Below, one piece after another: positions 1-64,000 of a stretch of 64,000 nt of DNA (position 1 is its first letter; every line of letters begins with the position of its first letter). The translations under genes and the position numbers were made by a program. Below the pieces are notes generated by a model. The model ran no database searches. It was not told where the DNA came from and saw nothing but the letters and a program-made list of their open reading frames with translations. This stretch comes from Citrus sinensis (lineage: Eukaryota; Streptophyta; Magnoliopsida; Sapindales; Rutaceae), in contig NC_068558.1 in assembly GCF_022201045.2 (NCBI RefSeq), positions 1,240,001 through 1,304,000 of the forward strand, in the 5' to 3' direction.

Positions 1-204
1 TTAGTTTTATACCCCTTTGTGAGAGATCTCTTCTTCTCTTTCCTTTAGGGTTTTTTTCAGCAAGGCCCATTTTCGTGATCTGTACTTGTGAAATTAGCAC
101 AGATCTGCATATCATTAGGCAAGGATATACGTGGATAAGGTTCAAGAAGTTTTTCTCATTGTATTGTATGTCTTTTTTTCAATTTTTTTCAAAGTTTGTT
201 GATT
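1..204. other. Non-coding leader region upstream of MIR319
   Basis: No coding potential is seen. The stretch is T-rich and lies directly 5' of the MIR319 hairpin, so it may be the start of the primary microRNA transcript, but no clear TATA box can be assigned before the window edge. Confidence 0.4.
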
Positions 205-392
205 TTGATTAAGCTGGGAGCTTTCTTCGGTCCACTTATGGGTGGCAATAGGATTTAATTAGCTGCTGACTCATTCATCCAAATACTGAGTAAAGGGTCG
301 AAATGGATACCCAGTAAATGAGTGAATGATGCGGGAGACAAATTGAATCTTAAGCTTCCTGTGCTTGGACTGAAGGGAGCTCCCATTGCTCG
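205..392 (+). ncRNA. MIR319: MIR319 microRNA precursor hairpin
   Basis: The 3' arm carries the miR319 core TTGGACTGAAGGGAGCTCCC at 365-384, with A as the next base. The 5' arm at 216-235 is its near-perfect complement (star strand). Between them a second conserved pair is seen: a 5' block with GACTCATTCATCCAAATAC at about 268-286 and a 3' block AGTGAATGATGCGGGAGACA at 321-340. That second duplex is typical of MIR319/MIR159 precursors, which are long and processed from loop to base, sometimes releasing an extra small RNA. miR319 guides cleavage of TCP transcription-factor mRNAs of the TCP4 group and, less strongly, some MYB mRNAs, and so controls leaf growth and maturation. The nearest protein gene is a glyoxalase about 5.6 kb away on the opposite strand, the same neighbour type as Arabidopsis MIR319b. 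The mature strand, star strand and inner duplex together make the call nearly certain; transcript ends cannot be seen. Confidence 0.96.
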
Positions 393-3300
393 CTAATCTT
401 ATCCATATTATAGTTTAATTATATCTTTATCTGTTTAATATTCTTTATTTTTAAATTACCTAGGCACTCTATAAATATATATGCTAGCTACTGAATAATT
501 ATGCAATTGTCATACTGAATTAGTAAAATACAGCTTTTACTTATCCACTGAATTTGTTTCATTCTTAATATATTTCGAGATCATAGCTCAACCCTTCCTG
601 TGGTATTATGTGAAAGATTATGCATGTTCTCAAAGTGCTATTGATTTTTTAAATTTGTTTATTTGAATAAATTGTATGTATATGTATTATTTTATGGTCT
701 TTTCTATTAATTAAATTGTTGAGCGGTCAAGATATTCTGGATAATTAATCATTATTTTATGTTCGATTTTTGGTTTGATTTTTATGGATGGAATTGATTG
801 CTAACCATTGTTTCGCTTTCTTGAGTGATTATTTGTGGGCAGCCTCAATCTTTGAAAATTAAGCCAGGGCTTTCGCCTTTAGGGTTTTTGTTATGTTTGT
901 CAAGCTGCTGCTGCTGCTGCTGCCGTTATTGTTAAAAAAGCTAGGCCTCCGCAGGGAGTTTAATTTACGCTCTACGACAACAACCTCCTTGGGTCTAGCT
1001 CTCTTGCTTGCAACAAGTTCCTAGGCCTAGACAGACATGTCTCTTCATCAGTCTCGGGGTTACAATTACCGATATATCCTCGCCCCATCGGTGCTTCATA
1101 TATATGTCTTTCTCTTCCCATCTATCTTTTTCCTTTTAAATTTGAAGATCGAGTACTGACTGTATTATTTATTACTTGCTTGGCAGTTGGCAACAATTAG
1201 GCTGCTGTGTTTTGCTCTGGTGCGTTTGCATGTGTGAATGAAAATATGAAAATGATCATCCACTGCCAAGTCTAGAAATAGATACAATATTAAAGTTGTA
1301 TCTGTTCATTACTGCGCCTGTCTAATTCTTGCGTTTGTTTGACGAGTCTGATTGCATGTACAGAGCCTTCAGCCAGAATCCATATATTGTACGTAACACA
1401 CGGTTTACACGAGTTTTTGAGTTGCAAAGCGGGCAGATTCGTGCTAAATCTCTTCTGTTGACTTCGCTTGTTATTAATAAGATTATCCCACAATTAGTAC
1501 CGGTGTCTTTCTGTACACTTCGATATGTCACATCACATTTTATATTTGAATGTTTACCTACCAAGTGAATTTACAAATAACTACATTTAGAATTAAATAA
1601 AGGACGATGCTTACTCTAAATAGTTTTAAAGTTGAGTATTAATTAGAGTGTAAATTACAGACACATACGCATAGTAATAAATAATAAAAAAAATATATTA
1701 TAATTTTGATTGTCTTAAAGTGAATCTAATATCATCGGACCCTTAAATAAAACAATTATCTTCCACTGACAATTTTTTAAGAGAATTCATGTTGGTGATC
1801 GAAAGAAAGTTTCTTTGAATTTTAGTTTCTTTTAATGTAATAGGGTCAATGCTGATGGATGGGCGTGACAAGCTACTTAATTTCACTCTTGCTAAAATTG
1901 AATGAAGAATATGTGATATGATCACATTAATTTTTTTAATGAAAATATTATTCCCGTTGACTCTCCATGAAACCCTAGCCTGACATATAGTTTTTAAGCT
2001 TAGTGCTTAATCCCAAAGTTAATTAATCCCTTAGTGCTTCCCCATTCTGATCGGTGATGAGGCATTGCTGGTGTTTTGGTTTTTGCTTTCCAAAAACGAA
2101 TCTCTGAAGACAGAAAAACAATTTTAATTATCCTACCACACGTATTTTGTTTTCTATCAGCTCTTTTTGATTATCTCTGCAAGCAAGCTCGCAAACACTA
2201 TGCTGAATATGGATACGACCAAGTCTCTGTCCACTTTTTTCAAAATCCAGCGGTTCTTTCAGTTTCTCGTGTCATGATTCATCGTTGCACCATCTTTAAA
2301 GAACATGAGTGCCATTGCTTTTTGTCCTTTTTGTTATATAAGTGTAGATTGATCATGGAATGAGGATTTTCCACGTGCTACCCTTTCTTCCTGTTCAGAC
2401 TTCTCTGTTCAAACACTTGGTACTCAATTAGATTAATGATCAAAGATTCAAGTAACAAGCGCTGTAAATTATATATGAGGATCATGCTTTATCTCTGGGG
2501 CCTTAATGTTCCAACCCATTTGGAAAAGATTTAATGTGACTTAAACTGAATTAATTTCTTAATCATACGCGTCGTGTCCATTCTCATCTAAACCTGAAGA
2601 CATGTAATATCCCGTTAACTGAGGGTTGTTCCTCTTTAGAAAAGGAAAAAAAAGGAAAAAAAAATGCAAATGAAAAATTAATTTCTTTGCTTGGCATACT
2701 AGCATGATGTGACAATCAGAAGATTTGTTGTTTACTTTTTCATTCATAAAACAACAAACCGTATCATCTTAATTTTTCAATTTTTTAAGACCTTTTAATA
2801 ATAACCAATACGCTCCTTGATACTATAATTTATAGTATTATCCTTATTTTTAAATCCACTTTATTGATATTTATTAGTAAATTAAAGAATCATATGAATG
2901 GAGATTGAAAAAAAAGCCAAAACTATGTTGCCACATAGTTTCGTACCCTCTTTTCTGTCTTTTTCAAGGTTAATTATAGTGGAGTCCATTTATTTGTTAA
3001 AAGAACAAAAAGCCTAAAAACTTTTATATTTTCACACATTAGTCCTACACCTAAAAATTTTCATTTGCAGTGATGCTTCTGGAAGCCACAATTTATTTTA
3101 GAAGCACCTTTCAAAGATGCCGACATGAATACAATACTCTGACATCGCAGACTTGTCAATTTAGGCAATATAAGTTTTTTTATTATTGCAATATATGTAG
3201 AGAAGAGAATGCATAATTTGTTAGAATTGAAGGAAAAGAAAAAAGAAATCCATTTCACTACCAAACTAAAAAATAAAAAATAAAAAATTTGTCATGGCCA

Positions 3301-6016
3301 TTAATGACTATTTATAATGTTGGGGTAGAATAACAAAAGTCAATTTATTTAAGTGTGTAATTAAATTTATTCTTTTTATTTAAAACAAAAATTCAACCAA
3401 AAATACAAAATCCTTATTCAAATGAACAAAAATAATTTTACGAATTGATAAACTAACACTTTATTATTATTAGTAAATTAATATATTTTTCCACATAATC
3501 AAATAATTGATAGTATGTTAAATAAATATTATGTTACAAGAAAATAATAAAACATTAATTATATATAATATGAAATTAAATTCATTTTCATATTTTGTAC
3601 ATTTCATCTATTTGAGATAGTAAAATCTTTTTTGTTAGAGAAAAAAAAATGTATAATGTCTAAACCCTGCTCACGTGCGTGAGAGGAAATTGGTTGACAT
3701 TTTGTGAAATTAAAAAAATCATATATATATATATTTATCGTCAATTATGGTTAGTAAAAAAATACAATGTTTAGCTATATATTAAATTAATTAATTTATT
3801 AATTAATAAGAGAATTATTAATTTAAATAAATATTAATAAATGTAAAAATAATTCATTTAATTGGAAATCTAGTTCAATAGTTTAAAATTTTTTAAAATA
3901 TTATGGACTTACATGTCAAAATTTTAAAACTTTTGATTTTTCTAGTTTTGCATAAATAACAGGGGCATTTAATGTTAATAACCCTACAAATACATCTAAG
4001 CCATTATACAACTTGGGTTAAATCTAAAGAAATAGGGTACCAAACACCGTGGGCAACATAGCTGGACTCTGAAAAAAATTTAAATGCTAAAAAATAAAAA
4101 AAATTAATAATAAAATATTAGGTTGATACTTTTTCTTATTTTTAAATACTTTTTCTTCTAATAAATATATATTTTAGATTCTCAAGAAAAAAATATGGAC
4201 CAAATGACTCATTTATTTATTTTTGTTTCAATTTTTGTATTAGTGAGATATTGACTATTCTAAAAATAGTATGGAATAAGTAGTATATATTAATTTTATT
4301 GAGGAGAAAAGTGACAATTTTCTTTATTTAATTCTTAATTTTTAATTAATAATTATTATTACTATAATTATTTTGTGTGTAGCTTAAGCTGTAAGTAAGT
4401 GGACTTTTTTAGTTTGATTCGTTTTTCAACTGCATATTATTGGTTAACAGAGATTTGAGTTGATATCGACCTATGAATTAAAAACACCAAAACAAAACGA
4501 TTTTGTTTCTTCTTCTTTTTTTTTTCGATTTTCGTTCGTCCTTTTTAAAAAAATCGAACCAAACTAAAACCACTCAAGTTCGAAACTTTATGAACTAATT
4601 ACATCGGATTGGGCAAAGTTATGTCCACGGTCCGAAGGTAGAGAAGACGCCTAGCAATAACATAAGCTATTCGATCATCTAAAGGTTGCCAAGCCCGTGT
4701 AAAACCTGAACCATAAGAAATTTTTGTTGTCATTAATAATAGATTTATTTACTAATATCTTCATTATAAGTGGATTTCATTGCATCGATCGTCAATTGAT
4801 TAATTCATATTTAAAAACAAAAAATCAAATGATTAAAGTGTTGATTTTTTTAATTTTTTTTTTTTTTTTTTGTTTCTATTTTATGAGCAAAGCTACACGA
4901 CCAAAACGTTTAGACTTTTTTTTTTTTCCCCCTTTCAAAACGTTTAGACTTATTTATTTAACAATGAAAGAAACGCTAATATCCTGACACATAATCAGAC
5001 TTTTCTGATTAAAGGCAAGAATGGATCTTCTGACCTTTTTACCCAGTCGTGTTAAATAGTTACAAAAAACAATTTAGCTTTACTCTTTCATATCTGCTAA
5101 ATAAGAATGAATCTTAATAGTTAATACTCTTGATCACATCTTTTTAGCGTCTACTTTTTGAGATTGACTTTTACGGAGTCAATTTTAACTCTTACATCAA
5201 AGATGATCTTTTATGTATGTTTTGAAACTAACAATTTTTTTTTTTACCTATTTTTCGTCTTCTCTCCTTAATAAAAATAAAACATTCCAAAGTGGGTTCC
5301 GTAAAATAAATTTTCTCCCAATAATCAGCCCCATACCAGTCTACTAAATTCTTCAGACAAGCACTTCCCAGTTTGCTCTAAAGCCAGAATCACTTCCAAG
5401 TCATTGAAGCACTTTCGGAGAATAATTAAAGAAATTTAAACTAGGAAGCTGGATTAGGCAGGAGCATCAGATTGCACTGCTCACTGCTCACTCAATAAGC
5501 CAATAATTAATTCTACACTACTTTTGGATGCCAGCATGCAGGCTAAGCAATTTGCTGCAATGAAACTCAACTGGCTTACTGAGAATAACAGCGTATTATT
5601 AGTGACTAGTACTGTAGTAGCCCTTGCAAACATCTGAAAATCATCAAATTATTGAAGACAGAAATTTTTGATCAATCAAATTTGTCAATTGTATAAACAA
5701 TGAAGTAAACTCTTGAGTCGAAGACGAGAACTCTGTAATGTGAAAAGACCAAGCAACTCTGCTACTGAAAAGATCAAAGTAATTTGGAGGATAATGAGAA
5801 CAGCTTCTACTCTCCAACATTCTATTGCAGCAGTCTCATCTCCAAGTCAAGTCCCACGCTTTGCACATTGTGTGCTGCGATCTAATCAAACTGGAAGAGG
5901 AAACACTGAAAATAATTTAACGGAATCCACAATCCAAAAGAAACGTCTCTCACGTCTTCAGAAAATTTCCGGATGGTATAACAAAAATGCTCCTAGCAGA
6001 CTACTTTCGTAGGCAA
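393..6016. other. Intergenic region between MIR319 and the glyoxalase gene
   Basis: 5.6 kb with no supported gene. The part from 2.7 to 5.3 kb is very AT-rich with many poly-A/poly-T runs. Open frames at 1329-1568, 2076-2363 and 5713-6012 have no recognisable family, no coding-like composition and no splice support. A short direct repeat of about 14 bp containing AAAACGTTTAGACTT occurs twice near 4903-4950. The left part may hold the remainder of the MIR319 transcript. Confidence 0.5.
902..923 (+). repeat. (CTG)n microsatellite
   Basis: A run of about six to seven CTG triplets lies about 520 bp 3' of the MIR319 hairpin, possibly inside the 3' part of the primary transcript. It has no evident coding role. 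Confidence 0.8.
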
Positions 6017-6674
6017 TTAAGCCGGTTCATAGAGGCCTAACATGTGACCGTCAATACATCGCATAGCCGCCACCTGATCACAGTCAAATTATTTGATCAA
6101 TATCAAACATGAGAAAAAGTAGCTTTGAGCGAAAATGTCTTTTACTTTTACAGCAGCAATACCTTTCCGTGGATCTCATATTTGATGGAGCCATCTAATT
6201 CAGCCCCCAACGCCATTAATTTTGTCACTGCGCTGTTAATGTCAGTCACCGTGAACGATAACAGGGATGAGTTTCCATTCTGCACGACATGGTCACTGTA
6301 AAGAGAAACCCGCCATCTCCAATAAGAAATCTAATAGGCCATATTGGGAAAACCGAAGTGGTAGCTAGTTAAATGTCAAATAACTGGTATATACATTGAA
6401 TTTGCGGTAGAATTTTTTGAATTACTTTACTTGTAGATGCATCAAGTGCAGTGCGTGTAAAATGGTTCTTTTAGGCATATTATCGAACGTAAGAAAGGCA
6501 GTAAAGAAACCTGGGGGATTGCATGAGGGCGAGCTTCAGTGGACCGGATTGAAGTTCGGCCCAGCGAAGAGTGCACACATTGAGAGTGAAATCCAGACCC
6601 TCCGAGTAGAAGCGCGCAGCTTTTGGTACGTCCTTGTGCAGCTGCAGTATCCATCTAAACGACGCCGCTGCCAT
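6017..6674 (-). CDS. Glyoxalase/VOC-family protein, three exons
   Basis: A 117-residue protein of the vicinal-oxygen-chelate (glyoxalase/bleomycin-resistance) superfamily, like the small proteins of Arabidopsis At5g41650 and At1g64185. Exons on the minus strand are 6674-6511, 6295-6163 and 6073-6017. All introns are GT-AG, with phases 2 and 0. The protein starts MAAASFRWILQLHKDVPKAA, contains CTLRWAELQSGPLKLALMQS at about 34-53, continues in exon 2 with SFTVTDINSAV and ends GHMLGLYEPA. Full length matches the family. The start at 6674 is chosen because the frame stays open upstream to 6755 only through a (CT)n tract that would encode an Arg-Glu repeat. The substrate is unknown; family members include lactoylglutathione lyases, but a single short domain does not prove that activity. 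The next gene at 7244 is on the same strand, in the same order as in Arabidopsis. Confidence 0.9.
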
Positions 6675-6678
6675 CACC

Positions 6679-6704
6679 CTCTCTCTCTCTCTCTCTCTCT
6701 CTCT
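6679..6704. repeat. (CT)n microsatellite in the glyoxalase 5' leader
   Basis: About thirteen CT units begin 5 bp upstream of the preferred ATG of the glyoxalase gene. Read on the minus strand it is a GA tract, common in plant 5' leaders, and it keeps an upstream ATG in frame. Confidence 0.85.
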
Positions 6705-7243
6705 CACTTCATCTCGCTTATGAACCTTCGATGGCCTCGCACTTGACTTCACCAACGATCCCGAAAGCGAATGAAGAACCCTTATCCTAACCTAATTAAA
6801 CGAAACCCACTAGTTGTTAACAGGCCAACGGCCCATTTCCTGAAAGCTGGCTACAACGCACATACTCTCTAGCATTAAACCTCACGAGGAGCCCATGGCC
6901 TATGAACAAGCCTCTGCATATTCGGTCGAATTTTCTTCTCAGCAGATCACAAAATCGGAAACAATGACCAAAGGCTCATTAATTAATCAAAACTGAAGAG
7001 TACATCTCACAATTCATCCATTATGTATTCTATTAAAAAATTATTACACTAATTTACAGACTTAAAATACAAATTACAGAAAGACAAAAATAGAGCTGCA
7101 GTTAAAAGCACTGCAACATTCAAATGTATAAAGAACTCCGGCCAATATTCACATAACACATTCCCAAGTGCCGTAAGTACAAGGAGCTGATCCGATAAGC
7201 TTGATGGCAATCATCCCAACCAGTCGGCTGGTTTTTTCATAGC

Positions 7244-10200
7244 TCAAGAGGAACCTCTGAAAACTTTAAATCGCGAGCGTTGCCCTTTTGACCTTGCTTC
7301 CAGAAGCTTTGCTTTTAAAGTATTCTCCTTCGAGACAGGAGGCGCTTTTGTAGAGGATTCAGAAATGTCGATATCTGGAGGTGTGAGTTTCGACATCCAC
7401 TGGCGCACTGGACTGGCCTGATTCTTTCGTGTGGGATAACTGCAAGAGGCCCCACCACTGTCATTCTCAGGACGTATAGTCCCCGCTTCTGATAACAATA
7501 TATGATTTCTCATTAAATTATCAATCATATAGTTTGAGTTTGATCCGTGGACCTCATCGTGTTCCTTATTTTGTCCAGAGATGCTATGCTCAGTCTCTCC
7601 ACGGTTTTCAGGTTTGTGAGGAGTTATTTCAGGCGGTTCCCTTTCAACATCTTTCCCTGGTTCTGCATTCACCATCAGAGGCTCTTTATTACCATTACAT
7701 GACATAGCCCAAGCCATCTGTTCTTCAAACTTAACTTGCAAACCAGTTGGAGTTCGGTCCCTTGTTCTTTCACGGGACACATTATTTTTCTTTGTCTGAC
7801 TATGTTTCATTGCTTCATCAACACTATCATTCACAGCTTCATCTCTTTGTAATTTCAAGTCCGCATTTCTTGGTTTGTCTAGTTCAAAACAATTTGAATC
7901 ACTGCCTGCAGAATCCTCTTCATCACCAACAGCTTGAGGCGCACTCACAGCCTCATTTAGTGGGACAGATTCAAGTGAATTTCGCCTATCCCTTGGGATC
8001 GTATTATCAGTTCTCTTAGAAGCGGACATTCGTTTGGCCTGAAGGTATGCCTCAATTTCAAAGCCCAACTTGTCCACTATTGAATTCTTCTCAGAAAGAC
8101 CATACTGAGCTTCTTCTAGCTTCATCTGCATTCGTTCATCAAGCCATGATTCTGATATATGGAGAATCAAATGATCCTGCTCACCCTTCCCGGTCCAATT
8201 CTTGTCAGATTTCTGTTTCAGAGCATGCAGCTCCTGATCATAGTCTTTTATGCCAATAGCAAATTCATCACAAAGTTCTTCCAACAGCTTCCTCGATCTT
8301 CTCTCTCCTTCCAGCTCTCTCCAAGCATTAGAAAGAGTAGACTTAACCTCAGACAACTCCCGAGCCAACTTTCTGTGTAGACTCTCTGATCTTTTTCTTA
8401 ATTTTCTCTCATCCTCTAGCTCATCCCTCACAGACTGTACAGCCGCATGGATCCGATCTTGTTCTTTACTCTTCCTAATTAGTTTATCTTCCGCAATTTG
8501 CTTCATCAAATCATCCATTTCATGCCGATCTGCCTGTTGATCTCGAAGCAACTCTTTGATCTTGACGCGGGCATGATCTAGCTCTGTCTTTAAGGCTTTA
8601 ATTAATGATACATTGGAAGCATGCTGTTCCTCCAAGCTCCAGATTCGATTTAATACTTTTAAGAGTTCTGTAGACGTCTTAAGATTATATCGTGACTCAC
8701 CAACTCTTCCCTTAAAGTCTAAAGAACTGGTAGGAGTAACTGCAGCTGCAGGGTTATAAGGTGCCATCTGCAGTGAAAGAGCATGTGAAACTACACAGAA
8801 GGTTCAATAATCCTGAAGGATTTACTATCAATATAGTTTACAAGTATCTAATTATAGTATGTTGAGACTTCAATTGAGCACATGTTAAATTGGTCAGAAT
8901 AATGGAATTTGTGTATATGATATACAAACTGCCTGAAAGTCATTGTCAAGTGAAGCTGCTTCCACAGACAGTAAATTCTCACCAATAATTCACTATTAGA
9001 TACCATTTGTGATTTTTCTTGCAAGTCCAACGGTTCCATTGTTTTTTTTTTTTTTTAATGGAATTTGTGGGGTTTCATCATAAAAGTAAAAGAAAGGAAG
9101 GAGCGATAAAAGTTAGACGGCAGGGGAAGGTGACTGGCAAAAAGTGAAAAACAACTATCATTACCACTACAGCATAAGCTTATATGGGATTATGGGTTAA
9201 AACCTCAAGATGACAATGGATTTGTGCAAAATATTTTTATAAGTTTGAATTTATGTGTGAGTAATTCAATCAACAAGGTCATTGTTTTAACTTGGTCCTT
9301 ACTTGAGTAATTCAATCACCAAGGTCATTATTTTTAGTTGGTTCTCACTTCACTTCTCTGCCTATATAATGAGACAACGCAAAAACTAGGGGCACAAGCA
9401 AGCAGTAGGCAGTATAAGCCATTCCTAGTCCCATGCACCAAAAGTTTGGTCTAACCTCATCGCTGTCACTATTCCTCATACCTCTCAAAAATTGAATTCG
9501 AAGGTGTTGGCTAAAGCAAAAGGGCGCATGAAAATATGAAATTGTTCAAGTGACCAGAAAATTAATGGAAAAATAGTGAAACAAATGAAAATGGCTTACC
9601 TCCATGGAACTACCGTAACTTGCGGGAGATAGAGGCTGCAGGGCATGATTGTTTCTTTCGATTGCTCGGTGATGTTGAATCAGCGATTGAGCAATATGCC
9701 TCCTTAGACTGCTTGCACTCTCCGGCTGGTATAAGAAACAACAGAAAGATTAATGGCATAATTCCATTCTTCAGAGGATGGTCCGAGACATCACATGCAG
9801 AGTCTATAACCTGCATTGGGTTAAAGCAGTAGCAATTGGCATGGAAATCTCAGCATTCAATACATAGCATTAGCATCAAGAACACTTCTACAAACCCCAA
9901 TAGCGGAAAGAACCCACCAATTTATCAAGAGTGAGATCTTTATTCAGCGAATTATCTCAAGGAGCATGATGCACAACATAGAATAGCCAAAAGAATTTGT
10001 CCTAAAACCTCAGTAACTACAGGAACCACAAGAAAATCTAACAATTCTTTTTTTTTTTTTTGACAGAAAATCTAACAATTTTAAGCAAACAAAAAAATGG
10101 ATTAATATCAAATAAAATTTCTTCATGTTTAAGTATAATCTAGAACCTTGCAAATGAGTGGCAAGCCTTCTTATTGTTAAAGTTCTCTATTTACAAAAGA

Positions 10201-10850
10201 ATTAACTTGGAATCAGCCTGCTAGATATGGCATTTCTAAACAGCAGAAAGACGAAAGCAAATATTCATGATCACCACAAGTAATCACACAAATCAGAATC
10301 AATAAGCAAAACAGAAGTAAAAGGGACCCACAAACACTAATCCACGCCTAATCTAAACCCAACATAATCAGCAGAATTCAATTAACGCAGCAATCAGCGG
10401 GAGCATGAAATGAAATAAAAAAAAAAAATAGAAACAAAAACTCAAATCAACCAACTCATCGAAGCAAAACATTACCTGTTCAGGGGAGCTTGGAGAAGGA
10501 TCAGCCAAGAAATGAGACAAGTCAAGACCTTTATCCTTGTACTGGTGCTGGGAACGGTGATGGCGGCGGCGCATTTTAGAGTCGCTAGCACCATTGACAA
10601 CAACGCCCCGGTGCATTTTAGAGATGGGAAAGTAGTGATGAAACTCCCAGAGAGCGGCAGCTAATTTTCTAGCAGAAAGATGGGAGTTTTCTTTAATGAT
10701 GCTATCATGCGCCTCAGGAGGATGGCAGAGTCTCCAAGTAGACACTACTGGAGTAGTAGGGCCCCCTCTTTTGCCAACCAAGACCCCCCTCCTCAACTTT
10801 TCTCCCAAATTTTCCTCCTTTTCTGCTTCACTTTTTTCTTCCCTTTTCAT
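7244..10850 (-). CDS. Coiled-coil protein of the At5g41620/At1g64180 family
   Basis: A 674-residue protein in three minus-strand exons: 10850-10476 (125 codons), 9725-9600 (42 codons) and 8767-7244 (507 codons plus stop). Both introns are phase 0 with GT-AG ends. Exon 1 carries the family N-terminal block (GVLVGKRGGPTTPVVSTWRL, then SARKLAAALWEFHHYFP). Exon 2 gives SLRRHIAQSLIQHH. Exon 3 opens with a long charged coiled coil from about residue 185 to 360, including LLKVLNRIWSLEEQHASN and LLEELCDEFAIGIKDYDQEL, followed by a polar, low-complexity tail. Homologues are annotated only as USO1-like or intracellular-transport-like by coiled-coil similarity; BRANCHLESS TRICHOME belongs to a related group. 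The molecular role is unknown. No signal peptide or membrane segment is visible. The third exon alone looks like a complete frame starting at ATG 8767, but a perfect acceptor sits just before that ATG and the family block lies upstream, so the longer protein is preferred. Confidence 0.92.
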
Positions 10851-11903
10851 TTTTCCTTTTTTTTTTTTTTTTTTCTCCTCTCCCTCCCTCTCTATTTAGA
10901 CTTCAAAATTATTATTTTTTTTTTAATTTTCTTTATAGGTTATTCTTCCCTCTCATCACTTTTCTTTTTTTGTTTTGGTGGTAAAGTGTGTGGAGACGTT
11001 TTTGAGCTGTGCAGCAGTGTCTGGAATTTTTACTATGTCTGTGTTGTTTCTCTAGTTTAGAGAGTCGAGCGTCTGTCTGATTACTGATGAGTTATGATGA
11101 CCTCTATCCCAAAAGTGACAAAGGGTTTTCGGGAAGTGGTTGGATCACCTGTTTTGCATATACCTACATCACCCGCCAAAGTTGATTGATCCTACGGACT
11201 GACAGAAGAATAAAATGACCTAATAACATTTGGAGTGTTGTGTTTTCACCAATTCACAATTAGCGACGTAATTTGTAACTCTCTGCCCATCGAATCTAAC
11301 CAAAATTCCGTTAAAAATTGCCGTATATCTGTTTGTTTATTTAAGGGCTTGATTCAATACGACGTTAATATAGTGTCGCTTAGAAAATCTTGCAATGTTT
11401 TCTTCCTCTCTCTAATAAATTGGCCGTACCTAATATCAATTATCAAAATAAGGGTTCGACTAAAGTACTCTTAAGAACGTTGTATCCCGTTACTTAGTAT
11501 CGACGTATAATGAATTAATGATAAAAAAAAAAAAAACGAAAAATAATCATATGATAATATGATATTGTGGGGCAACGTACCCAACAATAAGAATACTGAA
11601 CTTGGTCGTGGCCCGAGCCTGACAATAGCCGAATCCAAGAAAAACCAAATTTTGTCGAAAAATGGCTTCAACTTCGGGTTTCAGACACATCATGCATCCT
11701 TTTCCGTAGCGTGTTAGAGTTTCTTAATGCAGATTTGTACTGCTAAAATGTCGGTCAGGTCATGTGTGCTCTGCGTAGAGCTTTTTATCTGCAGCAGGGG
11801 AAGCTGGCAGTCGTAGCCTCTGAGGCACGGAGAATTGGTGAAACCTCATTTCTTGGATTCCCAACGCAGTAAAAACCAAAAGTGTGTGTAACGATAATAA
11901 TAA

Positions 11904-11934
<31 letters not shown>

Positions 11935-12394
11935 TTTCAGTGGCACGAGGGGGGTACGTGCTATCTTGTGTTTTGTGCTCTTTTCGAGAAACTTCTATTT
12001 TATTGGACTGGATTCATGAAAATGAAAATTAACCGCTTGGACGTGGGCGGGCCTGACCGATGATGAACATTTTCAAATTCTTCAATCCAGTCCTGCTTCT
12101 GTTAGTATTTTGATGGATGCGTAAATTAAATTATAAAGGGTGGTGTCCATACATCTCAAATTTTTTTATTTTAAAAAATTATCTCAAACGATACAATATC
12201 CACTAATTAATTGGTAATATAATATAATTAATCGAATTCACTTATTTATTAAACGAACCAATTTTTTCAAACTAAATCCATTTAATTTGCTTTGAATTTA
12301 ATCAAATTAAATAAACAATCGCTGACTTAAATTGCCACTCCTAACCATGTTTGGTCAACATTCACTGTTATCAATAAAATCAAAAATATTAAAA

Positions 12395-13020
12395 ATAGTG
12401 AATTGCAAAAAGCATAGGAAGGATTTTTATGTGGTTTAGGTTACAATCCGACATACACAAGATTATACCCAACTATTAAGTAATTTGCTAAGTAATGAAC
12501 GATTGTAACCTATTGATTCTTATACAATTTTATACTTCCTCCAACCCTTGCCGCCACCTAATCGAACTTACTTAGGGGGAGCACCACTTATCTTCAATGT
12601 GTTTGCTACTCTTGAGATCCCCTTAACATAAAAAATGACCTCCTTCTTCTTGAAGAGAGATCAAAGATTTTAAATGAAAGACTATATATATTGAAGATAC
12701 AAAGATTAAAATTCATAAAGACATGAAACATTATATGCAGCTAAGGTATGAATTTTCATGCTTTTGCATTGGTTGCCTTTATGATATGAAATATGATAGG
12801 TTTTCGTTAATCCTCAATGCGTGAAATACTTCTGTTTATACATAAGTGTAGTATTTCACCCAAATCCTAGTAGAAGAGTATCAAAGAAACTTCTTTTAAG
12901 AGTCGGATATTTCATAAATATTTGATATACTTGTTAATCTTATAATCACCTTTATTTGGAATTCTTTTATGTAATCTGACATACATGCCACTTTGCTTCT
13001 TTTTGCCTTAATAAATGCTC
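12395..13020. repeat. Possible decayed LTR-like repeat
   Basis: The start contains TTTATGTGGTTTAGGTTACA, a wording common near the ends of plant LTRs, and the stretch differs from its surroundings. Ends and target duplication cannot be defined, so this is a weak call for an old, heavily decayed element. Confidence 0.25.
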
Positions 13021-14819
13021 TCAATTAAACCACATAATTTAATCTAATAAATATTTAAGATTAGATAAATTCCCAATATAATAAAAAAATAAATAACAAT
13101 ATTATTGATACGATGCCCGTAATAAAAACCAATTTAAATTTTGTTAATGTATTGAATTATTGCTGCTGAATTTAGGTTGTCAAAATTATGTTACAGTGCA
13201 TTTGTGAGTTGTGTGAGGGTAGTGGGCTTTAATTTTTTAAAATTTTTTTAGGGCTAACGAAGAATGGACGCAGCGGATGTTGAGATTTTAGAAAATAATG
13301 TTCAATCTGGATAATGGCGTACATATCAAAAGGAAAATTTGCGATAAACACACACGATAATTTTGAATTAATCCTAATATTATCCATCTATCCATTTTGT
13401 GATAAACAAATTAATCAAAACAAGGAACTTCTAAACTCATTAAAACTCACCTAGCTTTTATAGGAATAAAAGTCGATATTCAGTATCAACCATCAGAGTT
13501 TTTTCAATCATATCATCAATATGGTAATGAAATTAATGGTATTAGCTGTGTATGCTAAAACGAGTAATTTTATCACACAATTCACTCGATTCATCACAAA
13601 CCTCTTATGTATACGCTATAGTTATGCAACTCAGAAATTTTTTTTTTATTATTATTCGCTAATTCTTAAAAATTTACGAAAAAGCCAACTTTCCAAATGC
13701 GTTGGTTGGGGAGAGTTTCACTGCATTGTGGTTGTTATTAATGGCTTAATTTTTATTGCAAGTTGGCGTAATTAAAGTGTTAACTGGTGACACAGCACAT
13801 GGGCATAACCGATATTTCGCTTCCTTCCATGTTTGTACTCTACATGCTTATATATATTTTCTCCACTCCTTCATTATCGTTCATTCAGCAAGATTCATTC
13901 AAAGAAAATTCTTTACAGATTTATATTAAAAAAAAAAACCCTTCAATTAGTTTCTCCGTTTATGGAACTGAAGATAAAACTTTCTCGTTAAGCAATTTGC
14001 TCTCTGCAAGATCAGGTGATTCATCTCTCTCAGTTTCTCATATATTTAATGATCTGTTTGGTCGCCGGGAAAATGAAAAAAGAAAAGGAAACTTGCTGCT
14101 TGGAAAGTTCAAGTTTTCTTTTCTCTTCTCTGTTTTGTTTTCAAAATGACGAGTGGGTGGTTTTTGACTCTTCTGATGTGAATTAAGAGCTGGGTCGTAG
14201 TTGTAAATATGATCGGATGAACAGGGACAGTGAAGTCATTCGGATCGCATCGCAAGCGGTTTCCAATTTCTTTGCTGCGGTTTGAATGCCACGTAGGAGT
14301 TAGTGATTCATCAGGTGTAGTAAATCTTTGTTCGTAAAGACAAAATTGCCCCTGTCCTACAGCTCTTTGCTGTTCATGGCCCCACGACGGAAATCTTTAC
14401 ATTTTGCTCTTTTTTTTAAGTCGTTTTTGAATCTTGACGTTGGCTATCAGCTTTCACACTTCCCACTTGAGATCCGTCGGATTCCTTAAAATCCTCTTTT
14501 CATTTTCGTGAGTTGTCTTTATCCATATTTGGCCAATTACCATTATTCTTCCCTTTTGTTTCTTTTCAACGGACGCGGTTTTGTTTCGTTGGTGGGAAAA
14601 TTGAGTGAAAGTGAAATGCTTGCGTCAACACAAACAGCGTACTTTTGGCCCTGTGACTGTCGGAATTGACTCAGAAATGAGATGCTTCCGTCGCTTTTCC
14701 TCTTATTTGTTTAATCAAAGTTTTAATGTCATTAAAGCTCCAAGTCGTGGAACCACAAGTAACGAGGCTTTTCTTAGGATGGTAGAGTTCAATTTGTTTA
14801 TCTGGGTCTAAGTTGAAAA

Positions 14820-14835
14820 TACGTATATATACGTA
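14820..14835. other. Perfect 16-bp palindrome TACGTATATATACGTA
   Basis: An exact inverted repeat with two ACGT cores lies about 120 bp upstream of the first CHX start codon. It could be a bZIP/bHLH-type site pair or simply alternating AT sequence. Confidence 0.5.
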
Positions 14836-14956
14836 TATAATTATAAGATGACGCTTATGAGTAATTCTTATTCGTGGTTGTGTAGAAGGAGCCATCTGAC
14901 GTGAACGAGGAGTGATTTCTTTCGGTAAGTGAATTGTGATTAATCGTTGCAAAAAC

Positions 14957-17900
14957 ATGGCTGCGGAATCGGCATGTCCCGCGCCCATGAAGGCTACATC
15001 AAACGGGGTCTTTCAAGGCGACAACCCTCTTGATTATGCGCTTCCTCTCGCCATTCTACAGATTTGCCTCGTCGTCTTGCTCACTCGTCTTCTCGCTTTT
15101 GTTTTGAGACCTCTTCGGCAGCCTCGTGTCATTGCTGAGATTGTTGTAAGTTGCGTTACTCCCAACTTTTTTTTTTTTTTCAACTTTATGATCTCCTTTA
15201 ATAAATGATTAAAATTTTCAATCTCTGCGTCATGCATAACATGATGTCTTCAGCTAGCCACGGTGTTTCATTAGGAGAATTTTTTATATTCGGCGGAATC
15301 TCATGTCAGCAAATATATTAGTGTGTGAACATGTACGAGGTGGCCGCTCCTGAGTAATTATTTCTTCAGGACCGTAAAATAAATAAATAAATAAAAGGTC
15401 CAAAGAGAAAATAAGTGCCTATAAAAGTGGTCTTGGTGGAGAATATTTTTAATTCAAGTTCACTTTCCACACTCCAATGATTAAAGGGGAAATAGAGAAT
15501 TAAAAGAACTGAATGTCCCAGAAAATTGCTTGAAAGCGGCTTTTGTCTTGATCGTTCTTACAAAGGCGGGCTGGCCTTTAGAGTTATCAACATGATGACA
15601 TGTGATACCAGCAGAACTAAGAAAAAATGGCATTTGATACCAGCACAACTAAGAGAAATCTAAATTTAACAGTTAATTCGTAATCCTCTTTAACATGAAT
15701 TAGGGACAGAGAAGATTCATAATCATGTGCTACAGAGCATTGATGCAATTGTTGTTGTTGATACTGCTTTTGCAGGGAGGAATACTGCTTGGCCCATCAG
15801 CTTTGGGCAGGAACAAAGACTTTCTAAAAGCTGTTTTCCCATCGAGAAGTCTCACGGTGTTGGATACTTTAGCCAACCTAGGCCTTCTCTTCTTTTTGTT
15901 TCTGGTAGGCTTGGAGATGGATCCAAAATCCATTCGCCGGGCTGGTAAGAAAGCTCTTAGCATAGCCCTTGGAGGAATTAGTCTCCCTTTTGCATTAGGA
16001 ATTGGGACATCATTTGCCCTTCGAGCCACAGTTTCTAAAGGTGTAGATCAAGCTCCATTCCTTATATTCATGGGGGTGGCTTTTTCTATCACTGCCTTTC
16101 CTGTCTTGGCTCGTATTTTAGCTGAACTCAAGCTTTTAACTACCGATGTCGGCCGAATGGCAATGTCAGCTGCAGCTGTTAATGATGTCGCTGCGTGGAT
16201 TCTACTGGCTCTTGCCGTCGCCCTTTCAGGAAGTGGGCGTTCTCCCCTAGTGTCATTATGGGTTTTATTGTGTGGGTGTGGTTTTGTCATAGGTTGTGTA
16301 GTCATTGTCACGCCTATCTTCAAATGGATGGAGAAGCGTTGCCCTGATGGTGAGCCTGTGAAAGAGCTGTATGTGTGTGTTACTCTATCAATTGTTTTGT
16401 TATCCGGCTTTGTCACTGATTCCATTGGAATTCATGCTCTCTTTGGTGCATTCATAACTGGAGTTCTAGTACCAAAGGAAGGGCCATTTGCCGGTGCTCT
16501 CGTAGAAAAAGTTGAGGATCTTGTATCCGGCCTTTTCCTTCCGTTGTACTTTGTTTCCAGCGGACTGAAGACCAATATAACCACTATTCAAGGGCTCCAA
16601 TCTTGGGGGTTCCTTGTTTTAGTTATAGTGACAGCATGTTTTGGAAAGATCGTTGGTACTGTAGCTATGTCTCTTGCTTGCAGAATTCCTTTCAAGGAGG
16701 CTCTAGCATTGGGGTTCTTGATGAATACTAAAGGGCTGGTGGAGCTTATTGTCCTCAACATTGGAAAAGACAGAAAGGTAAAATCATTTATTTATTATTT
16801 AATTTTTGGCTTGATTATTCGATTTTAATTCATTTTATGTAGCTGATTGATTTTTTCTTGTAGGTATTGAATGATCAAACGTTTGCTATCATGGTTTTGA
16901 TGGCTGTCTTCACAACATTTATAACGACGCCCTTAGTCATGGCAGTATATAAGCCAAATCAAAAAACAAGTAAAGTTGCTTACAAGCATAGAACAATTAA
17001 GAGAAAAGATCCAAACTCGGAGCTTCGAATTTTTGCTTGTTTCCATACTGCAAGTAACGTCCCCACAATGATTAATCTCATAGAGGCTTCGCGCGGGACT
17101 GAGAAAAAGGAAGGACTCTGTGTCTATGCAATGCACCTCATGGAGCTCTCCGAAAGGTCATCTGCAATACTAATGGTCCACAAGGCAAGAAAGAATGGAG
17201 TTCCATTTTGGAACAAGGGGAAGCGGTCAGATTGTGATCAAGTCGTTGTGGCTTTTGAGGCTTTCAGGCAGCTAAGCCGTGTGTTCATCCGGCCAATGAC
17301 AGCAATCTCAGCAATGCATGGCATGCACGAGGACATATGCAGTAGTGCTGAAAGGAAAAGAGCAGCAATGATAATTCTCCCATTTCACAAGCACCAGAGG
17401 TTTGATGGGGTACTTGAGACTACTAGAAGCGAATTTCGTTGGGTAAATAAGAGGGTTCTTGAGCATGCATCATGCTCAGTGGGCATATTAGTCGATCGTG
17501 GTCTTGGTGGAAGCACCCACGTAGCTGCAAGCAATGTTTCTTCAGTCATAACTGTCCTGTTCTTTGGTGGGAATGATGATCAAGAAGCCCTAGCTTATGG
17601 TGCACGCATGGCAGAACACCCTGGTATTAGTCTTAATGTGGTTCGCTTTCTGCCGAGTTCTGAGATTTCAGGGGAGATTGAAGCTGATACGAATGATGCA
17701 GAGAGTACAGGGGAATCAGCGGATGAAATCTTTCTTGCTGAAGTCAAGCAAAAGTTTAAAAATTTGGAGGCATTTAAATATGAAGAAAGATGGATAAAGA
17801 ATACTTCAGAAACTGTTGATGTGCTCGGGGAGTTCAATAAATGCCATTTGTTTTTGGTCGGTCGAATGCCGGTAAGTCGGGCAGCAGCAATGCTTAAAGT

Positions 17901-18078
17901 TAAGAGCGATTGCCCTGAATTGGGGCCTGTAGGCAGCTTGCTGATTTCGCCTGATTTCTCAACATCAGCATCAGTTTTGGTGGTGCAGCAATATGTCGGC
18001 CAAACACCTTCAAGTCCACTGCTTCCAGATAAGGTTGCAGTAATAGAGTCGCCAGAGCATGATACAGAATCTGGTTGA
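14957..18078 (+). CDS. Cation/H+ antiporter, CHX16-19 clade, copy 1
   Basis: An 801-residue CPA2-family monovalent cation/proton exchanger. Exons are 14957-15145 (63 codons), 15776-16777 (334 codons) and 16864-18078 (404 codons plus stop); both introns are phase 0. The start [20 protein letters not shown] matches the conserved N-terminus of AtCHX18-like proteins, whose usual length is about 800. The membrane domain spans roughly residues 30-430, with the ion-exchange Asn199-Asp200 in [11 protein letters not shown] and the conserved [20 protein letters not shown]. The remaining part, about 370 residues, is the soluble tail with universal-stress-like folds, ending in HDTESG. Clade members act at endomembranes (prevacuolar/Golgi) or plasma membrane in K+ and pH balance; substrate and location are inferred from the family. 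A second copy lies 3.5 kb downstream on the same strand. Nothing is broken. A start 21 bp upstream in frame uses a non-ATG codon and is unlikely. Confidence 0.95.
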
Positions 18079-21000
18079 TATGTTGGCTTCAACTTGGAAG
18101 TGGATATATACAGCCCTTTGAATTGTTTGAGGATGATGATGAAAATTTCAGCAAAAAGATGTGCATAAACTAATTGTACTTTGCGTTATAGGTCTTTGTA
18201 GCAAGTTCAAAGTTGTAAAAATTATCACAGTAAAAGCTTCTGAAATATCTTTGTCTGTCCGTATTTTTTTGCAATTTTTTTTCCGCAAGGCTCGGGATTC
18301 TGACGAAGAGAATGTTGTGGCAAAGCACCTGCATTATGTGACCCTGTTAATTGAAGCTTTGTATTCGGGCAAATTCGGGCAAGCTTGTCATTCTTTTTCT
18401 TTTTCTTTTTTTGGACCTCAATTGCTTTATCTTATAGAATAATGATTCAAATGCTTAACTAATTTTGTGCGCCGAGCTTTGAATCACACAAGAGGATTTG
18501 ATCTCAAGTTCTCAACCCTACTCCTGCCATGACCTAGGAAGACGAGATTTAGGGGAATTAATGGGCCTTATTTTGAATCCTAATTCTATCATTTAAAATC
18601 AAGTCAATACTCTTTTAAAAGGATGAAACTATTTAAACCAACTATTTTTTTTAAATCCATCTAAAAAATATATATTTATTATTAAACTCTAGTTTTTAAA
18701 AAAATTTCAAGGTTAACCCCCTCAATGATTTCTTTCTTCTTCAATCTCATTGAAACAAATTTCTCTCTCTACCCCGGTTATCAGTAAATTAATCTTTCTT
18801 AACTTTAAATAGAAATTGATGATGCAGAAACATAAAAATTCGATAGATAAGATAAACTAAGACTTTCAGTGATGAAAATTTTATTAGAAAAGTCTAAATA
18901 AACAAAACTAGTGCTTTGGGCTCTTTTTTATACTAATTCTAAATATCACAAATTTATCAAAATAGGTAAATCTGAAATATTATTTTATAATAAAATTCTC
19001 TTAATCTAAAGAAGGAAAATAAAACAAACAACATTCAAATCCTATAAATAAAAAAAGGAAAAAAAGTCCTAGAAGTAATAGGAAAATAGGAAATAACTTA
19101 AAGTTACAAAATGACTAAAAAAGAAGCGGAACTTATGACTCGACCATGGGGGATTGTTATGGGTTTGATACATCTTGTCACAAGTCTCAAAAGGGTATAT
19201 TATACACCTAAAACATATATACAAAATAACCTAAAACCATAAAATGACAGGAAAAAAGTAAAACTTTTGGCTTGACCATGGGCAAAATGATATAAGCTAT
19301 TTGGTTTGATTTATTTAGTCGTAAACTTCAAAATATTATTTTAAACTTGATCCCATATGGGTGATATTTGTCCTTCAAGAGCCAATGAGATTGAAACAAT
19401 GTTACCATCAAAATCAAGGTTTGTGCAACCCTTAGGTCAACACAAACAATAGAATGCGTGTGTGAATTAAAAAGATTAAAAGAGAGCAAAAAAATAAATG
19501 AGTGTCTTTAAATATGGTTACATAAAGAAAGGGGTGTTATTTGGATAATAAAGATTGTTAATAGCAATACTCAAAGCAAACTTATGATGCTTTTACTTCT
19601 CTTATGGGCGCTGTTATGGGATGTATTTAGTCGATTTTTTGAATTTAGTATCGCTAAGATATCTTTTTACCAGGCAACAATAAGTGATTATTATTTATGT
19701 AATTATATCTTAATCATACACTTATAAAAACGCTCACATATCACCAAATTTTTTAAAGATTAGCCGATATTCGATCAACATATCATCAGTTATTTCCCCA
19801 TTTTTTATTAATTATTCACCCGTTTTAATTTGCTTGTGAGTTCTTCAGGAGTCGAAGTGTGCGGCTATACGCACACCATAATATACTATTCAAACCCTTG
19901 GGACAGCTATTTGTTAGTTTTGATTGAAAAAAAAAAAAAAAGGAACATCGCAGAAACTTGGTGTGGACTTTCCAAGTCAACTTTGTCATAATGTAATTTG
20001 GAAAATTGAGTTAAAAATGGGCCGGTGTTAGGTCTTGGATAGCTGATATAAATAATAAATATAATTTTTAAATAATAATTTTAATAATTATAACAAAAAT
20101 ATTATACTTTTTTATTATAATATATAATAATTTAACTTTCAAAATATAATAGAAAAATGTATACTAACATTTTAATGTTATTAGTTGTCAGACCACATTA
20201 CCCAAACATGGCCTAAGTTATCTCATTATCTATTAAGACTCTAAATTTGTGTTAAACATGTTATTTTATTCTAAAAAAATATAAATTCATATATTATAAC
20301 CAACTCAATTATGATTGTAAATAAAATTTTAATTTATTGTTACTTTATAATTATCTTTTGCTATATAAACTACTAAAATTCCGACCAAATCCCTCAACAT
20401 CAAAGTTTACTTTTGCTACCTTATCCGCTATCATATTTCCCTCCTAAAATAAAGATGCGATGTACATTACTTAAGAAAAAAATAAAGTTTTTCCCCTATT
20501 TTTTTTTATTGGTCATTGCTCAAAACCCCATAAATCACACCATCTATAAGTAATGTGTAGTTTCATCACATCTTAATTTTTTTTTGGTTTTATCTTTCTA
20601 TACTCCTCCTTTTAATTACTTGTCTTATTTAATTGTCTTATTTCTCTTTGAAAATATTCTTCTACTTGTACGTTGTTGTTTCTACTTTTTTTTTTTTAAA
20701 ATAATTGTTGTGCTTGTTTTGAAAAAAATATCCACTAGAATAAAATTCAGTAAAATAGGAAAAAGATTATTTTAGTGTTTAAAAATAACCCTGGATAAAT
20801 TTGATACAAGCAGTAATAAATATATTAAACAGGAGTAAAGAATCAGTAATTGAATAAGTTTCAATTGAATTAAAAGATGATCCCAAGGCAACAAAATCCG
20901 TTAACCCGCCTTGGCTATTACTTATTAGCCCATTGGAGGGCGTTCATCATCAATTCGATTTTAAATGGAGATAGAGATAAGAGAAACGTAAAGTTGTCAA

Positions 21001-21622
21001 TTGAATTGAATCGGTGAAAATAAAGACACAAAGGATAAGTACAATCACAGCGAAAAAGTAGGATAAATCTTGTGACACGTGTCATGTGTGTGGCAGCGTA
21101 TAAATAGAATTTAATTTTTTTTATTTTCTTTATTTATTATACGAGAAATATCAAACGGACCCACAATGACTAGCCTTAAAAGGAAGGGCAAAAAATGACG
21201 GAGAATGACGTTTGCTGACGCTTATAAAGAAACGGCGCGCGGTAAAAGAGTCGACTTTGGACTTTGTTTCAGGTCGATGGATAATGGTCATGTGAGTGAT
21301 CTTTTAAATAATTGTTTTTATAAATATTCAGAAGTCAGATCTCACTACTGCAGATAAGCAGTACAGGCCACTCAATTCTTGATTTTCAGTTTCCTTGCAA
21401 ATAAGCTGGTAGTAATTCTACCGCATTATTATTATTATTATTATCGAATCTTTAAAAATTAAATGTGTGTTTTTTTTTTTTGTGCTTTTGTTTCTTTTGT
21501 TTCTTTAAAAGGGATTGATGCCAGCCGTTGTATGTTGTTGGTGGGTTCAGGTTTTATTTTATTATTTTGACCTTGGAAGGGTGACTCGTCTTTAAATGCA
21601 GGGGATTGAAGTGGGATCGCTA
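18079..21622. other. Intergenic region between the two CHX genes
   Basis: 3.5 kb, AT-rich, with no supported gene. Two imperfect direct copies of about 40 bp, each ending CTTGACCATGGGC or CTCGACCATGGGG, lie near 19110-19150 and 19242-19285. A candidate G-box plus TATA box for the downstream CHX gene lies at 21074-21106. Nothing else is recognised. Confidence 0.45.
21074..21106 (+). promoter_or_regulatory. Candidate CHX copy 2 core promoter: G-box and TATA box
   Basis: The palindrome GACACGTGTC (21074-21083, CACGTG core) stands 15 bp before TATAAATA (21099-21106). This would place a transcription start near 21135 and a leader of about 490 nt, probably spliced, since an acceptor-like TTTAAATGCAG ends at 21600 just before the start codon. 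G-boxes bind bZIP/bHLH factors, including ABA-response factors. Confidence 0.45.
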
Positions 21623-24463
21623 ATGGCTTCCGTTGGACATGCATGTCCTGCTCCCATGAAACCTACATCAAATGGCGTCTTCCAAGGCGATAGCCCTCTT
21701 GATTTTGCGCTTCCTCTTGCCATTTTGCAGATATGTTTGGTTATTTTGCTCACAAGGGGTCTTGCTTTTATTTTACGACCACTAAGACAGCCACGCGTGA
21801 TTGCTGAGATTACTGTGAGTTCTTGTTTCAATATTAAAGCAAAGATGTACAGATTTTGCTGCTTCTGTTTTTCCAATGTTTTCTAAATTCTGTTATTTGT
21901 TTCAGCTCATATAATCATGAGACAGAACTAGCAATAGTTGATTTAGTGTTTTTGATTCTGGTGTACTTTGTTTATTTCTTCCTTTTGTTTTTCCTTTGGT
22001 TTTATTTAGTTTAAGGCTTATTATACATTGAAACTTTCCTTGAGCCGTAAGATTCATTACATGTGTTTTATCAATTTCATGTTTTTGCATCTTTATAATA
22101 TGTATAACCTTGACATCAGATACTTTACCAATTGTTGTTGCATATGTGGCCAGGGAGGGATTTTACTTGGGCCATCAGCGCTGGGCCGTAGTGAGAGATT
22201 TCTGCAAGCTGTTTTTCCACCCAAAAGTCAAACAGTATTAGATACTTTGGCAAATCTTGGTCTCATTTTCTTTATGTTCCTTGTTGGCCTTGAATTAGAT
22301 CCTAAGTCCCTTCGTCAAACTGGGAAAAAAGCCCTTGGCATTGCAATTGCCGGAATTAGCCTTCCTTTTGCTTTAGGAATTGGTTCCTCTTTTCTCCTCC
22401 GAGAAACCATATCTAAGGGTGTAGACAGTACTTCATTTCTTGTATTCATGGGTGTGGCTCTTTCTATAACTGCCTTTCCTGTCTTAGCTCGCATTCTGGC
22501 TGAACTGAAGCTTCTGACCGCTGATGTTGGCAGAATGGCTATGTCAGCTGCTGCTGTTAATGATGTGGCTGCATGGATTCTACTTGCTCTTGCGGTTGCC
22601 CTCTCTGGCTCTGGTCAGTCTTCCCTTGTTCCAGTTTGGGTCTTTCTTTCTGGCTGTGTGTTTGTCATTTGTTTGACTCTTTTTGTCCCTCCAACATTCA
22701 AATGGATGGCTCGACAATGCCACGAAGGTGAGCCAGTAGAGGAAACATATGTTTGTGCTACATTAGCAGCTGTCCTGGCAGCTGGATTTATCACTGATGC
22801 TATTGGAATTCATGCAATGTTTGGTGCTTTTGTGGTTGGAGTTCTCGTCCCCAAAGAAGGTCCATTCGCCAATGCTCTTGTGGAAAAAGTTGAGGATCTT
22901 GTATCTGGCATCTTCCTGCCATTGTACTTTGTTTCAAGTGGACTGAAGACAAATATAGCCACAATCCAAGGTCTCCAATCATGGGGTCTTTTGGCTTTGG
23001 TTATTTTGACTGCCTGTTTGGGAAAAATTGTTGGCACTTTTGTGGTGTCTCTTTCTTTCAAAGTGCCTCTCCGTGAGGCTCTTGCACTGGGAATACTCAT
23101 GAATACGAAAGGCCTGGTGGAACTCATTGTGCTCAACATTGGTAAAGATAGAAAGGTACTTTTGAGTTTCGTGACATTGATGATTGGGCTCATTGCCTAA
23201 TCATTTCTTTATAGTTGCCTTTCTATCTAAATGCACAATGAATTTTTATGGATTTGCATTTTCCAGGTTTTGAATGATCAGGTTTTTGCTATTATGATTC
23301 TAATGGCTGTAGTTACTACCTTCATGACCACACCTCTTGTTATGGCAGTATATAAGCCAGCAAGAAGGGCAAGAGTCGCTGATTACAAGCACAGGACTGT
23401 TGAAAGGAAAAATTCAAAAGCCCAATTTAGGATTTTGGCCTGTTTCCATAGCGCAAGAAACATTCCATCAACAATTAATCTCCTTGAGGCCTTGCGAGGA
23501 ATTCAGAAGTCTGAAGGACTTTGTGTATACGCGTTGCACCTCATGGAGCTCTCTGAGAGGTCATCTGCTATCTTAATGGTTCACAAGGCAAGAAGAAATG
23601 GCTTGCCTTTTTGGAATAGAGGCAGGCAATCAAATCCTAACCACATTGTCGTAGCGTTCGAGGCTTTTCAGCAACTTAGCCGGGTATCAGTTCGGCCGAT
23701 GACTGCAATCTCTTCAATGTCTGACATGCACGAGGACATCTGCACCACTGCTGAGAGTAAGAGAGCTGCAATTATTATCCTTCCATTCCATAAGCACCAG
23801 AGGTTAGACGGTTCCCTGGAGACTACTCGATCTGATTTCCGCTGGGTTAACCAGAGGGTTCTCAAACATGCGCCATGCTCAGTTGGCATTTTAATTGATC
23901 GTGGACTTGGTGGAACCACCCAAGTCTCTGCAAGTAATGTTTCCTATACTATCACAGTCCTCTTCTTTGGGGGACGTGATGATCGTGAAGCCCTTGCTTG
24001 TGGAGCTCGCATGGCTGAACACCCTGGTATCAGTTTTATAGTCATTCGCTTCTTACTGGCAGCTGACGCCATAGGGAACACAGTCAGTGTTGATATGGCT
24101 GGCAATGCTAGCATGGACGAAGAGGTTCTTTCTGAGTTTAAGCTGAAAACATCTCGGAATGGCTCCGTGAGATATGAAGAGAGACTTGTCAGAAACACGG
24201 CAGAAACCATTGCTGTCATCCGGGAGGTAAGCCGCTGCAATCTTTTACTGGTGGGTCGAATGCCTGATGGTGAACTAGCCTTAGCTTTAAGCACAAGAAG
24301 TGATTGCCTAGAATTGGGGCCCGTGGGAAGTTTGTTAACTTCTTTGGAGTTCTCAACAGCATCAGTATTGATAATTCAACAATACAGTGACAGGGTATTT
24401 ATGAATTTGGCTTCAGAGTTGGAAGAAGACTCGCCTGACAAGGGTTCAGACCTTAGCAACTAA
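21623..24463 (+). CDS. Cation/H+ antiporter, CHX16-19 clade, copy 2
   Basis: A 796-residue paralogue of the preceding CHX gene. Exons are 21623-21814 (64 codons), 22154-23155 (334 codons) and 23267-24463 (398 codons plus stop), with the same two phase-0 intron positions as copy 1 and a middle exon of exactly equal length. Introns are 339 and 111 bp against 630 and 86 bp in copy 1. Asn200-Asp201 of [10 protein letters not shown] and the [20 protein letters not shown] segment are intact. Divergence is greatest in the soluble tail near residues 670-710 and at the C-terminus ([11 protein letters not shown]). The ATG at 21623 gives [20 protein letters not shown]; an in-frame ATG at 21596 overlaps a likely 5'-leader splice acceptor and is not preferred. 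It is a K+/H+ exchanger by family, probably of endomembranes. Tandem duplication explains the pair; which copy keeps the ancestral role cannot be seen. Confidence 0.95.
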
Positions 24464-25096
24464 TTCATTTTCTTTTGGTTTGAATTTAGAGAATCATCTA
24501 ATCGGGTGTTGTAAAATGATTTTCATGTCTTTCCATTGTGATTGTTCAACAATATCTAATAGATTCAAGTCAAATAGTGAGAAAGACTTTCTTAAAATTC
24601 TTTTGTTTCTACCCGTAATTTTAATTTTTGTTCGTCTTTATTAGATTTCAATCTAGACAAACTAGCAATGAACCAGTATCAAAAATTTGTAATTTAAACT
24701 CATGGGTTGAGTAGTACGTAGTAAGCGAGAAATAATAACACCGAAGAATATGCATTAAAAATAGCGCAAACTTGAATACTGATAAAAAAAATAATTTTGC
24801 TTTGTAGTGATTTTTTTGTCTTCCAATTAATGATGGTGTGTTATTCTCTTTGCACTTATAACATAAATAACCACCTATAATCATGTCCATTCAATGCGAT
24901 GTCGTTTAAGTAGAGGTGTAACTTTGTTCCCTAGATCCGTCCACACGGAACTTCCCACCAACTAGAGTCCACAGTCAAGAAGGGGATATGAAACACTATC
25001 GGTTCTCAACTTGAAGCGGTTGGCACGAAAGCAAGCTCCTTTTACTCTTTTAGTTTCCAGTTAGCTAGCTAGGGTTTCAAAAATTCGACCAAAGAT
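24464..25096. other. Intergenic: CHX 3' region and IF-1 promoter
   Basis: 633 bp containing the 3' untranslated region of CHX copy 2 and the promoter and leader of the IF-1 gene. No clear TATA box stands near 25000-25090, as is usual for plastid-housekeeping genes. Nothing else is seen. Confidence 0.5.
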
Positions 25097-25652
25097 ATGC
25101 TTCAGCTGAGCTGCAATCTCCACCGTCCATCTCAACCTCTGCTTCTTCCCCGCTACTATTTGTCACCCATTTCCTTTCCTATCAAGTATGTCATCTTTCT
25201 TTTCTCACCTATACTTGTTTTTAATTACTGATCACATTCGTCGAATAAAAACTAATTAAGTTTATTGTTATTATTATTATTATTGTTATTTTTGATGGTC
25301 TTTGTCAAACAAAAGCAGCCATGTAAAGTTCAATGTAAACAAAGAGTTTGTAAAGATTACAAAGATTTGGACAGCAATAGGAGCCAAGAAAGGCGGCGAT
25401 AGGAGCAGCGAAGAGGGTTCTAATAGTGAGAAATGGGTTCATGAAGGCTTCATTACTGAGTCACTTCCCAATGGTATGTTTCGTGTTCGGTTAGACAATG
25501 AAGATTTAATTCTTGGTTATATTTCTGGAAAGATTAGGCAAAACTTTATACGTGTATTGCCTGGGGATAGAGTTAGGGTTGAAGTTAGTCGTTATGATAC
25601 GAGCAAGGGGCGTATTATTTATAGACTTCGTAATAAAATTTCCAGTGATTAG
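25097..25652 (+). CDS. infA: Translation initiation factor IF-1, chloroplast, nuclear gene
   Basis: A 140-residue precursor in two exons, 25097-25185 and 25319-25652, intron phase 2. Exon 1 ([20 protein letters not shown]...) is a Ser/Leu/Pro-rich, acid-free leader typical of chloroplast transit peptides. Exon 2 carries the S1/OB-fold IF-1 domain at about residues 68-137, with [33 protein letters not shown] and [11 protein letters not shown], closely matching bacterial and plastid IF-1. IF-1 binds the A site of the 30S subunit and helps initiation on plastid ribosomes. In many angiosperms infA has moved from the plastid to the nucleus; the added targeting exon and intron show this is such a transferred, active-looking copy rather than a plastid insertion. 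The acceptor is a NAGNAG-type pair (AAGCAG), so one extra serine could be included. A transit cleavage site cannot be fixed by eye. Confidence 0.93.
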
Positions 25653-28528
25653 TGTTTGTATTGACTTGAATATTAATTTTGTCATTATTATTTAAATGTT
25701 TATTTTTTGGTTCAAGCATTTATTTCTGCTCCTTTTTGAAATTTGTGATTACTGATTAGAATGGCTTGTAGTTAGTTGTAGGATTGCTTTTGACTGTTGC
25801 CCGGTCCTTGACAATCGGTGCATTTCCTTGTACACAGCAGCGTTCCTGGTTTAGCCATGTAATGTGTTCATTCTTTTATTTTTGTTGAGAATTAGTTAAT
25901 TTTCTGAGGGAAAGGGGTGGGGCGGGGGGAAATTGCTGGTAATCTTTCTCAGTTGTGTGGTTAAACCCATTCAGCTATCTTGTAGCTAAATGAAGTTGCT
26001 TGGCTGGAAGTTTGGCTTTGCCCAAAATTATTCAAATCTTCATCTGCTTTTTTTGTTTTTATCATATTTGGAATTGTTCATAAATGATATACCCGAGTGC
26101 TTTCTCAGCCTTGTAAAGAAATTGTGATTTATCTTGTCTCTATTGAGGATTTAGAGAGGGATGGAGGAGGCCGTTTTCTTGGGAGGCAAACGGTTGGGAG
26201 AGGGGAACAGAGGGCACTTTCTTTAAATATTTGGGAATCTGAAAACTCAATTGGAAATTCAAACAAAAATTTGCAAGTTCTTACTGGAGGACTCTGTTAT
26301 TTGGTGGTGTGATATCTCAGGTGCATTAATCACATTGATTGGGGTAACATTAGTTGTTTTTCAACCCAAATAATACGTGGAGTATATTTGCCAGCATGAT
26401 TAATGAAGCAATGGGGACATATTTGACCGGGTTGTCAACACATTATGTGATTGCCCAAAACATGACAAATGTATTTCTATTCATAAATAACCTAGTAAAT
26501 ATGCCTAAAGTTTGAGCTATATCTTTGCATGACTTAGGTCTTTGCATCTTGCCTATGAATGTTGACAGAGAATATGTAGGCATAATGGAAAAGAACAAAG
26601 CTTGGCTTTAATTTTGGATAATCTTCTCCCATGTTGTTGCTACTGCTATTTTCAACTAATAAGGCTTGTCTATTGTGCCGCTATGGTTGCTCCTTTAGAA
26701 AATTGGTGTTTGGAACCTTGTATTACTGTGACATTCTCTTTGGTGGAGTTTGTGGCAATGATTTGGCCAATGGTACATCTTCTGTGCTTTCACATGCAAC
26801 CAAACCAACAGAAGACAGAATCGAAATCATGTACTGCGTTGTGGCAAATATCCTTTTAGTTGAATCATAAGGCTTCCAGCGATGCATCTAGATCTGGTTG
26901 TGCATTGGCTTGCAAAGTTGGATGAAACTTTAAAAGAGACTTGACGCATCCCCAAAAAATAAAAGAACATAGTTCTTGTAGGACGGTCCAAACCTTGAAA
27001 TTATTATCATTGTTATTATTATTTTGTTTAAGCGAACCATTAATGACGAGACCAATTCCAATGGACACCAGAACTTCTGAGTCCAGTACGAATTTGCCCG
27101 AACTTAATCCATGTATGCTGAAGCCCATTTGAGATCTGGCTAACTGTAGCATATAGATCACTATCCCCTATTGAAATGCTAAAATTTGAAACCTTCTAAC
27201 ATTCGATTTTGACCATTTCAGCCATTCCTAAATAAGAGTATGTAGCTTTTAGTTTTTTTTTTTTTTAAAAGAAAAGAGTATGTAACTTTAGTTTAGAGGG
27301 TATTTTAGTTAATACAAGAGGGGTTACGGATATATTTAATACAAATAAACCAGTCCCTCAATGGTATGTGGAGTAGATCCTTTTTATAAATTTATCTGAA
27401 TCATAATCCTATAATTTTGAAGCCAACTTTTGGGATACAGCCATTGCTACTTTGCTGATCAATATCGTTCACTGGAGCACAGTTAGATATATATTACTAT
27501 GGCACATTAATTAGGATTTAGAGGGCCGGACGTGAAATGTTGTCTTTCGTGTTGCAAATATTCTCTCATTCAATATTCTTCGATTAAAAGACAAGACTGC
27601 AATATTCTTTTCCTTTGTTAGAGAAACCAGTAGTTCTCGAGGCAAATATTTTCATTCTATAGTCTTGAATAGTTTTGAAATGATCAAAAGAAAGATTTGG
27701 CATTGGTATATTCTTCTTTTCTTTTTTTTTTGGGACGCATCTCTTACGTAAATCACTAGTTCTTGCAGCAAATATTCTCATTCAATATACTTCAGTGGTT
27801 TTGTACCGAAAAGACAAAATTTCCAAGCTTTCATTTATTCTTCTTCCATTTGTCGGAGAGCTGTACAATCAAGGAAATTAAGGTATGATGGTTAAAGGCT
27901 AAATAATTGTATTAGAGATCAGTCTTAATAAATTCTTTCATGTTGATAAAACTTAATAAACGAATTCGAAGACGAGACCTGAACTTTGATATAATGTTAT
28001 TAGATCAAAGAACTTAAGTTGACACATAAATGTCTAGACAGTACTAGAGACGAGTTTTACTAATTACTACGTTATACAAGAGTAAAGAGAAAGATGGCAG
28101 AATTGGCAGTACACATTGACTTTAATATAAACTAATAGATTACCAAAATTTGGTGTGGAATAGAGTGGCCCATATAATAAGGATTATGATCCCTTTTTTC
28201 TTTCTTTCTTTTTTTTTTTTTCTTTTTTGCCTTTCTCCTCCTCTTGCCTTCATAATATATATAGTGAAAGAAATTGATTCGATTGTAAATAAAGTGAAAA
28301 AATAAGTATAAAACTCAATCTTACCTACTCATTAAATAAGGATAGGCAAAGTGAAAAAAATAAAAATAAAAGAAGAGATTTCTATCCTTTATTATCAATA
28401 TATATTTCTTGGGGCATAGCACTCTATTTATTCACTTTTTATCACATGTATATTTGAATATTTTTAATATTAGTTGAAATTACAATGGAAAAAGAGTGAA
28501 TGAAAAAAGGAAGGGATAAATACTCTAA
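25653..28528. other. Intergenic region downstream of IF-1
   Basis: 2.9 kb without a supported gene. Several open frames near 26.6-27.2 kb are in different phases and show no family features. A degenerate tandem repeat lies at 27554-27863 and is listed separately. The rest is AT-rich with poly-T tracts. Confidence 0.45.
27554..27863. repeat. Degenerate tandem repeat, three units
   Basis: Three copies begin with GCAAATATTCTCTCATTC or close variants at 27554, 27642 and 27768, giving unit lengths of about 88 and 126 bp. Later landmarks (TTCTTCG/GTCTTGAA/ACTTCAG, then an AAAAGACAA or CAAAAGAAAG block, then a TTCTTTTC block) recur in order. On the minus strand the units give repeated peptides such as RIFAARTS and KIFASRTT, but no protein family is recognised. 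Confidence 0.6.
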
Positions 28529-29418
28529 GGGCATGTTTGGTTGGGAGGAGAGAATGGGGGAGAAGAAAGTAATTCAAATTCTATTTTTATTTCCATTGTT
28601 TGGTTACACAAAATATATAAGAATTTAATATCTCTTATAATGTAGAATTTGAATTCCACACCAAAGAGTGAAGAATTTAAATTCTTCTTATGTTGAAAAC
28701 CCAAACTTCTAAAATTATCCTTCAATATTTTAACTTGTTTAATGTTATTAATTATTATTATTTATAATTTTATTTTATCAATTTAATATTATAAATAATT
28801 TTATATTAACCAAATTTAATGAATGATTTAAAAAATTTAATAAAATAAATAAACTTATTTATTTATTTTATATGAAAATATGTAAATATAAATTAACTAT
28901 TGCCGGACCACCGCCGGAACTTTGCCGGATCACCGCCGTATTTCCGTCGGACCTTCGCCGGATCAGCGCCGGCACACCAAAACTTCGCCGGACCTCCGTC
29001 AAAAGTCACCGGCACCGTTGACCGGCGTTGACTTCCGTTGACCGGTTGTTGAGTTGTGTTGACCGGATTTTAATTATATTAAATATTATTTAATATTTAA
29101 TTATATTAAATAGTTTAGTATATTAAATTATTTTATATTTTATATTAAATATAAATCATGAATTGTTTTAGAATTTTTTAAAATTAAAAAAGTTTAGTAT
29201 TAATATTAAATTATATTTTATTACTAATATAGGTAATTTAGTATTTAAGGTAAAGGATAAATTTGTTTTAAAAAAAATTATAATTTCTTTTCCTATCAAA
29301 TTTTATGTCAAACCAAACAATGAAATTTAATTTTACTATTCTCTTCTACTCTCTCTTCTCATTTTCTCTCAATTCCACTATTTTCCTCTCCTCTCATTTT
29401 TTAAAACCAAACACCACC
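28529..29418. mobile_element. Inverted-repeat DNA transposon (PIF/Harbinger-like, non-autonomous)
   Basis: The left end GGGCATGTTTGGTTG and the right end (minus strand GGTGGTGTTTGGTTT) form a terminal inverted repeat. Both ends are flanked by TAA (28526-28528 and 29419-29421), a 3-bp target duplication as used by PIF/Harbinger elements. The 890-bp body is AT-rich and has no transposase, so it is a non-autonomous (MITE-like) element, except for a CCGG-rich core listed separately. A hAT origin is less likely because hAT duplicates 8 bp. Confidence 0.75.
28902..29066. repeat. CCGG-rich 11-bp-period tandem array inside the transposon
   Basis: Consecutive 11-mers GCCGGACCACC, GCCGGAACTTT, GCCGGATCACC, GCCGTATTTCC, GTCGGACCTTC, GCCGGATCAGC and GCCGGCACACC run from 28902 to 28978. 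They pass into less regular CGCCGG and GTTGACCGG units up to 29066. The block is GC- and CpG-rich inside one of the most AT-rich parts of the window. Confidence 0.85.
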
Positions 29419-29866
29419 TAAGAGCAACGAAGACTTTTCCATATTAATAAAATCTTTAAAAGGGCCGGCCTTGTGTTAACGTGGAGCTGATAATGAATGC
29501 AGTATATTTCTTTCGTATGTCTCTAACTAATCCAAAAAGTGGAATTTATTCGATTTAACCGTACATGAACTGAAATCTTTCAGCAAAACCTTGAGCGAAA
29601 TGATCGACTTTTAAATTTAATTATTGGAAATATTGGCGATCATTTGATAGAGAAAGGCATATTATCAAGAAAATACAAGTAAAAAAATGTAATTATTCAT
29701 GGCAATATCAAACTCTAAAACGACATCTTATATACTGATCGGGGAATGATGGTATGCAAAAAATACTTACTATTATTGGTGGAGGATAAGGACATGCCTG
29801 ATGAATTCTTATATAGAAGCCGAAGCAAGACTGAGTGAATAAGTAATCACAACAATCATTAATTTT
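29419..29866 (+). promoter_or_regulatory. Upstream region of the first dirigent copy, TATA box at 29810
   Basis: TATATAG at 29810-29816 stands 51 bp before the ATG at 29867, similar to the arrangement in the intact dirigent genes downstream. The rest of this 450-bp stretch is AT-rich and carries no gene. Confidence 0.5.
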
Positions 29867-30450
<584 letters not shown>

Positions 30451-31821
30451 ATTTGACATTATAATGTGCTGCTAGTGCTGTTCCAGTCACTTGGCTCATA
30501 AACCACTCATTGGTCCCTTCTATGTGTGTCAATTCAGTATCCATTTATGTAGGGTTTCCTTTATTGAAAGTAATTTCAGAATTTGGATATTCTTATCCTA
30601 TTTCGAGCGGAAACTTGGGGAAGGGGGAGAAACAAAGAAAAACATAATTAAAAAATAAAATAAAAATCGCAGTACCGTTTTAACAAACAATAATGAGGCC
30701 TTAGAGAGTGTACCAAACAATTTCTGAGTGTACTTAATTTCTATATTCGGTCAGATATATTTTATTTTGAGTCAAAGGAAATTAATTTTCATTATATAAA
30801 TTATAAAGGTAATACGCAAACAATGCAAATTGGCAAGGAAGTATCTGGGTGCAGTCCAATCTATACGTCGCTGGGCTTTTGAATTGAAAGTAACTGCGCA
30901 CTTGCGTTTGCCAAATTCGTGGTCGGTCACCAGAAAACTATCAAGTCATTGTACAAAATGAGATCGGAATTTTAAAAACAGAAGCAAGGGAGAGACCGAC
31001 CGGTAATTTGAGACCAAATCCCATGCGTGGCGTGGACGTGCGTAGGTAATTTAAAAACAATTCGGGGATTGTGTCCCACTAATCCTCCCTAGTTCTTCAA
31101 TAAGAACACCCTAATTTTAACAAAATGAGATACCACTAATAAATAAAAAATATTCTCATTGAAAAATAACTATATATGTATATATTCATTTTCATTTTTT
31201 GATTATTTCCGAATGCTTAAAGCCTATTGCCAAAACTAATTTCATCCAAATACAGTATAACAATGCTCTCTCTCTCTCTCTATTATTAATCTTGAGAGTT
31301 GAGATTGTGATTTGTTTAATAACTGAATTAAATTTAAACCTATCAAATTTTCACCTAACTCACTTACCAATCGAGTCGTCTATTCGCACTTGACACATAT
31401 TTTAAACTACAGCTTGCAAATTTCAATAATCAATACCAGGAAAAATTCATTTTCAACTATAAAATTTAATGCATTAACCTACTTCATTCTTTATCTTCTT
31501 CTCAACATTAATTCATTTCTCTTCTAAAGATGGAAATAGAGGTAAAGGAGGCAATTATAGCAGCCGGGCCCTTGAGCATGTGCACGCCAGTTGATAAAGA
31601 TAATGACAGCTCTTGTGACAGCCAAGACCTTTTTTTCTTTCTTTTTCTTTTCATGGACACTACAGAACTATGTTATCCAAAAGTTTTGAAATTTATATTA
31701 ATTATCATATTTATGTGACGTTTTAACAAAATTGAATAGAAATAAAAAAGAGCCAACGATTGGATGACTTTAATTATAAGACACGAATTGGACGCCGACA
31801 AATTAAAGTGGGTTCTTCAAA

Positions 31822-31854
31822 CCCCCCCCCCCCCCCCAAAAAAAAAAAAAAAAA
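31822..31854. repeat. Homopolymer pair C16A17
   Basis: Sixteen C directly followed by seventeen A. Lengths of such runs are unreliable in assemblies. Confidence 0.9.
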
Positions 31855-33221
31855 GGAATGCATGCTTCTACTTCGGACTGAAAAAATTATGATTTCTCTC
31901 TTATTCATTTTTTATTTCATGTATATATGTATTTATCTGGGATCACCATAGAAAGCAATGAGAAAGGAATAGAAACCAAAGAGATAGAGAAAGGATGAAA
32001 CAGCAGTGAAAATAAAAAGAAAAGGAGGAATTACAATAATTTAACTTAATTAGGATACTTTAGATATTATTGTGGGTCTATAGAAGTGAAATTTCATATT
32101 TTAAATGTAAAGAAGCTTAGCGTGTAATTCAAATAGTCCAACATTTCTCATATTAACTTGGTTACCCAATTTTACTTTCATGAACATAAGTAGCAATTTT
32201 GTTAACTTCAGCTAGTAAGGAGAAGGAAAAAAAAGTATGTACTAATCATACGGCAACATTGGAATTGTAGTTGTAGATTAAATAAGCTGCTTTTTCTGTG
32301 CAAATGCAATAAGAAACTAATTAAAAAAATAACTTGGTGTTTAGTAAACTGTGTTGTTACGGTTGTTATGTTTTATTACAAATGTATTGCTCTATTATAT
32401 AATGAGCATAATAAACATAAGTTTAAATTATCTTTTATTTTTTTGGAGTATATTTAATGATGTTTAGACATGCCTTTTTCTTTTTAAAACACGTAAAATT
32501 ACATAAATTGAAAAAAAAAACTCAATAAATTTGTTATATAAAATATGATAAAAATTCATACTTATTATATACAAACCTTTTTTAATCTTATAATAGAAAC
32601 TACAATTAAAATATAAAAAATATGAACCTACTAGATCAAAACATTGATACTAGAGAGAATCTACAGTAGTTGTAGGGGTAATTTGATTATGGTGGTAATA
32701 TGATATCTAATGAGTTAATATTATGGTATATGAGAAAATAAGACATAATTATTTTTTTAAAATATTAAGAATATAATAGAAATTTTAAAAATGTATGATA
32801 TGTATTTAATAAGTTGCTTATGAAAAGCAACTCTCTATCTGCTTTTAAAATCTGTTGTTAAAATGAAGAAAATTATGAAACAAACAGATTTTACAAAATT
32901 TACCAAATACAATTTTTGTCACAAATTATAAAATAAGCAGATTATTGAGTTTCAACCTCAATTTTAAACGAGGCCATAGTTTAGTAATTGGGATTAATTG
33001 TCTATATATATGAAGCTTTGTTATTAACCCAAGTTATATTTGTTTCCTATTCGTCCAGTCAAAAAAGGAGTTCTTGGATTTAAATTTCTTTTACAATGTT
33101 TGAAAAAATAAAAATTGATAGTGTCAAATAAGTTTTAATTCCAAATACAATTCTTACAATGACTTAAAATTTATGTCAAAATTTTAAGTCAAGAATTTAA
33201 GTTAAAATGAGGATAAATTTC

Positions 33222-33415
33222 GGATTACTCACCTCGTAAATTGACTATCTTCAAATCACCCTCATACTTATGAAAATCTCATGTGATTCTATTTTTATTC
33301 AAAAAAATAAGGAAAAAAATCAGTGATTTTTTTTTTGTCTTCTTAATATTAAGGTCTTCAGAAGTAAGGAAGTAATTTAAAAACAATCAATTTACGAGGG
33401 ATAATATGAAATAAC
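33222..33415. mobile_element. Small MITE-like inverted repeat element
   Basis: The left part reads GGATTACTCACCTCGTAAATTGA (two pieces: GGATTACTCA and CCTCGTAAATTGA) and the right part contains TCAATTTACGAGGGATAA, its reverse complement over about 13 perfect and several more imperfect bases. Total length is about 190 bp with no coding capacity. The family is unknown and target duplications are not clear. Confidence 0.5.
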
Positions 33416-33979
33416 CATTTAAAAAATATCTTATGGCCGTATGACATTCCTATTATTAGTTATGTTACACTTCTACCCTTATTTTTTCTTTGCTTTTATA
33501 ATAATATCCACACAACAATCTTAAAGACACTAATGAAAGCAAAAAGAGTTAAGCTTTTAACACCCCTTTAAAATATTTACAACACCCTTTTAAAATTTTA
33601 TTCCTAAAATACCCTAGTTTAATTTATGACAAATATATCCACATATTAAAATTAAACACCTTCTCATAAATTTTCAGTCTAAGAAAAAGTAGTTCTTTTA
33701 AGTTTTTATTTATAAAATACATACAACATTAAAATTTTAAATTATTTTTTCTTATTACATAATTTCCACCTCATAACTCTAAACTCTTATAATTTTCTCA
33801 AAAAATTAAAAAAAATAAAATATGAATAAAATTGTGAAATGAGAGTGTAAAAAGTTTGTTAAAAGAATAATTTATTTAAGTATTTAATTAAATTTTTGTT
33901 CACAATAACAAATGAATTAATTTGTTTTCGGATATTTAAGTAATTTCAAGTAAAAATGAGTTTTATTAGGAAATTTGCA

Positions 33980-34152
33980 AGGGTGTGGCTATTTGAACCT
34001 GATAAATTTCTCTTTGCACCCATTTAAAAAAATAAATTCATTATTTAAATTTAAAAATCTTAAAATTACCCTTCAATAATCTCTTTCTCTCTCTAGCTTA
34101 CAATTATATATTCTCCCTCTACTCTCACATTTTAAAAACTAAACACTTAATT
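33980..34152 (+). mobile_element. MITE-like repeat, copy A of an inverted pair
   Basis: Roughly 170 bp that is repeated in inverted orientation at 38364-38538. Shared blocks in order are TATTTGAAC, ATTTAAAAAAATAAATTCATT, TTTAAAAATCTTAAAATTAC, CTTACAATTA and AAACTAAACAC. Length, AT-richness and the GTGTTTAGTTT-type end suggest a small non-autonomous DNA transposon. Confidence 0.6.
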
Positions 34153-35178
34153 TTACTCTTTTTGGAATTCGTTGTTTTAACTTTTCTTAGTATATCATGA
34201 TTTATATTTCATACTTTTTATATACAATATTTTTTTTATACATCCATTAGCTTTTGTGTTCGGTAAAAATGAATTTCTTGATATTTATTTACCTTTATGA
34301 CTGATAAAAATTTATTGATATTTATTTTTAAATGGTAGATTTTATTCTTAATTATTGGTACCAATTATTTACAACTAAAAGAACATCTTAAATGAATGTA
34401 TGAAAATTTGTAAAATTAAGAAGAAAAAAGAATAAAGGATTAATTAAATAATTAATTTAAAATTATTTAAATAATAAATTATTAATTAAAAAAATAGTGT
34501 TGAGAGAAAATTGAAGGGACGTCAACTACAACAAGATTACAAACAGAATACTAGTGGGTCCGATTTAGATAACAACTCTACCTACCAAAATCAAATTTTA
34601 AGTCAATTTTCAGTAGCATGCCACTAAAATCAAAGATCGACATTCAACACCCACCCCCCACCAATAATCGCCCAAACTCGAATTAAGAAGACGGTGAAGA
34701 TACGACAATTACGTACCAGCCGTCCACATTCGAGGTTCATGTTATATGTATAGAGCTTAGAAATAAAGAAATGAAAGAGAATATAATTAAAGTTGAACTA
34801 TGTACGTAAATGGGTATAATTTATATTTAAAAACTAATTCAGGAATTGAGGATTGACTCAAGTTTATACTATCATCTTTATTATTAATTTTAGTTGATTT
34901 GAAATATATTTTTTATAACCTCCTGTCACATTTAGGTCAGTCTTTTTGTCTAGCACCGTGGCCTGAGATTACTAGTGAGAGAGTATGCCCCTAATACTAT
35001 ATAGAAGCTTATGAATCTAATTTATACTCAAAATTTAAGTCATGAGTTTAATATTGCTTCAAGCTTATAGTCCAATAACTAATTACAGTTGATGTAGGAT
35101 ATTTTTCTTATCAAAACTTTATTTGAATAGAGACAAAGAGCATGTCCATAGCCCTTATGAATGTAGTCAAGTGATTTT

Positions 35179-36716
35179 TGTTGGGGAAAAATTAGGTTTT
35201 TAAAATTTTTATAAAACCTTTTAAGGACCGCTCTCATATAATATATAGGAATACGTAATTCAGAAATCGTATCTTAAAAATCTGAGTTAGCTTTTTCCGC
35301 TGAAGTGATTTAGGCTCCTAGATCACGATCCGCCACCACCACTCCTGTTAGATCACGATCCGTCACCACCACGCTTGTTAGATCACGAACTGTCTCCAAT
35401 GATCTTCCAGGTTATGACTCAGGTTCGATCTGCACTTGACGTGTGGGCGCCTTTATCACTAACAAAGCAACTAGCACGAGAAAATTTTTCTCTCAACAAT
35501 GGAGAGAAAAGTCTTTTTCTCTGATCTGTATAAAAAGTGGCTTCTCTCCTTTTCTTTAGGGAAAAATAAGCCTTATATATCTCCCTTTAGTGAAAACCCT
35601 AGGCTCCAAATAATGCCCTAAATAAAACTCACGTTAATAGGGGACCCACCTTGTAAAATAACATAAGGCCCCTTATACAAAAGCTAATTAAATGGAGCCT
35701 CCCACTAAATGATATATTTAGGCTTTTGACCCAAATCGCTAGTTATCTTACTTATTAGTCCAGTAGTGGTGCAGTCAATTAAATGAGCTAACCCGGGGAT
35801 CATTTGGGAACATACAATAGTGGCTACAATAATTAGGCCTGTAATTAAACTAGCCCAATTATTTAATTCCAAATCTACTCCACTAAAAGATTGGAACTGA
35901 CTTCCATAATTGTATGCTCGAATAATAATTCGTCCCAAGCCACATTGATTTCTTTACTGCACAATCCTTTGTACCACATCGTTAATTAAATTGATATCTC
36001 AACTGTCCAATTAATTTAATAACATCTTATTCCTTGATCCTTACTGGTTTTCTCTAATGATCATTTTCAACATACTAAATATGTTGACACACTCTGGCCA
36101 GAGAATTCTATGATCAAGTGCCGAAAACCCATCAAGAGATGTGTTGTACAAATTCTATATTGTTAATCCATAACTCCAATACTCATAATTGCTCCCACCA
36201 AGATACCGGGTAATCTTGACCACAAGAATGTGTCGTGCCCATTGGTAACTCAAATGGAATAACAATTACAATCATGAAATCATAATTAACTCAAGATTAA
36301 GATTACAGTAAAATCAACGCCTATGAGATTTAATAAGTCTGACAGTTATTACAAAGTTAATTAAATCTCATATGTGATCCTGTTCAATGTAGTCGTACTA
36401 CATTAATAAATTCATACATGATTAAGATAAATCATTCAATGAATTTATTACAGTCTATACCTAAATAAAGTGCCCAACTTTATTTATCAACTGCGAACTA
36501 AATTTATTTAATCATAAGATAACTTGTATTTATGTCTTCTGTGAATCCACATGGTGATCACATAAATACATATAATATGATTAAATGGACTTTAATACAA
36601 ATATTAATGCAATTAAGATATTTGAATAAAATACCTCATTTATTTTATTAATCAGAAAAATTATTTATTACAATTAAATAAACACATATGCTTTTAAAGA
36701 GCATATTTTCCCAACA
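35179..36716. mobile_element. Solo LTR of an LTR retrotransposon
   Basis: The element begins TGTTGGGGAAAA and ends TTTTCCCAACA, an inverted terminal repeat bounded by TG and CA, and is flanked on both sides by ATTTT (35174-35178 and 36717-36721), a 5-bp target duplication. Length is 1,538 bp. A TATA-like TGTATAAAAAG near 35527 would fit an LTR promoter. No gag or pol region is present, so it is a single LTR left after recombination between two LTRs. Copia is more likely than Gypsy from the ends, but the family cannot be fixed. The matching target duplication suggests a not very ancient insertion; a solo LTR gives no direct age. Confidence 0.85.
35316..35392. repeat. Short tandem repeat inside the solo LTR
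   Basis: TTAGATCACGATCCG-type units with CACCACCAC spacers recur about every 33 bp, roughly two and a half times. Confidence 0.65.
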
Positions 36717-37050
36717 ATTTTTACCCTCTTTCTTTGGTTACTCATCTAAGTTAAACTCCTGAAAAAATATAGGGTCACATGTGTATATGTGAAGTGCTCT
36801 ATCTTTAAAAAGAAAACGAAAGTAAACCTCCAAAGGTACGGTGAACTAGCTTTCGGAATCCCCAATTCCATGTGTGAAATTTACCATGTGATTGTACTTC
36901 CCTTCGTCTTTTTTTTTTCTATTATTTTTTTTCAACTTGCTAGGCAGCTCATTTGGTAGTATCCAATGTCACACTATAAAAAGGGGACGATTGAGTTAGC
37001 AAACTCACAAATACTTAGCTTAAGTTTATTGTATACAAAATTTCGAAAAA
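36717..37050 (+). promoter_or_regulatory. Dirigent copy 2 promoter, TATA box at 36975
   Basis: TATAAAAA at 36975-36982 stands 76 bp before the ATG, a good core promoter position with a short leader. The solo LTR ends only about 335 bp upstream of the start codon, so it forms the distal promoter. Confidence 0.65.
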
Positions 37051-37605
37051 ATGGGTGCTAAAAGTTGCATAATTATTTTCTTCTTTATGGTCCTTGCTAC
37101 ATCTTCTCCGAGCATGGGCAGGAAAAAGCAGTACAAACCATGCAAGGAGCTATTGCTGTACTTCCATGATGTGATTTACAATGGCAAGAATAAAGAAAAT
37201 GCAACATCTGCGATTGTGGCAGCACCAGAAGGGGCAAATTTGACCATTCTAGCAGGTAATTTCCATTTCGGAAATATAGCAGTTTTTGATGATCCCATTA
37301 CGCTTGACAATAATTTTCACTCAAAGCCCGTTGGTAGGGCACAAGGGATGTACATTTACGATACCAAAAACACATACACATCCTGGTTAGGGTTTACGTT
37401 TGTTCTTAACAGCACAGACTATCAAGGAACCATAAATTTCATCGGAGCCGACCCGATTATGATCAAGACTAGAGACATTTCTGTGGTGGGTGGCACTGGA
37501 GATTTCTTCATGCACCGTGGTGTTGCTACTCTAATGACTGATGCATTTGAAGGGGATGTATATTTCCGGCTTCGCGTTGACATCAAATTCTATGAATGTT
37601 GGTGA
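37051..37605 (+). CDS. Dirigent protein, DRR206-type
   Basis: A complete intronless 184-residue dirigent protein. The signal peptide (residues 1 to about 22) is followed by the eight-stranded dirigent barrel. It shows FHD with Asp40, [24 protein letters not shown] with Asp134, TRD with Arg141, and [16 protein letters not shown]; these are the Asp/Arg positions implicated in substrate handling in AtDIR6 and PsDRR206. Cys31 and Cys183 can form the usual disulfide. N-glycosylation sites are at Asn50, Asn63 and Asn120. It resembles pea DRR206 ((+)-pinoresinol type) more than AtDIR6: [19 protein letters not shown] and the KFYECW end. The protein is secreted and guides regio- and stereo-selective coupling of monolignol radicals made by laccases or peroxidases. 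The enantiomer is inferred from resemblance only. It is flanked by the solo LTR upstream and decayed copies downstream. Confidence 0.95.
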
Positions 37606-38363
37606 AGATAGCACAACTATGCAATATTAATTCGGAAAAAAATTCCTTGGATGCTTAGTTACGTATAACCATTCATTCATTGGAGTCTTACTATGCATTA
37701 AGTTAATTACACTTTTATAATATAAAAAATGCGTGTGTAAGTGATGATGGGCTTGTTTTTGCTAATTGTGAAAATTAGTAATGATTATGTGGTGGAAGAT
37801 AGATCATCAAATATCTACTCTTTTTTTTTTTTAATTCCCAGTAGGAAAATTTGAAAATATTCCACAATCGTTTCAAAGATTCCGGAATGCGATAATAATG
37901 GTTGGCAGATGGAGAGACTCAAATAGCTTTTAGAATGTGATTAGACTGAAATATAACAAACAGTGAGGGTACTGTGAGACTATTTCAACTGATCATTTTT
38001 TCTCTCTATATTTTTTTATTTAAGAATTTTATAATTTAAATAATTTTTGATAAAATTACTTAATTAACTATTTCTTTTATTTATCTTCTCAATTTCTCAA
38101 ATTCTCATCAATTCATTTAAATGTTTTCTTTTGGCTACCAATAATTAATATCACTAATTAAAAAGAGTAAAACCATTGGTTATAAAAGAACATCAACAAA
38201 ATTTTATCAGTCGTGAAAGTTAATTAATACTAGGAAATTAATTTTTGCTAAACACAAAAACTAATGAGTATCAAGGAAAAAAAATCTTATATATAGAAAG
38301 CATGAAGTATGGATCATGATATACTAAGAATAGTTTAAAAAAAATAAATTTAAAAGATAATGA

Positions 38364-38538
38364 AATTGAGTGTTTAGTTTGTAGAATGCGAGAGTAGAAG
38401 AGAATATGTAATTGTAAGATAGAGAAAGAAAAAGATTGGTGAATGGTAATTTTAAGATTTTTAAATTTAAATTTTTAGTAATGAATTTATTTTTTTAAAT
38501 AGGTGTAGAGAGGAATTTAGTGAGTTCAAATAGGCCAA
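38364..38538 (-). mobile_element. MITE-like repeat, copy B of an inverted pair
   Basis: This is the reverse complement of copy A at 33980-34152 over about 170 bp, with scattered substitutions and small indels. The two copies bracket the solo LTR and dirigent copy 2, 4.2 kb apart. Confidence 0.6.
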
Positions 38539-38769
38539 TCTGGAACTAAATAGTTTAAATTAACAAATGAGTAATGTTGCACATTCCAACATCCAAGTTC
38601 TCATTTAAGTTTTGAGTGATGTGGTATTCTTGGACGATGGTTAAGCAATTTTGTAAGATATAAAAACTATCATCCAATAAATGAGTGACACATAATACTG
38701 AGAATCAAGTTGGGACTAGATTCCTCACATTGTTATCAACAAATATATTACTTTTTAAAATGCTAAATA

Positions 38770-39312
38770 TGAAACAAAGCGGTTCAATGAAATAAAATTG
38801 CCATAATCAGTTCGCATTTATTTTTCTTTTTAGTGATTCTGGGACATGAAAAACATTTAATTTGTCAAATTGATCAAGAATCCTAGCTAGTCATACCACA
38901 TACTTGATTATTCAACACTTAGCAATGGAGAATTACTAAGCATAATAAACTGAACAATTAATTTATTTAATCTGTTCCTTGTCATAAGGTTTCCAAAACC
39001 ATGAGCTTTGATATTTTAGTTAACAAATCTCTAGTGCAGGAGATTATCAGTTTTAGTCCTAAGAACGAAGCTAATAAAATGTAGTAGTTCATCGATAGAT
39101 AAGGCACATTGATTTTGGTAGAGCCATACATTCACCAATTGTAGTAATCCCTTAAAAGTCAAGTTCTGTAACATGCTTGAATAGCAGATAAAATTAACAT
39201 GCTTGTAGCAATCCCTTAAAACTGTTCAAACACCATGACCTCAAAGCAGTCACATTTCATCTTTGCATACTTTTCCACCTCTCAATCATCCATTGGTCTA
39301 GTCAATACCGGC
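38770..39312 (+). pseudogene. Orphan dirigent promoter duplicate (no coding sequence)
   Basis: This region aligns by eye with the 600 bp upstream of the dirigent gene at 42402. Shared blocks in order are ATAAAATTGCCAT, CAAGAATCCTAGCTAGTCAT, AAAATGTAGTAGTTCATC, GATAAGGCAC, TCACATTTCATC and CTCAATCAT. The match stops at about the place where the start codon would stand, and no dirigent coding sequence follows. It is therefore a duplicated upstream region whose gene was deleted or never copied. Confidence 0.7.
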
Positions 39313-40023
39313 CGGTTTATTGAGCCTCACTGGCTTGGTGGATTTGCTCTCTTTTGATCGGATTGGTGGCATGGACACTCTTATTGCTTCTTATATAGTT
39401 CACGTAAGTCCTATAACAATTGTCTTTATCTATCTATCTATACACATACCAATTTTTCTACATATTGGTCAATCTTTCTACATATTGGTGAATTTAAAAA
39501 TAAAAGGAAATTAATATTCAAGGATTCTGTTGTTGACCCCAGTAAATGATAAAAAAGGAACTTGATAATTTTTTTTTGAAGATTTGAAATTTTTGATTGG
39601 AATACGAAATTACACTTACGAAATATAGATCAAATCCTTATCTCTTATTTTTATTTGAACTCATGTAACACTAAATTGTTGGTTTTTATTATTATTCAAA
39701 CTCAGATATCCATAGACTTAAAGAACATTCATGACCAAATTAACTCTAGATTATTTCCATTCATATTACTATCAATTATAAGATAGAAAATAATAACATT
39801 TGTATTAAAATAATATTATTGATAACTAAATAATTTTTCTAAAAATTCTATTGAAATAAGAACCTCTACACATCTCAAAATTTATTTCAAAATATTCATC
39901 TGACATATTCATCAAATGGAAGATGATTTTGACAATTTCAAAAATAATTTATTGTATTATCTTTTTGTGAACTTTATGAGTACAACCTCATTTGGAATGA
40001 ATTTGTTTAGATAAATGTAGAAA

Positions 40024-40690
40024 TGTGTCACACAAATTGTAGAAACCAAATCAATCACCAAGACCAACTTGGAACCCCCAAGACCCACTCTATGAAACTT
40101 GATCTTGATCTGGAATTAATCACTAAACTAAGCTTTTACAAGAAACACGAATAAGCACTCGAAACCAACCACACAATCAAAGAAAATCAGATCACACACT
40201 TGCACTAATGATTATAGTGGTTCGGCCAATTTCTTGCCTACATCCACTGTGGAAAACAAAGCAAACTTTTTACTGATTTCAGAGAACAAGTTACAAATCT
40301 GAAGAGTACATGCAAATGAACCGATACCCTTAACAACAGATCCTATGACCTTTTATACTCCACTCTGACCAATCCGAAAGAACCCCAAGAAGTCAGTTCA
40401 CGCTCCTGGGTTTCCAGCCAAGAAGATCTCCAGCTGCTTCCCGCGTGATCTAACGGAAAAACAACTTCTTGAATTTGCTTTGGGACACTTGTCAAATGTT
40501 CACGTAATCTGTTGATTGAAACGCAGAGATGGTTGTCGTTTGAGTTAGTGAAACATGTGACGCATCACGTGCATTACTAACGAATCCAGCCGACATATCG
40601 TTTGTATCAATCAGCTGTTCTAAACTCCAATGCTTGACATGTCGTTTATCCTTGCTGACAAACAGATGACGTGTCATACATATCCCCGAG
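40024..40690. repeat. Possible LTR-like remnant
   Basis: The stretch contains TAGTGGTTCGGCC followed by CCTACATCCAC near 40216-40250, wording frequent near the ends of plant LTRs. It is less AT-rich than its flanks. Clear ends or target duplications are not found, so it is either an old element or another decayed repeat. Confidence 0.3.
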
Positions 40691-40755
40691 ATCAGATTTG
40701 AGCTTCATAATTCCAATACTAATAAAAATAAAAAAGAAAAAAAGAAGCTTTTAAT

Positions 40756-40840
40756 GGGTCCATTTAAATAACAACTTCACCTACCATAAATAATATTAAA
40801 ATCAATTTTCAGTAGCAACAACCAAAATCGAACAGGGTGT
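40756..40840 (+). repeat. Fragment duplicated from about 34556-34650
   Basis: TGGGTCC, AACAACT, CACCTACCA and CAATTTTCAGTAGCA occur in the same order and spacing in both places. This indicates an old duplication within the dirigent cluster, or two copies of an unnamed repeat. Confidence 0.55.
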
Positions 40841-41219
40841 CGTAAAAAAAAATGAAAATTTCATATTGGTTCACTTTCCATGTTCTCATTATTTTTTATT
40901 TTTTCGAAAGAGAATAGAATCCAAAAGTTGAAAAGTTGAACTTTATTTGAAGACAATCTACTTAATCCCTTTCCTAATGAAGGAGAAACATGGCCCTGCA
41001 GATTATCAACTTGCAATTCTTCAATGATTGCTTATAATTTACAGAGAGCACGCATTTCGTCAGTTTATGAGTTTGAGTTGGCAGAGAAAAGTAAGTATGT
41101 TACTATTAAATTCAAAGAAACAAGAGTCAGGACAGTCGTCACCTTAATCATGTGTAGTTTCCATGGATCCAAATAATTCTCATAACGTTAAATTCTGGTT
41201 TTGGTAATGTGTTTGTGTA

Positions 41220-41355
41220 GAATTTTTCAATGGCAAAATTCAACTTTCCTTTAATGCAACCAAACTCAAGACCTAACTTTTGACAAAGAATAATAATAAC
41301 AATAACCAGCCACGCGCTCTAACCAACTGAGGTGGATGCTAACCTCAACCCTTTT
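41220..41355 (-). repeat. tRNA-derived (SINE-like) fragment
   Basis: On the minus strand TCAGTTGGTTAGAGCGCG (41330-41313) matches a tRNA A box, and AGGTCTTGAGTTTGGTT (about 41275-41259) resembles a B box. They are spaced roughly as in a tRNA. No cloverleaf can be completed, so a tRNA-derived SINE or tRNA pseudogene is likely. Its 3' end is undefined. Confidence 0.5.
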
Positions 41356-42317
41356 TGAAATTTCAAGTGGTTCGGTGTCTGAAATGCTTGGATGTTTGCC
41401 ATCTTGCTGGTCAACTCCAAATTAATTGCATCATTTTCTTAAGCCGTCGACCTCTATTGAAGCAGTACTAATTACCTCTCACATGGTGGTCAGAAACCCA
41501 TATTGTAAATGTAATTTCATCACTTCAATTGGGGTTGTTGTCCGCAGGTGAAAAAACATGAAAGCTCAGGGATCAAAACATCATTACCTCATAGAATATT
41601 AATATCATCATTTAGAAGAATCTTACGTTTCTCTATCTATTGCAAGATTAGATCTACCAGCGTCCAGTGCCTTAATAAGATTGACATTTCGAATGTTAGG
41701 TTAATGGTTCTGGTTCTGGTAAAAATTAACTTGAGGTCCCAATTATGAGCAAATGAAATTTTGAGGGCACAAAAAAAAAAAAAAAAGTGAAAAAGTTGAA
41801 TATATATGGAACAGAACAATTCATTGTAATAAAATTGCCATTATGGTTAACGTCACTTTTCGTTTATAATAATTCTTGAGAGAGGATAAACATTTCATTG
41901 TCTATTTAGTTCAAGAATCCTAGCTAGTCATACCACGCACTTGTCTGATCAGTGGTGAATTCATATGAAGGAAAATAATTAAAATTGAACGCCTCGTTTA
42001 ATTTATCTGTTTCTTGATCATGATGCTATACATGTACATGGTTTCCAGAATCATGAACTCTGAAAGTATTAGCTATCAGTTGTGCAGGAATTCGGTTACC
42101 AAAACCTCTGGATCCACTTTGGTGTAGCAAATAATTAGTTTTAGTCGTAAGCATCAAGCTAACAAAATGTAGTTGTTCATCAATGGATAAGGCACGTTGC
42201 TTTTGTTAGAGCCACACCATTCACTAATAATTGATCCCTTTAAACCCAAGCTATGCAAGATGGTTAATGATTAATAAAATAAGAGCAATAATAATAAAAT
42301 AAACGACTACAAGGTCC

Positions 42318-42326
42318 TATATAAGG
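42318..42326 (+). promoter_or_regulatory. Dirigent copy 3 TATA box
   Basis: TATATAAGG lies 84 bp before the start codon at 42402, in a region that has a duplicate at 38770-39312. Confidence 0.6.
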
Positions 42327-42401
42327 CCATTAACTCAACGCAATCACATTTCATCCTTTGCAAAGTTTGGCAACCTCAATCATTCATATATTGATCTAGC
42401 A

Positions 42402-42962
42402 ATGGATGCTAAAACACTAATGCTAGCAATCTTTCTCCTCTTCCTGATCTCAGCATCCTCCGATGCACACACGCAAAAAATCCGAGCTCGAAAACCTTGT
42501 AAGCATTTAGTGTTTTACTTCCACGACGTTATTTACAATGGCAAAAACTCTCGCAATGCAACTTCAGCCATTGTTGGCTCACCAGTTTGGGGCAACAAGA
42601 CCACATTGGCTGGCCAAAGCCATTTTGGTGACTTAGTAGTGTTTGATGATCCCATTACACTTGACAACAATTTACATTCAACACCAGTTGGTCGAGCACA
42701 AGGGTTTTACATTTATGACAAGAAAGAAATTTTTACAGCTTGGCTTGGCTTCTCCTTTGTTTTCAATTCTACAGAGCATAAGGGAAGCATAAACTTTGCT
42801 GGGGCTGATCCTTTGATGAATAAGACTAGAGATGTTTCAGTGATTGGTGGCACTGGTGATTTTCTCATGGCTAGAGGAATTGCCACTTTGATGACTGATG
42901 CCTTTGAAGGAGAGGTTTATTTTCGGCTTCGAACTGATATTAAATTGTATGAATGTTGGTGA
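42402..42962 (+). CDS. Dirigent protein, DRR206-like
   Basis: A complete intronless 186-residue dirigent protein. The signal peptide ([20 protein letters not shown]) is followed by the barrel with Asp42 (FHD), [22 protein letters not shown], Asp136 (GADP), Arg143 (TRD) and [20 protein letters not shown]. Cys33 and Cys185 could form the usual disulfide. N-glycosylation sites are at Asn52, Asn65, Asn122 and Asn140. It ends KLYECW. It is closest to copy 2 at 37051 but differs in the loop after the first strands ([13 protein letters not shown] against [13 protein letters not shown]), a region near the substrate pocket, so product or partner could differ. It is secreted to the apoplast and directs coupling of phenoxy radicals. 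A decayed sister lies 2 kb downstream. No defect is seen. Confidence 0.95.
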
Positions 42963-43129
42963 CATTATTGATTTTGTGCCCTCTATAATTTTTTTTCACT
43001 TGGTGATGTACTTGTCTCTTTTCAAATCAATGTTTTTATTGTTCCACAAGGGGTGGTTTAATCAATTCATGAAGCTTTATATAAAATCATCCATGTTTGC
43101 CCGTGCTTATGTTATTGGTTTATCCAGAA

Positions 43130-43194
<65 letters not shown>

Positions 43195-44984
43195 GTGACT
43201 TGAGCCCCGATTTTGAATAAAAAATCATAAATTTATTAAATCAAGGACCAAATCTGATATTAATTGAAAAATTGTTTAGAAAATAGATAATTAAATAATT
43301 AAGAAATTACGCTTTATTTTTCACCTTATTCACTTTTCATTTGCGGATTGTTTCCAATATTAGAGAGGCCTTTCAGTAGTTGAATATGTCTACTAGCAAC
43401 TAATATTCAACTAATTTTTTGCCTTTACATAACTAATCTAGGCATTAATATAATTTCCAAATCCAATTTTATTTTTATTTTATTTTATTTTTGTTTTTCC
43501 CAAATGTAGATAGGAATTAAAATAAGGTAAGTTCACCATTAACTAGCGGAAGATATGGCGAAATCCAATGAAATACGATGGATTAATCTCAACCAATAAG
43601 AAATTGATCAGGAAAATAATCACGATGCTGCAGAAATTCATGTCAAAGTCAGATGGTTCAAAATGCCATAATTGTGCTTTGATTAGACTTCGTAAAAGGC
43701 AAATTATAAGCTACTTAACATAACAAACATTAACAAAATGAAAAGGATAGAGTTGAAATTGAAGAGACCAAGAGGTAGATGTACAAATTGCAATTCAAAA
43801 ACTTAAAACTTTAACCGATGCATATTCTCGAAAAGCAAACGTTTACATCTTTAGGAATATGAATATCATGACTCTTCCGCTGTCACAAGCTTCAGTCCCC
43901 CCCAAAGGCCCAACGCCCGACTGTGTGCTCAGGCCTCTTTTTCCAATTTTAATTACTTAATACATATTACTGATTCAAAAAAAAAAAATTACTTCATACA
44001 TTTTACGCACGATTTATGTATTTATTGAAGGTTGATTAAGTATGGTGTGTAATTGTGCACGTGGTAAGATATGATTGACGACTACTGTATTGTAACCTTC
44101 ACAACCTCCCAATCGTAACTTACTATGCGCACGATGGTGCACCTAATTAATCACCTCTCTTTATTTATGAATGACAAATGCTAATTAGACATCGACCGTA
44201 CCCATCCAAATCCAGCGACCAAAGGATTAATTATTCTGTTAAAATACAAATCTTGATCGACAATACACGTCAAATCTCATAATCATATCTCTTGTCCCAT
44301 TATTCCATCATTCGTATGCACAAAGTAATCGAAAGAGTAAAAATTTAATGTACGAAGAAAGTTGGAGCACTGGTCATGAGGTTTTTAAAATTAGCCAGTG
44401 AATAGTGATAACTTTTGAACCACGTTTTAGCAAATACTTTTATGCATATAGAAGAACATATGTAACATGTAACTCATATATACTCAAAATTACGTAAAAT
44501 AATTATCTTTTGCGTTAAGGTTTTTATTTAATTATTCTCATCTGAAGTGAATTTTCTGTTTAATGGAAAATTTTTTGTTGCCATTGTTTCTTTTCCATTC
44601 AATCCTTATCATGTGTATACTTTAACCAATCACGATAATATTTATACATACGTGATAAATAGTAAATGGATAAACAATAATATTACAGGAGCACCAAAAT
44701 TTTTTTTAACACCTTTATCATATGTAGATTAATTTTTGTAATTGATACCATAAGTATTAGTATGGGACATAATTCATACTTAAAAAAACTAAGGGTTATC
44801 TCATACATGTATTTTTAATTCACGAACTATTCTAAACCGAAGTAGTTATTCTCCTTGACACTTTAACTTTAATTTGTAGTAGTAAGTAACCCTTTGAAAA
44901 CCCTAACTATATATATTGAAACTAGAGAACCCAATGTCATTCAAAAAATACGCTTGTTGCATCTGCATTCATATCTCTCATTCA
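42963..44984. other. Intergenic region between dirigent copy 3 and its decayed sister
   Basis: 2 kb, AT-rich, no gene. It includes a compound microsatellite at 43130-43194. TATA-like sequence at about 44908-44917 could be the old promoter of the pseudogene downstream. Confidence 0.45.
43130..43194. repeat. Compound microsatellite (ATAC)n(AT)n(AG)n
   Basis: About seven ATAC units pass into AT units and then about twelve AG units, 170 bp 3' of the dirigent stop codon. Confidence 0.9.
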
Positions 44985-45607
44985 CAGTTTATGCTTCTTC
45001 AACAGTCAGTTACTAATTACAAGAAAGTGGAATTTACCAAGTTTACTTTTTGCTTGTTATGTCTCCTTCTGATTATCCTTAGCTCAACAGCCACTCATAG
45101 AAATAAAATACGGCACGTAACCGTAAGCCGTGTAAAAGGCTAGTGTTTCATTTCCATGACATAAGTTCCAATGGAAAGAATGCTAAGAACGCAACTGCAC
45201 AATCGTAGCAGCACCTATTACCTTAGACAAAGAATGCGAAGAATGCAACTTCACAGGATCAAATTAGACGGCAAAAAAGTCATTCGGTGAGTTGGTCGTG
45301 TTCGAGGCCCTATTACCGTAAACACTAAACAACAATCTACATTCAACTGCGGTTGCAGCCTTGCAGTTGCAGGTGCACAAGGGCTTTAATTTATTTATTT
45401 GACAAGAAATAATTTTTTACAGCTTGGCTTGCTTTCTCATTTGTATTCAATTCTACTCAGCATAACGGCAGCATAAACTTTGCTGGGGCTGATCCATTGA
45501 TTATCGAGACTAGAAATCTTTCGTTGATTGGTGGTACCGGTGACCTTTTTTATGGCTAGAGGGATTCCCACTTTCGATGACCGATTCATTTGAGTGATCT
45601 ATTATTC
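44985..45607 (+). pseudogene. Decayed dirigent gene, copy 4
   Basis: Remnants appear in order but in several frames. There is a signal-peptide-like KFTFCLLCLLLIILSSTATH, then (other frame) [22 protein letters not shown] and a repeated KNAT segment. Later come [28 protein letters not shown] and LIGGTGDL near 45420-45555. At least four frame changes or stops separate them: around 45120, 45212, between 45290 and 45400, and near 45555-45600. A GTTGCAGCCTTGCAGTTGCAG stretch near 45353 looks like a small local duplication. It is closest to copy 3. It cannot give a functional protein. Confidence 0.88.
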
Positions 45608-47039
45608 CATTTTGTACCCTCCGCTCAAGTTGTTTTTTTTTTTTTTGTTGTCAATTATTGCCCAAAAGGAAAGGATCTTTAAATTTAGACGTAAAAACGC
45701 AAAAAGCAGTAGATTAGTACTCTAGTAGTAATCCCCGCACGGGCTGGTTCGATGAAGAATGGCGTCATTGGCACCCATTTATTAATCACATAAAGTTTCT
45801 CTCGTAACTCGTCCTTCTAAATTCAAGTTAAATTTCTCTTTCCCTCCCCAGATACTTTTTACATTTCAAGACCGTCCACTTATGTGAAACCAAACTATAG
45901 TTGTATAAAGGCGAAATAGATCAGAGAAATGAATATTATCCAACATTTCCCTTGTCAAAACCAGCTAAGTTTTTTGTATCTCATAAAAATTTTTCTTCGC
46001 TACTTTAAAATTAATCTAAATTTTTCATGAAGAACTTAAAATTTTATTCCATAAACAAAAACATATGGATCAACTGGATGGGCAGAGTTGGACAAAACAA
46101 AGGGGAATTACTGGGTGGTGTTAATGGGGATTTAATAAGAAATTGAATCTATTTCAGGGTAAAATGGTAATATAACCAGAAAGGGTGTTACTATTTAAGT
46201 AGGAGGGTGGTAGTACGGTAGCACCACTGTTCGATGAATGAACTTTTGGATTGGGCCCTTGGGCCTTGGCTGCCAGCCCAGCATGCAAAACACAAAAGGA
46301 GAATTTTGCTCGGGTAATTTTCAGGAACTTCCCCTCAGGCTTGGCGTATTAACACTTAAATGGAATATATTGATATAATTACAGATATCTTCCTTGTCGT
46401 TAATTAGGAGTTAGGTTGACCATTAGTAGACTATCAAAATTATTAAAATACCCATCCTGCCAAAATAATAAATGTTAGATAATTCAAATGTTTAGGCCAC
46501 AATCAGCATATTCAAAATTAAAAATCAAAATTTATTGAAATTTTGTTTGAGCCTCATCCGTGATTCTTACATTTGTGTGTGTGTGTGTGTGTGTTACAAT
46601 CAAAGATTTATTAAAATTATTCTAAGAAATTTGTGTGAAAGATATCTAGTTAGTTATCAACTGAAAGGTGAGGACAATCAATTAAAGTCAAATTGGACCA
46701 GTGACGTGGCTACTAGTTAATAAAGACATGAGTTCCCATTAATGAATTTGAGGAATTAGCTTTGTTGAAAGACTATAATAATATCATTACACCGTTAAGA
46801 ACATACACATCAACTTAACTTGGACATCCAAAAATTTTTCCCCCTTTAATCTGGACTAGCTTTTTGAAGCTCAAGTGAAACAGGGCAATCGTCACTCCCA
46901 TAAAAATCTGCGAACAAAAAATAATAAGCTGCACAAAGAATTAGTATCGATCTATTTTTTCTGTTTTATGTATCACCATATTGACACTGTTAATGAAATC
47001 ATGCAGTTCAAAAGCAGGTTCTTCAAATTTTTATTTTTT
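45608..47039. other. Intergenic region after the dirigent cluster
   Basis: 1.4 kb without a gene. A (GT)n microsatellite lies at about 46574-46594. Nothing else is recognised. Confidence 0.5.
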
Positions 47040-47460
47040 GTTCCGAACTTGCTACTTGGACAGGAAGAAGATTTTCATGACATCCATCACACATTCCAAC
47101 ACTAATTTCAGGTATATGCATGTAATATGAAAGCTACACATCATAAAATAGATAGTACCTTTTAACTCAATTATGTGCCCTTGCATTTCACACGCAATAA
47201 TACAATCTTTAAGTTGTTCTGAAATAATGAAATAGTCTATTCTCATCATTTTTCCCCCGATACCTGGAAAAAAAATAAAATTAAGCACATCACAAGCTAT
47301 ACATTTAGATCCAAATTGAGTACTAAATTTGACTTCGATCTCCCAATTAGTTTCCAATGGGATTTCCAGACCACGAGAAGTCATAATCTTTTCCTTGTGT
47401 AAGAATTTGTATGCATCTATTAGCTTACCCCTGAGGCATAATCCATAAAAATTCTCAAAA
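47040..47460 (-). pseudogene. AP-endonuclease (APE1L/exonuclease III type) pseudogene fragment
   Basis: On the minus strand, fragments match the C-terminal part of plant AP-endonuclease APE1L (Arabidopsis At3g48425 type). KLIDAYKFLHKEK is followed, one frame over, by DYDFSWSGNPIG, then an intron-like stretch ending in TTTTTTTTCCAG, then YRGK and, after another shift, MMRIDYFIISEQLKDCIIAC and EMQGHIIELKG. A possible last-exon remnant near 47045-47090 resembles the GSDHCPV end only weakly. The frame changes at about 47390 and 47270, and the 5' two thirds of the gene are missing. A retained intron suggests a genomic fragment rather than a processed copy. Functional relatives cut DNA at abasic sites in base-excision repair. 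Confidence 0.72.
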
Positions 47461-49505
47461 GCTATTTTTTTCCCTAATTTTTAATAGGGCAAAAAAGAAC
47501 ATAACATATGTATAACTAGGAGAATTATGAATCCACGACCAATGGAGATATTTTTAAATGAGATGTGGAGGAGAAGGACGAAATGAAGAAATTATAACAG
47601 ATGTCCATCACTCTCTCTATGATTAATCCATATCTTATGAAGAATTGATCATGGTTTTATAACTATAATTCATAGAAGAAAAGAAAAATTAAATACTCTT
47701 CCAATATAGCACCATATAGCTTCCTCTCAGCAAATGTAAATCCAAGTTGCCCCTATCTTAACTCAACAAGAAATCACCTCCTTTCAGCATTACATAACAT
47801 ATTATCATTATATTCCAGTTGCTTGCAACTTATAATAGAGTAAATTTAGCAAATATGCCAAATCAGAGTTAAAAAATAAAGGCACATGCCTTAGAAAGGA
47901 AAAGACCTTACTCACTTGGTCTCGGGAATACACACACACACAAAAGGATGTAGTTGGCACAAGAAGCCATGTCTAGATGATGCACTTCATCTTTCTCCTA
48001 ATATTCCTTCATCTTCATCAGTTGATTTAAAATACAACTTTTGTAATAGATATTCCTTTTTTTCATTTTATTATTCATGGATTAAGAAAGTTCAGTTCAG
48101 TTCTATTAATTCAATATCTGTTTGTCTTGTGAAATCAATAGAAAAGTCATTTGGCAGTTGCTTTACCTTAACTCATTCCTAACCTGTCGAAAAGAACACA
48201 TAATGAAAAAAGCCTAGTAAAATAAGGGTTGTACAAGGGAATAGAAAATAAGTAGAAAACCTTCCTCCTTAGAGGGTGAGTGACTCAGGTGACTGGTTGT
48301 ATACTCATCTTACACTAGAGAGGACTTGCTGCTTTCTATGAAATTGCTTCCCTACAGGCTGTATATATATATATATATACTTTCATCCAACAGCAGCTTC
48401 TGTAAAATTAGCATTCAAATTTAAACATGTAAATTCAGCACGGATTTTTGCTACAAGAACACAAACAGCCATAAACACACAATAACTACTCTTCAATTCT
48501 AAAGACGAAAAATAGAGTGAATATTTCAAATTAAAAAAAAATAAAGAAAAATGAAAAGAGAGAAACAACAATATTCAGAATGACAACTTACAATAATTGA
48601 CTAACAGAAAAAATTTAGAGACCAACGACTGTTGAAATCAACATGCATAAAAAAATCAAAATACAAAAAGCCCATTTTCATTTGTAAGTAACTCAAAATC
48701 AACCCATTCTCAAAAAAAAAAAAAGGAAAAAAGAACTCAGAATCAACAAAATGATTAATTTCATCTGATTTGTGTCTTCGAACTGTGATAAATGAGGACT
48801 AATCTCTTTCTCGCTCCAATTTCAGTCACGGCGGAAGCCAACTCGCTTCACGGAAGATTTAGGCCACCGCCAGAACTCATATCATTAATAACTGAAGCTA
48901 AACTCTTTTTTACTCTTGATTGAGCTTCGGGCAACAAACCAGCTTCTTCACAGCTTTCTTTAGAAAGATCAACTTTCTTTAGAAAGATGAAATTGGTGTT
49001 GGGTTTTGCTTATGTGAATGAGAAAGTTAAGTGAATGTTTCATTTCGTAAAGATTTTTCCTTTCTTTTCTCTACTGGTTAAAAGATCATACCATTCAGTT
49101 AAAATTTCTCAGATATCAATGAAATTTCAGCTTGAATTTTGAATTATTTTAAAATTTAAATATGCTTTTATACATTTACCCTTTACACTGACGTCATATT
49201 TATATTTATATTGACGGTGTGTTTGTAATTACATCAATATATTATATCTAAGTGTTAATACGCCAAATCTAAGAGATCTCTAAAAATTACCTAATTTTTC
49301 CCAGAAGCACGTGCCAAGTGATTTTGCACATGTACGTACAAGAAGATGAAGAGTGACTTGGTGGTCGTATTGGCGCTATACTAAAGAAAGCCGGCTTATC
49401 CACTCCACTCTATCGACAGTTAAAACAGAATCAAAGGCCGAGGCTTGACTTGCGAGAGAGAGAGAGAGAGAGTCATAAAACAAACCAGACTCAAACTTTG
49501 AGATA
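47461..49505. other. Intergenic region upstream of the PAM71-like gene
   Basis: 2 kb with no gene. A (TA)n run lies at about 48361-48380 and a (GA)n tract at about 49453-49472 in the likely 5' leader of the transporter gene. The frame at 47916-48182 is not recognised. Confidence 0.45.
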
Positions 49506-52500
49506 ATGCGAAGCCTAACGCTCCCATGGAGCGGCCTGAAGGCACATTCGTTGCCTTCTTCAGCTTCATGTCCTAAAGCATCAAAATCTTGTGGGTCAAA
49601 GTTGTTTCCTTTCAACTCTCTCTGTAAGAACCAGACTTCAACTTCAAAAAAGCTCTCTCTTCGCAACCCATATCTCAATTTCTCTAGGTAACTCTAAAAT
49701 CTTTCTTCTTCTTCTTCTTTTCTATTTAAAAAAAAAAAAAAAACTAAGAACCCATTACAGAGAATTGTGCAGGGACCCGGGAGCTTCATGTGAAAACAGA
49801 AATGATGTTGACTGCAAGAATTGCAAAATGACTAGAGAGTCCGTCCACAATCTGGCTAATGATAGTGGTTTAATCAAGTTTGTGATGTTCTTTGGGTTGC
49901 TTACATTGCAAGGCTCCCAAACAGCTGTAGCTGCCGTTGATTTTGCCAGTGGATTGCAATCTTTTCCTTTTCTTGGGGACCTTGGTGATATTAGCAGAGG
50001 TTTTGCTTCAGTTAGGAAAATCTCCCTGTAACTTCTGCTATTGGCCCCTTATTATTATTATTTTTTTTTCAAATTTCGAGACAAAACTTGTATCTGCTTC
50101 ACTGCCATTCAAAATGCACCCCCACATTAAGAATTATTCTATGATTACACCAAATTTATGTCCAGTGATGTTTACTACATTAACCATACAGTTTTTGCGT
50201 ATAAAAATTCAGATATACTGTAACATTTGGTCTAGCATTCAACATCCTTAAGTAAGTTAGAAAATTTACTACATTTAAATCCAGTCACAAGTCATAGTAA
50301 TGTTGGTTACATTCTGATAAAGTATGCCCTGTTTATCCCTCTGTGACACTCACTCTTTGTTGCAGGCATTCTTGCTCATCTTCTTTTCCGAGCTGGGGGA
50401 CAAGACCTTTTTTATTGCAGTAAGAGTCGCAGTAGTATAATTACAACCTGTAACTGAGATTTTTAACACGATTCTACGAGTCTGATGGACCTATGTGTGT
50501 CCAAAACTGAGTATTTGTGCTTGTGAATTTGGGCCATGTTTCTTTCTCAATTTTAGAAAGTGAAATTTTTATAACTTTCTGTCAGAGTTTATCACTTGGT
50601 TCCTTTTCCAGACCCTAGTTACTGTTGATAGAAGTGGAACTGAAATTATTATTGTTGTTGTTTTTTCTTTTCTTTTCTTTTCTTTTTTTTGGTTCTGCTC
50701 CAATTGAGTGCATAAGAATACAATTATATGAAAAAAAAAAATAGATTACCAGTCAATGGACTTAGCAAATTTTAGAAAATCTTCTGAGTGAAATATTTTC
50801 CCCCAGTACCTTCTATTTTTCTTTAGAAGCATACATAAATATGCATATTTTTATGTGTATATGCACATGTATATACCCCTGAAGGTAAAATATTGAACCA
50901 AGTTCAATATATATAATATCAAACTGACTTTGTTATGGATTTATACTTATTGCGCAGGCACTTTTAGCTGCTAGAAATTCTGCTGCAACTGTTTTTGCCG
51001 GTACTTTTGGTGCACTTGCGTATGTTATTCTGCTCATGCATGGTGATTTTAGATGTCCTTTGCATTTTAAAATTTTTGTTGCTGAATCTCCTCATAGCTC
51101 TAAATCATGTATAATATGTTACTTCGAGTCATTTTGTGTGTTAAGAGTATCACTTTCCACGTTATTGGATACAGAAAAGTGATCCTGCATTTTGTTATTT
51201 GTTTGATTTTATTTTATTACCATGGGCATATTCTGATTTCTGTTACATTAAATAGAAGAATTTTCAATTGGTCAAAATTTTTGGCCAATACCTCGTAATT
51301 TGCTTTTACATTTTAGGGCCAAGAAGTCATGAAAAATAACCCAAACCTCTTTAGTTTGCCTCTGCTGATGCAGAACTGGAAATTTTATACCTTCAAAGTA
51401 ATAGTAGCATTTATCTACTGTGGCAGGGCAATGACTGTCATATCTGTCATTCTTGGACGAACATTTCACTATGTTGATGAAATCCTTCCCTTCAGGTAAT
51501 TTTCCCTTTGAATTTTTTCTTTATCTATTTTACTTAGGAGCAGTAAATGCAGTGGTTGTTAAACCAGTAGTGAATATATTCTTTTTTTTTTTTTAAGTGG
51601 TAAATATTTCATTAAATAAAACGCCAAAGATTACAGATGATATGTGAGGGAAAATCCTCGGGCCAAACTACAGGGTCTTAAAACTTAAAACTTGGCTTTA
51701 AGCAGCCTTGGCTCTAGGCCTAAGCTGAATATTAAAAAGATTCATATCTTTTATCACATTCCGAAACGTGAATCTCCGATAATACCCAGAAAATTTCGTT
51801 GGAGCTGCTTGCTTTACCATTCACCGTATTAACCACTTTTTGAGCATCCAATTCGATTATAAGAGGCAGCAACCAAGAATCTTTTCCCGATTGGATGCAA
51901 ATATTGATGCCTTCAGCTTCTGCAATCTCATCATTCCCATTGGATCTCATCATTTTAACTGCAACTGCCATTCGCTCCCCTATACGGTTTTTAACAACAG
52001 CACCTAGCCCAGTCAGATTATGTTGTTTACAATTTGCAGAATCTACATTCAATTTGAACCAACCATGCGGGGAAGGTGACCAAATCCTCCCATTCAAACC
52101 TGACTTGCTCTGTTGCTCAACTCACCGAGTTCCATAACAGGTCTAACCGACTTAAAGGACTCATAAACTGCATTAGCTTTATCTGCAACCTGCTGCACAT
52201 CTATTTGCTTTTTCCGAAACAAAGCTTCCCAAATTGATTACATCAACACAACCCCATGTTCAATCTCTATTTTAGTTAATGCTGATACACAATACTGCAA
52301 ATATTCCCAGACACCATATCCTTTTAAACATTTAATCAGCTCAGCCGATAGTTTCAAGCAATTATATATGTGGATCTACCTGTAAAACTGCTTCTTTGAA
52401 TCACGATGGACAATTTTAACTATCTATTTTTCTGTTCAACAATGAAATCTGTGATAAAATTCGTAAAGAGAAACTGTAATTGTCTAAATGTGATCCACAG

Positions 52501-55500
52501 AATTTTTCAGTTTTCTTAAGTGTTATCTTACTAACTTATGGAAAGTTGTAAACTACTTTTGATGGTATATTTTTGCAAAGCCAACTTCAGAAGGATCCCT
52601 AGATTTTCTTATTCCATAATTGTATCTTGGTCTTTCTAATCTAATATTTAGTTGGAAATATAAGGTGCATATCTGATATAATCAACTAATTCACAGGTTT
52701 GGTCAGACTGATCTGCCAATTGATGATATTGCTGCAGTTTGCCTTCTGGTAAATTTTTTTCTTACTGAACTGTATGCTAAAGCACATGCTATACCATATG
52801 TGCAATAACACTGTCACTGAGATTTTATGAAATTTGTTCTCAGTTGAAATAAGCAAACTACTAATAAAACTTAATCATCATAATTCAGGTCTATTTTGGG
52901 GTTTCAACATTGCTTGATGCTGCCTCCACTGATGGTCTAAAATCTGAGGATGAACAAAAAGAGGTGAAATTTAATTATCTGATCATATAAGATGTGAACT
53001 GCCATGACAAGCAAACGCTTATTTCGCTTCTCTTTTCTTCAGATTTACTGTTATGTTTTCCATCATTTTCTCTCATGGTATGAGCTAATCTGATTTAGGT
53101 TGCTACTTGTGTCTAATTAGGCAGAGCTAGCTGTTTCAGAATTTTCAGGAAATGGTGCTGGAATTATAGCTGCTGCTAGCACTATCATCAGCACTTTCAC
53201 CTTAGTTTTTGTTGCTGAGTGGGGTGACAAATCATTTTTCTCCACAATAGGTTAGTGTCCCAAGATTGAAACTTTTAAATACAATTTAACTTCTTGTCGA
53301 TAAGATCTTATAGGAATCATTTATCAGAAGACTGATCCTTCCTCTTTCGACAATTGTTCCTTTTTGGTTATTCTGGCATTATTACCAGCACTTGCAGCAG
53401 CCTCTTCGCCTCTTGGAGTCATTGGGGGAGCACTGGCTGGTCATGTTGTTGCAACTTTGGTAACTTCTTACTTCCACCAAAAACTACCTACCATTTGAGC
53501 AATAATTGCAAACATGTCATTATATTAAAGTTGCCTTTGGTTTTCAAAATGATTTCTAAAGTAGTGATTAATTTAAAAATTGCTAGCCCCGTAGGAGTTA
53601 GCAATTTGGGGGGCTAATGTGTGCTCAAGAGTAGCTCGGCTATACTTGGAGAATAACTCAGGTGGTCTCACAGAATACTTAGCGTAACTAAGGTAGCTCA
53701 GATAAGCTCATATGTGAAACAATCTCGACCTCAAATTGAAAAGGTAGTAAAATAAACATAAATATCAAGAACACACAATGTTTTTGTGATTCGGCATTCG
53801 CCCTACATCTACAGGACCAAGTTGTCACCAATCCACTATACAAATGAGAGATTATATGAAATATTATTTTATCTAATATGAACAAAATAAGTTAGATAGC
53901 TATATGGAGATGTTTAGTGTTGATGAAAATGAAGATGGTGAATAAAGATATGGAAAGTGATAATATGGTAGAGAAGATGATGAAGGTCGAGAATAGAAAA
54001 TGGCCTCCCAGTAATAGAGAAGTGGATGATGATCTAAAAGATGAGAGACCCCCAAATATGGGTGATTAAGACATTATATAGCAGAGGCTAGTGGTAAGGA
54101 GAGTGCATAAAAGTTAGGGTAGATGTCATTCTTAGATTAAAAGAAAAGAAAATTTTTAGGGCTATGTGTCGTGTATAGGGAAAAAGGACAAAAATATTCC
54201 TTTTATATTATGTTTATCCTTTGTTGTAAGTATCTTGATTTCTCCAACTTTGACCATTGATTTTCAAACCAATCCAATGTAGTAAATTCTTTCAAATAGC
54301 ATCTATATACTGCTCTAAGTATTATTCCTATTTTATCCTTGTAATTGTCAATGTATCCTTCATTTACTGGTCCAAAAATATCGTTCCAAATTTACCTCCA
54401 AGCAGCAGATAACTGTGCAAATATGATAAACTGTTAATCCTTCTCTTTTGTTCAAATCATTTTGCTAATTGTTTTACTGATTTTTTTTTTTATACAGCTT
54501 GCTGTGTTGGGAGGCTCTTTACTCGGGACATTCTTATCAGAGAAGGTATATTCAAACTTCAACCTCAGCCATTAGCCAAATCATCACTCCATGATATTTT
54601 TGTTAATGTAAATTTTTTGGGTTTCTCTAGGTTTTAACTTCATAATAATGGGTTAGAAAAGAGGATTAGGGATATAAGTCCACCCTCCATAGCTGAATTT
54701 CAGGAATTTTCTATCTTTCTACAAATTATATGGTTTAACATATTTAGCATGATCTGAATGATGTTTGCTCTACGATAGGACTTTAGGCATAAGCTTATCC
54801 TTCAATTCTTGGCATGCTCGCAAGTAATAGGCAGGTACATGCTTGAGGATATTTGCGATTGCCAAGAATTATTCTTGCCTACTTTATATTATTACAAGCA
54901 AAATTCTTCTCAAACACCTTTTTTCTAGCAGCATTCTCTCTTTCTGCCATTCCTTAATTTGATGATAAACTCGAGCCACTCATTAATTATTCTGAACGGA
55001 TATTTTCAAAATGTCTTTGTCGAGTTGGAAACATTAAGGTCATTCTCTGACGTCCGGAATCCAGTCAAAAGATGTTTATTTTGGAGGAAAAAAAATTTGT
55101 GAAAGTTTGAGTGGAACCATTAACGAATTATATAAGGAATCCTATCAGTAGATTTGTTCCTGGGTATAATTGGTCATATCTGAGCATGTAAAGTGGGCAA
55201 GATGATGGTATTTGTACCTTAAAAAGTTTCCTTGTATGGACCAACATGTACAGGCAACCACGTAAATTTGATCCCAGTTGGAATATCTGATCAGTGGACC
55301 AATTTGTGTGTTTTCTACATTTTCTTCTTTCCTTTCAATCCATCCACTCACTCACGGTTCTTTGATATAGTAATCTCTTAGAAAGTGTTTCCCATAGTGG
55401 CTTCTGGTAATAACTTGATCATGACAAAGTGTGTATCTTGATCTTAATCTTAAGCTTATGTCACACAGTGAGGATACTTGAAACTTGTTTTGTTTCTTTC

Positions 55501-55576
55501 CCAGGCAATTGCGTACATTGGAGGTGTTCTTTTTCTTTTCTTTGCCGCTGTGACTGTGATTGAGATAGTGAGTTAG
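49506..55576 (+). CDS. PAM71: GDT1-like protein 1 / PAM71-type chloroplast Mn2+/Ca2+ transporter
   Basis: A 350-residue UPF0016 (TMEM165/Gdt1) protein in eleven exons: 49506-49687, 49773-50010, 50366-50419, 50958-51019, 51427-51495, 52697-52748, 52889-52963, 53121-53250, 53389-53459, 54498-54545 and 55505-55576. All phases fit. Residues 1 to about 70 are Ser-rich and acid-poor (MRSLTLPWSGLKAHSLPSSA), a chloroplast transit peptide. Two family motifs E-x-G-D-K-(T/S) stand in the membrane: SELGDKTFF at 148-156 (Glu149, Asp152) and AEWGDKSFF at 276-284 (Glu277, Asp280). A variable loop (SEDEQKEAELAVSEFSG) separates the halves. Arabidopsis PAM71 (At1g64150) sits in thylakoids and supplies Mn2+ to photosystem II; a Ca2+/H+ role was also proposed. 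Length fits. The exon-2 acceptor is uncertain: AGs at 49748 and 49760 would add 8 or 4 residues in frame. Intron 5 holds a LINE fragment. Confidence 0.94.
51582..52370 (-). mobile_element. 5'-truncated LINE fragment in intron 5 of the PAM71-like gene
   Basis: On the minus strand an RNase H-like (RVT_3) frame of 121 codons (52097-51732) shows SPHGWFKLNVDSA, GLGAVVKNRIGERMAVAV, EIAEAEGIN and IIELDAQKVVNTV, so the Asp, Glu and Asp acid positions are present. This domain ends many plant L1-type LINEs. The 3' end lies at lower coordinates, with AATGAAATATTTACCACTT followed by a 13-base poly-A tail (T13 at 51582-51594 on the plus strand). Sequence beyond 52097 still resembles the upstream linker (KKQIDVQQVADKANAVYESF) with stops. 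The 5' end near 52370 and the target duplication are not resolved. It lies antisense to the host gene. Confidence 0.8.
53620..54180. repeat. Possible LTR-like remnant in intron 9 of the PAM71-like gene
   Basis: The stretch contains GTGATTCGGCATTCGCCCTA and CATCTACAGGACCAAG, wording similar to the ends of plant LTRs and to the sequence at 40.2 kb. Intron 9, over 1 kb long, is otherwise ordinary. Element ends are not definable. Confidence 0.3.
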
Positions 55577-55799
55577 AGATTGGATAATCAGAATTCGTAA
55601 ATTTCAGTAAAGTTTTCGGAATTGTATTTGCTTCCATTGACATGCTGAAAAGTGAAGAGATATCCTATTTTTGTAACTAATACTTCTTTAATTGTATTTC
55701 TTTCTAATCTATCCAACAAAGACTTCGGATATCTTATCTCACGTCTTGTTGTCTATATAGTGTGAGGTTTATGCTTTTTAGTATTGATTGCAAATTAAG

Positions 55800-55980
55800 G
55801 CTTTCTTGTTATAACTTTTTAAATGGAGTTTATTAAGTAGAGTTTTTACTAGTTGAGCTTTTATAAATAGAGTTTTTATAAAAAAAAAATTAGTTATTTA
55901 GTTGTCAATGAAAGTTTTTATTAAAAAGAAATATAAAATTACTCTAATAAATAAGTTGTAATATATATGCTATATAAGAA
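55800..55980 (+). mobile_element. MITE-like fragment related to the element near 60.2 kb
   Basis: TTTTTAAATGGAGTTTATTAA, AGTTTTTATAAAAAAAA, AGTTTTTATTAAAAA and TATAAAATTACT recur in the same order, inverted, at 60150-60285. This marks an inverted-repeat transposon family with an end here. Confidence 0.5.
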
Positions 55981-58900
55981 TGTAAAATAAATAATGCGAT
56001 TTTAGACAATTGAATTAAAAAAAAAACCTTTAACCTCTATTTTCAAAAACCTAAAATTTAAGTTTTTTCAATAACTTATTTAAGTCCCGAAAGGTCTAGT
56101 CGAGTTAAAAAAAAAAAATCAAACGGTAATAAAAATTTTGCTACAATTTTCTTGTGGGTTAATTTTAGATTACCCCGTATAAATTAAATATTTTCAAATT
56201 GCCCCCTTAACTTAAAATTTTTAATTTATCCATGATTGTTAAGAAGATATAAAAATATTTATCAACCCGCCTCATTTTTTCTTTTCTCTTATCTTTTGAA
56301 TGAAAATAAAGATAACTTGAAATTTTAAAAAATAAAAAGAGTAATTCTGAAAATAATTAATTCACGAAAATAATCCAATTCTTACCCTTTTCTTATTGAT
56401 TGTACATCTTGAGAAATGGCAACATAGTTCAAAAACAAAGAGAAAAAGGAAGAGGGGGAAAAAATGCATCTGTATGAGGAAATTAATAAACTATACTTTT
56501 AGAAAATTTAAAAAAATAATTTAATAATAAATACAATCTCTTCGTGTGAGTGCGGGTGTGAAGTGGGGTAACAATGGACACAGCCGTACAAAAATTCGTG
56601 AAGGCGGCACACCATTGGCCATCCAAAGCTTTACAGAAAATCAAAAAGTCAGAAGAAAAAGATGATTGTGGAGTGGAGGTGGCGAACCCACCCTCTGCTA
56701 CTGCTACTGCTACTCTCTCAACTTTCCCCTCTTGCCCTTCTTACAACCATTATATGCTACCACAATTACAACCTTTTACTACACTAATTAATTTAGTTTT
56801 CTTTTTTTGGTTATATTTACGAACATGTACATTAACCTAAGATGTGCAAGGAGCAATTTAATAAAATTACAAATAACTTGAAAGTTTTAATGAAAATTTG
56901 TAACCAGTTTCACATGTAACAAGTATAATACAAATAGATCCTGATTTTGTAAAATCAATCAATAAAACTATTAAATTACACTTAAATGCCTCATTTTCTT
57001 TAACTTTTTTTTTATTTGGAAAGTTTTAACCTATTAATTACTTTAAAATTTGAAAAAAAGAGAAAAGTCGTGATTTCTTTTTCTTTCTTTTTTTTTTTGA
57101 AATTGTCTTTATGAACTATAGATGGTAAAATTACCTGCAAATCTATCAAAATCTACCCTTCAGAAACTCATCGTAATGGGTGTTTTGCAAGATGAGTGGG
57201 TTTGATATTTCATATTTAAACCCATTGAGAGTTGCAATTAGGATTGATATTAAGAAAAAATCTGATAGATACTTGTGCGAGATCCGTCAACCTACATTTT
57301 TTTAAAAAAAATATTTATATTTTTAATTCTAATAATAAAAACTAAATTAAAAAATTAAATCATAAAATATATAAGCTAAAGTTATTACTCATGATCTATT
57401 CTTCCTAATTTCTAAATCTAACATAAATGCAATAAGCTTTTAATAACTAAAAATTTTATAGTTTTCAAGTTTAATTACTAATATTTTATTTTGATGTGAT
57501 TAATTTTGTTTGTTTTCCTTTAATGACTTGAAGCTAATGATTGTTTACTGAAGTTTTTCTTTTTATTTATTTAATTAATTGTTAATGACAATTGTCCAAA
57601 ATGTACTTGTTAATATTGTTGACAATACTTGTGCATTGACAAAAAAATGGAGCAAGACATTGATCTTAGTGGTTTGGGATGGCAATGGGCCAGCTCAGGC
57701 TTGGGTTTGGTCAAGTCCTAACTTGATCCTGTGATTGAAATAGAGGGCCCTAACCCTTAAAAAATCCGACCCTTTAAACTTAGGGGTAGGTTAGGGTCAG
57801 GCTCAGACTTTATCTGAACTCGACCATATTTTTTTGCAAATTTGTTTTTTTTCCAAATCTTATAGTAGTTGGGCAACAACTCATCTTTTTTTTTAATTTA
57901 ATATTTTGGCATTTAAATAGTTTAATTTTTGAAAAAAAAAATGGACACAACCTCTCCTAATGTACTAAAACTTAATAGCTTTAAAACCAATTCAAGATAA
58001 CATAAACCTAAAATTACTCTACTCAATGTCTTAACCATATAAATAAAGATAGACAAAATCCATATCTTGTACAAATAATAAAAAAAAAAAACACAAGATT
58101 CAATGCCACAACCTAAACAAGGAGTTGATTAGTTCAACAAAGGACAATTCATGACCCAACACAAAAAAAGAAAAAAAAAAACTACTCCAAAACTTGTGAA
58201 TGCATTCTTCTTCATCTGCAAATTCCTCTCCAATAAAAATTTTACATCCACGAAATGTGCTTGAAAAAAGTTATGAAAACAATATAAGTATATTATACAA
58301 TGCTCAAATTATTGAAATAATGTTGAATATTTAACTGAATTTAAAATCACCTAACAAGTGAGGAAATTCATGTAGGAAAATTACATTTTACACAATAAAA
58401 CTGAAACAACAAAAAGAAAAATAAAACAACTAAAGAAATCTAAAATACTAAGTTATATTTATAAGCTTAAATGAAAAAAAAAATATTTATAACCTTAGAT
58501 TAGATGAAACTTGAAAGCAAGGAAAATGTAAACTACTAAAGTTGATGACAGTAGGATTTGCAGCAGCGGTTGATGGAAGTGGTATCGTGCGGCTCAAGCC
58601 TCTCTCTTTCCCTCCTGCGTGGTTGTCGATTACTTTGGTGCTTGATGGCTGGTGGTTTCGTGGTAGTGGGCGGCCAATACTGGTTGTGTGCAATGATTGT
58701 GCATGAGCTGCTGCCCGCCTCTCTTTCTTGTAATAGTATTCATGTTAATAACATATTAGGGTTTGTGAATTCTGAATTGTGAAGTAATTGGATCCTAATC
58801 CTTGAGCCTTAATCCCATCTTTGACCCTTAAAAAAATTTACAAAAAGTTTATCACATCTTGCAAGTGGGTTTGATAATTATTAAAACTTGTAGTGACGGA

Positions 58901-59639
58901 TTTTTTTTAAAATATATATATATAATCCACAAGAAATTGCATACGGATTTAATAATTTAAATTTTTTACGAATTTGAATTTGAATTTGAATTTAATAATG
59001 TTAAACCCTGATCGCGTGGTACTCATTGCATCGCTACTGATGAGTGCTGGTGTTCGAATGAAAAATCATTTATGAGCAGAAGAAGATCTTAGATCTTGTG
59101 GGTCCTGGAAAGCAAATGCTCTGGGATGAATTCAGCAGACGGACAGCCATGTAAAGCTATAAAAAATAATAATTGATAACTTTAACATATTTTATTATAT
59201 AATAATGGGATTAGTTGTCACATGACCAAAATAAGGAATCGTGCATGAAACATCGCACGTGCAGCGTAGCAGGCGAATATTATATGGCATATTCTTCTTT
59301 CGAAAGCTGGAGTGGAGGAAATCACACCGCTTCTGCCTTGTCGTCCATTAATTAAAACATCCCAAAAAAGTTAAAAAAGTGGTAAAAAAAAAAAATATAT
59401 TAACAATTACAAAAAGTTAGGAAAAGGATGGACCGAACCGAAAGAGCAACATCAACGAACAAGTAAATTCTCCTTTCCATGTTCTAAAAGTATAAAATTG
59501 TGGTCTACACTTTACAATTATGAATTTCAACTAGTTTCAATTTTTTTTTTTAAATTGCAAACTCAATACATACTATATTAGAAACATCCGCACTCAAACT
59601 CAAATTTTATAATTTGAAATTCGTAAATGTGACTTAATG

Positions 59640-60290
59640 CTTATTTAGTATGACTTGTCTAATAATTATAAATACTTATTTAATATGATAAATTCTTTTT
59701 AAGTTTTTTGTTATTATTTGATTATTTTTTAAGTAAAATTTTTGAAGATTAAATAAATTATTTTACTTTTACTAGTAAAAACTCAAATTTTAGATTGTTA
59801 GGAGTAGAGGTTAAAAAGTTTCTTTAAAATATATAAATATCTTTTTTTTTCTAATTTTATTCCTTCGTAACATAATTCTGATGCTGTTTGAAATTGAGGT
59901 ATTGTAATTTTTAAATTACAACTACTGTGAAAAAAAATTGTAACTATAAAACAAAAGTTAATAGTATATAGTAAATATAAATTTTAATTAATATTTTTGA
60001 CCAAATTCTTAAAGATATAATAATTCTTTTTATTATACAAGTAAAAAATCATATCAATATAACTTTTAAGGTACAACAATTAATGTTTAATAAACATCTT
60101 AGTGCTGTAACTTTTAAGCCGCAACTGCTCAATCTCAATCTCAAACGCACCTTCAACATAACTTACTCATTAAAGTAATTTTATAATTTTTAATAAAAAC
60201 TCTTATTAACAACCACACAATTAAATTTTTTTATAAAAAAACTACTTAAATAAACTCTATTTAAAAAATTATACTAAACGAAATCTTATT
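59640..60290 (-). mobile_element. MITE-like inverted-repeat element
   Basis: The left end region has GCTTATTTAGTATGACTT and the right end (minus strand) has CGTTTAGTATAATTTTTTAA, an imperfect terminal inverted repeat. The body of about 650 bp is AT-rich and non-coding. The right part is the inverse of 55800-55980. A hAT-type MITE is the best guess. Confidence 0.5.
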
Positions 60291-60825
60291 AAAGACCAAT
60301 TAACATGTTTTCTGATTTTTGGAGCTCAGTTATAAGAAGATATGCCTTTTTCTTTTGAACTCATGCGTATAAAAAATAAAAAAATAAAAAATAAAAAAGT
60401 ATCATGGCACAATCATGGACCATATACGTTTGCCACACGGACTATATTGGAGATGGGCCACTGGCGTGGCAAGATCTAGCGGTTGGGAGATGAGAAGATA
60501 AGATTAGGAGTTGAGGTCTAAGGAGCATCAGTTCCTGGACTTATTTTGTTCGTAAAAAAATTGACCTTTTTCTAGGTACAAAAAATCTTTATTTCATTTA
60601 TGCTTTGGATCACCACCACCACTCCTTTTTATCGATTTCGCCTTTTAGTAGTTTTTACTGTGTTTGGGTAAAGAGTACTTGGATGGTGCGATACATGTGT
60701 AATCTTACTTTGCTCCCAACAGAACATGCCAAAACGACGTATTTTCAGATTTCTTTTTCCATTTTTTTAAACATTCCAATTTTTCAACCCCACGCGCTAT
60801 TAGTGAGAGTAGTGATAAGGTGAAA

Positions 60826-61131
60826 ATTTGCTAACCGCCGAGGCCGAGGTAACCAAAAAACCGAGAGAATCCAGAGAAGGGCCCACAAAAGCGTCTTGGA
60901 TTTCTCATTCTGGCCGGTGTGGGGTCCATCTGACCGGTGAGAGAAGGTGTGGCCCACTTGGCCAAGATGCACGAATAACGGTGACGAGCCGCTGCCGACT
61001 AATCGACGTGTCAAAATGGTGGGCTCATTGTCGTCTCGCCGCGAGGACCTAACCCGACCTTTCCCGTTACAAAAGCCGTGCATCAAACAGCGGCTCTGTT
61101 GCTTCCGTCATCAACTACGTTAGCCTTCATG
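60826..61131. other. GC-rich, CpG-rich island
   Basis: About 300 bp with many CpG, CCGG and GGCCCA/TGGGCC-type motifs in an AT-rich surrounding. GGCCCAC and TGGGC motifs are frequent in plant proximal promoters. Frames on both strands are open for up to about 100 codons but match no family. It may be a promoter of an unrecognised transcript. Confidence 0.4.
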
Positions 61132-61734
61132 CGTTTCAGTTTTTTATTTAAAGCACAACACTTCTTTGGCAGGTAATTATTTATATATTTTTTAAATAAC
61201 ATCAATGCTCACAGTTTTTACAAATTTCAATAAAGTTTAAATTTATTTTTTTCTTTTTTCTTAAATTTAAATTCAAGTGATTAGTGAAACGAAAATAACG
61301 TAAAATAAATTTTAATTTAATTCCGATGTCGTTTTTACGATTTTTTTTTTTACTTTTTCACTTTCTTTAGCCTTTACCATTAAATTTCTTCTCCAAATAA
61401 TTAATTAATCAGATTATCCTTGGTAAGTAAAAGGTTTTTGTGCATTAATTTATGCATGTATGCTTAACACTATAGAATATCATAATATTAAACCAAGAAT
61501 CGCGATATAAAAATCTAAAAGAAACTAGATCAATATTATGATTCATTAACTTCTGTGCCAGACAAAAATTTACTGTTCACCAAATAAATAAAATTTAAAG
61601 TAAAGATGCCATATGATTCTTATAAGGCTCCGCTAAAAAAGGATGCTAATTCTCTTTATGTTGCCATATGAAAATATGAGTAATACTTATTTATGGCATA
61701 AGAATTGTAGGGTTATTGCTTTTAATCCACAATT

Positions 61735-61905
61735 GTTGTATCTGAAAACCACATTATACCCCGACTAATCCAGATTCGAGTTGGATAGGATTACTAAGGC
61801 GCAAAACTCTTCCAATAAGTATTTAACACAACTGTATTCTTAAGTCTCGAACCGATGACCTTAAGTTAAATTAGAACAGCCGCATATCAACTATCGCTTG
61901 TTAGT
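61735..61905 (-). repeat. Repeat with tRNA B-box-like motif
   Basis: On the minus strand AAGGTCATCGGTTCGAGACT (about 61862-61843) fits a pol III B box. It is followed by GGAAGAGTTTTGCGCC and GATTAGTCGGGGTATAATGT, which read like a dispersed plant repeat. No A box or tRNA fold can be shown. Confidence 0.35.
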
Positions 61906-62432
61906 TTTATTTTGTACTTTTTCATGTTAGTATTTTCCACTAGTTGGATTTGCTATGCATGGGTGCTAGCTTGAGAATTTGTAATCAGGCAATGAATACT
62001 CCAACTAATTTTTCTTGATGAAGAGTATCCATCATATTATTTTTTCAATAATTTCTAAGGTTTTCGATGATATGATTTATAATAATTTTCATTCTAAAAA
62101 AAGTATTATTGCATAAAATGTTAATAATATGTTAGCTTTTAATTAAAATAAATAACGGTTAGCCAATAATTGAAGAATACAAATGCAAATTGAATTACAT
62201 TAACATTAGTCAAAATAATCCCAAAAGATTCAAAATTAATCCACCGAAGAAAATATCAGAAAAAGGCACGCATGCTATTGGCCAGTCAGGTGACACTATA
62301 TCACAGTCTAACAAAAATTCCACGAAAACAGCTACACATAATGTCCTCATCTGTGACACAATAATAGAAGGAAAAAACTTACCTCATTTTAACCAAATGA
62401 TACGATTATACACAATCTAACACTAAACCCTA

Positions 62433-62445
62433 AATTCGGCACGAG
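62433..62445 (+). other. Exact match to a cDNA-library EcoRI adaptor
   Basis: AATTCGGCACGAG, the 13-base adaptor left at the 5' end of many older cDNA clones, stands immediately before what looks like the first exon of the downstream gene. It may be chance or an assembly artefact. Confidence 0.6.
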
Positions 62446-64000
62446 AGCCATTTCTCTTCCACACGCGCAGACATTACCTCTCTCTTTTTTAGCCACTCTT
62501 CTTTCTCTCTGTTCACGTCTCTCAAATTTCTCCTCTCTCTCTCTCTCTCTCTCCCTTGCAACTTTTCTCTCACTCTCCGTCTCTTGCCGCCACCGCTCAA
62601 GAGCCCTAAAACTGAACTGATCCGTACATCCCCGTTTCTCCCGTTAGAATTCGCTAAATACAGTCAATTCTTCGCTTAAGGTAATTTCGGTGATTCTTCT
62701 TGTCCACGCTTTTCCTTCAGCTAAATCGCAAACGAGTCTCCTGTTTTTAGATTTGCTCTTCAATCTTGAATTTATCGTGATATAAGGTCCCTACCTTACT
62801 GTTTCTCACGTTTTTTAGCATTATTTCTCCTTAATTACAGCATAGCGGATTGAGTAATGACTTAAATTCTAGTTTTCAGATGAGGCACATTATAATTTCT
62901 TTTCCTTCTATTTTAAAAATATTTTCACCATGTTTTCTAGTTTGTCTGTCATCACTTTTTACTGCTGTAATTAATTTATATACTTATGTACTTTGTTAAA
63001 TTGATACACTTTTGATTATTTGTTTGTTTTGTTTCTAGATTTCGAGATTCAAAATCTTGTTTTGCTGGTCGCTGAGTTCAGTTGTTGAACTAGGTGCTGG
63101 TCTAGTGAAAGACTCGGGTATTTTGCTTCATCTCAGTTTTCATGGATTTCTGTGTCTGTTATATTATCTAGTTAATGTTATTGTTCTTTTTAAGGGAAAA
63201 AAACTCATATTTTTCGTTTAGAAACCATCTGAGCATCACTTATGTATAAAAAGATTGAGCTTTTCCTGCATCTTTTCGATTCAAGATTTCCTCGAGAGTT
63301 TCTGGAGTTTGGATTATGATTCTAGGTTAATATACAATGTGTGAACTTTTGATTAGTTGTCTTTTGGAATTTTTATGCGCTGGTGACAGGACAGCTCATT
63401 CTTTGATATCAGATCACTTTAAGATTGGAACTGAATTTAATAAGAAAAAATGGTTTTTTTAGCGCTGCTCGTTTTATATATTTGTTTCTTGTCCAGTTTA
63501 CATCGGTTATATATTTTGTGCCTTGTTTATGTCCACCTTAATCTTTTAAATTTCCATCAGGGGCTCCTGCCTCTGCTTATCCTGTGTTGGTATCATGAAC
63601 TGTGTATATCCTGATACACATGATTAAAATGGGGGATGTTTGATTTGTGCTTCAAAAAGTGTTTTCTAAAAACGAGGATATGGATGTGATTGGGTGCATT
63701 TTCAAAGACAACAGTGAAAAAGGCTGTCACTAAAATGATTTCTGAGACAGTTTTTGAGAAATTCTAAATTAAATGCTTGTTTTGGAAGATTTTATGCATT
63801 TCTTGTTTTAAGAAATCAAGGATTTGGTTATATCTTCCAAATTTGCTGTTCCACAATTAATTCCTTTTGTCCAGAAGTGGAATATTTTATCTTAAATTAG
63901 GAAACATTGTATGGCCTAAATATTCTCTGATTTTTCAACAGTCCATATGCATATTAACTATGGTGTTCTATTAACTATTTTACTAAGTATGGGCAGTGAA
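62446..64000 (+). other. Promoter end and spliced 5' leader of a gene running off the right edge
   Basis: A C/T-rich leader with (CT)n near 62530-62552 runs to a donor AAG|GTAATT at 62680/62681. A good acceptor TTTGTTTCTAG ends at 63038, followed by a short leader exon that may end at CTAG|GTGCTG (63093). No coding frame is found up to 64000, so the protein lies outside the window. By position beside PAM71 it could be the counterpart of Arabidopsis At1g64140, but nothing here identifies it. Confidence 0.5.

What the first reader, a model, noticed from the sequence alone, without database searches (positions are those of the whole stretch)
205..55576. One block unites three Arabidopsis segments: MIR319 - glyoxalase - coiled coil - CHX - dirigent - PAM71
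From memory, Arabidopsis has MIR319b, glyoxalase, coiled coil and CHX18 near At5g41663-41610. It has PAM71, DIR5, CHX16, coiled coil and glyoxalase at At1g64150-64185, and DIR6, CHX17 and MIR319a at At4g23690-23713. The window has them all in one order, so it approximates the pre-duplication arrangement and explains how MIR319a and MIR319b separated.
Basis: partly seen in the sequence, partly recalled or inferred. Interest (0 to 1): 0.75.

Follow-up and report, generated by a model that had tools for sequence, protein, structure and literature searches.

The report
Conserved plant gene block, four Arabidopsis fragments
A stretch of an unidentified plant genome carries, in one row, neighbouring genes that in Arabidopsis appear split among at least four places by ancient genome duplications; this is ordinary conserved gene order, and two details, a chloroplast-derived gene and a broken dirigent gene, are worth following up.

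Summary
The row of genes is real and its coordinates are right: MIR319 hairpin (206-396), glyoxalase, coiled-coil gene, two CHX17-type antiporters, three dirigent genes and an 11-exon PAM71/GDT1 gene ending at 55576. Printed locus codes support MIR319a/b, CHX17 and DIR5/6; CHX16, CHX18 and PAM71 have printed codes with recalled names; coiled-coil and glyoxalase codes are recalled only. MIR319a and MIR319b then most likely separated at a duplication older than alpha; a 2011 paper already calls them distant and points to segmental duplication. The dirigent match is subtler: the window's AtDIR6-like copy ((-)-pinoresinol class) is frameshifted, while its two intact copies are of the opposite (+) class. 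No plant genome could be searched, so species, copy number and the 'pre-duplication' claim stay untested. Ordinary conserved synteny, modest interest. Boldest open reading: nuclear infA of Arabidopsis and this plant descends from one transfer.

The parts
206..396 (+). MIR319 hairpin (mature core TTGGACTGAAGGGAGCTCCC from 365)
   Evidence: Rfam RF00638, 147.1 bits; fold z -8.5; 19-base core found once
6017..6674 (-). small glyoxalase-fold protein, 3 exons (6511-6674, 6163-6295, 6017-6073), 117 aa
   Evidence: splice model; PF00903
7244..10850 (-). coiled-coil protein, 2 exons (10476-10850, 7244-8767), 632 aa
   Evidence: splice model; no Pfam hit for either exon; family by recall
14957..18078 (+). 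CHX17-type cation/H+ antiporter 1, 3 exons, 801 aa
21623..24463 (+). CHX17-type cation/H+ antiporter 2, 3 exons, 796 aa; 566 of 790 aligned residues identical to copy 1, Ks 1.39
25097..25652 (+). nuclear infA, chloroplast translation initiation factor IF-1: exon 1 25097-25185 (N-terminal extension; one of four candidate models, chosen for its donor site), exon 2 25319-25652
   Evidence: PF01176; PDB IF-1 chains; exon models
29879..30450 (+). dirigent copy 1, AtDIR6-like, frameshifted with a stop near 30089
   Evidence: class and tree
37051..37605 (+). dirigent copy 2, intact, DRR206-like
   Evidence: PF03018
42402..42962 (+). dirigent copy 3, intact, DRR206-like
   Evidence: PF03018; PDB 4rev 1.6e-72, 5lal 2.6e-59
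49506..55576 (+). PAM71/GDT1 family protein, 11 exons, 350 aa, ELGDKT and EWGDKS motifs
   Evidence: splice model; PF01169 twice; motif positions

Best explanation
The window is one unbroken copy of a conserved stretch of plant chromosome. In Arabidopsis, rounds of genome doubling made at least four copies of it, and each copy then lost a different subset of genes, so that the row survives only in pieces: PAM71-DIR5-CHX16 (At1g64), CHX18...MIR319b (At5g41), DIR6-CHX17-MIR319a (At4g23), and IF-1 with DIR12-14 (At4g11). Shown here: the gene content and order of the window and the class of each dirigent gene. From print: most of the Arabidopsis locus codes. Inferred: that the segments are descendants of the alpha and beta duplications (At1g64 with At5g41 and At4g11 with At4g23 as alpha pairs, recalled), so that MIR319a and MIR319b parted at the older event.
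For: All members lie in one order in the window. Printed codes for MIR319a/b, DIR5, 6, 12, 13, 14, AT1G64150/AT1G64170/AT4G23700/AT5G41610, IF-1 and RTN1/2/3 at At4g23630/At4g11220/At1g64090 fall in four places, three of which also carry a reticulon within about ten codes. In the window infA is followed, with no other gene found between, by the AtDIR6-like dirigent copy, as At4g11175 is by At4g11180 (DIR12), which a paper places in the (-) cluster. Chance of such neighbours is small (assumed family sizes). Li 2011: MIR319 copies far more distant than MIR159a/b, as a split older than alpha would predict.
Against: The only Arabidopsis sequence that could be aligned was AtDIR6 from the PDB, so orthology of MIR319, CHX, coiled coil, glyoxalase, infA and PAM71 is by family and position only. 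Codes for the coiled-coil and glyoxalase genes, At5g41600, the names behind three antiporter codes and the alpha/beta pairing are recalled. No reticulon, VHA-G, VHA-E, PGD or CRF motif was found in the window (one or two short motifs each, from memory, which an intron could hide).
Confidence: 0.82

Rival explanations
1. Three segments only; IF-1 next to dirigent genes at At4g11 is a coincidence or a separate translocation.
For: CHX, coiled coil, glyoxalase and MIR319 have no member known to me (recall) in the At4g11 segment.
Against: IF-1, three DIR-a genes and a reticulon lie together there, and the window joins IF-1 to the block; IF-1 beside a dirigent gene by chance 0.0028.
Confidence: 0.1
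2. The window is itself a derived, reassembled arrangement and the Arabidopsis pieces were never one row.
For: The window shows its own changes: two CHX genes, three dirigent genes, one frameshifted. No outgroup genome could be read.
Against: Each Arabidopsis piece overlaps another in at least one family (CHX in three, DIR in three; codes, two CHX names recalled), which one ancestral row explains most simply.
Confidence: 0.06
3. The block is held together by selection, for example shared regulation, not merely retained by descent.
For: Long retention of unrelated neighbours (inference; no call tests it).
Against: The genes have unrelated known roles (recalled), and Arabidopsis appears to have dispersed them.
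Confidence: 0.02

Closest known systems
Conserved microsynteny between single plant segments and fractionated Arabidopsis duplication blocks
   Same: One row of genes corresponds to several Arabidopsis segments, each with a different retained subset.
   Different: Nothing structural. One search for six names tied to the block returned one paper holding three of them, which holds neither MIR319 nor dirigent; that cannot show that the row is unpublished.
Nuclear infA (chloroplast IF-1) of Arabidopsis, At4g11175
   Same: IF-1 family; a dirigent gene next door (codes).
   Different: Sequences not compared; the window gene is modelled with one intron, whereas the nuclear gene of Viola is reported intronless (PMC8429499, passages).
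Pinoresinol-forming dirigent proteins AtDIR6 (PDB 5lal, (-)) and PsDRR206 (PDB 4rev, (+))
   Same: Copies 2 and 3 carry all 6 (+) residues and PsDRR206's loop length; copy 1 carries 5 of 6 (-) residues.
   Different: Copy 1 has Cys where AtDIR6 has Tyr118, and a frameshift; no activity is known for any copy.

Membership tests
MIR319 (Rfam MIR159/319) | long hairpin with miR319 on the 3' arm | tested here: met
   319 rather than 159 because the 319 core matches with 0 and the 159 core (recalled) with 2 mismatches
CHX17-type CPA2 antiporters | Na_H_Exchanger plus both CHX17 C-terminal domains | tested here: met
   both genes
CHX16/17/18 subgroup | grouping with AtCHX16-18 in a tree | not testable with these tools
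   no Arabidopsis CHX sequence at hand
PAM71 (GDT1 family) | two GDT1 repeats with E-x-G-D-K-[ST] | tested here: met
   closeness to PAM71 rather than other plant GDT1 members not tested
chloroplast IF-1, nuclear | IF-1 domain behind an added N-terminal extension | tested here: inconclusive
   domain met; exon 1 is one of four candidate models, targeting not tested
(+)-pinoresinol dirigent | Gly95, Leu113, Phe115, Phe117, Phe130, Ile/Leu161 (PsDRR206 numbering) and the longer beta1-beta2 loop | tested here: met
   copies 2 and 3, 6 of 6 residues each and the loop length of PsDRR206, six more than AtDIR6 (rules from PMC4340379); activity not tested
(-)-pinoresinol dirigent | Ala98, Phe116, Tyr118, Leu120, Ile133, Phe164 (AtDIR6 numbering) | tested here: inconclusive
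   copy 1, 5 of 6, Cys for Tyr118; reading frame broken
Arabidopsis alpha/beta duplication blocks | collinear anchor pairs with matching Ks | not testable with these tools
   no Arabidopsis genome held; locus codes only
pre-duplication single-copy segment | one copy per genome and the same order in outgroups | not testable with these tools
   no own genome

The most novel reading that the evidence does not exclude
The nuclear infA of Arabidopsis and of this plant come from one ancient transfer into the gap between CHX and a dirigent gene, before their lineages parted. If the plant is a fabid, or if soybean shares the site, this would overturn the view that rosid nuclear infA genes arose by independent transfers (Millen 2001, recalled; cited for 'multiple independent transfers' in PMC8429499). 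The species is unknown, so only the shared position is shown.
Probability: 0.4. Interest if true: 0.5.

Novelty: new member of a known kind. Interest (0 to 1): 0.3.

Why it matters
It gives a compact anchor for pairing four Arabidopsis segments, a positional test of when infA moved to the nucleus, and a locus where the two opposite-handed dirigent classes may have been lost in opposite directions: the Arabidopsis genes DIR5, DIR6 and DIR12 are placed with the (-) class in print, with DIR12 63% and 68% identical to the uncharacterised DIR13 and DIR14, while here the two intact copies carry (+)-class residues. None of this changes a general view of plant genome evolution; it makes two small questions testable.

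Tried and rejected
Own-genome search: none held. Exact 20-base miR319 scans of viral contigs and genome contigs: 0 matches each. CHX copy 2 exon 2 against viral contigs: 3 pattern matches, 0 confirmed. infA exon 2 against plasmids: 118 records, 0 covering 80% of the query; the 10 rows listed are bacterial. Further genes in the window: Pfam was run on a choice of ORFs, not on all; the only unexpected family was a reverse-transcriptase-like piece. A hexamer scan trained on seven of the models left 15 segments outside them: one is dirigent copy 1, one the reverse-transcriptase piece, two lie on the strand opposite infA exon 1, and 11 are short and unexplained; small genes may have been missed. 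Literature: 10 of 10 searches used; one search was wasted on a term that also matches 'infant'. Not held: Millen 2001, Sun 2015, Chanroj 2012 (DOI from memory), Maher 2006. PMC6947622 (passages) and PMC7349511 (passages) added nothing on gene order. I considered calling the dirigent genes simple DIR5/6 orthologues and dropped it. The dirigent tree used only the 3' part of copy 1 and seven sequences (window copies 1-3, 4rev, 5lal, 8th2, 6ooc; 6ood, also found, was left out). Ultrafast bootstrap for copy 1 with AtDIR6 was 93, a little under the usual 95; copies 2 and 3 with PsDRR206 against the rest had only 64. The loop-length rule could not be scored for copy 1, because its frameshift falls in that loop.

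Full report
What is there. The window is plant nuclear DNA of unknown species; no genome is held for it. From left to right I find a MIR319 hairpin at 206-396 on the + strand (Rfam RF00638, 147.1 bits; -82.9 kcal/mol, z -8.5, 0 of 200 shuffles as stable); a three-exon glyoxalase-fold gene at 6017-6674 on the - strand; a two-exon coiled-coil gene at 7244-10850 on the - strand with no Pfam family; two CHX17-type antiporter genes at 14957-18078 and 21623-24463 on the + strand; a nuclear infA gene for chloroplast IF-1 at 25097-25652 on the + strand (exon 1 is one of four candidates printed, chosen for its donor site); three dirigent genes on the + strand from 29879 to 42962; and an 11-exon PAM71/GDT1 gene at 49506-55576 on the + strand.

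What the Arabidopsis comparison shows. I had no Arabidopsis genome, only papers. In print are MIR319a At4g23713 and MIR319b At5g41663 (PMC5181588, passage); DIR5 At1g64160, DIR6 At4g23690, DIR12/13/14 At4g11180/190/210 (PMC8136895, sections 8 and 9 and passages); AT1G64150, AT1G64170, AT4G23700 and AT5G41610 in a table of antiporters (PMC12346106, passages), of which the passages name only AT4G23700, as CHX17, the other names being recalled; IF-1 At4g11175 (PMC7251690, passage); RTN1, 2, 3 at At4g23630, At4g11220, At1g64090 (PMC5797236, passage). Recalled only: At1g64180/185 and At5g41620/650 for the coiled-coil and glyoxalase genes, At5g41600, and the flanking PGD, VHA-E, CRF and WRKY pairs. 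Together these place the block in four Arabidopsis segments, not three. The fourth, At4g11175-11220, is tied to the window by infA, which here comes directly before the dirigent genes. A rough random-placement model, with assumed family sizes, makes such neighbours unlikely by chance. One or two short recalled motifs each for reticulon, VHA-G, VHA-E, PGD and CRF found nothing in the window.

What follows for MIR319. If At1g64 pairs with At5g41 and At4g11 with At4g23 at the alpha duplication (recalled pairs, inference), MIR319a and MIR319b lie in different pairs and parted earlier, probably at beta, each alpha partner having lost its copy. Li et al. 2011 (PMC3118147, passages) states that the three MIR319 genes are far more distant from one another than MIR159a and b, and that this agrees with an earlier inference from segmental duplications. 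So the claim is consistent with print and not new.

The dirigent genes. Over 119 aligned residues the 3' part of copy 1 is 69.7% identical to AtDIR6 and 50.4% to PsDRR206; copy 2 is 58.0% and 76.5%, copy 3 59.7% and 68.1%. Of the six residues that PMC4340379 (passages) lists as separating (+)- from (-)-pinoresinol formers, copies 2 and 3 have all six of the (+) kind and copy 1 five of six of the (-) kind, with Cys in place of Tyr118. Copies 2 and 3 also have the longer loop of PsDRR206; copy 1 could not be scored for it. Copy 1 joins AtDIR6 in a seven-sequence tree with ultrafast bootstrap 93; the grouping of copies 2 and 3 with PsDRR206 has only 64. Copy 1 is frameshifted, with a stop near 30089; an assembly error is not excluded. 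In Arabidopsis, DIR5 and DIR6 form (-)-pinoresinol, DIR12 is placed in the (-) cluster, and DIR12 is 63% and 68% identical to the uncharacterised DIR13 and DIR14. The simplest reading, an inference, is a mixed ancestral cluster from which the two lineages kept opposite classes.

infA. Papers describe loss of plastid infA in most rosids and nuclear copies in several species, with 'multiple independent transfers' credited to Millen 2001 (PMC8429499, PMC4579063, PMC4918201, passages; Millen itself not held). The shared place next to dirigent genes argues that Arabidopsis and this plant inherited one insertion. I could not compare the sequences, and the species is unknown, so how far back that reaches is open.

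Limits. The CHX copies differ by Ks 1.39 and the two intact dirigent copies by Ks 2.54, the latter close to saturation, so the tandem copies are old and the window is not a frozen ancestor. The term 'pre-duplication arrangement' needs an outgroup genome. The verdict is ordinary conserved synteny, well observed, with one segment missed and two follow-up questions.

Noticed in passing
25097-25652: Nuclear infA (chloroplast IF-1) between the CHX pair and the dirigent genes, not in the finding; modelled with one intron.
   Followed up: yes
29879-30450: Dirigent copy 1 is AtDIR6-like and frameshifted; the other two copies are of the opposite class.
   Followed up: yes
51735-52121: Reverse-transcriptase-like (RVT_3, 1.1e-10) piece on the - strand inside PAM71 intron 5.
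   Followed up: partly
35319-35388: Short 30-base tandem array, 2.3 copies, between dirigent copies 1 and 2.
   Followed up: no
6679-6705 and 43129-43194: CT run just upstream of the glyoxalase start, and an ATAC/AG repeat just downstream of dirigent copy 3.
   Followed up: no
56000-64000: Right of PAM71 no family was found for five ORFs given to Pfam; the hexamer scan left one short segment there, 63023-63079. Other ORFs were not searched.
   Followed up: partly
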